Source: Lacinutrix sp. WUR7 (GTDB taxonomy: Bacteria; Bacteroidota; Bacteroidia; Flavobacteriales; Flavobacteriaceae). From it: a stretch of 64,000 nt of DNA. Where the stretch lies: positions 3,916,001 through 3,980,000 of the forward strand of contig NZ_CP045067.1 of NCBI RefSeq assembly GCF_016864015.1, given 5' to 3'. The translations under genes and the position numbers were made by a program. Under the pieces are notes generated by a model that saw nothing but the letters and a program-made list of their open reading frames with translations, did not search any database and had not been told where the DNA came from. Positions 1 through 64,000 of the stretch are shown here, in pieces (positions within the stretch are counted from its first letter, which is position 1; each line of letters begins with the position of its first letter).

Positions 1-554
1 ACTTTATACTACATAAACCTTATGGCTATTTAAGTCAGTTAATAAACAACCAAAATAAAAGGAAGAATAAACGCTTACTAGGCGAATTATACGATTTTCC
101 AGAAGGCACTATGGCCATTGGTAGATTAGACGAAAACTCAGAAGGCTTATTATTTTTAACTACTAACGGAAAAGTAAGTGAAACCATCCGAAGCGCTAAA
201 GTTGAAAAAGAATATTTCGCTCAAGTAGACGGCATAATTACGGAGCAAGCAATGCAACAGCTACAAGAAGGAGTGAAAATTGGAATAAACGGCACAAAAT
301 ACACTACCAAACCCTGTAAAGTAAGGGCTGTAATTACTGTAGACGACTTTCCTTTTGCAGATAGAAAAGTTAGAGATGCGCGACACGGACCAATGTCTTG
401 GGTTTCTATAACGTTAACAGAAGGTAAGTTTAGACAAGTCCGAAAAATGACTGCAGCTGTTGGATATCCAACCTTGCGTTTAGTAAGAGTACGAATTGGT
501 GATATATTACTAAAATTAAAGTCAGGAGAAATAGAAAAAATAAATGCTTTTTAG
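1..554 (+). CDS. RluE/RsuA-family 23S rRNA pseudouridine synthase, 5'-truncated by window edge
   Basis: The reading frame is open from base 3 and enters the window already inside the gene, giving 183 residues. The beginning reads LHKPYGYLSQ, the usual start of the RsuA/RluE catalytic fold, and GRLDENSEGLLFLT carries the catalytic aspartate (about residue 43 of the visible part). The C-terminal GKFRQVRKMTAAVGYPTLRLVR block is typical of enzymes that isomerise a single uridine in rRNA. The LHKPxGxLSQ start and the lack of a visible S4 domain favour RluE (position 2457 of 23S rRNA) over RsuA or RluB. The family is clear; the exact target nucleotide is inferred. The ATG at 111 is internal, not the start. 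Confidence 0.9.
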   Translation, partial: FILHKPYGYLSQLINNQNKRKNKRLLGELYDFPEGTMAIGRLDENSEGLLFLTTNGKVSETIRSAKVEKEYFAQVDGIITEQAMQQLQEGVKIGINGTKYTTKPCKVRAVITVDDFPFADRKVRDARHGPMSWVSITLTEGKFRQVRKMTAAVGYPTLRLVRVRIGDILLKLKSGEIEKINAF

Positions 555-767
555 TCTCTCATTTGCTACTTCGTAACTTTTTAAATCTATTGGAATAATA
601 AGCACATACTACTCTAAAAATTAAAGTTTTAACCATTATTTTAATTGTTTTCACTTTCATTTCCGACAAAAAACAAAACCTTAAACACCTGTTTACTAAT
701 AGTTTACATTTTAATATTTTTATTATACATTAGGTATTATTTATTATTTTTTTGTATCTTGCACGTT

Positions 768-1148
768 ATGACAGCAGCAGACAAACAAGTAAATTTAGAA
801 TTTTTAAAAGAGAGTATTTTATATCTAGAAAACAAAGGCTTTGATAATATTCAAGCAGATGTTGAAGGTTATGAAACACCAAAATCTTATACTAAAAAAA
901 GTAAAGGTGTTGATTCTTCCATAACTCCTGACATTGTAGCAGAAAAAGCCGGAAGAAAGCACTATTTTGAAATTGGTTTAAAAAGTGAAGAACCTACACT
1001 TTTAAAATCTAAATGGCGTTTCTTAGATGTTTTATCTAGAATGAAAGACGATAGATTTAAAGTAATTACACGTCGTGGTCATTACAAGTTTACACAAGAT
1101 ATGCTTGATGATCTTAACTTAGACAAAGAGCCAATTAAATTACCTTAA
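768..1148 (+). CDS. Conserved hypothetical protein, 126 aa
   Basis: I do not recognise a named function. The protein starts MTAADKQVNLEF at 768. The frame is open further upstream to 645, but that extension is translated leader DNA rich in Phe/Ile/Leu/Tyr and overlaps promoter-like sequence (TTTGTATCTTGC at about 751-762), so 768 is preferred. The product is soluble, charged and lysine-rich, with the segment PDIVAEKAGRKHYFEIGLKSEE that resembles a small nuclease-like (PD-(D/E)xK-like) core: D, then E-I-G, then K. That resemblance is only a suggestion. Its end overlaps the end of the convergent mscL by 4 bp. Confidence 0.75.
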   Translation: MTAADKQVNLEFLKESILYLENKGFDNIQADVEGYETPKSYTKKSKGVDSSITPDIVAEKAGRKHYFEIGLKSEEPTLLKSKWRFLDVLSRMKDDRFKVITRRGHYKFTQDMLDDLNLDKEPIKLP

Positions 1149-1591
1149 TTTTTAGTAGCTTTTAGTAATTTATTTTGTTCCTCCATTAAATCATTGAGCT
1201 TTGCTAAAAGCTCAATATCTTTGGGAGTAGCCACAGTTGTGTCTTTTTCATCGTGCGCCTTTGTGCGCAATCGATTCATTGCTTTTACAACCAAGAACAC
1301 CGTTAATCCAACGATTAAAAAATCAAGAGAGACTTCTAAGAAAGTTCCGTACTCTATAACAACTTCTTTGGTAGTCGCCACACCTTCACTATTATTTACA
1401 GCATCACGAAGTATATATTTTTTATCCTGAAAATTTAAGCCATCGGTCATTAAAGACAAAGGTGGCATCATTACCTTTTTTACTAATACATCTATTACCT
1501 TATTAAAAGATGCACCAATAATGATACCGATTGCCATATCCATCATATTTCCTTTTACAGCAAACTCCTTAAACTCTTTTAAAAATTTCAT
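1145..1591 (-). CDS. mscL: Large-conductance mechanosensitive channel MscL
   Basis: MscL forms a homopentameric inner-membrane pore that opens under membrane tension and releases solutes on hypo-osmotic shock. The sequence KEFAVKGNMMDMAIGIIIGASFNKVIDVLVKKVMMPP is the MscL N-terminal amphipathic helix plus TM1; TM2 is around FLEVSLDFLIVGLTVFLVVKA; the C-terminal bundle helix is AKLNDLMEEQNKLLKA. The 148-aa length fits the family. An in-frame codon at 1624 would add 11 residues, but a perfect TATATTTG promoter box lies at 1612-1619, so the ATG at 1591 (MKFLKEF) is the likely start. Confidence 0.96.
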   Translation of the reverse strand: MKFLKEFKEFAVKGNMMDMAIGIIIGASFNKVIDVLVKKVMMPPLSLMTDGLNFQDKKYILRDAVNNSEGVATTKEVVIEYGTFLEVSLDFLIVGLTVFLVVKAMNRLRTKAHDEKDTTVATPKDIELLAKLNDLMEEQNKLLKATKN

Positions 1592-1611
1592 CTTTCTATT
1601 ATTTAAAGCTG

Positions 1612-1640
1612 CAAATATATTCATTTAGAACAGAAACAAA
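1612..1640 (-). promoter_or_regulatory. mscL promoter (TTTG-N17-TATATTTG)
   Basis: On the reverse strand TTTG (1637-1640) is followed after 17 nt by TATATTTG (1612-1619), matching the Bacteroidota -33/-7 consensus TTTG/TAnnTTTG. The box ends 20 nt before the chosen mscL ATG. Confidence 0.65.
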
Positions 1641-1910
1641 TCCATTCCTTTTAAATAAAAAAAACAGAACTCCCCTATACCAAACCATTCTGTGGTTTCA
1701 TAAAGCGATTTATTAAGACATAAAAACTATTGAAAAATCACAGAATCGGATCTCATATTAAAAAGACATTATAGACCGTTGTTATACCTTCACCGATGCT
1801 AAATTAAAGATATGCGCATAACTATTAATACGCTAGCAACCAATCTATTAACATTTTAACGAACACTTCTTATTTCTACAAATAAAGTAAAAACTTAAAA
1901 TCAACTATCC

Positions 1911-1950
1911 AAATATGGGGTAGTACAGCAAGCCATACTACCCCATATTT
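1911..1950. terminator. Perfect 15-bp hairpin downstream of the ccsBA gene
   Basis: AAATATGGGGTAGTA (1911-1925) and its exact reverse complement (1936-1950) flank a 10-nt loop. It lies 46 nt after the stop of the reverse-strand cytochrome c biogenesis gene. No long T-tract follows, so it may be a terminator-like 3' hairpin or a small repeat. The rest of 1641-1996 shows no gene that I can support. Confidence 0.5.
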
Positions 1951-1996
1951 AAATGAAATAAACCGAAGAAAGGCAAGTCCTTAACTACACTTAACG

Positions 1997-4900
1997 CTAT
2001 TTCTTATAAAACTTAGCATACTTTCTATAGGCAAAGAAACCAAGCAAAGTAACAATAGCACATGAGATTCCTATAATTTTAACGCTCATCACCTGATCTC
2101 CACTTGCATAAGAGTGTAATCCTGCAAGATAAAAGTTCACTCCAAAATAGGTCATCATTATACTAGCAAAAGCTATTATCGACATCAAGTTAAAGCCAAA
2201 ACGACCACGAAGTCCAGGAACTATACGCATGTGTAACACAAACGCATACACCATAATACTAATTAAAGCCCAAGTTTCTTTAGGGTCCCAACCCCAATAT
2301 CTTCCCCAACTTTCGTTTGCCCACATACCACCAAGAAAGTTTCCTATGGTAAGCATGACTAAACCAACAGTTAAAGCCATTTCATTAATAATGGTTAACT
2401 CTTTGATGTTGATTAACATTTTCTCTTTATTCTTATCTGTAGTCGCAATCATTAAAATAAGAGAAACGATTCCTAAAATCATTCCTAAAACAAATGGCCC
2501 GTAACTTGCAACAATAATAGATACGTGTATCATTAACCAGTAACTATTTAAAACGGGTTGCAGATTTGCAATTGCAGGATCTAACCAGTTTTGATGTGCA
2601 AAGAACAAAATAATAGATGCTACAAAAGCTGTAGACGCAATAGTTAAATCACTTTTTCTACCAAAGAACAAACCAAATAACATTGCAGACCAAGCTACAT
2701 ATAACATAGTTTCATACGTATCACTCCAAGGTGCATGACCTGAAATATACCAACGTGTTATTAAACCAATAGTGTGGGCTATAAATAAAGCTATAATTAG
2801 CCATTTACTAATTTTTACAGCGACATCAATACCTTTTCTTTTACTACTTAATATTTGTGTTATTAAAAATACAAACATTAAGAATCCAGCCAATAGGTAA
2901 TATCTATATAAATTCTTAAAAATATTGTATTTGTTATAATTAATCTCTGCGCTTATTTTATTATCGCTAAGCATTACCTCACTTCCGTATTTATGCTGTG
3001 TTTTATTAAAGGATTCTAATAATTTTTCAGCTTCGGTATAATCTCCAGATTGTTTCGCTTTATTTAAAGTAAATAGATATGCTGAAAACCCAGAATTCAC
3101 AAAGTTTCCGTAAAGGGAATCTGTAATCTTTTCTTTATAACCTTCCTTTCTATATTCTAAAGGAGAGATCCATTTATTATTGTCGTCTTCAGGTACAGGA
3201 AATATTTTTAATGTTAACCCTTCAATCGCATTCGACAAAACAGTGGCACGTTGATCTGCTAACTTTAATTCTTTTTGATACCCGTTTGGTGATTTCGTTT
3301 TATACGCATCTTCTAAATACGGATTCAACTTATAACTTAAGTTTTCGTCAAAGAAATCTACAATAGTTGCATAATTTTTCTCCTTCGGAATACCTAAAAT
3401 CGTTTTAAGCGAATCTGTTTTCATCGCCTTTAGGTATATAATAGGGACATTATACCAAAGTAACGGACTCTCGCTTATAGAAAGTAATATTTGATTAGGT
3501 GTTAATCCTGCATAGGTTTCACTATGGTGTATTTTTCTAACTAACTCCGATGCGTATGTATTCATAGGCATCATACGCCCACTTAAATCCTGAATAACTA
3601 ATCGTCCAAATTTATCTGCATGTTCTTTTGGTGTCGCATTAGCAATCAAAATAGAATCTATTTGTGCTGGAGTTGGTGCTTGATGCTGTTCTTCCTGTGC
3701 AAAAGTCTGCATAGCGAAACACAGAAATACTACGGAAAGCAACTTTGCTTTTTTAACTTTAATCTTATCCAAATGCCTTCTTAAATCTCCAAATCTAGAT
3801 CCTTTGGAAAAGAATATTGCTATCATACCAAAATATAGTAAAAAGTAACCAATATAGGTAATCCAAGTTCCCCAAAAATCATGATTTACAGAAAGTATAG
3901 TTCCTTTTTCATCTGGATCAAAGTTCGATTGAAAAAACTTATAACCACCATGATTTAGAATATTGTTCATATAAATTCTATAATCAAAATCGCCTTCTTT
4001 TTCATCTAAAACAGTTACTTCACTAGCATAAGAAGAATAACTTCTTTCTGTACCAGGATAACGTTCTGCAATAAAATCGTTTAGCTTTATACTAAAAGGA
4101 AGCTCTAAAACTTTTGCTCCATAACGAAACGCAAAGTCCAAACCACCAATTTTAACTTGTTTAAATGCATTGTTTTTATATGGACCTCCAAGAAGTCCTA
4201 CTCTTTTTGTTTCCCCATTTGCAGTTACTTTTAAAACAATACCGTCTTCGTCACCTTTAAACATTTCCGACTTCTTTACAATATCAAATTCCCCCTTCAC
4301 CACTGGCTTAGGAAAAACCATTTGCATACTACCAATTACATAACGAGAACGTAAAACTAATGGTTGTAAACTGTCCTTTATCAAGCTTCCTGATTCCATG
4401 GTTGCCATGGTTAGATATTCTCCTTCAAATGGAGAATGAATATTTAATCGATCACCTTCTTGTGTAATATTTATAGCACCCTTTGTAGGCTTATTTAATG
4501 CTATTAAAACATTATGAATACTTTGAACTTCTCCTGATTTTAAAAAATGATTATGAGGTCCATCACTTCCTGCTTCCACAATTTTTAGATATTCTTCTCC
4601 GGTTTCACTTGGAACAATATCTTCTTCTGCGCCACCTACAAACTTCTCTAACTCAATGCTAACCGGTTGGTTATTATAATGAGTATTTACTTCAAAACTA
4701 TTTTCTAAACGTGGCGAAAAATCTACGGCACGTTCTACTGGTAATCTTTGTGGAACACCATCAATCTCGTAGTCTCCATCAATATACGTTGTTATGTATA
4801 TTTTTTGCGATAAGAATTTACTTTCGGTGGCACCTTCACGAATTGGCATCATACCTTCAAAACTTGCATATCGAGTAATAAATGCTCCTAGTAGTATAAA

Positions 4901-5170
4901 TATGAAAGACAAATGCAGCACTAAAGTTGCCCATTTTTCCTTTTTATATAAACGGAATCTGAAAATATTTCCAACAAAATTGATAACAAAAAACAGCATG
5001 ATACCTTCAAACCACCACGTGTTATATATTAAATTCCTACTGTATGGCGTTGGAGAGGTATCCATTCCTGCATCCATAAAAGTACCAACAGCCATTGCTG
5101 TTGCAAATAAAATAAAAAGAATAGCAGTTAGTCTGGTTGAGAACAGAATATTGGAGAGTTTCTTTAGCAT
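1997..5170 (-). CDS. Fused cytochrome c biogenesis protein CcsB-CcsA (ResB/ResC fusion), 1057 aa
   Basis: This membrane protein exports haem and attaches it to apocytochromes c (system II). The N-terminal third is ResB/CcsB-like: TM helices at about 10-30, 50-75 and 80-100 and then a large periplasmic domain, with a further TM near 440-460. A central periplasmic stretch (about 490-760) follows. The C-terminal part is CcsA/ResC-like, multi-pass, with the haem-handling WWD signature WGRYWGWDPKETWAL near residue 970 and conserved histidines (HAPWSDTYETM, MIHVSIIVASYGPF). Start chosen at ATG 5170 (MLKKLSN); a GTG two codons earlier is possible. A TAAATTTG box lies at 5196-5203. Such fusions are usual in Bacteroidota. 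Confidence 0.95.
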   Translation of the reverse strand: MLKKLSNILFSTRLTAILFILFATAMAVGTFMDAGMDTSPTPYSRNLIYNTWWFEGIMLFFVINFVGNIFRFRLYKKEKWATLVLHLSFIFILLGAFITRYASFEGMMPIREGATESKFLSQKIYITTYIDGDYEIDGVPQRLPVERAVDFSPRLENSFEVNTHYNNQPVSIELEKFVGGAEEDIVPSETGEEYLKIVEAGSDGPHNHFLKSGEVQSIHNVLIALNKPTKGAINITQEGDRLNIHSPFEGEYLTMATMESGSLIKDSLQPLVLRSRYVIGSMQMVFPKPVVKGEFDIVKKSEMFKGDEDGIVLKVTANGETKRVGLLGGPYKNNAFKQVKIGGLDFAFRYGAKVLELPFSIKLNDFIAERYPGTERSYSSYASEVTVLDEKEGDFDYRIYMNNILNHGGYKFFQSNFDPDEKGTILSVNHDFWGTWITYIGYFLLYFGMIAIFFSKGSRFGDLRRHLDKIKVKKAKLLSVVFLCFAMQTFAQEEQHQAPTPAQIDSILIANATPKEHADKFGRLVIQDLSGRMMPMNTYASELVRKIHHSETYAGLTPNQILLSISESPLLWYNVPIIYLKAMKTDSLKTILGIPKEKNYATIVDFFDENLSYKLNPYLEDAYKTKSPNGYQKELKLADQRATVLSNAIEGLTLKIFPVPEDDNNKWISPLEYRKEGYKEKITDSLYGNFVNSGFSAYLFTLNKAKQSGDYTEAEKLLESFNKTQHKYGSEVMLSDNKISAEINYNKYNIFKNLYRYYLLAGFLMFVFLITQILSSKRKGIDVAVKISKWLIIALFIAHTIGLITRWYISGHAPWSDTYETMLYVAWSAMLFGLFFGRKSDLTIASTAFVASIILFFAHQNWLDPAIANLQPVLNSYWLMIHVSIIVASYGPFVLGMILGIVSLILMIATTDKNKEKMLINIKELTIINEMALTVGLVMLTIGNFLGGMWANESWGRYWGWDPKETWALISIMVYAFVLHMRIVPGLRGRFGFNLMSIIAFASIMMTYFGVNFYLAGLHSYASGDQVMSVKIIGISCAIVTLLGFFAYRKYAKFYKK

Positions 5171-5195
5171 AATCACAAGCTTTTTTTTGCTCGTG

Positions 5196-5203
5196 CAAAT
5201 TTA
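5196..5203 (-). promoter_or_regulatory. -7 box TAAATTTG of the ccsBA gene
   Basis: Exact TAnnTTTG match on the reverse strand, 25 nt before the ATG at 5170. No TTTG is seen at the expected -33 spacing. Confidence 0.5.
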
Positions 5204-5398
5204 GGGTTTTTTGTTTATTTAAGAGTCTAAACGAAACAAATATTGTGTTAAATTATGCTTCCCTTATAACTTCGTCTGTTTTTGAAAAGAATTTACGAAA
5301 CCACTCTAATCACTATAAACTTTGCCAAGTATTTTGTTCCACAGAATCACACTTCCAAAAAATCGCAAAACGTTGAAGCTTTTGACACTAATTACTAG

Positions 5399-5450
5399 GA
5401 CTGAATACTGAGACCGAATACTGCGACTGAATACTGTGACTGAATCCTGC
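5399..5450. repeat. Tandem repeat, four 13-bp units
   Basis: Four consecutive 13-bp units of the form GACTGAATACTGN, each differing at one or two bases (GACTGAATACTGA, GACCGAATACTGC, GACTGAATACTGT, GACTGAATCCTGC). The array ends directly at the stop codon of the haemoglobin gene (5451). Similar CAGT-rich micro-repeats occur near 7275-7300, 28153-28213 and 54919-54950. The remainder of 5204-5398 holds no gene that I can see. Confidence 0.85.
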
Positions 5451-5855
5451 TTACTCCTTTCCTCGTGCAGCAAAAATATTCATATACATAAAAGTGCCCA
5501 TTTTTCTGGCTCTTCGTTTTGCATTATCTGCAATTTCCCCTTCAAACATTTCGTCTAAAGTTTGATACCATAAATTTAACCAAATACCAAAGTGTAGATT
5601 ATCTATAGTATGGTTAAATTTCTTGTCTACTCTAACATGTGCTTCTAACGGATTTCCACGATATTTCTTTTCTAATTTTCGAGTCATAAAAAGACTCGTT
5701 TCCCAAAAAGTAGTCAAGTGTTCCAAATGTGCTTCCCAATCTGTAATGGTTTCATTAAAAAACGGGCCAAGTGTTTCCTCTTTCCTAACTTTTTTATAAA
5801 AATTAGAAACTAACAAAAAGATATCTTCTCGCGTATTTATATCGGATTTATTCAT
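5451..5855 (-). CDS. Group III truncated haemoglobin
   Basis: A 134-aa globin of the trHbIII class, a cytoplasmic haem protein linked to oxygen or nitric oxide chemistry. YRGNPLEAHVRVDKKF contains the proximal haem-ligand histidine (about His73), and the helix with LHFGIWLNLWYQTLDEMFEG is the typical G/H region. FYKKVRKEETLGPFF matches the B-helix/CD entry. Length and motifs agree with complete family members. A TAATTTCG box (5861-5868) lies 5 nt before the ATG, so the mRNA may be leaderless. Physiological substrate unknown. Confidence 0.92.
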   Translation of the reverse strand: MNKSDINTREDIFLLVSNFYKKVRKEETLGPFFNETITDWEAHLEHLTTFWETSLFMTRKLEKKYRGNPLEAHVRVDKKFNHTIDNLHFGIWLNLWYQTLDEMFEGEIADNAKRRARKMGTFMYMNIFAARGKE

Positions 5856-5860
5856 GTTAT

Positions 5861-5868
5861 CGAAATTA
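5861..5868 (-). promoter_or_regulatory. Near-consensus -7 box TAATTTCG of the haemoglobin gene
   Basis: One mismatch to TAnnTTTG; only 5 nt (ATAAC) separate it from the ATG at 5855. Confidence 0.35.
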
Positions 5869-5938
5869 AGTCTTTATTTTGAAAAAAGGAATTAAATATT
5901 CTTAATTAGTAATTGATTATTCTTATTATTTTAGCAAA

Positions 5939-6733
5939 ATGATTAACGTAGTATTACTTGGTGCAGGAAATGTAGCAACCCACTTATTTAAAGCTTTTAC
6001 AAATGCGGAAGAAGTAACTGTAAAACAATGGTATAATAGAAACCTAAGAACCATTGAAAAGCATAAAAACAAAGTTGCAATTACAGATAATTTAGAGGAT
6101 TTAGTAGCAGCAGACATTTACATTTTAGCCGTAAGTGACGATGCTGTCGCCGATTTATCTTCACAACTTCCGTTTGAAAACAGATTAGTGGTGCATACTT
6201 CTGGTAGTGTTAGCTTATATGCTATTGACAAAAAACACAAACGTGGTGTTTTCTATCCGTTACAAACGTTTAGCAAAGCTGCTAATGTCGATTTTTCAGA
6301 TGTTCCTTTGTGTTTAGAAGCTTTAAAAAACAAAGAAGATCTTCCTATCTTGAAAAAATTAGCAAAAGCAATTGGTAGTCAACCACATAAAGTGAATAGC
6401 GATCAACGTGCTGCCTTACATTTGGCTGCTGTTTTTGTGAATAATTTCACCAATCAGATTTACAGACTAGCACATGAAATCACAGAATCTCAAGGTGCAG
6501 AATTTGAAATATTAAAACCCTTAATTAAAGAAACAGCTAGAAAGCTAGACGAAGTTTCTCCTTTTCTAGCACAAACTGGTCCTGCAAAACGCAACGACAA
6601 AAAGACAATAAAAAAACATTTAAAAGCGCTAACTGATGAACATCATAAAGACGTTTACGAGTTGCTAACTAAATCAATACAACAAACACATGGCACTTTC
6701 ACTAAACCGAAAGCGAAGCCAAATAAAAAATAA
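5939..6733 (+). CDS. Rossmann-like and DUF2520 domain-containing protein
   Basis: A 264-aa protein with an N-terminal NAD(P)-type Rossmann fold (INVVLLGAGNVATHLFKAF, residues 2-20) and a C-terminal all-helical DUF2520 domain (from about residue 130, DQRAALHLAAVFVNNFTNQIY). The layout resembles ProC-type reductases, but the substrate is unknown. The gene is 5 nt ahead of the KdsC-like phosphatase gene and probably in one transcript with it. Confidence 0.88.
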   Translation: MINVVLLGAGNVATHLFKAFTNAEEVTVKQWYNRNLRTIEKHKNKVAITDNLEDLVAADIYILAVSDDAVADLSSQLPFENRLVVHTSGSVSLYAIDKKHKRGVFYPLQTFSKAANVDFSDVPLCLEALKNKEDLPILKKLAKAIGSQPHKVNSDQRAALHLAAVFVNNFTNQIYRLAHEITESQGAEFEILKPLIKETARKLDEVSPFLAQTGPAKRNDKKTIKKHLKALTDEHHKDVYELLTKSIQQTHGTFTKPKAKPNKK

Positions 6734-6738
6734 ATACC

Positions 6739-7269
6739 ATGGAAGACAAAAGCTATAAAGAATACCTAAACCAAATCACTACATTTATTTTTGATGTAGA
6801 CGGCGTACTTACAGACGGAACCGTAACGGTTACCACAGATGGCGAAATGCTAAGAACCATGAACATCAAAGATGGTTATGCTTTAAAAACTGCTGTAGAT
6901 AAAGGGTATCATGTATGTATTATTTCTGGTGGAAGTAATGAAGGCGTTAGAAAACGTTTAGAAAACTTAGGTCTTACTGACATTTATCTTGGCGCACATA
7001 ATAAAATTGAGCAGCTTAACGATTACCTAGAAAAGCATAGCTTAAAATTAGAAAATGCTTTATACATGGGAGATGACATTCCGGATTACCCAGTTATGCA
7101 ATTAGTTGGCCTACCTGCTTGTCCGCAAGATGCTGTTCCAGAAATCAAAGCTATTTCGAAGTATATTTCACACAAAAACGGAGGAAAAGGTGCTGTTCGT
7201 GATGTTATTGAGCAAGTACTAAAAGTACAAGGAAAATGGAATGGTAGCTTTGATGCGAAGTATGACTAG
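6739..7269 (+). CDS. KdsC-like HAD phosphatase (KDO 8-phosphate phosphatase family)
   Basis: A 176-aa C0-type HAD phosphatase. The catalytic motif FDVDGVLTDG has the nucleophile Asp19 and acid/base Asp21; motif II is IISGG; MGDDIPDYPVM is motif III. Members with this compact form hydrolyse 3-deoxy-D-manno-octulosonate 8-phosphate in LPS inner-core synthesis. The exact substrate is inferred from the family. It follows the DUF2520 gene closely. Confidence 0.9.
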   Translation: MEDKSYKEYLNQITTFIFDVDGVLTDGTVTVTTDGEMLRTMNIKDGYALKTAVDKGYHVCIISGGSNEGVRKRLENLGLTDIYLGAHNKIEQLNDYLEKHSLKLENALYMGDDIPDYPVMQLVGLPACPQDAVPEIKAISKYISHKNGGKGAVRDVIEQVLKVQGKWNGSFDAKYD

Positions 7270-7369
7270 GTTTTAGTGTTCAGCCACAGTTGCAGTGTTC
7301 CAAAAATAAAATACTCGTGTAATCCTTGTCCTTTTTTAATTATTACTTTTTAATTTTTACTTTAAATAA

Positions 7370-8284
7370 ATGCAAAGTATTTTAAAACTCATTCGCTGGA
7401 AAAACTTAATCATGATTGCCTTGGTGCAATTATTAATTAAATATGCGCTTTTCGAGCCTTTTGGAGTAACCATTACATTAAACGGCATAGGTATTTCGGT
7501 TTTAATTTTAGCTACATTATGTTTGGCTGCTGCAGGAAACATTATAAATGACATTTATGATGTAGAAACCGACTTAGTAAACAAACCAGAACGCGTAATT
7601 GTTGGTAAAACCATTTCAGAAAAAACAGCCTATAACTTGTTTTTCGCGCTTAATATTATTGGTGTTGGACTTGGCTTTTACTTGTCGCATGTGGTTGGTA
7701 AAAGTCCGTTTTTCACCTTATTCGTGATTATTTCAGCACTACTTTACATTTATGCTTCCTATTTAAAACAACTGCCTTTTATTGGCAATATTGTGATTTC
7801 TGCTTTAGTCGCTTTAAGCTTAATTATTGTCAGTATTTTTGATTTACTTCCTGCGATTACCCCTTCCAATAAAGAAGCTCAATTAACTTTTTTTAAAATT
7901 GTTCTAGACTACGCTCTTTTCGCATTTATTATAAATCTTATTCGCGAAATGGTTAAAGACATGGAAGATATTGATGGAGATTACAAAGCACAGATGAACA
8001 CATTGCCCATTGCTATTGGAAGAGATCGAGCGAATAAAATCATCTTTATTCTTTCATTAATCCCTATAGTTGCTGTTATATTTTACATCACTAATTTTTT
8101 ATATAAACAAGAAATTGCTGTTGCTTACTTCCTAATACTCGTAGTAGCTCCCCTGATTTATATTAGTATAAAACTGTTTTCAGCAAAAACAAAAAAAGAA
8201 TATTCACATATTAGTATTATATTAAAACTTGTTATGCTTTTCGGAATGCTTTCCATGCTACTTTATCCTTTAATTTTAAAATAA
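7370..8284 (+). CDS. UbiA-family prenyltransferase (geranylgeranylglycerol-phosphate geranylgeranyltransferase-like)
   Basis: An integral membrane enzyme (304 aa, about eight TM helices) that moves a prenyl chain onto an acceptor. The first Asp-rich motif is NDIYDVETDLVNKPER (about residues 60-75) and the second is DMEDIDGDYKAQMNTLPIAIG (about 200-220). Flavobacterial members are commonly assigned to the GGGP-synthase-partner type; the acceptor is not decided by the sequence. Its TAA overlaps the next ATG by one base (TAATG), so it is translationally coupled to maf. Confidence 0.88.
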   Translation: MQSILKLIRWKNLIMIALVQLLIKYALFEPFGVTITLNGIGISVLILATLCLAAAGNIINDIYDVETDLVNKPERVIVGKTISEKTAYNLFFALNIIGVGLGFYLSHVVGKSPFFTLFVIISALLYIYASYLKQLPFIGNIVISALVALSLIIVSIFDLLPAITPSNKEAQLTFFKIVLDYALFAFIINLIREMVKDMEDIDGDYKAQMNTLPIAIGRDRANKIIFILSLIPIVAVIFYITNFLYKQEIAVAYFLILVVAPLIYISIKLFSAKTKKEYSHISIILKLVMLFGMLSMLLYPLILK

Positions 8285-8871
8285 TGCTAAAAGAAAAACT
8301 TAAAAATTACAATCTGATTCTTGCTTCTGCTTCACCTAGAAGACAGAAATTTTTCTCAGATCTAGATCTAGATTTTACTATTCAATTAAAACCCGTTGTT
8401 GAAGAATACCCTAAGAAACTTCGTCATTTTGAAATCACAGATTATCTAGCACAACTAAAGGCCCTTCCTTTTAAAGCCGATTTACAAGCCAAAAATATTT
8501 TGGTAACTAGTGATACTATTGTTTGGCAAAACGAAAAAGCATTAGGAAAACCTAGAGATAGAGACGAAGCTTTTCAAATATTAAAAGCCTTAAGCAATGC
8601 AACACATGAAGTTATTACATCCGTTTGTTTTACGACTACAAATTCGCAAAAAACAGTAAGTAATGTTACTAAAGTTACCTTTAAAGAATTAACCGATGAC
8701 GAAATTAATTACTATCTAGACCATTATAAACCTTATGATAAAGCTGGTGCTTACGGCATACAAGACTGGATTGGCTATATCGCAATTACTAAAATTGAAG
8801 GTTCTCATTATAATGTGATGGGTTTACCCCTTCATTTAGTGTATCAAACATTATTAGAAATTGTAAACTAA
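8284..8871 (+). CDS. Maf-like nucleoside triphosphate pyrophosphatase
   Basis: A 195-aa Maf/YhdE family enzyme that cleaves dTTP/UTP or modified NTPs to monophosphates. ILASASPRRQ (residues 13-22) is the Maf signature; the TSDTIVW acidic site and DKAGAYGIQ are also conserved. One base overlaps the upstream prenyltransferase gene. The dTTP/UTP-type substrate preference is likely but inferred. Confidence 0.92.
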   Translation: MLKEKLKNYNLILASASPRRQKFFSDLDLDFTIQLKPVVEEYPKKLRHFEITDYLAQLKALPFKADLQAKNILVTSDTIVWQNEKALGKPRDRDEAFQILKALSNATHEVITSVCFTTTNSQKTVSNVTKVTFKELTDDEINYYLDHYKPYDKAGAYGIQDWIGYIAITKIEGSHYNVMGLPLHLVYQTLLEIVN

Positions 8872-8879
8872 CCGCTTTT

Positions 8880-8913
8880 TTTGTTTTTAAGAACGAAATC
8901 TAATTTATCTTTG
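8880..8913 (+). promoter_or_regulatory. Promoter TTTG-N22-TATCTTTG of the MscS-type channel gene
   Basis: TTTG (8880-8883) and TATCTTTG (8906-8913) match the Bacteroidota consensus with 22-nt spacing, 16 nt before the ATG at 8930. Confidence 0.65.
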
Positions 8914-8929
8914 TGCTTTAATAAAGTTT

Positions 8930-9475
8930 ATGAAAGATTTTTTTACCACATATAACGACCAATTAATTAATTCCTTAATTCTATTAGGAGTCTTTATAAT
9001 TATTTGGATGATTCAGAAAATTTCTATTCGTAAAATCGGAAGAAAATCTGGCATCAATGATGCGCGTATTCATTTAATTATTAGATATTCTTCGGTTACA
9101 TTATTCTTTGTTTTCGCACTTATTTTAGCTTTTATTTTTGGTGCGCAATTAGAAGAACTGGCACTAGTATTTTCTTCTGTTTTTGCAGTTATTGGTATTG
9201 CTTTATTTGCAATTTGGTCTATTTTAAGCAATATTACTTCTGGAGTAATTATGTTTTTCTCTTTTCCGTATAAAGTAGGTGATAAAATTCAAATACACGA
9301 TAAAGATTTTCCAATAGTAGCCATTATTGAAGACATTAGAGCGTTTCAATTACACCTTAGACAAGACAATGGTGATTTGGTAACGTACCCTAATAATCTC
9401 ATTTTGCAGAAGGCCGTTACCCTATTACAAAAAGATGCTATTGAAGATTTTGAACACGGCTCTGACCTTATCTAA
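8930..9475 (+). CDS. Small MscS-family mechanosensitive ion channel
   Basis: A 181-aa minimal MscS homologue. TM helices lie at about 12-30 and 50-75, then the pore-lining TM3 at about 80-105, and the beta domain SGVIMFFSFPYKVGDKIQIHDKDFPIVAIIEDIRAFQLHLRQDNGDLVTYPNNLIL. The C-terminal alpha/beta vestibule domain of full-length MscS is missing, as is usual in short flavobacterial homologues. It has its own promoter. Confidence 0.9.
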   Translation: MKDFFTTYNDQLINSLILLGVFIIIWMIQKISIRKIGRKSGINDARIHLIIRYSSVTLFFVFALILAFIFGAQLEELALVFSSVFAVIGIALFAIWSILSNITSGVIMFFSFPYKVGDKIQIHDKDFPIVAIIEDIRAFQLHLRQDNGDLVTYPNNLILQKAVTLLQKDAIEDFEHGSDLI

Positions 9476-9525
9476 ATATTAAGTTAAATAAACATTAAAA
9501 CCCGTTCTTACGCTCGTATCTTTTT

Positions 9526-9533
9526 TATATTTG
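9526..9533 (+). promoter_or_regulatory. -7 box TATATTTG of the PIG-L deacetylase gene
   Basis: Exact TAnnTTTG. It overlaps an in-frame TTG at 9531, which rules against that codon as a start and supports the ATG at 9555. Confidence 0.55.
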
Positions 9534-9554
9534 GCTCTTAAACCAACTATAATC

Positions 9555-12080
9555 ATGCGCAAGCTACTACTCTATTTTTTCATTTCTTTTTTCACCAATT
9601 CCAGCTTACTAGCACAACAACCTAAAAAACCAAATGCTTCTCAAATTTTTGAATCTATAAAAAAACTAAATTTCTTAGGATCTGTTTTATATGTTGCCGC
9701 GCATCCAGATGACGAAAACACACGTTTAATCTCGTATATGGCAAACCATGTAAAAGCAAGAACAGCATACTTATCGCTAACTCGTGGTGACGGCGGACAA
9801 AATCTTATTGGTCCAGAAATAAGAGAACTTCTTGGGGTAATTAGAACACAAGAATTACTTACTGCAAGAAATATAGATGGCGGCGAACAACGTTTTACAA
9901 GAGCAAACGATTTTGGCTACTCCAAACACCCAGACGAAACTTTGGCTATTTGGAATAAAGAAGAAGTGTTAAGCGATGTCGTTTTGGCAATTCGTCAATT
10001 TAAACCAGACGTTATTATTAATCGTTTTGACCACAGAACACCAGGAAAAACGCATGGTCACCATACCAGTTCGGCCATATTGAGCTTAGAGGCTTTTGAT
10101 ATTACTAATGATAATACGAAGTACACCAACCAACTAAAAGATACTGGTTTGTGGCAAGCACAACGTGTGTTTTTTAATACTTCATGGTGGTTTTATGGAA
10201 GTCAAGAAAAATTTGACAAAGCAGATAAAAGCAAACTCCTACATTTTGATATTGGCGAATACTACGCTTCTAGCGGATTGAGTAATACCGAAATTGCTTC
10301 ACTAAGTAGAAGTCAGCATAAATCACAAGGTTTTGGAAACACAGGTACTCGTGGTAGCCAAATGGAATATATAGAATTGATTAAAGGCGAAATGCCTTCC
10401 GATCCATCGAATGTTTTTGAAGGAATTGATACCACATGGAATCGTGTTAAAGGAGGAACAGCAATAGGAAACATTTTATACCAAGTAGAAAAAGATTACG
10501 ATTTTACAAACCCTTCTGCTTCCATCCCTGAATTATTAAAAGCATATCAATTAATTGAAAAATTAGAAGATACCCATTGGAAGAATATTAAATCGGAAGA
10601 AATTAAAAACCTCATCTATAATTGTGCAGGATTATACCTAGAAGCCGTTGCAGAAAGCAATCATGCAACAGCAAACGAAATGGTTAATTTAAATATAGAA
10701 CTTATTAATAGAGCTGCTGAAAATGTACAATTAAAAACGTTACAGATTAATAACGACGCTTCCATTTTAGAAACGCAAGTTTTAGCTAAAAATGAAAAAG
10801 TAGCACTTAAAAAATCTTTTACTGTAAATGCTAACCAAGAACCAACAACGCCATATTGGTTAACAAAAAAAGGAACACTTGGCATGTATCAAGTAGATGA
10901 TAAAAGTCTGATAGGTAAACCAGAAACTCCTCGTTATTTTAATGTTACTTTTGGTTTAAGCATAAACAATATTGCTATTAGTTTTACAAAACCTATTATA
11001 TACAAAACCAACGACCCAGTAAAAGGAGAAGTATACAAACCGTTTGAAATCATATCTGAAGCTTCCGCAAAAATTGCAGAAAAAGTAATCATTTTTGAAA
11101 ATGACAAGCAAAAAGAAATCCCTGTAATTATTAAAGCAGGAAAAGATAACCTAGAAGGTTATGTAGAAATTGCACATCCAAAAGATTGGAGTGTTTTTCC
11201 GGAAAAGCAAAAAATATCCATAGCCTATAAAGGTCAAGAACAAACATTAATATTTACAGTTATTCCTCCTAAAAATCAAAGCGAAGGATTAATAACGCCG
11301 ATGGTACATGTTGGAGAAAACACATACACCAAAGAGCTTATAGAAATAGACTACGATCATATTCCATTTCAAACGGTTTTATTACCAAGCGAAAGCAAAG
11401 TAGTACGTTTAGACATTCAGAAAAGAGGAGAAAACATTGCATATATTGAAGGTGCTGGAGATGTGGTTCCAGAAAGCTTACAGCAAATTGGTTATAACGT
11501 AGTTACTATTAATCCAGAAGACATTAATGCTGAAACATTAAGTAGGTTTGATGCTGTAGTTGTTGGTATTAGAGCATACAACACGGTAGAAACTTTAAAA
11601 TTTAAACAACAAGCTTTGTTTGATTTTGTCGCTAATGGCGGAAACATGATTGTGCAATACAACACCAACCATAGATTAAAAACAGAGGAAATTGCTCCGT
11701 ATTCTTTAGCGCTTTCTCGAGATCGTGTAACCGACGAAAATGCCAAAGTAACCTTACTAGAACCAAATCATAAGTTACTTAATTTTCCGAATAAAATAAC
11801 GGAAAAAGATTTTGAAGGCTGGACGCAAGAACGCGGTTTATATTTTCCAAACAAATGGTCTAAAGAGTTCACTCCTATTCTATCGATGCATGACAAAGGA
11901 GAATCTGCAAAAAAAGGAAGTTTACTAGTCGCAAAACATGGCAAAGGATATTATATATACACAGGATTAAGTTTCTTTAGAGAGTTTCCTGCTGGAGTTT
12001 CTGGCGCATATCGACTTTTTGCTAATATGTTAAGTATTGGGAAAGAAAATATGAATACTGAAAACGCAATAAAAAACTAA
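9555..12080 (+). CDS. Secreted PIG-L (LmbE) family deacetylase, 841 aa
   Basis: A signal peptide (MRKLLLYFFISFFTNSSLLAQ) is followed by a LmbE-type N-acetylglucosamine deacetylase domain. AAHPDDEN gives the zinc-binding His-Asp-Asp, and THGHHTSS the third ligand region. After about residue 330 come beta-rich segments and a C-terminal class I glutamine-amidotransferase-like fold (GRFDAVVVGIRAYNTVE ... NGGNMIVQYNTNH ... GKGYYIYTGLSFFREFPAGVSGAYRLFANML). It probably removes acetyl groups from extracytoplasmic glycans. It sits upstream of a transporter gene and may act with it. Confidence 0.9.
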   Translation: MRKLLLYFFISFFTNSSLLAQQPKKPNASQIFESIKKLNFLGSVLYVAAHPDDENTRLISYMANHVKARTAYLSLTRGDGGQNLIGPEIRELLGVIRTQELLTARNIDGGEQRFTRANDFGYSKHPDETLAIWNKEEVLSDVVLAIRQFKPDVIINRFDHRTPGKTHGHHTSSAILSLEAFDITNDNTKYTNQLKDTGLWQAQRVFFNTSWWFYGSQEKFDKADKSKLLHFDIGEYYASSGLSNTEIASLSRSQHKSQGFGNTGTRGSQMEYIELIKGEMPSDPSNVFEGIDTTWNRVKGGTAIGNILYQVEKDYDFTNPSASIPELLKAYQLIEKLEDTHWKNIKSEEIKNLIYNCAGLYLEAVAESNHATANEMVNLNIELINRAAENVQLKTLQINNDASILETQVLAKNEKVALKKSFTVNANQEPTTPYWLTKKGTLGMYQVDDKSLIGKPETPRYFNVTFGLSINNIAISFTKPIIYKTNDPVKGEVYKPFEIISEASAKIAEKVIIFENDKQKEIPVIIKAGKDNLEGYVEIAHPKDWSVFPEKQKISIAYKGQEQTLIFTVIPPKNQSEGLITPMVHVGENTYTKELIEIDYDHIPFQTVLLPSESKVVRLDIQKRGENIAYIEGAGDVVPESLQQIGYNVVTINPEDINAETLSRFDAVVVGIRAYNTVETLKFKQQALFDFVANGGNMIVQYNTNHRLKTEEIAPYSLALSRDRVTDENAKVTLLEPNHKLLNFPNKITEKDFEGWTQERGLYFPNKWSKEFTPILSMHDKGESAKKGSLLVAKHGKGYYIYTGLSFFREFPAGVSGAYRLFANMLSIGKENMNTENAIKN

Positions 12081-12170
12081 ACTGTCAGCCAGAGCTTATC
12101 GTAGCCTTCTTATGCAAATAAGTGAAAATTCGACAAGTTCAATTACACATCATCTTTAAAACCGACTACA

Positions 12171-12272
12171 ATGAACCAACCAAAATACAAATGGAATAAC
12201 ATGTACACCTTAGTACTTGTAGCCAACGCAGTCTATATCATTGCATTTTACTTTATAACCAAAGCACTATAA
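12171..12272 (+). CDS. Putative 33-aa single-pass membrane microprotein
   Basis: ATG-to-TAA ORF encoding 33 residues that begins MNQPKYKWNNMYTLVLV and has one hydrophobic helix (about residues 12-29) ending in Lys. It stops 3 nt before the symporter ATG at 12276, the spacing of a co-translated partner. Short subunits encoded just before SSS transporters are known (DUF4212 proteins, for example); this one is shorter and I recognise no family. Confidence 0.6.
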   Translation: MNQPKYKWNNMYTLVLVANAVYIIAFYFITKAL

Positions 12273-12275
12273 ATT

Positions 12276-14030
12276 ATGCAAACATTAGATTGGATTGTAC
12301 TTATTAGCACCTTATTACTAATTGTTGGTTATGGAACATGGCAAACACGTGGAAGTAAAAACGTTCAAGATTATTTAAGAGGAGGAAATTCTTCTAAATG
12401 GTGGACTATTGGTTTATCGGTAATGGCAACACAAGCCAGTGCAATTACCTTTCTTTCTACTCCTGGTCAAGCTTTTAATGACGGAATGGGTTTTGTGCAA
12501 TTCTATTTTGGATTACCAATAGCCATGGTGGTAATTTGCATGGTTTTTATTCCACTTTATCACAAACTGAAAGTCTATACTGCTTATGAGTTTCTAGAAA
12601 CCAGATTCGATTTAAAAACGAGAACATTAACAGCTATTTTATTTTTAATACAACGTGGTTTAGCAGCAGGAATTACCATTTTTGCGCCTGCAATTATACT
12701 ATCTGCGGTATTGGGTTGGAATTTATTATTACTAAACATCATCATTGGAGTTCTCGTAATTATTTACACCGTTTCAGGAGGAACGCGTGCAGTAAACGTG
12801 ACACAAAAGCATCAAATGGTAGTGATTTTCACAGGGATGGTAATTGCTTTTATTTTAATAATCAATAAGCTTCCTGCTGATATCAACTTTTCTAAAGCTC
12901 TACATATTGCTGGAGCTAGCGGAAAAATGGAGGTCTTAGATTTTTCTTTCAACTTAAATAATCGCTATACATTCTGGTCTGGAATTATTGGCGGAACCTT
13001 TTTAATGCTTTCGTATTTTGGTACAGACCAAAGTCAGGTGCAACGTTATTTGTCAGGAAAATCACTGAGGGAAATGCAACTTGGGTTAATATTTAATGGA
13101 TTATTAAAAGTGCCAATGCAATTCTTCATTTTGCTAGTAGGTGTCATGGTGTTTGTGTTTTATCAATTCAATCCTGCGCCAATGAATTTTAATCCTACAG
13201 CAACAGAGTTAGTTTTAAATTCGGAATATGCAGCCGAGTATAAATCCCTTCAGCTAGAACAAGAAAAAATATTTAACGACAAGCAAACTTTAATCAATAA
13301 GTATACAGATTCGGAAAGCGAACAATTAAAAAGCTACATTAACTTAGCCAATGAAGCAAGTGATGATATTAGAAACGAAGCCAAACTTTTAATCGATAAA
13401 GCTGGAGAAGCGCAACAAGTAAAAGTAGAAAGCAACGATAAAGATTATGTATTTATTCACTTTATATTAAACAACTTACCAAGAGGTTTAATCGGTCTAT
13501 TATTGGCCGTAATTTTAAGTGCAGCAATGTCTAGTACATCTAGTGAATTGAATGCATTAGCAAGTACAACAACTATAGATTTATACAAACGTAACACCAG
13601 CGAAAAGACCGAAAAAGAAATGGTTAAAACTTCTAGGTTATTTACATTAGCTTGGGGAATTATTGCTATTGGTGTAGCCTGTGTAGCCAATCTTGCCGAA
13701 AATTTAATTCAGCTAGTAAATATTATAGGTTCCATTTTTTATGGAAATGTTTTAGGGATATTCCTATTAGCCTTTTTCTTTAAGTCTGTAAAAGCAAATG
13801 CTGTTTTTGTAGCTGCTTTAATTACACAAGTACTTGTAATTGCACTGTTCATGTTAAACCAATACGAAATGATAAACCTTCCGTTTTTATGGTTAAACTT
13901 TGTGGGCTGTATGATAGTGATGGCTATTGCTTTACTTATTTCGTTTAAAGACTTAAAAAAGAATAGTAAATTCGCCTTATCTCTAATCGCAATTGCATTG
14001 TGTAGTTTTGGCTATGTAGTACTAAATTAA
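12276..14030 (+). CDS. Sodium:solute symporter (SSS family), 584 aa
   Basis: An inner-membrane Na+-coupled transporter with 13-14 predicted TM helices. Features are the N-terminal segment DYLRGGNSSKWWTIGLSVMATQASAITFLSTPGQAF and the family signature around SYFGTDQSQVQRYLSGKS. The helix after AVILSAAMSSTSSELNALASTT carries the Na2-site serine/threonine cluster. A polar, coiled-coil-like insertion of about 80 residues (310-390, rich in Glu/Lys/Asn) interrupts two TM helices. Substrate is unknown; the upstream deacetylase suggests a sugar or sialic-acid-like product. Confidence 0.93.
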   Translation: MQTLDWIVLISTLLLIVGYGTWQTRGSKNVQDYLRGGNSSKWWTIGLSVMATQASAITFLSTPGQAFNDGMGFVQFYFGLPIAMVVICMVFIPLYHKLKVYTAYEFLETRFDLKTRTLTAILFLIQRGLAAGITIFAPAIILSAVLGWNLLLLNIIIGVLVIIYTVSGGTRAVNVTQKHQMVVIFTGMVIAFILIINKLPADINFSKALHIAGASGKMEVLDFSFNLNNRYTFWSGIIGGTFLMLSYFGTDQSQVQRYLSGKSLREMQLGLIFNGLLKVPMQFFILLVGVMVFVFYQFNPAPMNFNPTATELVLNSEYAAEYKSLQLEQEKIFNDKQTLINKYTDSESEQLKSYINLANEASDDIRNEAKLLIDKAGEAQQVKVESNDKDYVFIHFILNNLPRGLIGLLLAVILSAAMSSTSSELNALASTTTIDLYKRNTSEKTEKEMVKTSRLFTLAWGIIAIGVACVANLAENLIQLVNIIGSIFYGNVLGIFLLAFFFKSVKANAVFVAALITQVLVIALFMLNQYEMINLPFLWLNFVGCMIVMAIALLISFKDLKKNSKFALSLIAIALCSFGYVVLN

Positions 14031-14053
14031 TAGAAACGTTCTAATAAAAAAAA

Positions 14054-14566
14054 CTAATCATTAATAGGAATACCTTGTGTTGTAAAAGATAAACCTTGTT
14101 GTCCGTAAGTGGTAATCATTACAGCTTCAAAATAAGGTTCTTGTGCATTATCTGGTACTAACCAATCAAAAACAAAATTGGCACCAGTTCCTCCTGATTT
14201 GTCTTTTTCAGCAATAACGATCTCAATAGCTTGCATAGGTTTTACAAAAATAGGCGCTTCAAAATACGTTCTAATTAAATCGCCTTTAGTATCATAGTAT
14301 TTCGCGTTTTGAACAAAAATGGTATCTCGCTTATTAATGTTTCTAATACTAACCGTTGCTGTTAAATCATGTGTTTTATGCTCTGTAGTACTATACACTT
14401 GGGAATAGACAGATAAATAGGTAGCACCTCTTTCTAAGGAATCACTAAGAGGTTTATTCCACTTTATGGACTCCCAATTATTAGATGGTAAAGCATCTTT
14501 TTTTTCTTGCTGGTCACATCCTAAAAGAAACAAAACTACAGCAGACAATAGTAATACATTTTTCAT
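14054..14566 (-). CDS. DUF3124 lipoprotein
   Basis: Start set at the ATG at 14566; an in-frame TTG at 14584 overlaps the upstream gene. A lipoprotein signal (MKNVLLLSAVVLFLLGCDQQ) places the lipid cysteine in LLGC. The rest is a single DUF3124 domain (ATVSIRNINKRDTIFVQNAKYYDTKGDLIRTYFEAPIFVKPMQAIEIVI). Its function is unknown. It follows ytxJ by 10 nt and is probably co-transcribed. Confidence 0.85.
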   Translation of the reverse strand: MKNVLLLSAVVLFLLGCDQQEKKDALPSNNWESIKWNKPLSDSLERGATYLSVYSQVYSTTEHKTHDLTATVSIRNINKRDTIFVQNAKYYDTKGDLIRTYFEAPIFVKPMQAIEIVIAEKDKSGGTGANFVFDWLVPDNAQEPYFEAVMITTYGQQGLSFTTQGIPIND

Positions 14567-14576
14567 ACTTAACGTT

Positions 14577-14957
14577 TTACACAAATTTACTTAAATCTAT
14601 ATCATTAATTCCTCCATGAGAAGCATAATTTACAACGTTACCATTTTTAATTACAATTAATTGCGGAGACTCATGCATGACCATGAATTTAACACCAACC
14701 TCATTAGAGATTTCTCTGTAGTTTAGTAAATCTAAATAGTATAAATCTAAATCTTTTTCGGTTAAATTATACATAGCAACAAATTGATTCATTACCATTC
14801 GGCTAATCCCACAACGCGTAGAATGTTTAAATATAACTTGTGTTTTTGTTTTAGATTTTTCTTCCATAAATTGCAACTGTTGCATATCATTTAAAGGAAT
14901 CCAAGGCAATACTTTTTCTTCTTTTGGTTTTGATGAACCGAATATTTTTTTAAACAT
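14577..14957 (-). CDS. YtxJ-like bacillithiol-system thioredoxin-fold protein (monothiol)
   Basis: A 126-aa thioredoxin-fold protein of the DUF2847/YtxJ family. FKHSTRCGISRMVM has a single active cysteine (about Cys49); MHESPQLIVIKNGNVV is the cis-Pro loop and beta strand. In bacillithiol-using bacteria such proteins are thought to remove bacillithiol from mixed disulfides. That role is inferred. Confidence 0.88.
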   Translation of the reverse strand: MFKKIFGSSKPKEEKVLPWIPLNDMQQLQFMEEKSKTKTQVIFKHSTRCGISRMVMNQFVAMYNLTEKDLDLYYLDLLNYREISNEVGVKFMVMHESPQLIVIKNGNVVNYASHGGINDIDLSKFV

Positions 14958-15235
14958 AGACGCTATTTTTATTCCTATAAAACGGAATTAATTTTAAATT
15001 AAATACTTTAATATCCATTTAATGATATTAATCATTCTTTATGTCGAAATATTTTCGAAAACTTTACTATAAGTAAACGCAATTACAGAAACAGACAAAA
15101 CGTCATCCTGATTCTGATAAAAACAGTCATTTTGTCTTACGAATAAAACTGGTAAGATTGTTGACTTATACTACTCAGAATAAAGAAAACTAAAAGACGT
15201 ACATCTTATAATAAACTATAAAACACAACATAACT

Positions 15236-17845
15236 ATGAACTTCAACAATTATACAATAAAATCACAAGAAGCCATACAACAAGCGCAACAAATTGCGCA
15301 AGGTTATGGTCACCAACAAATCGAGAATGAACACATTTTCAAAGCTATTTTTGAAGTAGACGAAAATGTTTTACCTTTTATATTAAAGAAACTGAATGTA
15401 AATGTCCCAATGCTCCAACAAATTTTAGATAAGGAGCTAGAAAGCTTCCCTAAAGTTTCAGGAGGAGATATTATGGCATCACGAGAAGCAGGAAAAATGC
15501 TAAATGAAGCATCTATTATTGCGAAGAAAATGAACGATGATTATGTTTCCATAGAACATTTAATACTTGCTATTTTTAAATCTAAAAGTAAAATCGCCCA
15601 AGTTTTAAAAGACCAAAGTGTTACCGAAAAAGGATTACAAGCAGCTATAGATGAATTACGAAAAGGAGACCGCGTGACATCACAAAGTCAGGAAGAAACC
15701 TACAACTCTTTAAATAAATACGCTAAAAACTTAAATCAATTAGCCAGAGATGGAAAATTAGATCCAGTAATTGGTCGTGATGAAGAAATACGAAGAATAC
15801 TTCAAATTTTATCTCGTAGAACCAAAAACAACCCCATTTTAGTTGGAGAACCAGGAACTGGTAAAACAGCAATTGCAGAAGGTTTAGCACATCGAATTGT
15901 AGATGGTGATATTCCTGAAAACTTAATTGACAAACAAATTTTTGCTCTAGATATGGGAGCATTAATTGCTGGTGCAAAATTTAAAGGGGAATTTGAAGAA
16001 AGACTAAAAGCAGTTATAAAAGAAGTTACAGAAAGTGACGGAAACATTGTTCTTTTTATTGATGAGATTCACACACTAGTTGGCGCTGGAGGTGGTCAAG
16101 GAGCAATGGATGCAGCAAACATTTTAAAACCTGCATTAGCTCGTGGTGAGCTTCGTGCTATTGGAGCAACCACTTTAGACGAATACCAAAAATACTTTGA
16201 AAAAGACAAAGCTTTAGAGCGTCGTTTTCAAAAAGTAATGGTTAATGAACCAGATACAGAAAGTGCTATTTCTATTTTAAGAGGAATAAAAGAAAAGTAT
16301 GAAACACACCATAAAGTGCGTATTAAAGATGAAGCGATTATTGGTGCAGTAGAGCTTTCTGAAAGATATATTACCAATCGTTATTTACCAGACAAAGCCA
16401 TTGATTTAATGGATGAAGCTGCTTCTAAATTACGTATGGAAATAAATTCTAAACCAGAAGAGTTAGATGTTTTAGATCGTAAAATCATGCAATTAGAAAT
16501 CGAAATTGAAGCGATTAAACGTGAAAAAGACGAAACGAAATTAAAGGCATTACGTGCGGACTTAGCAAATTTAAAAGAAGATCGTAACGAGATTTATGCG
16601 CAATGGAAAACCGAAAAAGACGTTGTAGATAACATTCAAACAGCGAAATCTAATATTGAAGAGTTTAAGCTGGAAGCAGAACGTGCAGAACGTGATGGCG
16701 ACTATGGTAAAGTAGCAGAAATACGTTACGGAAAAATTAAGGATGCACAAGAGCAGTTGGAGAAATTGCAAAAAGAATTGCAAGAAAATCAAAGTGAAAG
16801 CTCTTTAATTAAAGAAGAAGTTACCTATGAAGATATTGCAGATGTTGTAGCAAAATGGACAGGAATTCCTGTAACAAAAATGCTTCAAAGCGATCGTGAA
16901 AAACTTTTAAAACTGGAAGATGAATTACACAAACGTGTGGTTGGTCAAGAAGAAGCAATTGTTGCTGTAAGTGATGCTGTACGACGCTCTAGAGCTGGTT
17001 TACAAAATCCGCAAAAACCAATAGGAACCTTTTTATTCCTTGGAACAACAGGAGTTGGTAAAACAGAATTAGCAAAAGCATTAGCGGAATACCTTTTTGA
17101 TGATGAAAGTGCGATGACTAGAATAGATATGAGTGAATACCAAGAACGTCATGCAGTAAGCAGACTTGTTGGTGCACCTCCAGGATATGTTGGTTATGAT
17201 GAAGGCGGACAACTTACAGAAGCGGTACGAAGAAAACCATATTCAGTGGTGCTTTTAGACGAAATTGAAAAAGCGCATCCAGATACCTTCAATATTTTAT
17301 TACAAGTATTAGATGAAGGAAGGTTAACAGATAACAAAGGTCGTGTTGCCGATTTTAAAAACACCATAATTATTATGACCTCCAACATGGGAAGTCAGAT
17401 AATTCAAGAGCGTTTTGAAGCAACCAAGGATGTTAATTCTGCAATTGAAGCTGCAAAAGTGGATGTTTTAGCTTTATTAAAACAAACCGTAAGACCAGAG
17501 TTTTTAAACAGAATAGATGACACTATTATGTTTACACCTTTAAGCAAAGAAAACATTGTACAAATTGTAGGTTTACAGTTAAAAGGTATCACAAAAATGA
17601 TTGCACAACAAGGCATCACTTTTGATGCTACACAAGAAGCAATAAATTATTTAGCAGAAAAAGGGTATAATCCAGAATATGGAGCAAGACCAGTAAAACG
17701 AGTAATTCAGAAAGAAGTATTAAACGAATTAAGTAAGGAAATATTAGGAGGAACTGTAAGTACAGATAGTATTATTCTCTTAGATGCTTTTGATGGAGAA
17801 CTAGTTTTTAGAAACCAAAATAATTTGGTTACTGAAGAAGCATAA
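15236..17845 (+). CDS. clpB: ATP-dependent disaggregase ClpB
   Basis: An 869-aa HSP100 chaperone that extracts polypeptides from aggregates with DnaK. Clp N-domain repeats lie at 1-145. AAA-1 has Walker A GEPGTGKT near 206 and Walker [14 protein letters not shown]. The coiled-coil middle domain (about 400-530) separates ClpB from ClpA/ClpC. AAA-2 has GTTGVGKTE near 605 and [12 protein letters not shown]. Complete, single-gene unit with a strong terminator. The 278-nt upstream gap shows no perfect TAnnTTTG box and no CIRCE inverted repeat, so heat-shock control is not visible. Confidence 0.97.
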
Positions 17846-17961
17846 AATGATATATTCTTTATAGAAAAAACAGTTCTATATCGAGTAAATCATAAAGTAT
17901 TGTTAACGTAAAATAAGTTAAAAGTTTATACGTTTTCATATTAAGTTGGTTAGTTAGTTGA

Positions 17962-18005
17962 AAAACAGCGCGAATCTTTTTAAAAGACGAGCGCTGTTTT
18001 TTTTT
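17962..18005 (+). terminator. Rho-independent terminator of clpB
   Basis: AAAACAGCGC (17962-17971) pairs with GCGCTGTTTT (17991-18000); the 19-nt loop contains a smaller CTTTTTAAAAG hairpin. A run of 9 T follows. Confidence 0.85.
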
Positions 18006-18024
18006 GTAACCTATGCAATACGTA

Positions 18025-19470
18025 TTAGTTTACTACCAAACGCTTAGAGGCTATTTTCTTTCCATCCACATAAAGGGTATAAAAATAAACAGCAGATTGC
18101 ATATTGTTTTTACTTAAGGTAACAGAACCATCACCAAATTGGTTAATAGGAATATCATAAACCACTTGACCTAAAGCAGAAACTACTTGAATGTTAGCAG
18201 AACTATATTTAGTTGGTATATAATAATCTATAGTTGTATTCCCTGTAAATGGATTAGGAATATTTTGATTTAATCTAATATTCTCACTTTCACCTAAAGG
18301 ACCATCAGGATTTTCAATACTTAGTGTTCCTCCACAAGCACAAGCTTCAATAATATCTAAACGAGACATTAAAGCATCAATTTGCGCTTGTTGTGCAGTA
18401 TTTACATCTTCTAAATCTGTAATTGCTGTTTGTAAAGGCACTAAAATTGGTGCTAAATCTACATCTACTGAAGTTCCTCCTTCAATAGCGATAGTTAAGG
18501 TTGTATCTGCTAAAGATGCAGAAGCTAAATTTTGATTGTCACTAGAAGGATCTACCCAATCCGTTCCATCAAAGTAATAGGTCTTATTTTCATCGGTATC
18601 ATACACCAACATTCCTGCAACAGCAGTTGCTCCTAAAGCAGTTCTACTCGCTGTTGTTAAACGATTTAATAATAAAGCTTTGTCGGTTGCAGCTAAATCT
18701 AAAGACGCATTTGCATCTGGAGTAATCGTTGCAATCCCTGCTTGACCAGCAATAAACGTATTACCAGTAATTGCTGCATTACCATTTACCTCTAATTTTT
18801 CTGAAGGTGAAGCATCCCCCAAACTAACATTACCAGTAGAGGCAATATATAGAGAATTGGTTGCTGCCTGTGGCTGTATTCTAAAAGGAAGTAAACTTCC
18901 ATTCGTAACATCTCTTACAAAAAAATTGGTTTCATTACCTGCAACATCCCAAATTTGAGGAGTCCAGCCATTAGCACCATCTTGCTCTAAACGCATAGTT
19001 GGCGTATCTCCATCTGTAACGTGTAACTCTACTACTGGAGCTGCAGTTCCTAAACCAACATTACCAGCTGCCCCTATATATAATGCATTATTTCCTGCTC
19101 CTGCTAAAACACGAAAAGGATTTGTTCCTGCCGTAGCATCATCTATTGCAAAATAATTAAGACCTCCATTACCCGTATCATTAATTGAAATTCTCCAATC
19201 ATTACCAGGGAAACTGGCACTAGCTGACGTATCATCAAAATGGATTCTTAGATTATTTTCTTTTAACCTAAAGGTATCAAAACCAAAACTTTCTGCTGAA
19301 GTAACATCAAAACCAATTGCCAAACTACCTTGAACCACTAAATCTTCGGCAATCACTTGTACACTGGTATCTACAGGAGCAAAACTACTACCTGGGTCGT
19401 CTTGTTGTGCAAATAAAGTTGGGCTAAGCGCAATGCATAGCATCAAAAAATAAGTATTTTGTTTTTTCAT
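18025..19470 (-). CDS. T9SS-exported protein with phage-fibre-like repeats, 481 aa
   Basis: A signal peptide (MKKQNTYFLMLCIALSPTLFAQ) leads into repeated motifs of the tail-fibre type (YIGAAGNVGLGTAAPVVELHV and YIASTGNVSLGDASPSEKLEV) and LLLNRLTTASR, then a heptad stretch (ITDLEDVNTAQQAQIDALMSRLDIIEACACGG) that could trimerise. The C-terminal NQNIPNPFTGNTTIDYYIP ... KRLVVN is a type A T9SS sorting domain. The protein is therefore probably a cell-surface or secreted fibre. An in-frame TTG at 19503 precedes the ATG at 19470, which opens the signal peptide. Confidence 0.85.
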   Translation of the reverse strand: MKKQNTYFLMLCIALSPTLFAQQDDPGSSFAPVDTSVQVIAEDLVVQGSLAIGFDVTSAESFGFDTFRLKENNLRIHFDDTSASASFPGNDWRISINDTGNGGLNYFAIDDATAGTNPFRVLAGAGNNALYIGAAGNVGLGTAAPVVELHVTDGDTPTMRLEQDGANGWTPQIWDVAGNETNFFVRDVTNGSLLPFRIQPQAATNSLYIASTGNVSLGDASPSEKLEVNGNAAITGNTFIAGQAGIATITPDANASLDLAATDKALLLNRLTTASRTALGATAVAGMLVYDTDENKTYYFDGTDWVDPSSDNQNLASASLADTTLTIAIEGGTSVDVDLAPILVPLQTAITDLEDVNTAQQAQIDALMSRLDIIEACACGGTLSIENPDGPLGESENIRLNQNIPNPFTGNTTIDYYIPTKYSSANIQVVSALGQVVYDIPINQFGDGSVTLSKNNMQSAVYFYTLYVDGKKIASKRLVVN

Positions 19471-19638
19471 AATATAAATTAAATTGATTATTAGCATTAG
19501 CAAGATAAATCAATTTAACAAAATAGCATTTCCTCTACCTCATAATTACTCAAAAACAAGGGTTTATACGTGGTTTAAAGTTTCAGAAACACAGCTTACA
19601 AAACCTAAATACATTTCTTCTATAGCCTATTATTTAAT

Positions 19639-21123
19639 TTATAGCTTCAACGAATTTTTAGATTTTTCCAGCTGTTGCTGAAAAGTTTCCGCATCCACCT
19701 CTTTCTTCCACAAAGGAACTATTTTATGGATTAATTCTTTTCCTTCTTTGCTATTTAAAATTTCAGGAAATGCTTTTTCTAAAACCTCCAACATTACTGA
19801 AGTTGCTGTGGATGCTCCAGGTGAAGCGCCTAACAAACAAGTAATGCTTCCGTCTTTACTACTTACTACTTCTGTACCAAATTGAAGAACGCCTCCTTCG
19901 TACTCATCCTTTTTAATAATTTGAACACGTTGTCCTGCAACTAGAATTTCCCAATCTTCACTTTTAGCATCTTTAACAAATTTTCGTAATTCTTTCATTC
20001 TATCTTCATGAGAAGAAGTTACTTGCTCAATTAAATATTTGGTCAAAGGTAAATTATGCCAAAAAGCACCTAATAAAGGTGAAATATTATCCAATTGCAC
20101 CGATTTAAATAAATCGAGATTAGAACCTTCCTTTAAAAACTTCGGACTAAAACCAGCAAAAGGTCCAAAAAGCAATTCGCGTTTACCATCAATATATCTT
20201 GTATCTAAATGTGGTGTAGACATTGGCGGATCTCCAATTCCTGCTTTACTATATACTTTAGCATTGTGCTGTTTTATAATTTCCTCATTTTTACAAACTA
20301 ACCATTCGCCACTTATTGGGAAACCGCCATAACCTTCTTTTTCATCAATTTCTACTTTTTGTAATAATAGTAAGCTTCCTCCTCCTGCTCCAATAAAAAC
20401 ATGCTTAGATTCTAGATTGTGTTTTTCATCTGTCTCTAGGTTTTTCATTGCAACAGTCCAATCAATATCTGCACTAGGGTCAACATCCTGCACTTCCATA
20501 TTACAATGTACAGGTGTGTTGTATTTCGTTTCTAGAATTTTAAAAAGTGCTTTTGTAAGTGCTCCATAATTCACTTCTGTTCCTCTATCGATTCGAGAAG
20601 CAGCCATGATTTCGTCTTCCTTTCTATCGTGCATTATTAAAGGAAACCAATTAGCCATTTTACTTTTATCGCGAGTAAACTCGATAGTATTAAACATAAA
20701 ATGATCTTTCATACTATGAAAACGCTTCTCTAAATAATCGGCATTTTCTTTTCCTAAAACCCAACTATGATGTGGAACAGGAGAAATAAATTCCTCCGGA
20801 TTTTCTAGCAAACCTTCTTCTGCTAAATAACTCCAAAATTGTTTTGATGTCTCAAACTGTTCGCAAATTTTTACTGCTTTTTCTATAACTACAGAACCAT
20901 CTTCCTTTTCGGGACAATAATTCAATTCGCAAAGTGCAGAATGCCCTGTCCCTGCATTATTCCATGCTGCAGAACTTTCCTGAGCAACAGCATCTAATCG
21001 TTCCACTATTAAAATTTTAAGGTCTGGTTTTAAAATTTTAGAAATCAGCGCTAACGTTGCGCTCATGATTCCTCCTCCAACACAAATTAAATCGTATTCT
21101 TTAACGGCATTTATATCTTGCAT
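19639..21123 (-). CDS. mqo: Malate:quinone oxidoreductase
   Basis: A 494-aa FAD-dependent peripheral membrane enzyme that oxidises malate to oxaloacetate and passes electrons to the quinone pool, replacing or complementing NAD-malate dehydrogenase. The N-terminal FAD fold is DLICVGGGIMSATLALI; ERLDAVAQESSAAWNNAGTGHSALCELNY and the C-terminal LLGASPGASTATSVMLEVLEKAFP are Mqo signatures. Full length. A TATATTTA sequence at 21147-21154 may be its promoter. Confidence 0.97.
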   Translation of the reverse strand: MQDINAVKEYDLICVGGGIMSATLALISKILKPDLKILIVERLDAVAQESSAAWNNAGTGHSALCELNYCPEKEDGSVVIEKAVKICEQFETSKQFWSYLAEEGLLENPEEFISPVPHHSWVLGKENADYLEKRFHSMKDHFMFNTIEFTRDKSKMANWFPLIMHDRKEDEIMAASRIDRGTEVNYGALTKALFKILETKYNTPVHCNMEVQDVDPSADIDWTVAMKNLETDEKHNLESKHVFIGAGGGSLLLLQKVEIDEKEGYGGFPISGEWLVCKNEEIIKQHNAKVYSKAGIGDPPMSTPHLDTRYIDGKRELLFGPFAGFSPKFLKEGSNLDLFKSVQLDNISPLLGAFWHNLPLTKYLIEQVTSSHEDRMKELRKFVKDAKSEDWEILVAGQRVQIIKKDEYEGGVLQFGTEVVSSKDGSITCLLGASPGASTATSVMLEVLEKAFPEILNSKEGKELIHKIVPLWKKEVDAETFQQQLEKSKNSLKL

Positions 21124-21186
21124 AATTATATACTATCATTTAGGCTTAAATATATGCAAGTCCTTTCATATATTTAATTTTTAAAC

Positions 21187-21215
21187 AAAAAAAAGGCCGC
21201 ATATAGCAACCTTTT
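21187..21215 (-). terminator. Terminator of the OmpW gene
   Basis: On the reverse strand AAAAGGTTGC pairs (two G-T wobbles) with GCGGCCTTTT across a TATAT loop, followed by 8 T in total. It lies 17 nt after the ompW-type stop. Confidence 0.8.
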
Positions 21216-21232
21216 ATAATAAATCATTAGTG

Positions 21233-21886
21233 TTAAAATAGTCTATAACCAATACCAACACCTGCAATAAAAGGGTTAATATCTACATCTGCACCAACTT
21301 TAGCTCCTAATGCTGTAGTAGCATCGACAGTCACATCTGTGTTTAGCAATAAATATTTAGCATCTAAATTAACAAACCATTTGTCTGTTATATCAAAATC
21401 AAATCCTAATTGAAAAGCAAAACCAAATGCATTATCATATTCCACTTTATCTGCTACAGGTCCAGAATTTTCATCGTAAAATAAGGTATAATTAACTCCT
21501 GCTCCAACATAAGGATGTACCATTTCACTATCAAAGTGATACTGCACCGTTAAAGTTGGAGGTAATAATCTAACATCGCCTAAAGGAATATCTCCAGCAG
21601 CTGTAGATATTGCTTTCACATCGTGTTGCGTTGTTGCTAAAATTAATTCTGCTGCAATGTTTTTAGTAAAGAAATACGTTAAATCTAATTCTGGAACATA
21701 ATCATTTTTTATTTTCACATCTCCTCCAATGGCATCTATAGTAGCAGATTCATTAGCCACTACAGCCAAAGCTCTCACTCGAAGTTGAAATTTTGTAAAA
21801 CTGGTATCTTCTGTAGTACTCTCTTGTGCGTTAGTAGAAATAAAAGCGAAACATGCTATTAAAGCTGTAATAAATATTTTTTTCAT
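21233..21886 (-). CDS. OmpW-family outer-membrane protein
   Basis: A 217-aa protein with signal peptide MKKIFITALIACFAFISTNAQ and an eight-stranded OmpW barrel. Alternating strands include FQLRVRALAVV, YVPELDLTYFFTKNIAAELILATTQHDV, PPTLTVQYHFD, VHPYVGAGVNYTLFY and DKWFVNLDAKYLLL, with a terminal Phe (GVGIGYRLF). Such porins form narrow hydrophobic channels; the solute is unknown. A TAATTTTG box lies at 21911-21918. Confidence 0.93.
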   Translation of the reverse strand: MKKIFITALIACFAFISTNAQESTTEDTSFTKFQLRVRALAVVANESATIDAIGGDVKIKNDYVPELDLTYFFTKNIAAELILATTQHDVKAISTAAGDIPLGDVRLLPPTLTVQYHFDSEMVHPYVGAGVNYTLFYDENSGPVADKVEYDNAFGFAFQLGFDFDITDKWFVNLDAKYLLLNTDVTVDATTALGAKVGADVDINPFIAGVGIGYRLF

Positions 21887-21910
21887 AATTAATTGGGTTT
21901 AAATTTTAAA

Positions 21911-21918
21911 CAAAATTA
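21911..21918 (-). promoter_or_regulatory. -7 box TAATTTTG of the OmpW gene
   Basis: Exact TAnnTTTG, 24 nt before the ATG at 21886. A TTTG 26 nt further upstream (21945-21948) is slightly too distant for a standard -33 box. Confidence 0.5.
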
Positions 21919-22060
21919 ATAGTGAAATAAACCTTAAAAGATGACAAAAGTCATAGGTTGAAGTTTTCTTTTTTTTTCTTTTTGACAAAACAATATTACT
22001 TCTAAACTCGCTTCATTTTTCAAAAAAAATGAAGTAATTTTATAGTCAATTCTTACTTAA

Positions 22061-22729
22061 ATGAAATTAAACAAATATATAGATCATACGCTTTTAAAAG
22101 CTACAGCAACTAAAGAAGATATTATTCAAGTTTGTAAAGAAGCCTTAGAACACGATTTCTTTTCGGTTTGTGTAAATTCTTGTTACGTTCCTTTAGTGAA
22201 AGAAGCACTAAAAAACTCGGATGTAAAAGTTTGCAGTGTTATAGGTTTCCCTTTAGGAGCCATGAGCACTAAAGCAAAAGTGGAAGAAACCAAACAAGCC
22301 TTAAAAGATGGAGCAGATGAAATTGACATGGTATTAAATGTTGGTTTTTTAAAAAGCAAAGATTTTGAAGCGGTTGCGCAAGACATAAAATCCGTAAAAA
22401 AAGTAATGCCAGATCATACTTTAAAAGTAATATTAGAAACCTGTTATTTAGAAGATCTAGAAATCATTAAGGCTAGTGAGCTAGCTATTCATGCTGGAGC
22501 AGATTATATTAAAACTTCTACAGGATTTGGAACCGGAGGAGCTACCATTAACGCCATAAAACTAATGAAATCTGCCATTGCTAATGGTAACACTAAAATA
22601 AAAGCTTCCGGCGGAATTAGAGATACAGAAACTGCTTTGACATATATCAATCTTGGTGTAGAAAGAATTGGCACCTCTAACGGAATTGCAATTGTAACTG
22701 GAAATACTTCCGAAGAAAACAATTACTAA
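22061..22729 (+). CDS. deoC: Deoxyribose-phosphate aldolase
   Basis: A 222-aa class I aldolase that splits 2-deoxyribose 5-phosphate into glyceraldehyde 3-phosphate and acetaldehyde. N-terminal [24 protein letters not shown] contains the catalytic Asp; [10 protein letters not shown] and YIKTSTGFG contain the two active-site lysines (the second forms the Schiff base). 20 nt ahead of deoD, together forming a nucleoside-salvage pair. A 10-bp hairpin (22011-22034) lies upstream. Confidence 0.97.
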
Positions 22730-22749
22730 TCAAAAAAAAACAACGACAA

Positions 22750-23448
22750 ATGAGCATACATATTGGAGCCAACAAAGGCGATATTGCAGAAACTATTTTA
22801 TTACCAGGAGATCCTTTACGAGCAAAATGGATTGCTGAAACTTTTTTTGAAAACCCTGTTTGTTTTAATGAAGTACGAGGAATGTTAGGCTATACAGGAA
22901 CGTATCAAGGCAAACGTGTTTCTGTAATGGGAACAGGAATGGGAGTACCAAGTATTTCTATTTATGCACATGAACTCATTACGCAGTTTGGTGTTAAAAA
23001 TCTTATTCGTGTTGGTAGTTCTGGTTCGTATCAAGAACATATTAAAATAAGAGATGTAGTTTTAGCAATGGCAGCTTCTTCTAATTCTGGTGTAAATGAA
23101 CTACGTTTTGGCGGTGCCGACTATGCTCCTACTGCGAGTTTTGAACTTTTTCAAAAAGCTGTAGATGCCGCAAAGACGAAAAAAATTGCCATTAAAGCTG
23201 GTAACGTTTTTACAAGTGACGAATTTTATGCAGACGATTTTGAATCGTATAAAAAGTGGAGCAAATTTGGTGTGCTTTGCGTAGAAATGGAAACTGCAGG
23301 TTTATACACGGTTGCTGCAAAGCATAATGTGAATGCCCTTACCATTCTTACCATTTCTGACTCTTTAGTCACTGGAGAAAAAACGACAAGTAAAGAAAGA
23401 GAGACTACTTTTAAAGAAATGATAGAGATTGCTTTAGAACTAGCTTAA
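22750..23448 (+). CDS. deoD: Purine-nucleoside phosphorylase, DeoD type
   Basis: A 232-aa hexameric-type phosphorylase that splits purine (deoxy)nucleosides into base and (deoxy)ribose 1-phosphate. [15 protein letters not shown], the phosphate-binding [10 protein letters not shown] and [10 protein letters not shown], and [21 protein letters not shown] in the base/ribose site are all present. Functionally paired with deoC. Confidence 0.97.
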
Positions 23449-23452
23449 GCAT

Positions 23453-24190
23453 TTATTTTACCGTAATATTTTTAAGCTCTATTTTTGAAAGTAGCTTTAA
23501 ATTATTAGCATCAAAAGCCTTGTCTGTATCTAAAAGATTAAGGCTTTCGTCTTTTGGTTTAAAATTGTTATAATCTACAAAACGCAAACCGCTTATAGTT
23601 CGTACGTTATATGCTTCGCGGAAACGCATACCAACACCAGAATCTTCTTGATAAGAATAAGCTAAATAATCTACAGTATATGTTTCGGTATTTACCCAAT
23701 ATACAAATACATCTTCAAAATCTTCTCCGCCACCTTCTTGCTGAAAAGTCACTTTAATTTTATGATATTTTTTTCCTTTAATAGAAACTACTCCTAAATC
23801 CTCTTTAATAACTGCATTATCATTTAATCCGTAAGGCAATAAAGCAAAATAATGTACCGAATTTACGGATGCTGCATATTTTACGGACATCGTATCTGCA
23901 ACTACCACCTCTTTATTATCAATAAATCTTTTAAATCCTTCATTATTTAATACATCACGAATTACCTGTGTAGCATCTTTAAACTCACGTTCGTATTGAT
24001 ATATTTCATTTTTACGAATAGCAGTGTACTTCTTATCTCTAAAATCAAAGACTATTTCAGCAGCAACATATTTTTCGCCTCCAGCTACTTCAATTGCTTT
24101 ATCAATAATAGTATTTGCGGTTTCTACTTTTTCAGTTTTACAAGCTATAAAGAGGATACAAACTACAATTAGGTATTTTAAATTTTGCAT
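23453..24190 (-). CDS. DUF6503-family lipoprotein
   Basis: A 245-aa protein with lipoprotein signal MQNLKYLIVVCILFIACKTEK (lipid Cys in FIAC). The beta-rich body (IVFDFRDKKYTAIRKNEIYQYER, YHKIKVTFQQEGGGEDFEDVFVYWVN, YTVDYLAYSY, GLRFVDYNNFKPKD) resembles LolA/LolB-type outer-membrane lipid-binding folds. DUF6503 is assigned from recall of flavobacterial families; function unknown. It converges on deoD with 4 nt between stops. Confidence 0.8.
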   Translation of the reverse strand: MQNLKYLIVVCILFIACKTEKVETANTIIDKAIEVAGGEKYVAAEIVFDFRDKKYTAIRKNEIYQYEREFKDATQVIRDVLNNEGFKRFIDNKEVVVADTMSVKYAASVNSVHYFALLPYGLNDNAVIKEDLGVVSIKGKKYHKIKVTFQQEGGGEDFEDVFVYWVNTETYTVDYLAYSYQEDSGVGMRFREAYNVRTISGLRFVDYNNFKPKDESLNLLDTDKAFDANNLKLLSKIELKNITVK

Positions 24191-24261
24191 GAAATATACG
24201 TTTCTTTAGGTTGTCGGAAAATTAATCAATTAATAACATTTTAGTACTTAATTAAATTATG

Positions 24262-24269
24262 TAATTTTG
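24262..24269 (+). promoter_or_regulatory. -7 box TAATTTTG of smpB
   Basis: Exact TAnnTTTG, only 6 nt before the smpB ATG; transcription would begin at or next to the start codon. Confidence 0.6.
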
Positions 24270-24275
24270 GCGAAC

Positions 24276-24737
24276 ATGCAAAACACTGTAAACATAAAAA
24301 ATAAGAAAGCAAGATTCGAATACGAGATACTCGATAAATACACTGCTGGAATTGTTTTAACGGGAACCGAAATAAAATCTATTAGAGATAGTAAAGCTTC
24401 TATTGCAGAAAGTTTTTGCGAGTTTAATGATAAAGGAGAGCTATTTGTAATTAACATGACCATACAAGAATATGTTTATGGTAACTACTACAATCATGCT
24501 CCAAAAGCGGAACGCAAGCTTTTATTAAACAAACGCGAACTTAAAAAGCTAGAAAAAGAAGTAAACACAAAAGGATTAACGATTGTTCCGTTACGTCTAT
24601 TTTTAAATGAAAGAGGCTTAGCCAAGCTAGTTGTTGCTTTAGCAAAAGGTAAGAAACTTTACGATAAGCGAGAGACCATGAAAGACAATGATAACAAAAG
24701 AGACTTAGCTAGAATTAAAAAAAGTTTTAATAATTAA
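24276..24737 (+). CDS. smpB: SsrA-binding protein SmpB
   Basis: A 153-aa partner of tmRNA in trans-translation, which frees stalled ribosomes. [36 protein letters not shown] and [27 protein letters not shown] are SmpB signatures, with the C-terminal tail [26 protein letters not shown]. Start set at ATG 24276; the in-frame TTG at 24267 lies inside the promoter box. The tmRNA gene is not in the window. The 3' end of the gene forms the 5' arm of its terminator. Confidence 0.97.
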
Positions 24738-24762
24738 CTACTTTTTAATTATTAAAACTTTT
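24720..24762 (+). terminator. Hairpin overlapping the smpB stop
   Basis: AAAGTTTTAATAATTA (24721-24736) and its perfect complement (24746-24761) flank a 9-nt loop; one more A-T pair extends the stem. The 5' arm includes the last smpB codons and most of the stop. Confidence 0.65.
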
Positions 24763-24852
24763 CTTCTGAATTATTTCCTTTACACTTTAAAAATAAATTC
24801 CTGAAGCTTATATTGTATTCCTATAGTTTCGTTTTCCAAAATTATAGAAATA

Positions 24853-25494
24853 CTAATTCTTATCTTCTAATAAAGGCACAAAACGAAACTCACCAAATTC
24901 GTATTTCTCAAATTCCTTTTCTCCTTTTCGTATAAACAAAGTCATGGTTTGCACATCATCACCAACAGGAATTACTAATCGTCCGCCAACGGTTAATTGT
25001 CGCAACAAAGGTTTTGGTACAAAAGGCGCTCCTGCAGTTACAATAATACTCGCAAAAGGGGCTTCTTCTTTTAAACCTTTATAACCATCTCCAAAAATTA
25101 GTTTTTTTGGTCGGTAACCCAACTTCGGTAAAAACTTAGAAGTTTTTTTAAAAAGTTCTTGCTGTCTTTCTATACTATACACTTTAGCACCTAATTCGCA
25201 CAAAACGGCCGTTTGATAACCACTTCCTGTACCAATTTCTAAAACTTTATCGGTAGGTTTTATTTGTAATAATTCCGACTGAAAAGCTACGGTATACGGT
25301 TGTGAAATAGTTTGATCTGCTCCAATAGGAAACGCTTTATCTTGATATGCATGATCTAAAAAGCTAGAATCCATAAACAAATGTCGTGGTATTTTTCTAA
25401 TAGCAGCTAGCACTTGTTTGTCTTGTATTCCTTTGGCAACTAGAACATCTACTAGCTTTTGCCTTAATCCTTGGTGTTTAAATGTGTCTTTCAA
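24853..25494 (-). CDS. pcm: Protein-L-isoaspartate(D-aspartate) O-methyltransferase
   Basis: A 213-aa enzyme that methylates damaged isoaspartyl residues for repair. The SAM-binding motif is KVLEIGTGSGYQTAVL (about 83-98), and IGADQTISQPYTVAF is the family signature. The family N-terminus (KDTFKHQGLRQKLV) begins directly after a TTG at 25494; no in-frame ATG lies between the upstream stop (25516-25518) and residue 41, so TTG is the likely start. Confidence 0.94.
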   Translation of the reverse strand: MKDTFKHQGLRQKLVDVLVAKGIQDKQVLAAIRKIPRHLFMDSSFLDHAYQDKAFPIGADQTISQPYTVAFQSELLQIKPTDKVLEIGTGSGYQTAVLCELGAKVYSIERQQELFKKTSKFLPKLGYRPKKLIFGDGYKGLKEEAPFASIIVTAGAPFVPKPLLRQLTVGGRLVIPVGDDVQTMTLFIRKGEKEFEKYEFGEFRFVPLLEDKN

Positions 25495-25557
25495 AAAATG
25501 GGTTCGTTTAGAATGCTAAAATTAAACAAACATTTTAAAGACGGTGAATAAAAAGAC

Positions 25558-25593
25558 AAAAAAAAGCATCAAATTATAACCACTTGATGCTTT
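25558..25593 (-). terminator. Terminator of the 90-aa secreted protein gene
   Basis: AAAGCATCAA (25563-25572) pairs with TTGATGCTTT (25584-25593); on the reverse strand 8 T follow the stem. Confidence 0.8.
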
Positions 25594-25613
25594 GCCTTTT
25601 ATTAAAAATGACT

Positions 25614-25886
25614 TTAATTGGATACAATTATCTTGTACGTTGTAACGTCTTCTTTACCAACTAAAGCAATCATTTCTTTGGCTTTTTCAAGGGATACCGA
25701 ATACCCTGTCGCTTTACCATAATTACTTTCGACTTCCCATAAATACATGTCTTTTTTATAGTTATTACTAAATCTATCGAGTTTTGTTTTCAAGTCTTTA
25801 TCTTGTAACGTTTGTGTTCCGTTGTTTGCAGAAATAGTCGTTGCTATAAAAAATACTGCGCCTAATGTTATGATTATTTTTTTCAT
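25614..25886 (-). CDS. Secreted hypothetical protein, 90 aa
   Basis: No family recognised. A clear signal peptide (MKKIIITLGAVFFIATTISA) is followed by a 70-residue charged domain with one Trp and no Cys (TKLDRFSNNYKKDMYLWEVESNYGKATGYSVSLEKAKEMIALVG). It ends in a beta-strand-like TTYKIIVSN. It has its own terminator, so it is a monocistronic gene. No consensus promoter is evident in the 209 nt up to the next gene, apart from that gene's own box. Confidence 0.75.
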   Translation of the reverse strand: MKKIIITLGAVFFIATTISANNGTQTLQDKDLKTKLDRFSNNYKKDMYLWEVESNYGKATGYSVSLEKAKEMIALVGKEDVTTYKIIVSN

Positions 25887-26071
25887 GATTTTATATGTTT
25901 TAAGTGAAACAATGTGTGCTCTTATAAGTCGTACACTATATTTACGTACAAGGTTTTAACAATAGATTTCGCACAAATCACAAATTCTCGTTAAAAGGTA
26001 GTTAAGGCTTTCTTAAAATGAAATCCTTTAAAAAGAATGTTAAGAATTAACAATTAAAAAATTAAATATCT

Positions 26072-26079
26072 TATTTTTG
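26072..26079 (+). promoter_or_regulatory. -7 box TATTTTTG of the Gfo/Idh/MocA gene
   Basis: Exact TAnnTTTG, 16 nt before the ATG at 26096. Confidence 0.55.
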
Positions 26080-26095
26080 TTAAAAACGTAAAAGA

Positions 26096-27055
26096 ATGCT
26101 AAAAGCTGGAGTTCTTGGTGCTGGTCACCTTGGGAAAATTCATTTAAGATTACTGCAACAATCTGACAAATATGAACTTGTAGGTTTCTATGATGCCAAC
26201 GAAGAAAACGCAAAAAAAGTAGCTGCCGAGTTTGGGTACACTTATTTCAATTCTATTGAAAAACTTATTGAAGCTGTAGATATGGTAGATATTGTAACTC
26301 CTACCCTTTCACATTATGAATGTGCTAGACAAGCTATTGCAAAAGGCAAACATATATTTATTGAAAAACCAATAACCAATACGGTAGAAGAAGCCGAAAC
26401 ACTTAGGACTTTAGTTGCCGAATATGGTGTAAAAGGACAAGTGGGACATGTAGAACGATTTAATCCAGCTTTTACAGCGGTGAAAGACATGCTAGATAAG
26501 CCCATGTTTATTGAGACACATCGATTGGCAGAATTTAATCCTCGTGGGACTGATGTTCCTGTGGTTTTAGATTTAATGATTCACGATATAGACATTATTT
26601 TAAGTGTTGTACAATCTAAAGTAAAACACGTTAGCGCAAGTGGCGTATCTGTAATTAGTGATACTCCAGATATTGCAAACGCAAGAATAGAGTTTGTAAA
26701 TGGTTGTGTTGCGAACTTAACTGCAAGTCGAATTTCTTTAAAAAACATGCGTAAAACACGTTTCTTTCAAAGGGACGCTTATGTTTCTGTAGACTTCTTA
26801 GAAAAGAAATGTGAAGTGGTTAAAATGAAAGATGCTCCGAAAGAACCAGGAGATTTCGATATGATTTTACAAAATGCCGAAGGTATTAAAAAGCAAATCT
26901 ATTTCGATAATCCCGATGTAGCAGGAAACAATGCTATTCTTGACGAATTAGAATCTTTTGCAGATGCCATAAACAACAACACAAAACCAATTGTAACCTT
27001 ACATGATGGTACCGAAGCATTACGTGTTGCAACCATGATAATCGATCAATTTTAG
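26096..27055 (+). CDS. Gfo/Idh/MocA-family NAD(P)-dependent oxidoreductase
   Basis: A 319-aa cytoplasmic oxidoreductase. The Rossmann motif AGVLGAGHLGKIHLRLL is at 3-19 and the EKPITNT motif is at about 98-104. In the C-terminal alpha/beta domain, VLDLMIHDIDIIL holds the catalytic-site histidine. Bacteroidota members of this type act on sugars or on UDP-sugar derivatives, but the substrate is not evident. Single gene. Confidence 0.9.
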   Translation: MLKAGVLGAGHLGKIHLRLLQQSDKYELVGFYDANEENAKKVAAEFGYTYFNSIEKLIEAVDMVDIVTPTLSHYECARQAIAKGKHIFIEKPITNTVEEAETLRTLVAEYGVKGQVGHVERFNPAFTAVKDMLDKPMFIETHRLAEFNPRGTDVPVVLDLMIHDIDIILSVVQSKVKHVSASGVSVISDTPDIANARIEFVNGCVANLTASRISLKNMRKTRFFQRDAYVSVDFLEKKCEVVKMKDAPKEPGDFDMILQNAEGIKKQIYFDNPDVAGNNAILDELESFADAINNNTKPIVTLHDGTEALRVATMIIDQF

Positions 27056-27076
27056 AAAAACAAACTTGAAACTTGC

Positions 27077-27146
27077 TCTCCTCTTTAGTTAAAGAGGAGA
27101 ATGAATTTTGATTTCACTTTTAAAAGAAATCAAAAGAAAGAGGAGT
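27077..27146. repeat. Nested palindromic intergenic element with alternative pairings
   Basis: TCTCCTCTTT (27077-27086) pairs with AAAGAGGAGA (27091-27100) over a 4-nt loop. TTTTGATTTC (27106-27115) pairs with GAAATCAAAA (27126-27135). A second AAAGAGGAG (27138-27146) can compete for the first arm. The layout recalls an interspersed flavobacterial repeat. Confidence 0.6.
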
Positions 27147-27230
27147 TTTAAATTAATGATAAACAGCTTCCCATTCCTTCCTGTCAGTTGGCAGCCTTAT
27201 GGGAATATTAAACTAACAGATTTCCGCTTT

Positions 27231-27248
27231 CGCGGAAATAAAAAATAA
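27231..27248. repeat. REP-like palindrome before the 3-hydroxybutyryl-CoA dehydrogenase gene
   Basis: TTTCCGC (27231-27237), loop TTTC, GCGGAAA (27242-27248). It ends 11 nt before the ATG. Palindromes of this form (CCGCTTTCGCGG) are frequent between flavobacterial genes. Confidence 0.6.
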
Positions 27249-27259
27249 AAATTATTTTT

Positions 27260-28150
27260 ATGAAAAACGTAGCAGTAATCGGAGCTGGAACCATGGGAAA
27301 TGGTATTGCGCATACTTTTGCACAATCTGGATTTAACGTACAACTTATAGATATAAGCGAAGCTTCTTTGGAAAAAGGAATAAACACCATTTCTAAAAAT
27401 TTAGATAGAATGGTGGCTAAAGAAAGAATTACAGAAGCAGATAAAGCAGAAACCTTAGGAAATATTACCACTTTTACAAGTATTCCTGAAGGTGTTAAAA
27501 ACGCAAGTCTTGTTGTTGAAGCAGCTACAGAAAATGTGGATTTAAAGCTGAATATTTTTAAGCAGTTAGACGAAGCTTGTGCTGCAGATACCATCTTAGC
27601 TTCCAATACTTCTTCTATTTCTATTACACAAATAGCTGCAGTTACTAATCGTCCGGATAAAGTAATTGGTATGCACTTTATGAATCCAGTGCCAATTATG
27701 AAATTGGTAGAGATTATAAGAGGTTATAATACCAGTGACGAAGTAACCAATACCATTATGGAACTTTCTAGAAAATTAGGAAAGACACCAACAGAAGTAA
27801 ACGATTACCCTGGTTTTGTTGCAAACCGTATTTTAATGCCAATGCTTAACGAGGCTATTGAAACACTATACAATGGTGTTGCCGGTGTGGAAGAAATTGA
27901 TACCGTTATGAAATTAGGAATGGCGCATCCAATGGGACCATTACAATTAGCAGATTTTATTGGACTAGATATTTGTCTTTCTATTTTAAATGTGATGTAT
28001 GACGGATTCAAAAACCCAAAATACGCACCTTGTCCGTTATTAGTAAATATGGTAAGAGCTGGAAAACTAGGTGTGAAATCTGGTGAAGGTTTTTATGATT
28101 ACTCGCAGAGTAGAAAAGCCGAGCATGTTTCGAAGCAGTTTGTTAAGTAA
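27260..28150 (+). CDS. 3-hydroxybutyryl-CoA dehydrogenase
   Basis: A 296-aa NAD(P)-dependent enzyme interconverting 3-hydroxyacyl-CoA and acetoacetyl-CoA. Rossmann motif VAVIGAGTMGNGIAHTF; VIGMHFMNPVPIMKLVEII carries the catalytic His, and PGFVANRILMPMLNEAI the substrate-site Asn. Single-domain length excludes the FadB/FadJ fusion. Stand-alone gene; beta-oxidation or butanoate metabolism. Confidence 0.94.
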   Translation: MKNVAVIGAGTMGNGIAHTFAQSGFNVQLIDISEASLEKGINTISKNLDRMVAKERITEADKAETLGNITTFTSIPEGVKNASLVVEAATENVDLKLNIFKQLDEACAADTILASNTSSISITQIAAVTNRPDKVIGMHFMNPVPIMKLVEIIRGYNTSDEVTNTIMELSRKLGKTPTEVNDYPGFVANRILMPMLNEAIETLYNGVAGVEEIDTVMKLGMAHPMGPLQLADFIGLDICLSILNVMYDGFKNPKYAPCPLLVNMVRAGKLGVKSGEGFYDYSQSRKAEHVSKQFVK

Positions 28151-28165
28151 TAAAACAGTCGCAGC

Positions 28166-28213
28166 TTTCAGTCGCAGTCACAGTCATACTCAGTCCTGCT
28201 ACTGCGACTGAAA
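28166..28213. repeat. CAGT-type repeat forming a 13-bp hairpin
   Basis: TTTCAGTCGCAGT (28166-28178) and the exact complement ACTGCGACTGAAA (28201-28213) with a 22-nt loop, 23 nt before the DUF1015 gene. Same motif family as the 13-bp array at 5399. Confidence 0.75.
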
Positions 28214-28236
28214 ACGGTGACTGAAAACTAAAATTT

Positions 28237-29475
28237 ATGCCAAAAATAATTCCCTTTAAAGCCGTTCGTCCAACTCGTGACAAAGTAAGTCTGGTAGCAT
28301 CACGCTCGTACCAAACCTACACACAAGCAGAACGTGAGGCACGATTAGATTACAATCCGTTTTCATTTTTACATATTGTAAATCCTGGCTACAAGTATGC
28401 ACATGAGATTACGGGAGAAGAACGTTATACCTTAGTAAAAAATCGCTATTCCGAATTTAAAGAAGACAATATTTTTGTTCAAGACAAAAAACCATCCTTT
28501 TATATTTATAAAATTGTAGATCGGGAACATCAAGTTTTTCATGGTATTGTAGCAGCTGCAAGTGCCGAAGATTACGAAAAAGATACCATCAAAAAACACG
28601 AAGACACTTTAGAGTTTCGCGAGACTATTTTTAAAGACTATTTAAAAACCGTTGGCTTTAATGCAGAACCAGTACTACTCACCTATCCGGATAATAAAAT
28701 TATTGCTTCTATTTTAAAGGAAACAGAAAAGGAACGAGCAGAATTTGAGTTCACCACAACCTATAGAGACACCCATTATCTTTGGAAAATTGAAGACCAA
28801 GCTATAGTAAAAACCATTTCCAAAGAATTTCAAAAAATGGAAACTATATATATTGCAGATGGGCATCATCGTTCCTCTTCTTCTTATTTATTAAGTAAAG
28901 ATTTAAAAGAAAGTAATCCAGAACATAACGGAACAGAGCCTTATAATTTTTTTATGAGCTTTTTAATTCCGGAATCTGAATTACGTATTCATGAATTTAA
29001 TAGATTAGTAAAAGATTTAAATGGTTTAACTAAAGAAACTTTTTTAATTAAACTAGATACCGCATTCCGAATTGAAAACAGAGGAATAATACCATACAAG
29101 CCAAGTAAAAAACATCATTTTAGTATGTATTTGGATGGCGAATTTTATTCGTTATATTTAAGAAAAACGAATTACAATTTTAATAATTCGTTAGATGCAT
29201 TAGATTCGCAATTATTGTATAAAACCGTTTTACAGCCCATTTTAGGTATCGACGATTTAAGAAATGATAGTCGTATCAAGTATCTAAACGGAAAAACAGA
29301 TATCATCAATTTAAAAAGCAGCATTGACAATGGTGAATTTGCCGTTGGCTTTGGTATGATTCCTGTTACTATAAAGGAGATGAAACAAATTGCTGACGAT
29401 GGTTTAAAAATGCCTCCAAAAAGCACATACATAGAACCGAAGCTGAGAAGCGGCGTTACTATTTATGAGTTTTAA
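28237..29475 (+). CDS. DUF1015 family protein
   Basis: A 412-aa cytoplasmic protein covering one full DUF1015 domain. Signatures are PFKAVRPTRDKVSLVASRSYQTY near the start, PFSFLHIVNPG, YIADGHHRSSSSYLL in the middle (a likely catalytic or ligand-binding His-His-Arg) and LLYKTVLQPILGIDD. The function is unsettled; in many genomes the gene is near serine biosynthesis genes, which are not present here. Preceded by a CAGT-type hairpin. Confidence 0.88.
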   Translation: MPKIIPFKAVRPTRDKVSLVASRSYQTYTQAEREARLDYNPFSFLHIVNPGYKYAHEITGEERYTLVKNRYSEFKEDNIFVQDKKPSFYIYKIVDREHQVFHGIVAAASAEDYEKDTIKKHEDTLEFRETIFKDYLKTVGFNAEPVLLTYPDNKIIASILKETEKERAEFEFTTTYRDTHYLWKIEDQAIVKTISKEFQKMETIYIADGHHRSSSSYLLSKDLKESNPEHNGTEPYNFFMSFLIPESELRIHEFNRLVKDLNGLTKETFLIKLDTAFRIENRGIIPYKPSKKHHFSMYLDGEFYSLYLRKTNYNFNNSLDALDSQLLYKTVLQPILGIDDLRNDSRIKYLNGKTDIINLKSSIDNGEFAVGFGMIPVTIKEMKQIADDGLKMPPKSTYIEPKLRSGVTIYEF

Positions 29476-29513
29476 GTTTTATAGCAAAAGATAAAAAGAA
29501 GAAGGCATTAGTT

Positions 29514-29595
29514 GTCATTCCGAGCGCAGTCGAGGAATCTCATGAATTAATAAAATAAGTAATAACATTAATAAGATTCCTGTCAACGCAGGAAA
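29514..29595. repeat. Interspersed GTCATTCCGAGCGCAGTCGA-type element
   Basis: The element begins GTCATTCCGAGCGCAGTCG and continues to GGAATCT (29534-29540), which is complementary to AGATTCC (29574-29580). An inner hairpin TTCCTG/CAGGAA lies at 29577-29594. It ends 5 nt before the yggS-type ATG. The wording is well known from Bacteroidota intergenic regions. Confidence 0.7.
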
Positions 29596-29600
29596 TAAGT

Positions 29601-30263
29601 ATGAGCATCACAAAAAATTTACAAGACATACAATCACAAGTCCCTGAAAACGTAACCCTTGTTGCGGTTTCTAAAACCAAACCTGTAAGCGACATCATGC
29701 AAGCCTATGAAGCCGGTCAACGCATTTTTGGAGAAAACAAGATTCAGGATATGGTAGATAAATATGAGGAAATGCCAAAAGACATTGCTTGGCACATGAT
29801 TGGTCATGTACAACGCAATAAGGTCAAATACATGGCACATTTTGTAAGTTTAATTCATGGTGTAGAAAATTTTAAAACGCTAAAAGAAATAAACAAACAA
29901 GCAGCAAAACACGATAGAAACATTGACTGTTTATTACAAATAAAAATAGCTTCCGAAGATTCTAAATTTGGAATGACTGCAGACGAAGCTTCCGAAATAC
30001 TACAATCTTCAGAATTTTCAGAATTAAAAAACATTACTGTTATTGGTGTTATGGGAATGGCTACATTTACCGAAGACCAAGAACAAATCCGAAGCGAATT
30101 TCAGCTATTAAAATCCATATTCGAAGACTTAAAAAAAGTAAACCATAAATTTACTACTATTTCTATGGGTATGAGTGGCGATTTTAAACTAGCAATAAAT
30201 TGTGGAAGCACGATGGTTCGTGTTGGAAGTAGTATCTTTGGAGACAGAAATTATAATAATTAG
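29601..30263 (+). CDS. YggS/PROSC-family PLP-homeostasis protein
   Basis: A 220-aa fold-type III PLP-binding protein without known catalysis; it buffers pyridoxal phosphate. LVAVSKTKPVSDI holds the PLP lysine (Lys27 region), FGENKIQ and WHMIGHVQRNKVKY are family signatures and SMGMSGDFKLAINCGSTMVRVGSSIFG binds the phosphate. The 5' region is occupied by an interspersed repeat. Confidence 0.95.
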   Translation: MSITKNLQDIQSQVPENVTLVAVSKTKPVSDIMQAYEAGQRIFGENKIQDMVDKYEEMPKDIAWHMIGHVQRNKVKYMAHFVSLIHGVENFKTLKEINKQAAKHDRNIDCLLQIKIASEDSKFGMTADEASEILQSSEFSELKNITVIGVMGMATFTEDQEQIRSEFQLLKSIFEDLKKVNHKFTTISMGMSGDFKLAINCGSTMVRVGSSIFGDRNYNN

Positions 30264-30316
30264 TTTTTCGTTTTTAACACATCAAATAAATGAAAAACAA
30301 ATAAACAAATACACTT

Positions 30317-31681
30317 ATTTACACAATAGTAGACATAGAAACCACTGGTGGAAAGTATAATGAAGAAGGTATTACAGAAATAGCCATTTACAAATATGAT
30401 GGTCATGAAGTGGTAGATCAATTTATAAGTTTAGTAAATCCAGAGCGCGAAATACAACCATTTGTAGTCAACCTAACAGGAATTAACAGCAATATGTTAC
30501 GCAATGCCCCTAAGTTTTACGAGGTAGCAAAACGTATTGTAGAAATTACCGAAGGCACTATTCTTGTTGCGCATAACGCTAAGTTTGATTACCGAATTTT
30601 ACGTACAGAATTTAGACGTTTAGGTTTCGAATTTAAACGAAAAACACTTTGTACGGTAGAACTTTCTAAAGATCTTATTCCAGATCAACCTTCTTACAGC
30701 TTAGGAAAACTAACAAGAGCATTAGGAATTCCTATTGCCGACAGACATAGAGCTTCAGGAGATGCTTTTGCCACCGTGAAGCTATTTAAAATGTTATTAG
30801 ATAAAGATTTGAAAAAAAACATTATTCAAGAATCTATTCGACAAGAGCCTAAAAACCAAGTAGAATCTAGACTTTTAAATATTATTGAAATTTTACCATC
30901 TACAACTGGCGTTTATTTTATGCATAAAGAAGATGGCGAAATTATTTACATTGGTAAAAGTAAGAATATTAGAAAACGGGTTAACCAGCATTTTACGGGT
31001 ACTTCCCATAAAGCTAAAAAAATACAACTACAAGTTGCAACAGTAACTTATGAGGCTTGTGGTAGCGAGTTGGTTGCTTTATTAAAAGAAAGCGAAGCCA
31101 TAAAACAAAACAAACCCATTTATAACAGAGCCTTAAGAAAAACGGTTTTCACACATGCACTTTACAGTTTTGAAGATGAAAAGGGTTATATCAACCTAAA
31201 GATTGATAAAGTGGATGGTAGAAAAAAACCAATAACCACTTTTAACAATAGACAAAGTGCAAAAAGCTTTATGTTTAGTCGCGTGGAAGAATACAATCTT
31301 TGTCAGAAACTTACCGGTTTATACGAAACAAAAACAAACTGTTTTAATTATACCGTAAAAAGCTGTGAAGGTGCTTGTGTACAAGAAGAAAACCCAGAAA
31401 CCTACAATAAACGTGTACAAGAACTTATAGATAAAAATGCTTTTTCTAACGAAAACATTGTAATTATAGATAAAGGTCGTGAAGTAGATGAACGTGCTGC
31501 CATACTTATACAAAATGGTGTTTTTAAAGGTGTTGGATTTTATAGTTTAAACTATCAAATAACCAATATAGATGTTTTGCAGTCTATAATTACTCCAATG
31601 GAAAATAATAAAGACACGCAACATATTATTAAAAGCTATTTAAGACGAAATAAAAGACTGAAGGTTATAAATTTAGATTAA
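30317..31681 (+). CDS. DnaQ-like exonuclease fused to a UvrC-type GIY-YIG nuclease domain, non-ATG start
   Basis: The frame is open from 30305 (after a TAA at 30302). The first exonuclease motif, YTIVDIETTGG with catalytic Asp and Glu, begins at 30320. No ATG, GTG or TTG lies before it. ATT at 30317 sits exactly where homologues start (MYTIVDIETTG), so it is taken as the start; GTG at 30410 would delete the motif. Residues about 1-170 form a DEDDh exonuclease (later motifs LVAHNAKFDYRIL and HRASGDAF). Then GVYFMHKEDGEIIYIGKSKNIRKRV is a GIY-YIG domain and the rest is a UvrC-like tail. A repair or proofreading role is inferred. Adjacent, with no gap, to the next gene. Confidence 0.85.
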   Translation: MYTIVDIETTGGKYNEEGITEIAIYKYDGHEVVDQFISLVNPEREIQPFVVNLTGINSNMLRNAPKFYEVAKRIVEITEGTILVAHNAKFDYRILRTEFRRLGFEFKRKTLCTVELSKDLIPDQPSYSLGKLTRALGIPIADRHRASGDAFATVKLFKMLLDKDLKKNIIQESIRQEPKNQVESRLLNIIEILPSTTGVYFMHKEDGEIIYIGKSKNIRKRVNQHFTGTSHKAKKIQLQVATVTYEACGSELVALLKESEAIKQNKPIYNRALRKTVFTHALYSFEDEKGYINLKIDKVDGRKKPITTFNNRQSAKSFMFSRVEEYNLCQKLTGLYETKTNCFNYTVKSCEGACVQEENPETYNKRVQELIDKNAFSNENIVIIDKGREVDERAAILIQNGVFKGVGFYSLNYQITNIDVLQSIITPMENNKDTQHIIKSYLRRNKRLKVINLD

Positions 31682-33643
31682 ATGAAAAAAAGGCTATTAT
31701 TCCTATTCTTACTTTTTACAACAATTATTTTTTCACAATCCCAAAAATTTCAATCAAATGATTTTGCTATAAGCAGAAGCGACCTTGAAACCAATACCTT
31801 TGAAAAAGATTCTACAGCTAATGCATTAGTTATTTACGAACTGGGAAATAGCTATGTAGACAAACATAGTTTTAAACTAAATACCGACTTTAAACAAAAA
31901 TTAAAAATTTTTAACAGAAAAGGGTTTGACCATGCAAACATCTCGATTTATTTATACAATAGTGATGATAAAAAGGTTAAAATAAAAGATATAAATGCTA
32001 CTACAACTAATTTAATTGACAACAAGGTTGTTAAAACACAATTAAAAGAAAGCGACATTTTTGAAGAAAAATACAATGATAATTATACCATAATAAAGTT
32101 CACCTTTCCAAATATAAAAGAAGGATCTGTTTTAACCTATTCCTACACTTTAGAATCTCCATTCATATATAAATATAAAGGCTGGAATTTTCAAAGTGAG
32201 ATACCAAAATTACACAGCGAGTATCATGCAAGTATTCCTGGTAATTACGAGTACAACATAAAACTTGTAGGCGGAAAAAAACTGACGACCAATACTTCTG
32301 AAATTGTAAAATATTGTTTAAAAGCCGGAAATGGAGGAAGTGCTAATTGTTCAAATTATGTGTATATAATGAAAGATATTCCTGCTTTTGTTAATGAAAA
32401 ATACATGACAACGAGGGATAATTACCTTGCTAGAATTGAATATGAATTAAAAATATATAGAGATTTTGAAGGAGGCGTAGACTATATTACTAAAAACTGG
32501 AAAACTACAGATAAAGAAATAAAATTAGACCCTAATATTGGTAAGCAACTTAATAAAAATGTTCCTTCAAATGATATTTTAGAAGCATCTATTCTTAATC
32601 AAACAGACACATTAAAAAAAGCAAAAGCCATTTTTGAAACTGTTAAAAATAAGTATATCTGGAATCAAGAGTATAATCTTTTTGGAGACACTTCCATAAA
32701 AAACTTAATAAAAGTTAAATCCGGAACTGCTCCAGAAATTAATATCTTACTGCATAATTTACTAGCTCAAAACAATATTCCTGTAAAACCCATTTTATTA
32801 TCTACTAGAAAAAACGGATTACCAACAACTGTTTTTCCTGTAATCTCCGAATTCAATTATTTAATTGTACAAGTAACTATTAATAACAAAATCTATTTTT
32901 TAGATGCAACCGACAACTTTTTGCACTTTGGCCAATTACCATTTAGGTGTTTAAATCAATATGGAAGACTTTTAGATTTTAAAAATGGCAGTAAATGGAT
33001 AGATATTGAAGACGCGTCTATATCAAATTCAAGATACAGAGTAAATATTAGTTTAGATGAAGCCTTAAATATTAAAGGAGAAGTTAACCATATAACCTCA
33101 GGCCATCATGCATTATCCGAAAAAAAATCTTTCTTTAAAAATGCTTCCCAACATGAAAACAAACTCATAGAAAAATATAAAAATTTTACTATTTCTGATT
33201 ATCAAGCGGAAACAGAAGACAAAAACAGCTTAGAGTTTAAAGAAAATTTTAAAATTAATTATGAAGCAGAAAAAATTGGAGACAATATTTATTTAGATCC
33301 TTTTTTATTTAAATTTTTTAAAGAAAACCCTTTTAAACTTCAAGAAAGATCGTACCCCATAGATTTTGGCTATCAAGATGCTTTTGTTTATTCCTACAAA
33401 ATAGCTATCGATGACGCCTTTCAAATTGTAGAGACACCTAAAGACGTTTCCCTTAAATTACCAGAAAACACAGGCCAATTAATCTTTAAAACGACGGTTA
33501 AAAATAATGAAATTATAATGTACTTTAAGCTGACCTTCAAAAAAGCCATATATATTAAAGAGTTTTACCCGTATTTAAAAGAAATAATGAGTACCGTTGT
33601 TAACGTACAAAACAACTCTTCAATTGTTTTAAAAAGAAACTAA
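31682..33643 (+). CDS. DUF3857 / transglutaminase-like secreted protein, 653 aa
   Basis: A signal peptide (MKKRLLFLFLLFTTIIFSQ) is followed by a DUF3857 beta-sandwich (about 40-220: VKIKDINATTTNLI, FTFPNIKEGSVLTYSYTLESPF). A transglutaminase-like core follows (about 300-420: AKAIFETVKNKYIWNQEY, NILLHNLLAQNNIPVKPILLSTRKNG, YFLDATDNFLHFGQLP). The segment SGTAPEINILL stands where these proteins usually have a catalytic Cys, and no Cys is visible there, so it may be inactive. The N-terminal part is probably surface-exposed or periplasmic. ATG follows the previous stop directly. Confidence 0.85.
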   Translation: MKKRLLFLFLLFTTIIFSQSQKFQSNDFAISRSDLETNTFEKDSTANALVIYELGNSYVDKHSFKLNTDFKQKLKIFNRKGFDHANISIYLYNSDDKKVKIKDINATTTNLIDNKVVKTQLKESDIFEEKYNDNYTIIKFTFPNIKEGSVLTYSYTLESPFIYKYKGWNFQSEIPKLHSEYHASIPGNYEYNIKLVGGKKLTTNTSEIVKYCLKAGNGGSANCSNYVYIMKDIPAFVNEKYMTTRDNYLARIEYELKIYRDFEGGVDYITKNWKTTDKEIKLDPNIGKQLNKNVPSNDILEASILNQTDTLKKAKAIFETVKNKYIWNQEYNLFGDTSIKNLIKVKSGTAPEINILLHNLLAQNNIPVKPILLSTRKNGLPTTVFPVISEFNYLIVQVTINNKIYFLDATDNFLHFGQLPFRCLNQYGRLLDFKNGSKWIDIEDASISNSRYRVNISLDEALNIKGEVNHITSGHHALSEKKSFFKNASQHENKLIEKYKNFTISDYQAETEDKNSLEFKENFKINYEAEKIGDNIYLDPFLFKFFKENPFKLQERSYPIDFGYQDAFVYSYKIAIDDAFQIVETPKDVSLKLPENTGQLIFKTTVKNNEIIMYFKLTFKKAIYIKEFYPYLKEIMSTVVNVQNNSSIVLKRN

Positions 33644-33656
33644 CAAATCTTTTCAC

Positions 33657-33664
33657 TACTTTTG
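33657..33664 (+). promoter_or_regulatory. -7 box TACTTTTG of the ion channel gene
   Basis: Exact TAnnTTTG, 5 nt (ACACT) before the ATG at 33670. Confidence 0.5.
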
Positions 33665-33669
33665 ACACT

Positions 33670-34503
33670 ATGACTACTTATAAAGTAAATAAATGGCGAC
33701 TTAAACTTCAAGAAATTATCTACGAAGCAGATACTCCTGCTGGAAAGCTATTTGATGTAGTCTTGCTTATAACAATTATCGCTAGTATTATACTTGTTAT
33801 GCTAGAAAGCGTAAGAAGTATTGATTTAAAATACCACAATCTTCTTAATATTTCAGAATGGGTTATCACTATTCTTTTTTCTTTAGAATATGTCGCGAGA
33901 ATTATTACCGTAAAAAAGCCATTAAAATATATTACTAGCTTTTATGGGGTAATCGATTTACTTTCTACCATCCCAAAATATTTATCTCTAATATTTGGAG
34001 GTGTGCATGCGCTTGCGGCTTTACGTGCTTTACGTTTGCTGCGTGTTTTCAGGATTTTAAAACTCGCTCGTTATTTAGGAGCCTCTAATAATTTACTAAC
34101 CGCAATAAAAGCAAGTCGTGTAAAAATTTCTGTTTTCCTATTTGCCGTAGTTATTATATCTATCATTCTAGGTACCATTATGTACATGGTAGAAGGCGAA
34201 GAAAATGGTTTTACTAATATCCCAAAAAGCGTCTATTGGTGTATTGTAACACTTACAACGGTTGGCTATGGAGATATTGCACCACAAACCCCAATAGGCC
34301 AATTTATAGCCTCTATAGTAATGATTTTAGGGTATGGAATTATAGCAGTACCAACAGGGATTGTGACTTCAGAGCTAACTAAAACGATGGGGCCAGATAA
34401 AAAGATTCACACCAACACACAAGCTTGCCCAAACTGTTCTAAAGAAGGTCATAAAGACAATGCAGAATTTTGTTATTCTTGCGGACATAAATTACATCTT
34501 TAA
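33670..34503 (+). CDS. Voltage-gated K+ channel-like ion transporter with C-terminal zinc ribbon
   Basis: A 277-aa six-TM channel subunit. S1 is near 30-50; S4 is the arginine-rich ALRALRLLRVFRILKLARYL (about 117-136). The pore loop and selectivity filter is TLTTVGYGDIAP, diagnostic for K+, between S5 and S6. The last 30 residues hold CPNCSKEG...CYSCGHK, two CxxC pairs that form a zinc-ribbon-like knuckle, an unusual cytoplasmic tail for this family. A -7 box lies 5 nt before the ATG. Confidence 0.93.
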   Translation: MTTYKVNKWRLKLQEIIYEADTPAGKLFDVVLLITIIASIILVMLESVRSIDLKYHNLLNISEWVITILFSLEYVARIITVKKPLKYITSFYGVIDLLSTIPKYLSLIFGGVHALAALRALRLLRVFRILKLARYLGASNNLLTAIKASRVKISVFLFAVVIISIILGTIMYMVEGEENGFTNIPKSVYWCIVTLTTVGYGDIAPQTPIGQFIASIVMILGYGIIAVPTGIVTSELTKTMGPDKKIHTNTQACPNCSKEGHKDNAEFCYSCGHKLHL

Positions 34504-34557
34504 TTTTTGGGCGTTTTCTACTACGCAAAAGCTTCGTAGCACCAGGCTTTCCTTTAT

Positions 34558-34579
34558 ACCTGCCTGCCGGCAGGTAGGT
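34558..34579. repeat. CCTGCCGGCAGG-centred palindrome inside an intergenic repeat region
   Basis: A 22-bp near-perfect palindrome (one mismatched pair) centred on CCTGCCGGCAGG. It lies in a 234-nt gap (34504-34737) with GGGCGTT, CTACG...CGTAG and CAGGCTTTCC segments. These resemble a dispersed bacterial GGGCGTT...GGGCTTTCCG-type repeat. No gene is supported there. Confidence 0.6.
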
Positions 34580-34692
34580 CTTTTTTGTCGAGAGCCGGAT
34601 TAGAAGATGTTTTGTGCTTCCTATAAAAATATATTTTTCCCACAGTAATATTCCCATAAACAAAAAAGGATGACACTTCAATCGTTAACACT

Positions 34693-34722
34693 TTTGTTTA
34701 TTGCTAATAACAAGTATCTTTA
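34693..34722 (+). promoter_or_regulatory. Promoter TTTG-N18-TATCTTTA of miaA
   Basis: TTTG at 34693-34696 and TATCTTTA at 34715-34722, one mismatch to TAnnTTTG. It ends 15 nt before the putative ATT start of miaA. Confidence 0.5.
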
Positions 34723-34737
34723 CCCACAAATAAGTAA

Positions 34738-35664
34738 ATTATCAAACCAACAACTTCACATAAAATATTAATCTCTATTGTAGGTCCAACTGCTATTGGT
34801 AAAACAAACCTCAGCATTAAACTCGCAAAACATTTTAATACCGAAATTATTTCGGCAGACTCCAGACAGTTTTTTAAAGAAATGCAAATTGGTACTGCAG
34901 CTCCTACTCCATTAGAATTAGCAGCAGCAAAGCATCATTTTATTCATCATAAATCTATTGAAGAACCATACAGCGTGGGTGCTTTTGAAAAAGATGTCAT
35001 ACAAAAACTAGAAACTTTATTTAAAGAAAAGGATGTGGTGATTATGGTTGGTGGTTCTGGTTTATACGTCGATGCCGTTACCAAAGGATTAGATCATTTT
35101 CCTGAGGTAGATAAAAGCATCCGAGAAAAACTAAATGCGGAATTAGAAAAGGAAGGCTTAGAATCACTTCAGGAGCAATTAAAGGACTTAGACCTAGAAA
35201 CCTATAATACCATTGCTTTAAAGAATCCGCAACGTGTAATTCGCGCTTTAGAAGTTTGTATTGGTACCCAAAAACCATATTCCTCTTTTTTAAATAAAGA
35301 CAAAAACAATAGACCTTTTAAAACCATCACTTTGGGTTTAACTGCAGATCGTGAGATTATTTATAATCGTATAAATAAACGTGTAGATATTATGCTAGAA
35401 GAAGGTTTGCTAGACGAAGTAAAAAAACTAACGCCCTATCAGAATTTAAACGCCTTAAATACGGTCGGTTATAAAGAGATTTTTAATTATTTTAATGAAA
35501 CGTGGACTTTAGAATTTGCAATTAGCGAAATAAAAAAGAATTCTCGCCGATTTGCAAAACGACAACTTACCTGGTTTAAAAGAAATGAAAATACCTTGTG
35601 GTTTGACTTTGAAACGGATTTAGAAACAATAATTAAAAAAGTTTCGAATAAAATAAACGCTTAA
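34738..35664 (+). CDS. miaA: tRNA dimethylallyltransferase MiaA, non-canonical start codon
   Basis: MiaA adds dimethylallyl to A37 of tRNAs reading U-first codons. The frame opens after a TAA at 34735 and reads ATT-ATC-AAA; the Walker-type ISIVGPTAIGKT follows (about residues 13-24), then ISADSRQFFKEMQIGT, the DPR-like AAKHHFIHH and VGGSGLYVDAV. No ATG, GTG or TTG occurs before the P-loop; the first ATG (34882) would remove the catalytic N-terminus. ATT at 34738 or ATC at 34741 are the best start candidates. 308 aa agrees with MiaA. Single gene. Confidence 0.9.
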   Translation: MIKPTTSHKILISIVGPTAIGKTNLSIKLAKHFNTEIISADSRQFFKEMQIGTAAPTPLELAAAKHHFIHHKSIEEPYSVGAFEKDVIQKLETLFKEKDVVIMVGGSGLYVDAVTKGLDHFPEVDKSIREKLNAELEKEGLESLQEQLKDLDLETYNTIALKNPQRVIRALEVCIGTQKPYSSFLNKDKNNRPFKTITLGLTADREIIYNRINKRVDIMLEEGLLDEVKKLTPYQNLNALNTVGYKEIFNYFNETWTLEFAISEIKKNSRRFAKRQLTWFKRNENTLWFDFETDLETIIKKVSNKINA

Positions 35665-35709
35665 TAATTACTGGTAATTGATTATCTTAATGGAATAATA
35701 ATCAATGCT

Positions 35710-36471
35710 ATGCATCGTCCTACCACCATTCCAGAAGTTCTAAACCAATTAGATATCATCATAGAGCAATCGATAGCTAATAATGATAGAATTGGCTTAT
35801 TCGCCTTTATTTACAGAAGGACTACTGCCGAAATCCTGAAAGAAATTCAACTAAAAAACTTTGAAGATAATGCTCGCTTAGAAAAACTAGACGTAGCTTT
35901 TGCAAACCTTTATTTAGATGCGTACAACAACTACATAAATAATAAACCAATACGTAAATGTTGGGAATTTGCGTTTCATACTAAATCCGAAAGTCTAACC
36001 ATTTTACAGCACATTCTCTTAGGCATGAATGCACATATTAATTTAGACTTAAGTATTTCTACAAGTGCAACCATGGCTGGAGAAGATTTAGTGGATATTG
36101 AAAACGATTTTAATACAATAAATGACATTCTTTTTAGTATTGTTAATGAAATGCAAGACCGATTAAGCAAAGTGTCTCGCCTTATGTTTTTGTTAGATAT
36201 ACTAGGCAAAAATACAGATGAGAAAATTATAGATTTTAGTATGCGAAAAGCCAGACAACAAGCATGGAACAGTACCAATTTGTTATGGTCTATAGGGAAT
36301 AATGCAAATACAGAAGCCATAGATAAAATAGATGTACTGGTTTTAAAATTATCAGAAATTATAAAATCACCAAAATCTAAAATGCTACAATTTGCATTAA
36401 AAGTAATCGCTAAATTTGAAGAAAAGGACGTTGACATTATTATTTCAAAACTGAAGAGCAATTCGTTTTAA
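35710..36471 (+). CDS. DUF5995 family protein
   Basis: A 253-aa soluble, mostly alpha-helical protein. The motifs YNNYINNKPIRKCWEFAF and ILLGMNAHINLDLSI (a conserved Asn-His in a helix) followed by DLVDIENDFNTIND fit DUF5995 of Bacteroidota. Function is unknown. The paired His/Asp/Glu residues could bind a metal, which is inference. It faces the response-regulator gene and shares a terminator with it. Confidence 0.75.
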   Translation: MHRPTTIPEVLNQLDIIIEQSIANNDRIGLFAFIYRRTTAEILKEIQLKNFEDNARLEKLDVAFANLYLDAYNNYINNKPIRKCWEFAFHTKSESLTILQHILLGMNAHINLDLSISTSATMAGEDLVDIENDFNTINDILFSIVNEMQDRLSKVSRLMFLLDILGKNTDEKIIDFSMRKARQQAWNSTNLLWSIGNNANTEAIDKIDVLVLKLSEIIKSPKSKMLQFALKVIAKFEEKDVDIIISKLKSNSF

Positions 36472-36505
36472 AACAATTTTATAGCTTTATAATAAAGTAG
36501 GAAGC

Positions 36506-36540
36506 AAAAAAAAATCCAACGCAAACGCTGGATTTTTTTT
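36506..36540. terminator. Bidirectional terminator between DUF5995 and the response regulator
   Basis: ATCCAACG and CGCTGGAT form a stem (one A-C mismatch) around CAAA, flanked by A-tract and 8 T; it serves both convergent genes. Confidence 0.8.
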
Positions 36541-36559
36541 ATTCTTAGTATCATATAAT

Positions 36560-37270
36560 TTAAGCTTCGGTATTCACTACCAATCTAAAGCCTTCTCCAT
36601 GAATATTTAGTATTTCTACTTTAGGGTCTAGTTTTAAATATTTACGCAGCTTTGCTATGTATACATCCATACTTCTTGATGTAAAGTAATTATCGTCTCT
36701 CCATATTTTGGTTAACGCTAATTCTCTAGGCATTAAATCATTTTCATGTAATGCTAACATACGTAAAAGCTCGTTTTCTTTTGGAGAAAGTTTTACTTGA
36801 TCCCCTCCATTATAAGTTAAAAAACGAAGTTTAGAGTTTAAATCAAACCCTCCAATTTTAAACTCAAATTGTTTGCTATCTGTAATAGTATCTGAACCTT
36901 TACGTTGAATTATTGCTTTAATTTTCATTAAAAGCACTTCACTATCAAAAGGTTTATTTAAATAATCGTCTGCACCAACTTTATACCCTTTAAGCACATC
37001 TTCTTTCATTGCTTTTGCAGTTAAAAAAATGATAGGCACTTCTTTATTTTTTTCTCGTATTTCTTTTGCTAGCGTAAAACCATCTTTATAAGGCATCATT
37101 ACATCTAAAATACATAAATCGAAATCATCTTTTTTAAATTTTTCAAAGCCTTCCATACCATTTTTGGCATGTGTAACTTCGTAATCATTCATCATTAAAT
37201 AATCTTTTAAAACAATTCCGAAATTTGGATCGTCTTCTACTAGTAATATCCTTTTTTGTTGTTCATTCAT
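36560..37270 (-). CDS. OmpR-family response regulator (RprY-like)
   Basis: A 236-aa regulator. The receiver domain (1-125) has acidic pocket EDD, phospho-acceptor Asp56 in LCILDVMMP, Thr in IIFLTAKA and Lys in NKPF. The DNA-binding winged helix (135-235) reads KENELLRMLALHENDLMPRELAL and SRSMDVYIAKLRKYLK. It follows the histidine-kinase gene by 4 nt and is its partner; the pair matches RprX/RprY of Bacteroidota. The regulon is not visible here. Confidence 0.95.
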   Translation of the reverse strand: MNEQQKRILLVEDDPNFGIVLKDYLMMNDYEVTHAKNGMEGFEKFKKDDFDLCILDVMMPYKDGFTLAKEIREKNKEVPIIFLTAKAMKEDVLKGYKVGADDYLNKPFDSEVLLMKIKAIIQRKGSDTITDSKQFEFKIGGFDLNSKLRFLTYNGGDQVKLSPKENELLRMLALHENDLMPRELALTKIWRDDNYFTSRSMDVYIAKLRKYLKLDPKVEILNIHGEGFRLVVNTEA

Positions 37271-37274
37271 AGCT

Positions 37275-38855
37275 TTATGATATTAATGGAAGCCTTATGG
37301 TAAAAGTACTTCCTTTGTCTTTTTCACTTTCTACAGATACATGACCTTCATGATCTTCAATCATTCTTTTTACATAAGCAAGACCTAATCCATGACCTTT
37401 TACATTATGTATATTTCCTGTGTGTTCTCTATAAAATTTTTCAAAAACACGTTTTTGAGCTACTTTGCTCATACCACTTCCGTGGTCTTTAATTTTTAAC
37501 AGAATATTTTCTCCTACATTTTCTGTAGAAACTTCTATTTCTGGTGCTTCTGGAGAATACTTGATGGCGTTATCCAGAATATTTACAATTACATTAGTAA
37601 AGTGTGTATCGTTTGCTAAAACCGTAGTTTTCTCTGCGGCTAAATTTGTTTTTAAGAAACCGTTCTTGTCTTCTATAATTAACGCTACATGTGTAATTGC
37701 ATCTTCTATTAAGTCGTGCAAGTCTACACTTTCCTTACTAATATTTAATTCATTTTTTTCAAGTTTAGATATTCTTAGCACATTTTCTACTTGCGCATGC
37801 ATCCGTTTATTTTCTTCTTTTATCATGCCAAGATAACGCAGTACTTTTTCCTTATCGTCTATAATTTTCGGATTTCGTATTGCGTCTAAAGCCAAGTTAA
37901 TAGTAGCTATTGGTGTTTTAAACTCATGCGTCATATTATTAATAAAATCTGTTTTAATTTCAGAAATTTTACGTTGCTTAAAAAGTTGTAATAATGCACT
38001 TGCGTAAGCAATAATAATTATGGATGTAAATATTACAGACAATAACATCATGGTAATCACCGAAGACCAAATAAATTTATTATGCTCCGGAAAATTAACT
38101 AGTAATCTATAATTGTTTTCGTTTAATTCGTTTTCAAAAATTGGCACACTAAAGGTCGAAGCATTTTGTAATTCAAAAGCATCACTATGCACTTTTGTTG
38201 CAAGATCATTATCATAAATAGCATATTGAAAATCAATATTAATATTATCTTCATTAAGCTGCTTTTTTAATAATCTATTAAGTTCTTTTTTTAATACTCT
38301 TTGATGAATAGGCACTCTACTTGCATATATTCTAGATGCTTTTTCAAAATTTATTTTTTCTGCTTCGGTAAGTCTTCCAGAATTGGAAATACTCAATATT
38401 GGATTTCTTTTTAAATCGATATCCGTTCCGCTAGCATTAGAATAAATCTTGGTTTCCGAGTTGCTTATTATTTTTTGAATATTAATACTATCTCTATCTA
38501 AACCTATGTCAAAGAACGCGGAAGACAATGCGTAATTCTCTTCAAAAATCCCACTTTTATACACTATTGTTTCGTTAGTGTTTTGATTTTGCTGAACAAT
38601 AAATAAGTTTCTAATTGCTACTGTATCTGCTTGCTTTTTTTCTTCCGCAAGCTTTTGATACGAGGTGTAATACTTATCTATTTCATTATTCTCTATCGTA
38701 GCTGTAGTATAACTTAATGCTTTTTTTACATTAAATGTAAACTGCTCCTTCTTATTATCTATTGAGTTTTTTATATAATACGCCTGTACAGAAATAATTC
38801 CTATCAGCGATAAGCTCATTAAGATAATTAGTAAGATGAATAGTTTTTTGCTCAT
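37275..38855 (-). CDS. Membrane sensor histidine kinase (RprX-like)
   Basis: A 526-aa kinase. TM1 is at about 6-26, an extracytoplasmic sensor region lies at 27-260, and TM2 at about 263-290. The H-box MTHEFKTPIATINLALDAI has His309, N-box NVIVNILDNAIKYSP and G-boxes DHGSGM and GHGLGLAYVKRM are complete. It autophosphorylates and passes phosphate to the downstream OmpR-type regulator. A TAATTTTG box lies 5 nt before its ATG, so the transcript may be leaderless. Confidence 0.95.
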   Translation of the reverse strand: MSKKLFILLIILMSLSLIGIISVQAYYIKNSIDNKKEQFTFNVKKALSYTTATIENNEIDKYYTSYQKLAEEKKQADTVAIRNLFIVQQNQNTNETIVYKSGIFEENYALSSAFFDIGLDRDSINIQKIISNSETKIYSNASGTDIDLKRNPILSISNSGRLTEAEKINFEKASRIYASRVPIHQRVLKKELNRLLKKQLNEDNINIDFQYAIYDNDLATKVHSDAFELQNASTFSVPIFENELNENNYRLLVNFPEHNKFIWSSVITMMLLSVIFTSIIIIAYASALLQLFKQRKISEIKTDFINNMTHEFKTPIATINLALDAIRNPKIIDDKEKVLRYLGMIKEENKRMHAQVENVLRISKLEKNELNISKESVDLHDLIEDAITHVALIIEDKNGFLKTNLAAEKTTVLANDTHFTNVIVNILDNAIKYSPEAPEIEVSTENVGENILLKIKDHGSGMSKVAQKRVFEKFYREHTGNIHNVKGHGLGLAYVKRMIEDHEGHVSVESEKDKGSTFTIRLPLIS

Positions 38856-38860
38856 CTGGT

Positions 38861-38868
38861 CAAAATTA
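38861..38868 (-). promoter_or_regulatory. -7 box TAATTTTG of the histidine-kinase gene
   Basis: Exact TAnnTTTG, 5 nt (ACCAG) before the ATG at 38855. Confidence 0.55.
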
Positions 38869-38925
38869 ACATTTTAACATTTAGGTGTTATCGCTTTTAA
38901 CCTTACATTAACAGAAATGTTAAAA

Positions 38926-39519
38926 TTATAGACTTATAATAGATTTAAGTAGTTGATTATGGGTTTTTTGCACCTGAATAATAGTATTTTCTAAAATATC
39001 ATTCTGAATAACAAATTGAGACAATGCTATTCTTTCTTCGTCTTGCCATTGATTTTTCAAAATAGCTTCAATTTTAGAAACTGTGGTTTCGTCTCTTTTT
39101 AACAAACGTGCTATTCGCGTTTCTATTGTTGCAGTAACCGTTATGATGTAATCACATTGTTTGTAGCTTCCGTTTTCAAATAAAATAGCTACTTCTTTAA
39201 TGACGTATGGTGCGTCTTGTTTTTTTAACCATCTTTTAAAATGACTGGCAACTTTAGGGTGCACAATGTCATTCATTTTTTGTAAAATACTTTTGTCATT
39301 AAAAATAATCTTAGCTAAATAAGGTCTGTTTAGCTTGTCGTTTTTATACGCATCATCTCCAAAAAGAGCAATTAACTTTCGTCTAATAACTTTAGACCTA
39401 TTCATGAGTTTCTTGGCTTCATCATCTGCAATATAGATAGGCACGCCTAGTTTTTCAAATTCTTTTGCTACTGTGGTTTTACCACTACCAATTCCACCTG
39501 TAAGTCCAACTATTTTCAT
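38926..39519 (-). CDS. coaE: Dephospho-CoA kinase
   Basis: A 197-aa enzyme for the last step of coenzyme A synthesis. P-loop VGLTGGIGSGKTTVAKEF (4-21), ADDEAKKLMN, RPYLAKIIFND and HPKVASHFKRWL are CoaE signatures. It lies 46 nt after the YbbR-like gene on the same strand. The coaBC gene, an earlier step of the pathway, is 16 kb away. Confidence 0.96.
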   Translation of the reverse strand: MKIVGLTGGIGSGKTTVAKEFEKLGVPIYIADDEAKKLMNRSKVIRRKLIALFGDDAYKNDKLNRPYLAKIIFNDKSILQKMNDIVHPKVASHFKRWLKKQDAPYVIKEVAILFENGSYKQCDYIITVTATIETRIARLLKRDETTVSKIEAILKNQWQDEERIALSQFVIQNDILENTIIQVQKTHNQLLKSIISL

Positions 39520-39565
39520 GTACTATACTATTAATTATGATTACTAACCTTCTATAACGGAAAGT

Positions 39566-40531
39566 TTATTCTGCAATAATAAATTCTATATAATCTTGCT
39601 TAATTTTATAATGCTTCACAGATTCTGGTTTTTTATCGAGCTCTGGGATTAAATAAGATTGTCCTTTTACTAATTTGCTATAGTCACAAATTACCCTAAA
39701 ATCTTTGGCTTCTATAGTATTAAAATTAGCCAAACTTGTGTAATAAGAAACGTTTACTTTTTTAGGGAAGTGCTTTAACTTTACATCTATGGGCACATTA
39801 ATTATTTGTACCGTAATTGGCAATGTACCTTCCGTATATTTTTCCACTTTAGCTTTAAGAGCAACTTTATTTACAGAAAACTTTAAATCATTATCTAAAC
39901 CTTGAAAATTTAAATTTGTGAATTTTGAAATGTTCTGTTTTACATTCGTTAAAACAACAGTGTCTGTTTCTATTTTATCTATTTTATCTAGGATGGCCTT
40001 TGCTCCTATAATTTTAATTGAATCAGGCTCTAAAACAATAGTATTGGTAAGGTTGTAACCAGGACTATAACTTATTTTTGAGAGTAATTTAACAGGAACC
40101 GTTTTAACGGCATTGACATCATAAGTAAACCATAAACTATCTGGAACGATATTAACAAGCTCTATATTTTTATTAAATTGTTTATGCAATGCAGAAAACC
40201 CTTTGTTTTTACTCCAGATATAAGCAGAATCTGTTTTATCGATATGTTTCGAAAAATCGATGCTAATTTTAGGTTTAGAAAAATGGTATTGTAACAAATC
40301 GAAACCATAGGTTTTTAAAGTAATTTCTAACACTTGACTGCTATCATTAATAATGACTTCCTCTTCTGGAATATTGATTTTATCAATAGTAAAAACAAAG
40401 GTATTTGTGTAACTCTTAGATAATTTTGTAAGTAATAAAATTCCAAAAGCTAATGCTAAAAACAATAAAAAGATATTGATCTTCTTAGTCTTTATAAAGG
40501 ATAGAATTTCCGATTTAATTTTTTTTATCAT
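39566..40531 (-). CDS. YbbR/CdaR-like domain protein
   Basis: A 321-aa protein with one N-terminal TM helix (about 18-36, INIFLLFLALAFGILLLTKL) and an extracytoplasmic part of repeated beta segments of the YbbR type (FDLLQYHFSKPKISIDFSKH, VPVKLLSKISYSPGYNLTNTIVLEPDSIKIIGAKAILDKIDKIETD). YbbR/CdaR proteins in Firmicutes regulate the c-di-AMP cyclase; here no cyclase gene is nearby, so the role is unproven. Its ATG overlaps the preceding stop by one base. Confidence 0.8.
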   Translation of the reverse strand: MIKKIKSEILSFIKTKKINIFLLFLALAFGILLLTKLSKSYTNTFVFTIDKINIPEEEVIINDSSQVLEITLKTYGFDLLQYHFSKPKISIDFSKHIDKTDSAYIWSKNKGFSALHKQFNKNIELVNIVPDSLWFTYDVNAVKTVPVKLLSKISYSPGYNLTNTIVLEPDSIKIIGAKAILDKIDKIETDTVVLTNVKQNISKFTNLNFQGLDNDLKFSVNKVALKAKVEKYTEGTLPITVQIINVPIDVKLKHFPKKVNVSYYTSLANFNTIEAKDFRVICDYSKLVKGQSYLIPELDKKPESVKHYKIKQDYIEFIIAE

Positions 40532-41535
40532 TATTTCTTAAAAAATAATTCAGGGAATTGTTCTTCTGGTTTATTGTTTAACAAACCAACAAGTATCGTC
40601 GATTTAATAAATCCATAACCATAACCAAAAAACTGAATACAAATTGCTAGCATAGCCTGTATTGCTATTATAATATTTTTTGTTTTTAATATAGCTAAAA
40701 CAAATGCCAAACCAAAGTATAAAATATAAACAATTAGTAATGCTCTAAAATGGAAAAAGCTTAAAATTACGGCTAGAATGAAACCTAAACTAAAAAGGCT
40801 AGGAAACCAATATGTGATTTTTTTTGTTTGCGGATGCCAAGTGTTAAGTATTGGTCTTACCATTCCAAATTTAAATACTTGTTTGTAAAATTTAGACCAA
40901 GAAATCCTTCTTTTATGGTACACATAAGCTTCTGGAATTAATTTGGTTGTATAACCAAGTTTCCATAAACGAATAGACAAATCTGGATCTTCTCCCGGAT
41001 GGATAGAGCCAAATCCCTTTGTTTTTAAAAAGGCTTCTTTAGAAATCCCCATGTTAAAACTTCTAGGTTGAAATTTATCTACACTATTTTTATTTCCTCT
41101 AATTCCACCTGTAGTTATAAACGAAGTCATTGCAAAATTAATGGCTTTTTGCAGGTTTGAAAAAGAAGCATCTGCGGCATCTGGACCGCCAAAACAAGCT
41201 ACATATTCCTTTTCTAAACTAGAAACAACAGCATTTAAATAGTTTGCTGGTAAAATACAATCACTATCTAGTATGATAAAATAGTTTCCTGTCGCTTTTT
41301 GCATACCGAAATTTCTAGAGTCACCAGGACCTGAATTTGGTTTGTAATAATATGCAATATCTAATTGGTCTTCATATTTACTTACCACCTCTTTAGAAGG
41401 TATTGTAGAACCATCTTCTACAATAACTACTTGATACTTAACTTTGGTTTTTAATAATGTAAAGCTATGCAACAGCTCCTCAATTTCTTGAGGTCTATTG
41501 TAAACCGGAATAATAAAAGAAAACTCTAATTGCAT
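40531..41535 (-). CDS. Family 2 glycosyltransferase
   Basis: A 334-aa inverting GT-A transferase. SFIIPVYNRPQEIEELLHSF begins the fold, EDGS and LDSDCILP (DxD-like) bind the nucleotide sugar, and the C-terminal part has two or three TM helices (about 245-310). Start chosen at ATG 41535, because the in-frame TTG at 41553 lies upstream of the -7 box (41541-41548). Substrate unknown. Confidence 0.92.
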   Translation of the reverse strand: MQLEFSFIIPVYNRPQEIEELLHSFTLLKTKVKYQVVIVEDGSTIPSKEVVSKYEDQLDIAYYYKPNSGPGDSRNFGMQKATGNYFIILDSDCILPANYLNAVVSSLEKEYVACFGGPDAADASFSNLQKAINFAMTSFITTGGIRGNKNSVDKFQPRSFNMGISKEAFLKTKGFGSIHPGEDPDLSIRLWKLGYTTKLIPEAYVYHKRRISWSKFYKQVFKFGMVRPILNTWHPQTKKITYWFPSLFSLGFILAVILSFFHFRALLIVYILYFGLAFVLAILKTKNIIIAIQAMLAICIQFFGYGYGFIKSTILVGLLNNKPEEQFPELFFKK

Positions 41536-41540
41536 GGCAA

Positions 41541-41548
41541 CAAAGGTA
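41541..41548 (-). promoter_or_regulatory. -7 box TACCTTTG of the glycosyltransferase gene
   Basis: Exact TAnnTTTG, 5 nt (TTGCC) before the ATG at 41535; probably drives the reverse operon that continues into the YbbR-like and coaE genes. Confidence 0.55.
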
Positions 41549-41610
41549 AGCAAACCAATAAATATTCATCACTCAAAAAATAGTATCTTTAAATTTTAAA
41601 TTTAGTCACT

Positions 41611-42717
41611 ATGAATTCTAAGAATATTTTTATTCACATTCCTAAAACTGGAGGCACAACTATAAATTGTGTAATGAATAAAACCCAATGGCAAACGAAA
41701 CCAGATTTTAATTATCGCCATATTTTATACGAAACAAAACGATCTAATTCAAAAGATATTTTTAATCCTTTAAATTATGATAAGTATGAAGCTTATAATA
41801 TTTTCATGCTCTTAAGAAACCCTATAGATCGTTTAATTTCTGAATATTATTTTATTAAAGACCGTTCCGAATTTATGTCTTTAATAAAACCTGTTCCAAA
41901 AAACTTAAGCGATTACATTAAAAACAAACAGACTCAAAATTATATGGTTGGCTTTTTACTAGGAAAGCGTATGTATGACGAAGATTTGGTGAATGAAGAT
42001 GATTTTGAATTGGTTATTAATACTATAAACAACTTAGATATTCATGTTGGTGTTTTTGAAGCGTACGCAAAATCCTTATCTTATTTTAGCTCCATTACCG
42101 GGATTAAATTACCTAAGCATATAGATGTAAAACGCATTACACTTAATAGGCCAAAACTGGAAAACATTTCGGAAGAAACCAAAGAATTAATCAAAAAAAA
42201 TAATGCCTTAGATTTTAAACTCTATGCATATTGTTTAAAGAGATTTGAAGAGAACACAAAAGATTTTAACGCGAAAGCAATTCAATTTAAAGGAGATAAA
42301 TACAACTATGTTTTAAAATATACGGAACGATTTAATTTATTAGAAACTGGACTAAAGGAAAAAAATTTTATACATACCCATCAACAGTTTTTTAACGATT
42401 TAAATCTTTATCTGCATAAACATCTTAAAATAAAAGATGGTAAAACCTATGTAAATCTATGGAACGACTATTTTATTGCTTCCATGAATGCATCTTATAC
42501 TAATACTCCATTAGCAAAAAAATTAAATACATTAGATAAAGAAATGGACCCCTTAAAAAAGACGGAACAAATTTGCAATGCATTGAATCATGTTTTTAAA
42601 GGAAACCCTTCTAATTTATATAAACAACAGCTCGTCTTTAAAAAAGATAGTGTTATAATAAAAACACCCGCAAACAACGGTTTTATTTCTAAATTAAAAT
42701 CGAAGTTATTTAGTTAA
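41611..42717 (+). CDS. Sulfotransferase family 2 domain protein
   Basis: A 368-aa protein. IFIHIPKTGGTTINCVM is the 5'-phosphosulfate loop that holds PAPS, and FMLLRNPIDRLISEYYF the 3'-phosphate-binding motif. The remainder is helical and unassigned. Such enzymes sulfate glycans or lipids; acceptor unknown. The divergent glycosyltransferase suggests surface polysaccharide decoration. A TATCTTTA box (41583-41590) lies 20 nt before the ATG. Confidence 0.88.
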   Translation: MNSKNIFIHIPKTGGTTINCVMNKTQWQTKPDFNYRHILYETKRSNSKDIFNPLNYDKYEAYNIFMLLRNPIDRLISEYYFIKDRSEFMSLIKPVPKNLSDYIKNKQTQNYMVGFLLGKRMYDEDLVNEDDFELVINTINNLDIHVGVFEAYAKSLSYFSSITGIKLPKHIDVKRITLNRPKLENISEETKELIKKNNALDFKLYAYCLKRFEENTKDFNAKAIQFKGDKYNYVLKYTERFNLLETGLKEKNFIHTHQQFFNDLNLYLHKHLKIKDGKTYVNLWNDYFIASMNASYTNTPLAKKLNTLDKEMDPLKKTEQICNALNHVFKGNPSNLYKQQLVFKKDSVIIKTPANNGFISKLKSKLFS

Positions 42718-42746
42718 AAAAAGAATTAATGATGTCACTTAAATAA

Positions 42747-42777
42747 AAAAATCCCGTTGCTATGCAACGGGATTTTT
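42747..42777. terminator. Bidirectional terminator, sulfotransferase and first T9SS gene
   Basis: Fourteen-base arms (AAAAATCCCGTTGC and complement) with a 3-nt TAT loop; A-tract on one side, T-tract on the other. Confidence 0.9.
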
Positions 42778-42803
42778 AATATTTAATAATTTACTACTGG
42801 TTA

Positions 42804-44120
42804 TTAATTCTTCATAATTCTTACCGTTTCTGTAGCACTTCCTATAGTTACTTTAACAAAGTAAGCTCCAGATTGTAAAGCAGACATATTAACTTCTGTA
42901 TTCACCGCATTAGGAGCAGTACGTAGTACTTCTTGACCTAACATATTATAAACAGATACGTTTTCAATATCTTTTTGCGCTTTTAAAGCTAAGGTATTAT
43001 TCACTGGGTTTGGATAGTAAGAAAAACTAATACGTGTTACTTCTTCAATACCTAAAGTTTGTAATGTAGGCACTAAACACCATTGTAATAAAGTACCATC
43101 ATCTCCACTAGCATCATCAACAACGGTTAATGTCCAGTCTCCGTCAAAAGTTTCTGTATCAAAATCAGATAATAATGTCCCGGATGCATTTGTAACAGTG
43201 AAAACACCAATTGTTGGTTCAGAACCACAATCAATAGCCACACCTTCGTCATCAAACTCAATATCCATATTTTCATTAGAAGTACATTGATCAAACATAA
43301 GATCTACAACAGTACCTGTTGGACTTGTTAAGCTAATATCTAAATCAGCTAAAAAAGTATGATCAATAGCAATAATAACGTTTAAATCTAAAATTTCTTG
43401 AGTAGATGTTCCAGTGACAGTAATGATATCATTAACAGGAGAACCTGTAGTAATAAAACTTCCTGGCGTACTAGAATAAGCACCGCAAGAAGTTTCAGAA
43501 GGACCACAAATTCCACCCATAGCTTCTAAATCAAAATTACATGCCGCATCCGAATGAACAAGAGATATTGTAACCGAATCTCCTGATAAATATGGCCCAA
43601 AAGTATAAATCCCTGTAGTTGTTATGGTTTGAGGTGTTGTACCATCTGTAATACTAGTAGCATCACCAATAAGAGTAACATCTACATCAATAGAGAATTG
43701 ATTACTAGCACAATCTTTAACAACCATTCCTCCATCTGTTAAAGCAAGCGTACATGTAGGACATGCTGCCGTAATTGTTCCTGTAAGAATATCATTTAAT
43801 GGATCACCTGTTCCAACTACTATTCCTAGAGGATTTAAAATCCGATAAGACATATCACCAGGAAAAGTACCGTCCATAGAATGCATAACTGTTACGTCGT
43901 CTCCATCATTTACAGCAAAGGTTAATGTCCCTTGATATCCAGAATTCAATGTAGCTTCATCTAAAACTACAGCTCCATTTACTAGAACATCTACAGTTCC
44001 ACCAGTCCAGCCGTCTCCCCAGGAATCGTTCATTTCTAAAGTGTAATCACATTGTGCATTAGCTTGAAAAGAAAATGCAAATGCGATAAAGGCAATACAT
44101 AATAAAGTAATTTTTTTCAT
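42804..44120 (-). CDS. T9SS-exported protein A with P/Homo B domain, 438 aa
   Basis: Signal peptide MKKITLLCIAFIAFAFSFQANAQ. Residues about 24-115 form a beta domain with MNDSWGDGWTGGTVDVLVNGA. About 200-350 is a proprotein-convertase P domain (LNVIIAIDHTFLADLDISLTSPTGTVVDL ... FDGDWTLTVVDDASGDDGTLLQWCL), usually a companion of subtilisin-like proteases, though no protease is fused here. Residues 363-438 are the type A sorting domain (FSYYPNPVNNTL ... ETVRIMKN). First (leftmost) of four tandem paralogous units; expected at the cell surface or outside the cell. Confidence 0.9.
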   Translation of the reverse strand: MKKITLLCIAFIAFAFSFQANAQCDYTLEMNDSWGDGWTGGTVDVLVNGAVVLDEATLNSGYQGTLTFAVNDGDDVTVMHSMDGTFPGDMSYRILNPLGIVVGTGDPLNDILTGTITAACPTCTLALTDGGMVVKDCASNQFSIDVDVTLIGDATSITDGTTPQTITTTGIYTFGPYLSGDSVTISLVHSDAACNFDLEAMGGICGPSETSCGAYSSTPGSFITTGSPVNDIITVTGTSTQEILDLNVIIAIDHTFLADLDISLTSPTGTVVDLMFDQCTSNENMDIEFDDEGVAIDCGSEPTIGVFTVTNASGTLLSDFDTETFDGDWTLTVVDDASGDDGTLLQWCLVPTLQTLGIEEVTRISFSYYPNPVNNTLALKAQKDIENVSVYNMLGQEVLRTAPNAVNTEVNMSALQSGAYFVKVTIGSATETVRIMKN

Positions 44121-44160
44121 ATTAAATTGGTTTTTGTTAGTGAATCATTAGTGATTTATG

Positions 44161-44232
44161 TAAAACTACTGATAATAATTGAACGTTTTAAGTAAAACAC
44201 TAATTAATCGATAAAAATTAAAAAATTATGAT
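44161..44232 (-). promoter_or_regulatory. Shared T9SS-array promoter A: TAGTTTTA box with two CGAT-type sites
   Basis: Reverse-strand TAGTTTTA (44161-44168), 40 nt before the ATG. CGAT at 44209 and TGAT at 44229 lie 41 and 61 nt from the box end. GATAATAATTGAA (44171-44183, + strand) adjoins the box. Confidence 0.6.
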
Positions 44233-44255
44233 TAACTACAAATTAACAAAAAAAC

Positions 44256-44281
44256 AAAAGCCACCTAAAAGGTGGCTTTTT
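44256..44281 (-). terminator. Terminator of T9SS gene B
   Basis: AAAAGCCACC / GGTGGCTTTT stem with a TAAAA loop. Nearly identical copies end T9SS genes C and D. Confidence 0.85.
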
Positions 44282-44302
44282 AATATAAAAATAAGGTTTA
44301 AA

Positions 44303-46207
44303 TTAATTCTTAATAATCCTTACTGTTTCTGTAGCATTACCTATGGTTACTTTAACAAAGTAAGCTCCAGCTTGTAAAGCAGACATATTAACTTCTGTAT
44401 TAACCGCATTAGGAGCAGTACGTAGTACTTCTTGACCTAACATATTATAAACAGTAATGTTATCTATATCTTTTTGCGCTTTTAGTACTAAAACATTAGA
44501 AACTGGATTTGGATAATAAGTAAAAGCTAAATCGTTATCAAAATCTTGTGTAGATAAGGTATTCGTTACTGAAATTGTACCAGCACCTGTTGCTCGTGCA
44601 ACACCATCATCCGTTATTGCAACAAGATACGTTGCACTAGGAACTAATTCAGGATTGTCACTAGAACAACCGCCATCAATAGCCGTTGCACAATCACTAT
44701 ATAAAGCATACATAGTCGCTGGACCTGTAATAACAAGAGTAGAAATACCAGTTGCAGGTGTTGTAAATGTATACCAAATATCATTAACGGTAGCACCAGT
44801 AAAACAAGCTGTGTCCACAACTCCTGAATCTGTAGCTGCCGTATTATCATAAGCTACTGCTGCACCTCCTACAATTACTTCAATAGCACCCGAACATTCA
44901 TCATTTATTAACAGTTCTTTTACTTGAATTTGAAATGCACCTACTGCGTTACCATAACCATCCACTTGAATGTAATAAGTACTACCACCTGTTAATGGGG
45001 ATGCAGCTGTATTTATAACAGACATATAACCAAATCCAGTTTCTCCATCATCGTCACTACATTCTAATTCTGTACCAGTAGAATAATCTGTGCAATCTGT
45101 GAAAGCATATAATGCCAATTGAGAATCTGTCATTTCTGTTTCAAAATCCGTAGTTATTTCAACTAAACCAGATGCAGGAGCTACAAATGAGTACCAAACA
45201 GTATTACCGGTTGTTGTAGATCCCCAACAGGAACCAGCAACTTCGGTCGCGTCAAAAGTAGATAATGCATTCGTACCTGCAAGCGGAGCTGCATCCACAG
45301 TTAACCCTTCAGCATTACAAACATTATCATTTGCTGGTGGTGGTGGTGCAGACTCAGAAGTAAAAGTCCAAGTTGCACAACCGGTACTAGCACCAAAACA
45401 ATTTATTGGAATAACCGACCAAGAATACGTTGTATCATAATCTAAACCTGTAATATTTATATTTGGAGTAGACACATTTGCTATGGTATTTCCCTCAAAT
45501 ACAAAATCATAATTTAGTGCTCCCGGAATAGCATCCCATGAAAAAGCCACTACTCGGCTAAGGCCATCAGTTGATTCTGTGGTTACCACATCTGTTGCAG
45601 TGTCTACAGGCGCTATAGGAATAGTACACGCTGGAACTGCTATTTCTGTACATTGATACACTTCCACATTGTCAAAAGCCCAACCCCATGCATAGTTACC
45701 TACCCATCTAAATCGCACCTTTGCATTGGAAACACCTGCTAATTCCGCAGAAACATCAATATTTTGTAATCCGTAAACGGTACTTGCTCCATAAGAAGCC
45801 ACCTCTACCCAAGCAGAACCATTATATACTTCTACAAAACCAGCACCTCCATAACCAGAAGTAAAAAAGTGGTTGTAATTTAAGGTAACATTAGTTAAAC
45901 CAGAGCAATCAAAAGCTGGACTTTCTAAAGCCGCATTTTCTGCAATGATACCTGCATAAGCAAAACTATCGAAAACACCGTAATTACCACTCATTCCCCC
46001 ATATTCATAATAAATAGTATTGCCATCTGCATAGCCTATAGCTTCTCCTCCTGTAGCAAAAGCCCAAACTTCTCCTCCTCCTTCAATGTCGTTGTTTGTC
46101 CAGCCAGCTGGAAGTGATAATGCCGCATTAAAATCTTCGGTAAAAACCGTTTGCGCATTTAAGTTAAACATGGCAAACAATACCATTAATAAAGTAATTT
46201 TTCTCAT
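44303..46207 (-). CDS. T9SS-exported protein B, 634 aa
   Basis: Signal peptide MRKITLLMVLFAMFNLNAQ. About 20-190 is a choice-of-anchor J / MAM-like jelly roll (FTEDFNAALSLPAGW, GWAFDNVEVYQC). About 195-285 is a fibronectin III-like domain (TTYSWSVIPINCFG). Two PPC-like beta domains follow (NTVWYSFVAPASGLVEITTDFE and NDIWYTFTTPATGISTLVIT). Residues 560-634 are the type A sorting domain. No catalytic motif; adhesive or binding role inferred. Second of four tandem units. Confidence 0.88.
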   Translation of the reverse strand: MRKITLLMVLFAMFNLNAQTVFTEDFNAALSLPAGWTNNDIEGGGEVWAFATGGEAIGYADGNTIYYEYGGMSGNYGVFDSFAYAGIIAENAALESPAFDCSGLTNVTLNYNHFFTSGYGGAGFVEVYNGSAWVEVASYGASTVYGLQNIDVSAELAGVSNAKVRFRWVGNYAWGWAFDNVEVYQCTEIAVPACTIPIAPVDTATDVVTTESTDGLSRVVAFSWDAIPGALNYDFVFEGNTIANVSTPNINITGLDYDTTYSWSVIPINCFGASTGCATWTFTSESAPPPPANDNVCNAEGLTVDAAPLAGTNALSTFDATEVAGSCWGSTTTGNTVWYSFVAPASGLVEITTDFETEMTDSQLALYAFTDCTDYSTGTELECSDDDGETGFGYMSVINTAASPLTGGSTYYIQVDGYGNAVGAFQIQVKELLINDECSGAIEVIVGGAAVAYDNTAATDSGVVDTACFTGATVNDIWYTFTTPATGISTLVITGPATMYALYSDCATAIDGGCSSDNPELVPSATYLVAITDDGVARATGAGTISVTNTLSTQDFDNDLAFTYYPNPVSNVLVLKAQKDIDNITVYNMLGQEVLRTAPNAVNTEVNMSALQAGAYFVKVTIGNATETVRIIKN

Positions 46208-46246
46208 ATTAAATTGTATTTGTTAATTAATTATTAGCGTAAGCCC

Positions 46247-46318
46247 TAAAATTATTGATAATAATTGAATGGCTAGCTCTAAAGATTGACTAATCGATAA
46301 AAGTAAAATTATCACGAT
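46247..46318 (-). promoter_or_regulatory. Shared T9SS-array promoter B
   Basis: Reverse-strand box TAATTTTA (46247-46254), 39 nt before the ATG. CGAT at 46295 and CGAT at 46315, 41 and 61 nt from the box end; GATAATAATTGAA at 46257-46269. Confidence 0.6.
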
Positions 46319-46327
46319 TAATTACAT

Positions 46328-46355
46328 AAAAAAGCCACCTAAAAGGTGGCTTTTT
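46328..46355 (-). terminator. Terminator of T9SS gene C
   Basis: Stem AAAAAGCCACC / GGTGGCTTTTT, loop TAAAA; same core as the terminator of gene B. Confidence 0.85.
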
Positions 46356-46378
46356 ATTACTATATAAAGATCTAAAAA

Positions 46379-49300
46379 TTAGTTCTTAATTACTCTTACT
46401 GTTTCTGTAGTATTACCTATTGTTACTTTAACAAAGTAAGCTCCAGCTTGTAAGGAAGACATATTCACTTCTGTATTCACAGCATTAGGAGCAGTACGAA
46501 GTACTTCTTGACCTAACATGTTATAAACAGCTATGTTATTTATATCTTTTTGAGCTTTTAAAACTAAAGCACTAGATACAGGGTTTGGATAGTAAGTGAA
46601 TGCTAATTCGTTATCAAAGCTTTGCGTAGATAATGTAGAACAAGTTACTGTAGCTTCCCATCCTTCTCTTGTTACACTACTATCAGAAGTAAACACAAAG
46701 GTTAAAGTTCCTGATGCATGTGTAGATGTTATAGACATACCTTGTAAATCTCCTGTTCCTTGGTCTATAATATCATCTCTATCCCAACACCAAATTGTTC
46801 CACCTCCTGGAGGATCAATAGTAGCAGCTGTATCATCTGGTCCATTATAAACTGTTAAGCCGTCCCAACAACCTGTTGTTCCATTATTTTCTGAGCTAAA
46901 AGCAGTAAAAGTAACCGTAACAGCATCACCTACAACGTCTGGTGCAATTACATATGTAACATTTTCACCACTTGGATAATCACTACTGGCTCCTCCTGCA
47001 TCTAAGAAAACACCACTAGTACAACTTGGTATTACAGCAACGTAAGGTGTTGCAAATGTATATGGTCCTGACCAAGCACTAGTGTCTCCACCACCGCAAT
47101 CTGATTGCACATAAAACGCATAAGAATTATCTCCTACTAAACCAGTAGCAGCATAAGGATTTGTAACCCCCGAAGCTGTTGCATTTCCTGTAACAGTTCC
47201 TCCACCAGCAACATCAACTAATTCTATATTCCACATTGTTGCAGTTCCATTTTCTGTCCAACCTAAGTCAGCAGAAGTTTCTGTAATTGCAGTTGCAGAA
47301 CCAGCAGATGGTGCAGGACATACTTCTGTAGTTGAGAATGCATATGGTCCCGACCATGAACTAGTGTCTCCACCACCACAATCTGCTTGTACATAATATT
47401 CGTAATCCGTTTCTGCAGTTAATCCTGTTAATGCTTGTGGGTTTGTCATGGTACCAGTAATCATAGTTCCTGTTCCCATTGTTAATGGAGCAGTTCCCCA
47501 TTCCACATTCCAAGTTGTTGCAGTTCCACCTTCTGTCCAACCTAAATCAGCAGAAGAATCTGTAATTGCAGTTGCAGAACCAGCAGTTGGTTCTGGACAT
47601 GTAGGTGTTGGCTTAATACAAAACTCTAATGCACCTTCATCATTACTACCATAATCCCAATATCTTAAATATACTGTATCTCCAGGAGTTAAGCCTTCAA
47701 ATATTTTTTCGTCTAAAGAGCTATTACAAACGACAGGATCTAAAGCTGTTAAAGCACCACAAGTTCCTGTGTACACTTCTACAATAGAACTATATCCAGG
47801 CCCCACAATACTATCATAAATAAACCCTCCTGAAGCAGGAACAGTTAAAGTAAACCAAATATCACTAGGATTTGGATCTGATGTAGCATTTGTACAAGTA
47901 CTACTAGGAGCTACTTCTCCTGCAGAATTAGTTGCTCCAAGATTACTACCAGTATACGTTAAAGTACATGTTACTTCGTCTGCATTCATTACTGAATCTA
48001 AATCTATAGCGTTTGCACACTCATCATTTGTTGCTGGGCAAGCATCTTGAACTAAACCATTAAATGATGAAGAACACACTGGGTCTTGATCATTAGCAAC
48101 CGTTATAGCTACAACTGTTCCGTTTGTATAAGGTCCAAAAGTTAACATTCCTGCCGCGTTTAAAGTTTGCGAAGCACTTGCTTGGTCATCTGAAGCTGTC
48201 ATTGACGTCGCTGAACCTAAATCTGTAATATCTACTTCAATCTTAAATCCTCCAGAAGCTGCACAATCGTCAACCACTGTTGCTGTTACTGTTGCAGGAG
48301 CACAAGATAGACACTCTACATTAAAATCTATTGAAGTTTGCTCTGCACTACCACAAGAGTTTGATGAATCTCCTGCTATTCTTACAAATAGTGAAGTACC
48401 TGTAGAATTAAATGTTAATCCTGTTAAATCTCCAGCAGTACCATAACCGTTATATAATTCTGGTGCCGTAGCATCTACTCCGTCATATACAATAAATTCA
48501 TCATACGTATTTTCAACTGTTCCAGAATTAACTGTGATTTTTAATCCACTAGTACCATCTGAACTTGCAAACAACCAGTCTAAATTACTATTGTTTTCAT
48601 AACAACCAGTAGCATTTGTTGGTGTCCCACAAATAACTTGTGTTGGACAATCATCATAACTAAAATCTCCAAGAGAGAAATCACAAGCAGCATCTGTATG
48701 CTCCAAAGTTAAAGTTACTGTAACTCCAGTTGCGTAAGGTCCTGCAGTAACAATTCCTGAAACAACAGGAAAAGTTCCACCTAAACCATCGGTAACATTA
48801 GCACCATCTCCTACTGTTGCCACGTCTACATCTACACTAAATTGTGCATTAGAACAATCTGGCATCACCGTAGCACTATTCACTACTGCTGTAGTACACG
48901 TTGGAGCTGCATCATTAACAAACTCATCAATATGCAAATAGAACTTATCAGTATCTGTAGCTCTAATTGCGACATAAACAGTCATACCATCATAGGATGA
49001 TAAATCATATGTATATTGTGCATAATTTGGCACGTTAATAGTTGCCGTTTCACTACCCAAAAGGGTAGTAAAATCAGCTGGAGCAAAACCTGTAGTGGAT
49101 AATCTAACTTCAAATGTTTCTGTCCAATTATTTGAGATTGCGGCCCAAAAAGACACTCTATCCGAAGCACCTGCAGTAACTGTGAATTGTGGTGTAATTA
49201 AATAATCGTCATGAGCATTAGAATCCCAAGAAATACGAGCATGACCATCACCTAAGTAATTTTCAGCGGTCACATGAAGCCAAGTATTTCCAGCGTCTAC

Positions 49301-49414
49301 ATTCGTTACTGTCCAAGTTGCTGGAATTTCAGTATCAAAATTCTCTGTGAATTGCGCATTAGCTTGCCAAGCAAAGGCAAACATTGCGAATAGTAATAAG
49401 GTAATTTTTTTCAT
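46379..49414 (-). CDS. T9SS-exported protein C, 1011 aa, repeated Fn3 and CUB-like modules
   Basis: Signal peptide MKKITLLLFAMFAFAWQANAQ. Choice-of-anchor J-like domain about 22-170, then Cys-containing beta modules (about 173-460) with one CUB-like part. A PPC-like domain covers about 465-605 (DIWFTLTVPASGGFIYD). Two nearly duplicate fibronectin III repeats cover about 610-790 (TAITDSSADLGWTEGG and TAITETSADLGWTENG). A CUB-like domain covers about 800-930 (GCWDGLTVYNGPDD) and the type A sorting domain 937-1011. The Fn3 repeat is visible in DNA at about 47040-47330 versus 47330-47620. Adhesion or glycan binding is inferred. Confidence 0.88.
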   Translation of the reverse strand: MKKITLLLFAMFAFAWQANAQFTENFDTEIPATWTVTNVDAGNTWLHVTAENYLGDGHARISWDSNAHDDYLITPQFTVTAGASDRVSFWAAISNNWTETFEVRLSTTGFAPADFTTLLGSETATINVPNYAQYTYDLSSYDGMTVYVAIRATDTDKFYLHIDEFVNDAAPTCTTAVVNSATVMPDCSNAQFSVDVDVATVGDGANVTDGLGGTFPVVSGIVTAGPYATGVTVTLTLEHTDAACDFSLGDFSYDDCPTQVICGTPTNATGCYENNSNLDWLFASSDGTSGLKITVNSGTVENTYDEFIVYDGVDATAPELYNGYGTAGDLTGLTFNSTGTSLFVRIAGDSSNSCGSAEQTSIDFNVECLSCAPATVTATVVDDCAASGGFKIEVDITDLGSATSMTASDDQASASQTLNAAGMLTFGPYTNGTVVAITVANDQDPVCSSSFNGLVQDACPATNDECANAIDLDSVMNADEVTCTLTYTGSNLGATNSAGEVAPSSTCTNATSDPNPSDIWFTLTVPASGGFIYDSIVGPGYSSIVEVYTGTCGALTALDPVVCNSSLDEKIFEGLTPGDTVYLRYWDYGSNDEGALEFCIKPTPTCPEPTAGSATAITDSSADLGWTEGGTATTWNVEWGTAPLTMGTGTMITGTMTNPQALTGLTAETDYEYYVQADCGGGDTSSWSGPYAFSTTEVCPAPSAGSATAITETSADLGWTENGTATMWNIELVDVAGGGTVTGNATASGVTNPYAATGLVGDNSYAFYVQSDCGGGDTSAWSGPYTFATPYVAVIPSCTSGVFLDAGGASSDYPSGENVTYVIAPDVVGDAVTVTFTAFSSENNGTTGCWDGLTVYNGPDDTAATIDPPGGGTIWCWDRDDIIDQGTGDLQGMSITSTHASGTLTFVFTSDSSVTREGWEATVTCSTLSTQSFDNELAFTYYPNPVSSALVLKAQKDINNIAVYNMLGQEVLRTAPNAVNTEVNMSSLQAGAYFVKVTIGNTTETVRVIKN

Positions 49415-49454
49415 ATTAAATTGGTTTTTGTTGATTAATTATTAGCATAAGCAC

Positions 49455-49526
49455 TAAAACTATTGATAATAATTGAAAACTTTTACCAAAACTCTAACTA
49501 ATCGATAATACTCCAATTTTCACGGT
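49455..49526 (-). promoter_or_regulatory. Shared T9SS-array promoter C
   Basis: Reverse-strand box TAGTTTTA (49455-49462), 40 nt before the ATG. CGAT at 49503 and CGGT at 49523, 41 and 61 nt from the box end; GATAATAATTGAA at 49465-49477. Confidence 0.6.
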
Positions 49527-49553
49527 GAAATACATGCTAGACTGTGCTATATT

Positions 49554-49586
49554 AAAAAAAGGCTTTGTTTTCACAAAGCCTTTTTT
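49554..49586 (-). terminator. Duplicated fabI-type terminator (scar copy)
   Basis: GGCTTTG / CAAAGCC stem with TTTTCA loop between A- and T-tracts; stem and loop are identical to the terminator of intact fabI at 52273-52302. Confidence 0.85.
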
Positions 49587-49611
49587 AATTGTTTTAATAC
49601 TAGTAATTTTT

Positions 49612-49853
49612 CTATTTCTCCTGAGCTTCTACAAAAGCTTCCATAACTTCATTACCAACACCTATATTATTGAATCCTCCATCATGAAATAAGTTTTGTA
49701 GGGTAACCATTTTAGTTAAATCGCTAAACATAGCCACGGTATAATTTGCAAAATCTAAAGCGGTTGCATTACCTAATGGAGACATTTTATCTGCATAAGC
49801 AATAAAACTATCAAATCCTTTTACTCTAGAACCTGCAATTGTTGGTGATTCTA
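49612..49853 (-). pseudogene. Truncated 3' fragment of fabI
   Basis: About 80 codons on the reverse strand, open to a TAG at 49612, read ESPTIAGSRVKGFDSFIAY ... NATALDFANYTVAMFSDL ... EVMEAFVEAQEK. They match the last third of the intact FabI encoded at 52325-53137, with a 6-base deletion near the start and a different last few residues. The N-terminal two thirds, including the NAD site and the Tyr/Lys catalytic pair, are absent. No start codon or promoter is placed to express it. It is followed by a copy of the fabI terminator and lies between T9SS genes C and D. Confidence 0.9.
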
Positions 49854-49907
49854 ATAAAGTATAAAGAAACAGCGAAATTACTTAACATAAATACAATTGT
49901 TACCCAT

Positions 49908-49940
49908 AAAAAAAAGCCGCCTAAAAGGCGACTTTTTTTT
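49908..49940 (-). terminator. Terminator of T9SS gene D
   Basis: AAAAAGCCGCC pairs with GGCGACTTTTT across TAAAA; the one mismatch is a G-U wobble in the reverse-strand RNA. Related to the terminators of genes B and C. Confidence 0.8.
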
Positions 49941-49958
49941 TATTAATACAATAAATTA

Positions 49959-52121
49959 TTAGTTCTTAATAACTCTTACAGTTTCTGTAGCATTACCTAT
50001 TGTTACTTTAACAAAGTAAGCACCAGATTGTAAAGCAGACATGTTAACTTCTGTATTAACAGCATTAGGAGCAGTACGCAGTACTTCTTGACCTAAAATG
50101 TTGTAAACAGATATGCTATCCATATTTTTTTGTGCTTTTAATGTTAAGTAATCATTAGCTGGGTTTGGATAATAGGAAAATCCTGCAAACACATAATCTT
50201 CAACAGATAATGGCCCACAAACTACATTAGCTTCCCAGCCTGTTTCTACGACACTTGTATCTGAACTAAAAACGATAGTTAATGCTCCGCTAGTATGTGT
50301 TGATGTAAAGGAGTCTCCAACATTTAACTCACTAGCTGCTACAAATGGTACGTCTCCGTCTCCACTTTCTTCACCACACAACGTTTGTGCTAAAACTGGA
50401 GCTGTAACATCTGGACCATCATAAATAGTCATAAAATCCCAACAGCCATCTTGAGTACCATTCGTCGTTGCGGAAGCTTCTATATCTACAGACGTAAATG
50501 TTATTGTAACTACATCTCCAACATTATCTGGAAAAATAGTAGTTGTTGACGATTCGCTAACTGCATAACTAGCACTAGCTCCACCCGAATCATAAAAATT
50601 ACCCCCACATGCTGGTGGTAAAAAAGCAGTATTAAAGGTAAATGGTCCTGCCCAATTACTTACATTGGTATCATCCATATCACAATCTGAACGTACATAA
50701 AACGCATAGGCAGTATCTTCTGTTAATCCAGTAAGCATATATGGGTTTGTAGTATCATTTATCATTGGAGTCCCAGTTGGCACAAATCCAGCTGTTCCCC
50801 ATTCAATATCCCAAGCTGTAGCTGAACCATTTTCAGTCCATCCTAAATCAGCAGATACTGTTGTAATAGCATTAGCAGTTAAATTTGTTGGTTCCGTACA
50901 AACAATACAGGCTGTTTCTATAGAAAAATCTACTCCAGGATCTCCATTAATCCAATTTCCTACTCTTATAAAATATTCTGTGCCTGAGGCTGCAATAAAA
51001 TTAACAACAACAGGGTTTTCTTCGGTTCCTGCTGAAGCAAAACAAGCGGTTGTATCCACACCAGCACAAGTACCATCTGTACTTTCAAAAACTTCAACTT
51101 GAGCTTCTTCTACTGTTGCATTTACGGTTAGTTCAATTTCCATATCATTTCCAGTAAACTGATACCATACCTCGTCTCCAATAGTTCCAATACAAGAAGC
51201 TGCAGTTCCTCCAGAAGCATTTACAGTAGTCTGCCCAGTAACGGTTTGATTACAAGCTAAAAGTATGGCGTTAGCACATAAATCATTTGCAGGCGGTGCT
51301 GTAGAGAGCGTAGAAAAATTAAAAGGTCCAACCCAGTTACTCACTCCATTAGTATCACAATCTGACTGAATATAAAAATCATAACTTGTGTTTATTGTTA
51401 ATCCGGATAAATTATATGGATTAGTTGTCGTTCCAGTAATTGTTGTTCCTGCTCCAGGAGTAAAACCAGTAGTTCCCCATTCTATATTCCATGTAGTCGC
51501 TGTACCAGCTTCTGTCCAACTTAAATCTGCAGCAACATCTGAAATGTTCATAGCTGCTAGTGTATTAGGGTCTTCACAAGCAGGTGTTTCTTCAATTAAA
51601 ATATCATCTATATTTAAAGATGCGCCATCACTACCAACATAACTAAAAAGTATTTGTATGTTATTGGCACCTGCGTACGCACTTAAATCTAATGTAATTT
51701 CGTTCCAAGTAAAATTTTCAAACACACCAAAATCTGCTTCTTCCCAAAGTAACGTTGTTGTGGTACCATCTGTTATACTAACTGCGAAATCATAATTATC
51801 AAAAGGATCTACTCCCCAATAATAACTCATGTTAAACCAAAACTTCAATCTTGGTGCTGCAGCCGCTGTAAAATCTAAAACAGGCGTTGTAAGCACTTCG
51901 TCCTGAGGTACTAAAGCAGGATCATAATCTACTTGTGCAGAAGATGCTCCCAAATGCGGATTTGCAGCTTGATACCAAGTAAAACCAGCATTCGTTGTGG
52001 TTAGCGTCCATCCGGTTGGAGGAACAGCCGTTTCAAAATCTTCTGTAAGATATTGTGCTTGTGCATGCCAACTGATAGAAAAAGCAATTAGCAAGAATAA
52101 TAGTAATGTAATTTTTTTCAT
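49959..52121 (-). CDS. T9SS-exported protein D, 720 aa, Fn3 and CUB-like modules
   Basis: Signal peptide MKKITLLLFLLIAFSISWHAQAQ. Choice-of-anchor J-like domain about 22-180 (LTEDFETAVPPTGWTLTT), Fn3 about 185-275, PPC-like about 280-405 (DEVWYQFTGNDMEIELTV), second Fn3 about 408-500. A CUB-like domain covers about 505-640 (DGCWDFMTIYDGPDV) and the type A sorting domain 646-720. Same architecture as the right part of protein C, so C and D are the closest pair. Most upstream of the four units in the direction of transcription, next to intact fabI. Confidence 0.88.
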   Translation of the reverse strand: MKKITLLLFLLIAFSISWHAQAQYLTEDFETAVPPTGWTLTTTNAGFTWYQAANPHLGASSAQVDYDPALVPQDEVLTTPVLDFTAAAAPRLKFWFNMSYYWGVDPFDNYDFAVSITDGTTTTLLWEEADFGVFENFTWNEITLDLSAYAGANNIQILFSYVGSDGASLNIDDILIEETPACEDPNTLAAMNISDVAADLSWTEAGTATTWNIEWGTTGFTPGAGTTITGTTTNPYNLSGLTINTSYDFYIQSDCDTNGVSNWVGPFNFSTLSTAPPANDLCANAILLACNQTVTGQTTVNASGGTAASCIGTIGDEVWYQFTGNDMEIELTVNATVEEAQVEVFESTDGTCAGVDTTACFASAGTEENPVVVNFIAASGTEYFIRVGNWINGDPGVDFSIETACIVCTEPTNLTANAITTVSADLGWTENGSATAWDIEWGTAGFVPTGTPMINDTTNPYMLTGLTEDTAYAFYVRSDCDMDDTNVSNWAGPFTFNTAFLPPACGGNFYDSGGASASYAVSESSTTTIFPDNVGDVVTITFTSVDIEASATTNGTQDGCWDFMTIYDGPDVTAPVLAQTLCGEESGDGDVPFVAASELNVGDSFTSTHTSGALTIVFSSDTSVVETGWEANVVCGPLSVEDYVFAGFSYYPNPANDYLTLKAQKNMDSISVYNILGQEVLRTAPNAVNTEVNMSALQSGAYFVKVTIGNATETVRVIKN

Positions 52122-52160
52122 GATAAATTAGTTTTAGTTGATTAATTCTAAGCGTAATAC

Positions 52161-52232
52161 CTAATTTATTGATAATAATCGAAACCTTTTACTAATACAT
52201 TGATTAATCGATAATAACCATTTTTTAACGAT
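52161..52232 (-). promoter_or_regulatory. Shared T9SS-array promoter D
   Basis: Reverse-strand box TAAATTAG (52161-52168), 39 nt before the ATG. CGAT at 52209 and 52229, 41 and 61 nt from the box end; GATAATAATCGAA at 52171-52183. Confidence 0.55.
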
Positions 52233-52272
52233 AAAGTGTATTCGATTCATGAACTAATCCTATTATTAATGC

Positions 52273-52302
52273 AAAAAGGCTTTGTTTTCACAAAGCCTTT
52301 TT
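52273..52302 (-). terminator. Terminator of fabI
   Basis: GGCTTTG (52278-52284) and CAAAGCC (52291-52297) with TTTTCA loop, between A-tract and T-tract. Confidence 0.85.
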
Positions 52303-52324
52303 CATCTATATTATTGTTCGCGAA

Positions 52325-53137
52325 CTAGTTGTCCATAAACGCTTCCATTACTTCATTACTTACACCTACGTTATTAAAACCTCCATCATGAAATAGATTT
52401 TGTAAGGTAACCATTTTAGTCAAATCACTAAACATAGCTACCGTATAGTTAGCACAATCTAAAGCCGTTGCATTACCTAAAGGAGACATTTTATCTGCAT
52501 AAGCAATAAAACCATCAAATCCTTTTACTCCAGAACCAGCAGTTGTTGGTGTTGGTGATTGTGATATTGTATTTACTCTAACCGTTTTGTCTTTACCCAT
52601 AAAATACCCAAAACTACGAGCAATACTTTCTAAATATGCTTTATTATCTGCCATATCATTATAATCTGGAAAAACACGTTGTGCTGCCATATATGTAAGT
52701 GCTACAATACTTCCCCAAGGGTTCATTGCATCTTTCTTATATAAGGTTTGCATTACTTTATGAAAAGACATTGCAGAAATATCTGTTCCTTTTTGAGTCC
52801 AATCGTAATTTTGATTCGTGTATGCATTTCCTTTTCTAACATTTATAGACATACCAATAGAGTGCAAAACAAAATCTATTTTTCCGTCAAGGATTTCCAT
52901 AGATTTTTCAACAAGATTTTCTAAGTCTTCTATAGAAGTAGCATCTGCAGGAATTACTTGAGATCCTGTTTTTTCAGCTAAAGCATTAATAGTTCCCATT
53001 CTTAAAGCAACAGGAGCATTAGTTAAGACAAAGGTTCCTCCTTCTTCATGAACGCGTTCTGCTGTTTTCCAAGCGATTGAGTTCTCGTCTAGTGCGCCAA
53101 ATATGATTCCTTTTTTTCCTTTTAATAAATTGTACAT
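52325..53137 (-). CDS. fabI: Enoyl-[acyl-carrier-protein] reductase (NADH) FabI
   Basis: A 270-aa short-chain dehydrogenase-type enzyme for the last reduction in fatty-acid elongation. KKGIIFGALDENSIAWKTAERV is the FabI-type NAD-binding start; FVLHSIGM and SIVALTYMAAQRVFPDYNDMADNKA contain the catalytic Tyr-(x6)-Lys pair; VNTISQSPTPTTAGSG binds the cofactor. Complete. A TACCTTTG box lies at 53182-53189. The 3' end and its terminator have a degraded second copy 2.5 kb downstream. Confidence 0.97.
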   Translation of the reverse strand: MYNLLKGKKGIIFGALDENSIAWKTAERVHEEGGTFVLTNAPVALRMGTINALAEKTGSQVIPADATSIEDLENLVEKSMEILDGKIDFVLHSIGMSINVRKGNAYTNQNYDWTQKGTDISAMSFHKVMQTLYKKDAMNPWGSIVALTYMAAQRVFPDYNDMADNKAYLESIARSFGYFMGKDKTVRVNTISQSPTPTTAGSGVKGFDGFIAYADKMSPLGNATALDCANYTVAMFSDLTKMVTLQNLFHDGGFNNVGVSNEVMEAFMDN

Positions 53138-53181
53138 ATGTAATATGTTATTTGGTATTATTAGTTTTATAAATTGTTATT

Positions 53182-53189
53182 CAAAGGTA
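53182..53189 (-). promoter_or_regulatory. -7 box TACCTTTG of fabI
   Basis: Exact TAnnTTTG, 44 nt before the fabI ATG. Confidence 0.5.
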
Positions 53190-53253
53190 GCTAAATTAAT
53201 ATTTATGGGCTACTTATTCAATTGGTATTAGTTATGCATACATAGTATATTAC

Positions 53254-54906
53254 TTAATTCAACAACTCCTTTGCATGTGCCATTGCAGAGCTAGAAACTT
53301 CTATTCCACCTAGCATTTGTGCTATTTCTAAAATACGATCGTCATGATTAAGCTTCACTAAATTGGTAGTAGTTACCTCATCTACATCTTCTTTATATAC
53401 TTTAAAATGCGTGTGTCCCTTTGCTGCAATTTGCGGTAAATGCGTAATAGCAAATACTTGCATGGTTTTACTCATGTCTTGCATAATGTCTGCCATTTTA
53501 TTGGCGATTTCACCAGAAACTCCGGTATCAATCTCATCGAACATAATGGTTGGCAGCTGAATATAATTAGATAATATAGATTTAATGGCTAGCATAATTC
53601 TCGCTAACTCTCCTCCTGATGCTGCTTTTTTAAGTTCGTTAAATTGACCTCCTTTATTTGCGGAAAACAAAAAGGACAATTCATCTTTTCCGTTATACAT
53701 ATAATCCTTCACCAATGCTACTTCTATTTTGAATTGTGCATTTGGCATTCCTAAATCGTTTAAAATACGTTCTAGTTCTTTGGTAAGCTTCGGAATTGTT
53801 TTTTTTCTGTTTTGATGAATTTTTTCAGCAACAGCATCTAGTTTAATCCCTTTTTCCTGAATTTCTCTTTGTTTCAGAAGGATGCTTTCTTCTAAACTTT
53901 CGGATGCCGAAACTTTTTCGACTAATCCATTTTTAATAGTTATTAGCTCGGAAACATTTTCGGCTACATGCTTTTGCATCAAATTATGAAGCGTTTGTAA
54001 CTTTGCATTAACTACTTCTAACCTTTTAGGATCTGCATCCAGGTTTTCTTGAAGTGCTTCAATTTCGGCAAAAGTATCATCTAAGTCTATAAGACTGCTA
54101 TTTACTCTTGTATATAAACCCTCGTAGGTATTAGAATAATTAACGAGTTTGTGTAATGTATTTTTTAATTGGGTTAGCATGCTAAGAATCCCTAACTCTT
54201 CCTCTTGCAATAATTGATGGGAATGTGTAAGTTTTTCTTGAATCTCTTCAATATTATTCAAGGTTTCATACTCTTCTTCTAAAGTTTCAAATTCGCCATC
54301 TACTAAATTAGCTTCGGTTAATTCTTTTAATAAAAAGGTATTATAGTCTTGTTCTTTTAATGCTTCAGCTTGCTGATTAAAAAGTACTTTTAATTCTTTT
54401 TGAAGTTGTTTAAAGCCATTTAATTGGGCTTGATATTTTTCTAAACTGGCTTTATTATTTGCTAATGCATCAATTATTTGAAACTGAAAATCATCATCTA
54501 CCAACTGCATAGTTTGGTTTTGTGAGTGTACATCAATTAGATGTTTCCCTAGCAATTGTAATGTGGTTAAATTAACAGGAGTATCGTTTACAAAGGCTCT
54601 AGACTTTCCTGAAGGAAGTATTTCTCTTCTAATGATAGTATGCGACTCAAAATCTAAATCTTCGGTTTTAAATAGATTTTCTAATTGGTAGTTTTCAATA
54701 TTAAAAACGGCTTCTATAACACATTTTTGATCTTTATTTTTTAGGCTACTTAAGTCTGCACGTTTTCCTAAGATTAAAGACAAACCTCCTAATAGAATAG
54801 ATTTTCCGGCTCCTGTTTCACCAGTAATTATAGTAAACCCTTGATTAAAATTAACCAAAAGTTCATCTATTAAAGCATAGTTTTTTATGGATAGTGAGCT
54901 TAGCAT
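53254..54906 (-). CDS. recN: DNA repair protein RecN
   Basis: A 550-aa SMC-like ATPase of recombinational repair. Walker A TGETGAGKSILLGGLSLILG (about 31-50), long coiled coils (about 150-380), signature KKAASGGELARIMLAIKS and Walker B TIMFDEIDTGVSGEIANKM at the C-terminal end. Part of the reverse-strand order bamD, rpoZ, coaBC, porD, recN. A CAGT-type micro-repeat lies just upstream at 54919-54950. Confidence 0.96.
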   Translation of the reverse strand: MLSSLSIKNYALIDELLVNFNQGFTIITGETGAGKSILLGGLSLILGKRADLSSLKNKDQKCVIEAVFNIENYQLENLFKTEDLDFESHTIIRREILPSGKSRAFVNDTPVNLTTLQLLGKHLIDVHSQNQTMQLVDDDFQFQIIDALANNKASLEKYQAQLNGFKQLQKELKVLFNQQAEALKEQDYNTFLLKELTEANLVDGEFETLEEEYETLNNIEEIQEKLTHSHQLLQEEELGILSMLTQLKNTLHKLVNYSNTYEGLYTRVNSSLIDLDDTFAEIEALQENLDADPKRLEVVNAKLQTLHNLMQKHVAENVSELITIKNGLVEKVSASESLEESILLKQREIQEKGIKLDAVAEKIHQNRKKTIPKLTKELERILNDLGMPNAQFKIEVALVKDYMYNGKDELSFLFSANKGGQFNELKKAASGGELARIMLAIKSILSNYIQLPTIMFDEIDTGVSGEIANKMADIMQDMSKTMQVFAITHLPQIAAKGHTHFKVYKEDVDEVTTTNLVKLNHDDRILEIAQMLGGIEVSSSAMAHAKELLN

Positions 54907-54918
54907 GTTTTATTGTAT

Positions 54919-54950
54919 TCAGTAAACAGTAATCAGTATACAGTGTCAGT
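54919..54950. repeat. CAGT micro-repeat
   Basis: Five CAGT words spaced 6-7 nt apart between recN and porD; same motif family as the repeats at 5399 and 28166. Confidence 0.55.
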
Positions 54951-54971
54951 TTTAAATAAATAAAAATCTAT

Positions 54972-55859
54972 TTAGAACTTAATATTTCGCCATTTACTAG
55001 AATGCATTGGCGCCACTTTATTTAATATTCCCATTAATTTACTTATATCTACATTTGGTCCTCCAGAAAAAATTTGTTCAATTTCATCTGCTTTTGCATC
55101 AAAGAAAGTACGAGATAGGTATGAATTTGGTCTTTGTCTGTGTACCGCATCCATTTGTATAATTGCATTTGCTATTTGAGTTTTAGCTTCCTTATCGCTT
55201 TCACTCATAATATCTAATCCTTTTCTATGGTAATTGTATAAAACCTCTCTAAAATCTTTGTAGGTTGGGGATAGAATATTATCTACTAAAATAAATCTAC
55301 TTTGTAAACCATCCTCTAATTTCCAACCTTTAAAGTTTTCTTGTTGCGAATAGTTTACAATATTTTGTGCTTGTTTAAAATAGGTTTCTCCTCCTCTTAA
55401 TTTAAAAGTATCTGCATCCAACCCTAAAATCATATGTATATGAAATGCTAATACAGAAACTAAATTAGATTCAAACTGATTGGAATTATAAATAAGATTT
55501 TGAAATTCTAAATATTTAAAAGAAAAATCTTTATCGTTGATATTATAAACAGGAGTGGTATATGTAGAACCATAAACAGGTCTTGCAGATTGTACTTGTA
55601 TCGATGCGTTAAATAAATCATTACTTTGTCCTGTAACATTAATAACAATACTACATTCTATAAGTTCTTGTGGTCCAAATTTTTTCTTAGTCCACTCGGT
55701 TTGATTTACAAATTCGTTAAGTTGCTTTTCTAGTGTTTTAAATATTTGCAAGTTTTCATTACCTGTAAGCTGTGCATTTACTACTACATTACAGTTTAAT
55801 TCTTGCGAAAATCCTGCAAAACTAATACACATTATAAGAACTAATAGTATGTTACGCAT
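54972..55859 (-). CDS. porD: PorD-like T9SS-associated protein (DUF4835)
   Basis: A 295-aa protein with signal peptide MRNILLVLIMCISFAGFSQ, then ELNCNVVVNAQLTGNENLQIFKTLEKQLNEFVNQTEW and FGPQELIECSIVINVTG, which are DUF4835/PorD signatures. PorD is linked to gliding and type IX secretion. The start overlaps the 3' end of coaBC by 8 nt, as part of the conserved housekeeping cluster. Assignment to PorD rests on family recall. Confidence 0.85.
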   Translation of the reverse strand: MRNILLVLIMCISFAGFSQELNCNVVVNAQLTGNENLQIFKTLEKQLNEFVNQTEWTKKKFGPQELIECSIVINVTGQSNDLFNASIQVQSARPVYGSTYTTPVYNINDKDFSFKYLEFQNLIYNSNQFESNLVSVLAFHIHMILGLDADTFKLRGGETYFKQAQNIVNYSQQENFKGWKLEDGLQSRFILVDNILSPTYKDFREVLYNYHRKGLDIMSESDKEAKTQIANAIIQMDAVHRQRPNSYLSRTFFDAKADEIEQIFSGGPNVDISKLMGILNKVAPMHSSKWRNIKF

Positions 55860-57063
55860 GTATTTGTTTTATAATTTGGTTAAAAATATCTATTGCTACT
55901 TCAGCTTTCGATTTAAGAGCGTATTCCGTAATATTCTCCTTTACATCAATAAGCGTTACTTTATTGGTTTCCTTTTTAAAACCAGCTCCTTTATCGTTTA
56001 ACGAATTTAAGACAATTAAGTTTAAATTCTTCTTTTTTAGTTTTCCTTTTGCATTTTCAAGCTCATTATTAGTCTCTAATGCAAAGCCTACCAGAAATTG
56101 TTTTTCTTTTATTTGCCCTAAAGATGCTAATATGTCTTTTGTTTTTTCTAGCTCTAAGGTTAACGTAGTATCCTTCTTTTTTATTTTCTGCGTTGCAACA
56201 TTTTTAGGTTTATAATCTGCAACTGCAGCAGAAAGTATGGCAATATCCATATTTTTAAAATATTGATGTGCTGCGTCATACATATCTTGAGCGCTAATTA
56301 CAGGAACGACTTGTATGGAACTGTGTGCTACTTTTTGATGTGTTGGTCCCGTGATTAAGATAACCTCAGCACCTAAATTAGCAGCTGCTTTTGCCAGCTC
56401 AAACCCCATTTTACCAGAGGAGTGATTACCAATAAATCGAACCGGATCTATTGCTTCGTATGTTGGCCCTGCTGTTAACATCACTTTTTTATTCCGTAGC
56501 GGAAGAGTATTTAAAATATCATTTTCTAAAAAAGAAACAATCTCTTCTGGTTCTGCCATTCTACCTTCACCAATTAAACCACTAGCAAGTTCCCCACTTG
56601 TTGCAGGAATAATTATGTTATTATAAGATTCTAGTTTTTTAAAGGATGCTAATGAAGATGGATGCTTATACATATCTAAATCCATTGCAGGAGCAAAATA
56701 AACAGGACATTTAGCCGAAAGATAAGTCGCTAAAAGTAAATTATCGCAAACACCATTTGCCATTTTAGACATGGTATTTGCTGTAGCTGGCGCTACAATA
56801 AAGTAATCTGCCCAAAGCCCAAGTTCTACGTGGTTGTTCCAAACACCATTATCTTCTTCTTCATTTGTAAAAGAATAATGTACTGGATTTTTAGAAAGTG
56901 TTGCTAAGGTTAAAGGCGTTACAAAGTCTTTACTAGCTGGAGTCATTACAACTTTTACGTCTGCTCCAGCTTTAATAAATAACCTTACTAGTGATGCTGT
57001 TTTGTAAGCAGCAATACCAGCAGTTACGCCTAATAGTATGTTTTTGCCACTTAGTATAGACAT
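55852..57063 (-). CDS. coaBC: Bifunctional phosphopantothenoylcysteine decarboxylase/synthetase
   Basis: A 403-aa fusion for two steps of coenzyme A synthesis. N-terminal flavin-dependent CoaC (about 1-180): GVTAGIAAYKTASLVR, NHVELGLWADYFIVAPATANTMSKMANGVCDNLL, PAMDLDMYKHPS. C-terminal CoaB (about 190-400): VMLTAGPTYEAIDPVRFIGNHSSGKMGFELAKAA, ILSAAVADYKPK and a Lys-rich KKKDTTLTLELEKTKDILASLG. 12 nt after the omega gene. Confidence 0.96.
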   Translation of the reverse strand: MSILSGKNILLGVTAGIAAYKTASLVRLFIKAGADVKVVMTPASKDFVTPLTLATLSKNPVHYSFTNEEEDNGVWNNHVELGLWADYFIVAPATANTMSKMANGVCDNLLLATYLSAKCPVYFAPAMDLDMYKHPSSLASFKKLESYNNIIIPATSGELASGLIGEGRMAEPEEIVSFLENDILNTLPLRNKKVMLTAGPTYEAIDPVRFIGNHSSGKMGFELAKAAANLGAEVILITGPTHQKVAHSSIQVVPVISAQDMYDAAHQYFKNMDIAILSAAVADYKPKNVATQKIKKKDTTLTLELEKTKDILASLGQIKEKQFLVGFALETNNELENAKGKLKKKNLNLIVLNSLNDKGAGFKKETNKVTLIDVKENITEYALKSKAEVAIDIFNQIIKQIHA

Positions 57064-57074
57064 CTTTGTTTTTT

Positions 57075-57401
57075 TTACTGGTTGTCTTCTTCTGTATTTC
57101 TATAGTAAATTTTATTATCTAACCATTCTTTAACTGCTAAAGCGTGTGGTTTAGGTAATCTTTCATAGAATTTAGACACTTCAATTTGCTCTTTGTTTTC
57201 AAAGATCTCTTCTAAACTATCGTTGTAAGTTGCAAACTCTTCTAATTTTTCAATTAGCTCTTTTTTAATTTCAGAATTTATTTGTTCTGCTCTTTTAGAG
57301 ATAATTGAAATAGACTCATAGATGTTCCCTGTAGCAGCATCAACTTCATTTCTATTGTACGTTGTTGTACTTGTAGGTGCATCAATCTTCTTTAAATCCA
57401 T
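57075..57401 (-). CDS. rpoZ: RNA polymerase omega subunit (Bacteroidota type)
   Basis: A 108-aa protein of the Bacteroidota RpoZ family. NIYESISIISKRAEQINSEIKKELIEKLEEFA is the omega core helix pair. It assists RNA-polymerase assembly by wrapping beta-prime. The length and the location between bamD and coaBC agree with the usual gene order. Confidence 0.9.
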   Translation of the reverse strand: MDLKKIDAPTSTTTYNRNEVDAATGNIYESISIISKRAEQINSEIKKELIEKLEEFATYNDSLEEIFENKEQIEVSKFYERLPKPHALAVKEWLDNKIYYRNTEEDNQ

Positions 57402-57407
57402 AGTATA

Positions 57408-58220
57408 TTAACTTTTAGTACTGTATTTTTTTAATTCTTCTTCTAAATTTTCTAACATATCCTTTGTCTCATCCATATGCTCTGAATTTGCATATTTATT
57501 TACAAATGAAAGGTAATATGTTTTTGCTTTTATTAGTCTATCTTCTTTTTTTCTTTCTACACTATTAATAGCTAATTGGTAAGCAGAATCTAATCTATAA
57601 AACAACGCTGTTTCACGAAGTTTAGATCCTGGAAACTCAAATATAAAATTATCGAAAGCTTTTATCGCTGCATTATAATCTCTTGTATATCCTACCGTTT
57701 TGTAATATTGATATGCAATATCGAAAGATTTCTGCTCTAGTTTACCATCTAACTCATGTACCAATTTATTTGCTTCTTCAAGAAATTCTGACTCTGGATA
57801 AGCGTTTATAAATAATTGAAACTTTTCAATCGCATCTTTAGTTGCATGTTGCTCTTTAGTGTATGCTGGAGATAGCATATAGCTACTTTTAGCGGAAAGA
57901 AATTCTGCCTCTTCTGCTTTTTCACTTTTAGGATATGCTGCAGCAAAACGGTCAAATTGATAGCCTGCTAAGTAATATTCTTTTGATTTGTAGTAAGAAT
58001 CTGCATGTAAAAAGGATAACTTTTCGGCTTGAGGCTTCCCTCTGTATTGCGGCATAATCTGCTCAAACAACCTACTAGCCTTCATGTATTTCCCTTTATT
58101 ATACATTTCTTCACCTACTTTAAATTTTGCAGCAATATCGTCACCATTTACAGCTTTTTGATATGGACTACAAGAACTTAATACTAAGCCTACTAATACT
58201 ATGTAAATTAATCTATTCAT
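57408..58220 (-). CDS. bamD: Outer-membrane assembly lipoprotein BamD
   Basis: A 270-aa TPR lipoprotein of the BAM complex that inserts beta-barrel proteins. Lipobox LVLSSCSPY. TPR repeats: FKVGEEMYNKGKYMKASRLFEQIMPQY, ADSYYKSKEYYLAGYQFDRFAAAYP, AIEKFQLFINAYPESEFLEEA, YNAAIKAFDNFIFEFPGS. First gene of the reverse-strand cluster; TAATTTTG at 58330-58337 suggests a 5' leader of about 100 nt. Confidence 0.93.
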   Translation of the reverse strand: MNRLIYIVLVGLVLSSCSPYQKAVNGDDIAAKFKVGEEMYNKGKYMKASRLFEQIMPQYRGKPQAEKLSFLHADSYYKSKEYYLAGYQFDRFAAAYPKSEKAEEAEFLSAKSSYMLSPAYTKEQHATKDAIEKFQLFINAYPESEFLEEANKLVHELDGKLEQKSFDIAYQYYKTVGYTRDYNAAIKAFDNFIFEFPGSKLRETALFYRLDSAYQLAINSVERKKEDRLIKAKTYYLSFVNKYANSEHMDETKDMLENLEEELKKYSTKS

Positions 58221-58329
58221 TTGTTAATTTTACTGTTTTTTAACTATCTAATGCAATTCTATAATAGAATCAAGTGTACTAATGTTTCCTGTATTAGCTA
58301 TACTTATTTCTTAATTTTAAAACAGAATG

Positions 58330-58337
58330 CAAAATTA
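58330..58337 (-). promoter_or_regulatory. -7 box TAATTTTG upstream of bamD
   Basis: Exact TAnnTTTG, 109 nt before the bamD ATG; no nearer match exists in the 206-nt gap. Confidence 0.45.
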
Positions 58338-58426
58338 GTCTTTTAATATGGATTTTAAAAATATTTTATTCTGCTAAAATAATTGATGAATTCAAGTAAT
58401 TTAAAGGTTTAAGTAATATTTAACTT

Positions 58427-59308
58427 TTAAGCAAATACTTTAAGCGCTTCTACTATTTTTTGTTTTAGCGTATTTGTAGCTTCCACTAGTGGTAATCTCA
58501 CATTAGCATTACACATATTTAATGCTTGAAAAACAGCTTTAATTCCTGCCGGATTGTTTTCAGCAAAAATTAGACCAGTCATCTCCATAAGCTTAAAATG
58601 TAGCGCATAAGCTTCTTTAGCTTTACCTTCTAGCCCTAAATTAATCATTGTTGTAAAGTCTTTAGGAAGTGCTTGTCCAAGTACAGAGATCACTCCTGCT
58701 CCACCTGCTAACACTACTCCTAATGCTAAATCATCATCACCAGAAATTACTAAAAAGTCTTCCGGTTTATTTTTAAGTAGCTGTAAATATTGGTGCACAT
58801 TATTTCCGGCCTCTTTAACGGCTATAATATTTTCAAAGTCATTTGCCAAACGTAAAGTCGTTTCTGGCGTCATATCTTTAGCCGTTCTACCTGGAACATT
58901 ATATAAAATTACTGGAACAGGAGACACTTCGGCTATCGCTTTAAAATGTTGATATAATCCTTCTTGCGTTGGCTTGCTATAATATGGAGATACCGATAAA
59001 ATAGCATCGATATTAGAGAAGTCTGTGTTTTTAATTTCTTCCACTACTTGCGCAGTGTTATTGCCACCAATTCCTAAAACCAATGGTAATCTTTGCTTAT
59101 TAGCCTTAATTATCGTTTTAGTAATTGCTGCTTTTTCTGCTGCTGTAATGGTTACACTTTCTCCTGTTGTACCACTTATTACTAGATAATCTGTTCCGTT
59201 TTCTATATTATATGCTACAATATCTTCTAAAGATTTGTGGTCTACACTTAAATCTTCATTAAAAGGTGTAATTAATGCAACTCCTGTACCTACAAATTTA
59301 TTATTCAT
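58427..59308 (-). CDS. dapA: 4-hydroxy-tetrahydrodipicolinate synthase
   Basis: A 293-aa aldolase of lysine/diaminopimelate synthesis, condensing aspartate semialdehyde with pyruvate. GTTGESVTITAAEK, VSPYYSKPTQEGLYQHFKAIAE, ILYNVPGRTAKDM (catalytic Tyr) and NIIAVKEAGNN (Schiff-base Lys) are complete. It overlaps the upstream DUF6913 gene by 8 nt, so the two are translationally coupled. Confidence 0.97.
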   Translation of the reverse strand: MNNKFVGTGVALITPFNEDLSVDHKSLEDIVAYNIENGTDYLVISGTTGESVTITAAEKAAITKTIIKANKQRLPLVLGIGGNNTAQVVEEIKNTDFSNIDAILSVSPYYSKPTQEGLYQHFKAIAEVSPVPVILYNVPGRTAKDMTPETTLRLANDFENIIAVKEAGNNVHQYLQLLKNKPEDFLVISGDDDLALGVVLAGGAGVISVLGQALPKDFTTMINLGLEGKAKEAYALHFKLMEMTGLIFAENNPAGIKAVFQALNMCNANVRLPLVEATNTLKQKIVEALKVFA

Positions 59309-59828
59309 TACTTATTTTATTAAATGTATTAAGGTATTTTATTAACTCGTTTTTAAATAAATCAAACTGTTTTAAATTGGTTTTAATAATAAAATCATTC
59401 AGTCTGTTATCCGACTGTAACACGCCTATTTTAAATTTAGATTTAGATGCTGCTGTTAAAACTTTAAGCGCTAATACATCTTGTTCATAATAGCTAATTA
59501 AAGCATCAAATGGTGTATCTAAAAATTCTTGGAGTTCTTTGTTTTTTATTTTTCCGTTCCAACTAAAATCTTTTGGATTAAAACAAACATCCCAAGCGCT
59601 TATGTCTTCTTTTTTATTAGAAGTAAACGCTATAATTTTAAGCTTATTTTGTTTGACATGCATTACTTCTGCAAGCTTCCTAAAAGACTCAAAATCATCC
59701 GTTTCATCTATGTTTATTATCACACCTAGACTAGCTATTTTATCTTCGTCTAAAAAAACATGTCTAGAATTTAATAATTTACTAAGATGTTTTTTAGTAG
59801 AATTTTGTTTAAAACCCTTTAAAATCAT
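59301..59828 (-). CDS. DUF6913-like conserved protein, 175 aa
   Basis: No clear function. The sequence has KHLSKLLNSRHVFLDEDKIASLGVIINIDETDDFESFRKLAEVM and FDALISYYEQDVLALKVLTAASKSKFKIGVLQ, a small alpha/beta protein of a flavobacterial family (DUF6913 by recall). It lies immediately upstream of dapA and overlaps it. A TACCTTTG box is at 59848-59855. Confidence 0.7.
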   Translation of the reverse strand: MILKGFKQNSTKKHLSKLLNSRHVFLDEDKIASLGVIINIDETDDFESFRKLAEVMHVKQNKLKIIAFTSNKKEDISAWDVCFNPKDFSWNGKIKNKELQEFLDTPFDALISYYEQDVLALKVLTAASKSKFKIGVLQSDNRLNDFIIKTNLKQFDLFKNELIKYLNTFNKISNE

Positions 59829-59847
59829 TTATATTTATACTTTCTTA

Positions 59848-59855
59848 CAAAGGTA
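59848..59855 (-). promoter_or_regulatory. -7 box TACCTTTG of the DUF6913-dapA operon
   Basis: Exact TAnnTTTG on the reverse strand, 19 nt before the ATG; the divergent box on the other strand starts 12 nt away. Confidence 0.55.
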
Positions 59856-59866
59856 ACAAAAGTAGT

Positions 59867-59874
59867 TAGTTTTG
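59867..59874 (+). promoter_or_regulatory. -7 box TAGTTTTG of the 5'-nucleotidase C-domain gene
   Basis: Exact TAnnTTTG, 25 nt before the ATG at 59900, in a compact divergent promoter region. Confidence 0.55.
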
Positions 59875-59899
59875 TTTATTAAATCCTAGTCCTTTACAC

Positions 59900-60661
59900 A
59901 TGAAATTTAAACATCTTTTTTTAATTGTTTTTGCGCTCTTCATTTATAGTTGCAAACAAGAAAATCTATCCCTTATTAAAATTGAAGGAAAACAAATAAA
60001 TATTAATGATAGCCTAGAAATTAATCAAGAAATTGAGGACTTTGTAAAACCATATAGAGATCATGTTAATAAGAATTTAGATAGTATCATTTCTTATGCT
60101 GTAGACACGTACTCTAAAAGTGATGGAGAATTTAATACCGCAATTGGAAATCTATTTGCAGATGCCGTTCTTGAAGAATCTAGTCCGATTTTAAAAAAAC
60201 GAACTGGGCATAACGTAGACATGGTTTTACTAAATCACGGAGGTATTCGCGCTATTATATCTAAAGGAGACATAACCACCAGAACAGCTTATGAGATTAT
60301 GCCTTTTGAAAACAGCTTAGTAGTTGCAGAAATGAAAGGAAAAACAATACAAGACAGTTTAATAAATTATTTAAGCAAAGCAAAACGCGCACATCCTATT
60401 GCTGGTTTAAAATTGACGCTTGATAAAGATTTTAACGCTATTAAAGCTAGTATTAACAACCAGCCAATTGAAGCAGATAAAACCTATTACGTTGCAACGA
60501 ATGACTATTTGTACCATGGAGGCGATAGAATGACCTTTTTTCAAACAAATGATAGCTTGCATGTTTTAAATTATAAAGTAAGAAATGCACTATTAGACTA
60601 TTTTCTTAAAAAAGACACCATTAACCCTGTTATGGATGACAGATTTATTCAATTAAAATAA
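59900..60661 (+). CDS. 5'-nucleotidase C-terminal-domain lipoprotein
   Basis: A 253-aa protein with lipobox FIYSCKQE and the substrate-binding domain of UshA-type 5'-nucleotidases. GNLFADAVLEESSPILKKRTGHNVDMVLLNHGGIRA, TTRTAYEIMPFENSLVV and VATNDYLYHGGDRMTFF are present. The metal-binding catalytic domain is not here; it is encoded in the next gene, 5 nt after this one. Confidence 0.92.
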   Translation: MKFKHLFLIVFALFIYSCKQENLSLIKIEGKQININDSLEINQEIEDFVKPYRDHVNKNLDSIISYAVDTYSKSDGEFNTAIGNLFADAVLEESSPILKKRTGHNVDMVLLNHGGIRAIISKGDITTRTAYEIMPFENSLVVAEMKGKTIQDSLINYLSKAKRAHPIAGLKLTLDKDFNAIKASINNQPIEADKTYYVATNDYLYHGGDRMTFFQTNDSLHVLNYKVRNALLDYFLKKDTINPVMDDRFIQLK

Positions 60662-60666
60662 ACCAG

Positions 60667-61584
60667 ATGAAAAGAAGAGATTTTATACAACAAACATCTG
60701 CTACAGCTGCATTAATTACATTAGGAGGTTTAGGACTACAATCGTTTACCTCTGGAAGCAAAACAACCAAAATCACGATACTTCATACCAATGACGTACA
60801 TAGTCATATTGATGCTTTTGGACCTGAAGACGGTAGAAATCCGAACCAAGGTGGAGTTGCAAGAAGAGCTAGTTTAATTCAAAATCTTAGAAACGAAAAT
60901 CCAAATACGTTACTATTAGACGCTGGAGATATTTTTCAAGGAACACCATATTTTAACTATTATGGTGGCGAGTTAGAGTTTAAACTAATGAGCATGCTTA
61001 AATACGATGCAGCAACCATTGGTAATCACGATTTTGATAATGGAGTAAATGGTTTATTAGCACAATTGCCGCATGCTAAATTTGATTTTCTGTCGGCTAA
61101 TTATGACTTTTCTAATACCGTTCTGGACGCTTATATAAAACCGTATAAAGTATTTAAAAAAGGTGGAATTAAAATTGGTGTTTTTGGCTTAGGTGTTGAA
61201 CTAAATGGTTTAGTAGATAAGAATCTATATAAAGAAACCAAATATCTCGATCCAACTGAAATCGCTCAAGATATGAGTCGCATTTTAAAAGAAAATGAAA
61301 AATGTGATTTAGTAATTTGCTTATCGCATTTAGGATATCATTACAAAAATTTTACAGAAAAAATTAGTGATTTAAACCTTGCAAAGGCTACAAAAGATAT
61401 CGATTTAATTATTGGCGGACATACACATACTTTTTTACCGAAGCCTACCATTGCAAAAAATAGCATAGGGAAAAATGTTTTAGTAAATCAAGTTGGTTGT
61501 TACGGAATTAACCTAGGAAAAATAGACTTCTATTTTGATGCAGATAAAAACAAAGCCGCAAAAGGAACTTCTATTTTAGTGTAA
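60667..61584 (+). CDS. 5'-nucleotidase N-terminal metallophosphatase, Tat-type signal
   Basis: A 305-aa calcineurin-like phosphoesterase. The twin-arginine start MKRRDFIQQTSATAALITLGGLGL implies Tat export. Metal-site motifs ILHTNDVHSH, DAGDIFQG, TIGNHDFDNG, LSHLGYHY and IIGGHTHT are complete. With the preceding gene it reconstitutes a full UshA-type enzyme in reversed gene order. It overlaps the convergent membrane protein gene by 9 bp. Confidence 0.93.
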   Translation: MKRRDFIQQTSATAALITLGGLGLQSFTSGSKTTKITILHTNDVHSHIDAFGPEDGRNPNQGGVARRASLIQNLRNENPNTLLLDAGDIFQGTPYFNYYGGELEFKLMSMLKYDAATIGNHDFDNGVNGLLAQLPHAKFDFLSANYDFSNTVLDAYIKPYKVFKKGGIKIGVFGLGVELNGLVDKNLYKETKYLDPTEIAQDMSRILKENEKCDLVICLSHLGYHYKNFTEKISDLNLAKATKDIDLIIGGHTHTFLPKPTIAKNSIGKNVLVNQVGCYGINLGKIDFYFDADKNKAAKGTSILV

Positions 61585-62343
61585 ATTTTTTAACTTTTTT
61601 GGAAGAAAAAAGGCAGCTTTTACATTAAGCTCCTTTTTCGCTTTATTCCGCTCCAATACATAACTAAACAGGAAGAATAAACCTAATAAGTGTAAAACTC
61701 TATCCAACATTACAAAGCTCGAATTATACAAATAATACGTACTTATGTAATTTAACACATCAGAAAACACAAAACATAAAACCATAATTAAAAACTGAAT
61801 AGACACTTTGGTTTCTGAATTTAAGTAATCTACAAACGAAACAAAAGCAAGCGCTATTAAAGTGGCACTTTTAATTCCAAATAACGAAACCTCTATACTG
61901 TCTGGAATATAATACTTGATAACATCAAAAAGTGTATACAATAGATAAGCATTAATTAAAAACACGAAAACTAAATACGAGCTAATTACTTTATCTAGTT
62001 CTAGTTTTTTAATCCTAGTTGCCACTGCAATAATCAAAAAAGAATAACTTAAGCAGTATGCTAAACTAGAAATATTTACAAGCATCAAGTTATAGGTGAA
62101 AACAGAAGTGAAATCTCCAATAAAGGAAAACAACAAAAAAGCAAGAATGCTTATTTTAATTTGCTTATTTCTTAATAAAAAATAAATTAAGAATACTGGA
62201 ACAAAAAGAGGCTTTGTTAATTGCTGAAACAAATCATTTGCACTAATAGTCGCTATTACATTAATTAGCATAAGCACAAACAATATGCTCAAAAACATCT
62301 TGTTAGGAAATTTTTTTATCCAATTTTTAACAATCATAATCAT
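61576..62343 (-). CDS. YhhN-like (lysoplasmalogenase family) membrane protein 1
   Basis: A 255-aa protein with about eight TM helices. KPLFVPVFLIYFLLRNKQ near residue 45, LFSFIGDFTSVF near 80 and AYCLSYSFL follow the pattern of the YhhN/TMEM86 family. The assignment is tentative because sequence conservation is low. SFVDYLNSETKVS ... FSDVLNYI parallels SFLNFLENDTRKS ... FSDFLLIG in the next gene, so the two are paralogs. Its promoter (62357) carries CGAT sites like those of the T9SS array. Confidence 0.65.
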   Translation of the reverse strand: MIMIVKNWIKKFPNKMFLSILFVLMLINVIATISANDLFQQLTKPLFVPVFLIYFLLRNKQIKISILAFLLFSFIGDFTSVFTYNLMLVNISSLAYCLSYSFLIIAVATRIKKLELDKVISSYLVFVFLINAYLLYTLFDVIKYYIPDSIEVSLFGIKSATLIALAFVSFVDYLNSETKVSIQFLIMVLCFVFSDVLNYISTYYLYNSSFVMLDRVLHLLGLFFLFSYVLERNKAKKELNVKAAFFLPKKLKNLH

Positions 62344-62356
62344 AAGTAGGTTAGTG

Positions 62357-62411
62357 CAAACATAAAATAAATATTACACACAACGATGAAATATTACACT
62401 TAATCGATGAA
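62357..62411 (-). promoter_or_regulatory. Promoter TATGTTTG with adjacent 20/21-bp direct repeats
   Basis: -7 box TATGTTTG (62357-62364, reverse strand). Two copies, ATATTACACACAACGATGAA (62371-62390) and ATATTACACTTAATCGATGA (62391-62410), lie side by side. The distal CGAT (62405) is 41 nt from the box end, as in the T9SS-array promoters. Confidence 0.6.
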
Positions 62412-62581
62412 ATACATGCTTTTTATACGATTTTCTGTATAATTCTCTCATTATGAAGCAAACAACAAAACCTTCGTATACCCACTAAATTTCAAACTAT
62501 TTAAAGATTATCACATTCCTATTAGGGAATTGTTGTTGTTATCCTTTTACACCAACTTTAGGGTTTCAATTTATGGGATAA

Positions 62582-62752
62582 CTAGATCGTACATTTTTTT
62601 TTACAGCAGAAAGCAGAAGCATATAGCATAATTATTACTAACACCAAGAAAGCATAAGTTAGAGTAATGTCCGCATTAAAAACAGGAAGAGAAGCGACTA
62701 GGATACATATTACAGAATTAGATATTATAACAACTAATAACGTATTATTCAT
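62582..62752 (-). CDS. Possible small membrane protein, 56 aa
   Basis: ATG at 62752 to TAG at 62582 encodes 56 residues with two hydrophobic stretches (LLVVIISNSVICILVASL and ITLTYAFLVLVIIMLYASAF) and a basic end (CCKKKC). It fills part of the 480-nt gap between the two paralogous membrane protein genes, same strand. No promoter box is seen; the frame is also open upstream. Coding status uncertain. Confidence 0.35.
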   Translation of the reverse strand: MNNTLLVVIISNSVICILVASLPVFNADITLTYAFLVLVIIMLYASAFCCKKKCTI

Positions 62753-62823
62753 CACTACAATTCCAATTTTTATTTCCTCAGGAAGGATACTGCTTTTATG
62801 CAGATTGCATGTTTTAAATCGAC

Positions 62824-63513
62824 TTAAGCGAAAATATTAGATTTTTTTTTTGAATCTATTTCAACATCCGTTTGAAGATAAAACATTACAAAAGCAAATA
62901 TATTTAAAGCTATCGCGATATAATTAAGTATTTCAATATCGGAAAGATAGTAATAGCCTATTAATAAAAAATCTGAAAAACTTATGGTTAGACAACCGAT
63001 AAAAAGAAACAAAGATTTTCTTGTATCATTTTCCAAAAAGTTCAAAAAGGAAACAGCTAAAAGAACAAGTAAAACTAAATTATAGCTATGTTCCAACAGT
63101 CTTACCATCCCTAAAACTTCCGTTTCAAACAAAATTGGATCTATAATACCACACAAAACAGTAAATAGATAAACCACAAGAACTAACAGTATAATAGTTT
63201 GCACTAAGAATTTCTTTATAAGAATTTTTAAATTTAATGTTTTAAAAATTTCAAATAACAAAAACAGGAAAGCAAAAATATAAAGGCTATTACAAAGAAA
63301 ATATAATGTTTCTGATAAATTATCTCCATCTATTATATGCAATATATCGGCGGAAGAATAACTAACTAGAAATAATAAAAAGAATAAGGACTTTTCTTTT
63401 CTTGAAATAAAATAAAATACAGTAAGCACAGGAACTACTAGCAATTCTAAAATAGAAAAAATAGAACTATCTAGCATAGCAGATACTGTAAGACCAAGAA
63501 AATCAGCTAACAT
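62824..63513 (-). CDS. YhhN-like membrane protein 2
   Basis: A 229-aa protein with about eight TM helices, paralogous to the protein encoded at 61576-62343. Shared patterns are ELLVVPVLTVFYFISRKEK with FLLFLVSYSSADIL, and SFLNFLENDTRKSLFLFIGCLTISFSDFL. Family naming (YhhN-like) is tentative. A TATATTTG box lies at 63555-63562. Confidence 0.65.
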   Translation of the reverse strand: MLADFLGLTVSAMLDSSIFSILELLVVPVLTVFYFISRKEKSLFFLLFLVSYSSADILHIIDGDNLSETLYFLCNSLYIFAFLFLLFEIFKTLNLKILIKKFLVQTIILLVLVVYLFTVLCGIIDPILFETEVLGMVRLLEHSYNLVLLVLLAVSFLNFLENDTRKSLFLFIGCLTISFSDFLLIGYYYLSDIEILNYIAIALNIFAFVMFYLQTDVEIDSKKKSNIFA

Positions 63514-63554
63514 AAAATAATTTAAACACCCTATAAAGTAAAGTTATGAACTTT

Positions 63555-63562
63555 CAAATATA
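63555..63562 (-). promoter_or_regulatory. -7 box TATATTTG of YhhN-like gene 2
   Basis: Exact TAnnTTTG, 41 nt before the ATG at 63513. Confidence 0.5.
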
Positions 63563-63631
63563 AATAAAAAATGTAATTTATCTTAAATTAATGATCTTTA
63601 TCGGTTTAAACCTCAAAAAAACTTACCAGAA

Positions 63632-64000
63632 TTAATCAAGCATTTGTAAGAATTCCTGTTCAGAAATTAATGATACTCCCAATTTCTCTGCTTTTTCTTT
63701 TTTACTTGGTCCCATTTTGTCTCCTGCTACAATATAACTCGTTTTAGCAGATATAGAAGACGAAACTTTACCACCATTATCTTCTATTAATTTTTTAAGC
63801 TCGGTTCTGGAAACAACCTCAAAAACTCCCGAAACGACAAATATTTTATTTTCTAATTTGTTGGTTTGATTAGCTAATTTTTCAGCAGAAACTTCTAACT
63901 GCACACCAAAACTTCTTAGTTTTTCAATGGTATTTCTGTTTTCTTCCGAAGCAAAAAACAGCACAACACTTTCCGCTATTTTAATCCCTATTTCATCTAC
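63632..64000 (-). CDS. ligA: NAD-dependent DNA ligase LigA, C-terminal part, cut by window edge
   Basis: The reverse-strand frame runs to the window end and reads VDEIGIKIAESVVLFFASEENR, the last helix-hairpin-helix region of LigA. The C-terminal BRCT domain follows: KIFVVSGVFEVVSRTELKKLIEDNGGKVSSSISAKTSYIVAGDKMGPSKKEKAEKLGVSLISEQEFLQML. About 122 residues are visible; the adenylation and OB domains lie beyond the window. Confidence 0.93.
   Translation of the reverse strand, partial: VDEIGIKIAESVVLFFASEENRNTIEKLRSFGVQLEVSAEKLANQTNKLENKIFVVSGVFEVVSRTELKKLIEDNGGKVSSSISAKTSYIVAGDKMGPSKKEKAEKLGVSLISEQEFLQMLD

What the first reader, a model, noticed from the sequence alone, without database searches (positions are those of the whole stretch)
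44161..62411. Five promoters share a CGAT site at exactly the same distance from the -7 box: a candidate regulon
In the promoters of T9SS genes A, B, C and D (box ends 44168, 46254, 49462, 52168; reverse strand) a CGAT starts 41 nt from the box end (44209, 46295, 49503, 52209). A second CGAT-like word starts exactly 20 nt further (TGAT 44229, CGAT 46315, CGGT 49523, CGAT 52229). The YhhN-like gene at 62343 has box TATGTTTG (62357-62364) and CGAT at 62405, again 41 nt, with another CGAT 21 nt nearer the box. The four T9SS boxes are weak (TAGTTTTA, TAATTTTA, TAGTTTTA, TAAATTAG), as expected for activator-dependent promoters. Paired sites two helical turns apart are typical of LytTR-type or similar dimeric regulators; that identity is inference.
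Basis: partly seen in the sequence, partly recalled or inferred. Interest (0 to 1): 0.8.

Follow-up and report, generated by a model that had tools for sequence, protein, structure and literature searches.

The report
Family-wide LytTR regulon in flavobacteria
The five matching promoters carry a paired DNA site that also lies before many surface-protein genes in flavobacterial genomes, and the site tracks one very conserved LytTR regulator, which is therefore its likely reader.

Summary
The CGAT words are cores of a direct repeat, half-site GYATTTYRTCGA, period 20-21 bp. A matrix that never saw Y ranks Y first in the window. Ancestry alone fails: models trained on the own genus find the 20-21 bp period in 10 of 10 T9SS promoters of six other genera and the box distance in 9 of 10. 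Of the 30 best own-genome sites, 28 lie outside genes. Sites occur in 281 of 397 family genomes. Where a consensus -7 box is present it sits at helically phased offsets. Likely reader: an orphan LytTR response regulator (G000:C1:2802241-2802936). Sites occur in 272 of 292 genomes with its orthologue, 9 of 105 without; its own promoter carries the repeat in 30 of 30 loci examined. The half-site resembles that of E. coli YpdB. Binding and expression are untested; the regulon is wider than T9SS.

The parts
44225..44239 (-). distal half-site of promoter A (GTAGTTAATCATAAT), degenerate
   Evidence: pair score 15.7; weak: in the window R2 finds only the proximal half of A, E 0.77
44205..44219 (-). 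proximal half-site of promoter A (AATTTTTATCGATTA)
44161..44168 (-). -7 box of A, TAGTTTTA, 43 nt after the proximal TCG
42804..44120 (-). T9SS cargo gene A (P-domain, type A sorting domain)
46311..46325 (-). distal half-site of promoter B
   Evidence: pair score 13.8; R2 E 0.002 in the window
46291..46305 (-). proximal half-site of promoter B
46247..46254 (-). -7 box of B, TAATTTTA
44303..46207 (-). T9SS cargo gene B (type A sorting domain)
49519..49533 (-). distal half-site of promoter C
   Evidence: pair score 21.7; R2 E 3.8e-4 in the window
49499..49513 (-). proximal half-site of promoter C
49455..49462 (-). -7 box of C, TAGTTTTA
46379..49414 (-). T9SS cargo gene C (cleaved adhesin, fn3, type A sorting domain)
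52225..52239 (-). distal half-site of promoter D
   Evidence: D itself is among the matrix's training sites, as L040; R2 E 1.4e-7 in the window, D not in R2's training
52205..52219 (-). proximal half-site of promoter D
52161..52168 (-). -7 box of D, TAAATTAG, a poor match at the same distance
49959..52121 (-). T9SS cargo gene D (fn3, type A sorting domain)
62401..62415 (-). distal half-site of promoter Y (GTATTTCATCGATTA, close to the family consensus)
   Evidence: best-scoring pair in the window, not in training; R2 sees it only at E 0.010-0.015
62380..62394 (-). proximal half-site of promoter Y (ATATTTCATCGTTGT), 21 bp from the distal one
62357..62364 (-). -7 box of Y, TATGTTTG, 22 nt after the proximal TCG
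61576..62343 (-). gene Y, 255-aa hydrophobic protein; no Pfam or NCBIfam match at E<=0.001, so the name YhhN-like is not supported by these two libraries

Best explanation
The promoters of A, B, C, D and Y belong to a regulon of the LytTR type. The operator is a direct repeat of half-site GYATTTYRTCGA with a period of 20-21 bp (two helical turns). A dimer of one orphan LytTR response regulator (G000:C1:2802241-2802936, minus strand, between priA and rpsF) binds it head to tail and activates the primary RNA polymerase from fixed, helically phased positions upstream of the -7 box: TCG-to-box offsets of about 12, 22, 43 and 54 nt. The T9SS cargo cluster uses the 43-nt position with a TAnnTTTA box, Y the 22-nt position. 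The regulator also binds its own promoter. Shown by computation: the repeat, its spacing, its conservation across genera, the phasing where a box is recognisable, the co-occurrence with the regulator, and the repeat in the regulator's promoter. Inferred: that this protein binds, that phosphorylation controls it, that the effect is activation, and the signal.
For: Exact pattern and hold-out rank of Y. Leave-genus-out test: period 20-21 in 10 of 10 and box offset 45-47 in 9 of 10 T9SS promoters of six other genera; 3 of 300 shuffled sequences meet both. 28 of the 30 best own-genome sites are not inside a reading frame, against 14% of top hits of column-permuted matrices in the window. Sites in 281 of 397 family genomes. 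In 104 fetched sites outside the R2 training set, 49 have a TAnnTTT[AG] box within 8-59 nt, and in 41 of these 49 it starts at 12-14 or 21-24. Own-genome boxes: best period 10.4 bp, p 0.0002 at a fixed 10.5 bp, 0.003 with the period free. Orthologue present: 272 of 292 genomes with sites; absent: 9 of 105; Fisher p 2e-60. Repeat at -78 to -82 of the regulator's own start in 30 of 30 loci and at -78 to -81 in 35 of 36 records with at least 91% identity (the two sets share some genomes). In 44 loci of distant orthologues 12 of 13 R2 hits at E<=1 (8 loci) lie within about 130 nt before that gene. Receiver and LytTR domains. YpdB binds a direct repeat of GGCATTTCAT, and LytTR sites are mostly two repeats of 9-11 nt separated by 11-13 nt (PMC4847170, passages).
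Against: No binding, expression or start-site data. Co-occurrence is not corrected for phylogeny, and the 1e-65 cut was set after seeing the E-values. Exceptions: 20 genomes with the orthologue have no site at E<=0.001, and 9 without it have sites, among them G117 (7 sites, 87% complete), G274 (5, 99%) and G222 (5, 96%). 55 of 104 fetched sites have no consensus box within 8-59 nt. Many of the phased boxes belong to orthologous genes and are not independent. The own genome has 15 LytTR matches, and YpdB is no closer to this one (28% identity) than to most others (24-30%; six score better). Only 14 of 44 distant orthologues have a repeat scoring 14 or more on either strand of the 300 nt before the gene. 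Site A alone is weak (E 0.77), and Y scores only E 0.38 with R2 in the genome.
Confidence: 0.8

Rival explanations
1. The four T9SS promoters are alike only because the array arose by duplication or recombination of whole 5' ends, and Y is a coincidence.
For: The 5' ends (promoter, leader, signal peptide) and the sorting domains of A-D are alike while the middles differ; a strict core search with up to 3 mismatches finds only these four in the genome.
Against: The spacing is kept in six other genera whose spacer sequence differs; Y and other unrelated genes carry the repeat.
Confidence: 0.04
2. The repeat is real but another protein reads it (a different LytTR paralogue or an AraC-type protein), and the orthologue's distribution only follows the species tree.
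For: 15 LytTR matches in the own genome; co-occurrence is not phylogeny-corrected; nine genomes have sites without the orthologue.
Against: Of the 56 genomes that have only weaker LytTR matches to the query, 7 have sites; the repeat lies before the orthologue's own gene in 30 of 30 loci, whereas among the 15 own LytTR loci only this one has a pair scoring over 14 before its start.
Confidence: 0.15
3. The regulator represses rather than activates at many of these sites.
For: Before the SixA-like gene of the own genome the site ends 5 nt before the start codon, and in 8 of 110 fetched sites a SixA-like start codon follows the proximal TCG after 10-12 nt.
Against: Where a consensus box is present the repeat lies wholly upstream of it, mostly at two phased distances (41 of 49 sites), which fits contact with RNA polymerase; the T9SS boxes depart from TAnnTTTG.
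Confidence: 0.15
4. The elements belong to an alternative or ECF sigma factor, as proposed for T9SS genes in other Bacteroidetes.
For: F. psychrophilum promoters with a CGT box in the -10 region, assigned to ECF sigma factors, precede several T9SS component genes (PMC9723704, passages).
Against: The boxes here follow TAnnTTT[AG], the primary-sigma type; the repeat takes several distances from the box, which a sigma element would not.
Confidence: 0.03

Closest known systems
E. coli YpdB (PyrR) LytTR response regulator and its yhjX operator
   Same: Direct repeat with half-site GGCATTTCAT; the flavobacterial half-site GYATTTYRTCGA contains GCATTTCAT as one of its forms; LytTR domain. The 11-nt spacer of the YpdB site is recalled, not seen in a call.
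   Different: YpdB is encoded next to its kinase and has a single target (abstract); this regulator has no kinase beside it, there are many sites per genome, and the proteins share 28% identity.
LytTR regulators in general (AgrA, ComE, VirR, BtsR)
   Same: Two repeats of 9-11 nt separated by 11-13 nt (PMC4847170, passage); receiver plus LytTR domains; best NCBIfam match BtsR, 121 bits, below its cut-off of 246.
   Different: Another half-site sequence; a regulon seen across a whole family; several phased positions.
PorX/PorY and ECF sigma control of T9SS in Porphyromonas gingivalis
   Same: Two-component proteins linked to T9SS genes.
   Different: PorX does not bind T9SS promoters (PMC5005315, abstract); here mainly cargo genes, a LytTR protein and primary-sigma boxes.
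Flavobacterium psychrophilum promoter motifs SM1-SM6 (PMC9723704)
   Same: -7 box TAnnTTTG at -12 to -5; sigma-54, SM5 and ECF-type motifs linked to gliding or T9SS genes (passages).
   Different: Those are sigma-factor motifs; the main text holds no word beginning LytTR, TCGA or sixA (supplements not seen).

Membership tests
LytTR-type operator | two direct repeats of 9-11 nt separated by 11-13 nt (about two helical turns) | tested here: met
   Period 20 in 99, 21 in 10 and 22 in 1 of 110 fetched sites; a 9-nt core then has an 11-12 nt spacer. The profile that chose these sites was built mostly on period-20 sites, so the share of period 20 is biased.
LytTR-type operator | bound by a LytTR-domain protein | not testable with these tools
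   Indirect support only: co-occurrence and the repeat in the gene's own promoter.
LytTR response regulators (candidate reader) | receiver domain plus LytTR DNA-binding domain | tested here: met
   PF00072 1.2e-19 and PF04397 5.6e-19 in the 231-aa protein.
LytTR response regulators (candidate reader) | cognate LytS-type kinase encoded next to it | tested here: not met
   Neighbours read as priA and rpsF-rpsR-rplI, named by eye from the translations; a kinase elsewhere was not sought.
YpdB orthologue | closest to YpdB among the own LytTR proteins | tested here: not met
   28% identity, E 6.7e-25; six paralogues score better.
Activator-dependent promoter | site on a fixed helical face relative to the -7 box | tested here: met
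   Offsets 12-14 and 21-24 in 41 of 49 sites that have a box, of 104; own-genome best period 10.4 bp. Orthologues inflate the family counts; 55 of 104 have no consensus box.
ECF-sigma T9SS promoter | CGT box in the -10 region | tested here: not met
   The A-D boxes are TAGTTTTA, TAATTTTA, TAGTTTTA, TAAATTAG.

The most novel reading that the evidence does not exclude
A single, nearly invariant orphan LytTR regulator is a master switch of the cell surface throughout Flavobacteriaceae: it controls T9SS cargo arrays (and, in at least one genome, gldK of the T9SS core), LRR and OmpA-like surface proteins, a widespread small membrane peptide and a sixA-ppk1-ppx polyphosphate operon, acting from several helically phased operator positions. 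It would supply a DNA-binding transcriptional control of T9SS-dependent functions that PorX does not.
Probability: 0.45. Interest if true: 0.88.

Novelty: new member of a known kind. Interest (0 to 1): 0.75.

Why it matters
Two-component regulation is poorly mapped in Flavobacteriaceae, a large group of polysaccharide degraders, gliders and fish pathogens. Here one conserved regulator, its operator, part of its regulon and its promoter geometry come out together, so one deletion and one gel shift can test it. If right, it gives a handle on the control of T9SS cargo, adhesins and polyphosphate in hundreds of genomes, and a natural series of promoters for studying how a LytTR dimer activates from different helical turns.

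Tried and rejected
Rejected: promoter likeness by ancestry alone; simple word searches as a whole-genome test (no excess over control; one search had a wrong gap of 36-37 instead of 40 and is discarded); choosing the regulator by likeness to YpdB (no discrimination between paralogues); the response regulator inside the window (36560-37270) is OmpR-like (PF00486), not LytTR, and was not pursued. R2 handles 21-bp spacing poorly, so for Y the matrix with free period (19-22) was used. One R2 hit in the window (26887-26910, E 8e-4; also 30th-rank class in the genome, L103) lies inside a gene and is taken as chance. Dropped rows: in the T9SS promoter set only genes that begin M[KR][KRN] and end in a G[AS]Y[FIV][VA]-type sorting domain were used, which left 29 promoters and excluded two MLKK/MIKK genes of L022 and genes of L026 seen; in the own-genome phasing list boxes at less than 8 or more than 60 nt and two lower-scoring sites (L046, L101:2857) were left out; adding these two gives p 3e-5. 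Papers: searches (the last matched 182,991 papers, 8 listed) were seen as titles and starts of abstracts, and passages of six papers plus one abstract; none of what I saw describes this motif or regulator. Most subscription journals are outside that library.
Full report
What was checked first. The window lies in a single-contig 3.99-Mb genome (G000; 99.93% complete). By the regulator protein its closest named record is an Oceanihabitans metagenome-assembled genome, 100% identical over 231 residues. The exact pattern ATCG-N40-TAnnTTT[AG] occurs four times in the window, at A, B, C and Y and nowhere else, with 0.54 expected. D has the same spacing with the box TAAATTAG.

The four T9SS promoters. 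A-D encode T9SS cargo with type A sorting domains. Their promoters share about 110 nt of similarity that runs into the signal peptide. A strict core with up to 3 mismatches is found only at these four places in the genome, with 0 in the reversed control. Taken alone this could be ancestry. I therefore collected promoters of the same class of gene in relatives, found by protein homology. A free-spacing search for three blocks (distal half-site, proximal half-site, box) gave the same layout (20 and 46) in 20 of 29 promoters. A rigid scan of 477,886 positions with the matrices trained on these promoters returned 24 hits over 20 bits, 23 of them before genes of the set. In the clean version, blocks were trained on 19 promoters of the own genus only and applied to 10 promoters of six other genera, with the distal offset free from 15 to 26 and the box offset free from 25 to 65. 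The distal offset was 20 or 21 in 10 of 10 and the box offset 45-47 in 9 of 10; 3 of 300 shuffled sequences met both.

The repeat is a family-wide operator. A sequence-only profile of 18 T9SS promoters (R1) found the four cluster sites and weaker places elsewhere in the own genome and hits in 247 of 397 family genomes at E<=0.01. The other places showed a clearer repeat, half-site GYATTTYRTCGA with a period of 20-21 bp. A half-site matrix was trained on 40 of 45 such loci (L034-L078). That set contains no Y, but it does contain the D site (as L040) and T9SS promoters of relatives. It puts Y first in the window (30.1), then D (23.6) and C (21.7); A (15.7) and B (13.8) are weak. 60 dinucleotide-shuffled windows reach 19.8 at most, and the reversed matrix 16.8. 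A second profile, R2, was built from 23 sites without any site of a T9SS array; six of the 23 are own-genome sites. In the window it gives D 1.4e-7, C 3.8e-4, B 0.002, Y 0.010-0.015, A 0.77, and one hit inside a gene at 8e-4.

Own-genome regulon. Of the 30 best R2 sites 28 are not inside a reading frame of 120 or more codons; two of these overlap the last bases of the gene before them (L090, L105), and 6 of the 30 were training sites, so 22 of 24 held out. Top hits of column-permuted matrices in the window are intergenic in 85 of 600 cases. Among the genes beside the sites are an LRR protein, an OmpA-like protein, T9SS and choice-of-anchor-L proteins, a PAS histidine kinase, a CheY-like receiver, a CAP lipoprotein (on the other side of its site), a SixA-like phosphatase followed by polyphosphate kinase, MscL (named by eye), a 42-aa membrane peptide and the T9SS array itself. 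In one relative (G218) a site precedes gldK (TIGR03525, E 1.2e-179), which by recalled knowledge opens the operon of the T9SS core; this is one genome only.

Across the family. I fetched 80 further sites and used the 30 loci, 110 in all, chosen by R2 score; 6 were training places. Recurrent neighbours are an 80-88-aa protein that looks like a zinc ribbon (10 of 110), a SixA-like protein (8), an LRR protein (7), a CAP lipoprotein (4) and a small membrane peptide (14). In 46 of 110 no reading frame of 60 or more codons followed; 14 of these are the small peptide, and some sites probably act in the other direction.

Promoter geometry. R2 ends before the box, so box distance is an independent reading. 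Of 104 sites not used for training, 49 have a TAnnTTT[AG] within 8-59 nt of the proximal TCG and 55 have none. In 41 of the 49 a box starts at 12-14 (21 sites) or 21-24 (20 sites). Of the 64 box starts at 8-69 nt, 3 fall at 15-20 and 5 at 25-41; the two reversed-box controls have 0 and 1 at 12-14 and 2 and 2 at 21-24, though 9 at 15-20 and 15 at 25-41. In the own genome, over mostly unrelated genes, the offsets are 12-13, 22-23, 34, 43 and 54-55, with 17 and 18 as exceptions; best period 10.4 bp, p 0.0002 at a fixed 10.5 bp and 0.003 with the period free. With the box at -12 to -5 (PMC9723704, passages) the repeat then sits at about -52 to -21, one turn further up, or, in the T9SS class, at about -83 to -52. 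This is the arrangement expected of an activator that must face RNA polymerase.

The reader of the site. LytTR sites are mostly two repeats of 9-11 nt separated by 11-13 nt, and YpdB binds a direct repeat of GGCATTTCAT (PMC4847170, passages). The own genome has 15 LytTR matches. Among them one has a repeat before its own start. This 231-aa receiver-LytTR protein is 92-97% identical in the 29 best orthologues of other genera, and 30 of 30 loci have a repeat at -78 to -82, scores 14.3-27.1. Among 36 records with at least 91% identity, 35 have it at -78 to -81, scores 11.3-28.4 (shuffled sequence: 99% below 8.3, largest 14.1 of 800); L309 does not. The two sets share some genomes. In 44 loci with 62-72% identity, 12 of 13 R2 hits at E<=1, from 8 loci, lie within about 130 nt before the gene although a locus is 3.7 kb long; by the matrix 14 of 44 upstream regions score 14 or more, 9 on the forward and 5 on the reverse strand. 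In 397 genomes: orthologue at E<=1e-65 in 292, of which 272 have sites; of the other 105 only 9 have sites (Fisher p 2e-60; mean 5.0 versus 0.26 sites). Of those 105, 56 do have weaker LytTR matches, so LytTR proteins in general do not account for the sites. Twenty genomes have the orthologue and no site. The gene lies between what read as priA and rpsF, with no kinase beside it.

What is shown and what is inferred. Shown: the operator, its conservation, its phasing where a box is recognisable, its distribution and its link with one regulator gene. Inferred: binding, sign, signal and physiological role. I call it a new member of a known kind, because LytTR regulators with direct-repeat operators are known; in the papers searched I saw neither this operator nor this regulator.

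Noticed in passing
42804-52121: Mosaic array of T9SS cargo genes: alike 5' ends (promoter, signal peptide MKKITLL) and sorting domains (68-84% identity in the pairwise hits listed first) with unlike middles; tandem clusters of such genes also in other genomes of the genus and of other genera.
   Followed up: partly
G000:C1:1589690-1589818 (L269:3191-3319): A 42-59-aa single-membrane-span peptide (MKKNLLGAIVIFFVT...) follows the repeat in 14 of 110 fetched sites, 9 of the 12 fresh ones with a TAnnTTTG box at 12-13 nt; no Pfam family for the two tested.
   Followed up: partly
G000:C1:3432667-3432709 (L270): The repeat ends 5 nt before the start of a SixA-like gene followed by polyphosphate kinase and a Ppx-like gene (last one by eye); 8 of 110 fetched sites have the same layout before a SixA-like gene, which suggests repression or action in the other direction.
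   Followed up: partly
L137, L143, L164, L175 and six more: An 80-88-aa protein that looks like a zinc ribbon follows the repeat in 10 of 110 sites; no Pfam family for the one tested.
   Followed up: no
49600-49900: Between C and D lies a stretch that looks by eye like a decayed coding remnant.
   Followed up: no
44260-44280 and about 46330-46352: The likely terminators before A and B share the hairpin GCCACCTTTTAGGTGGC.
   Followed up: no
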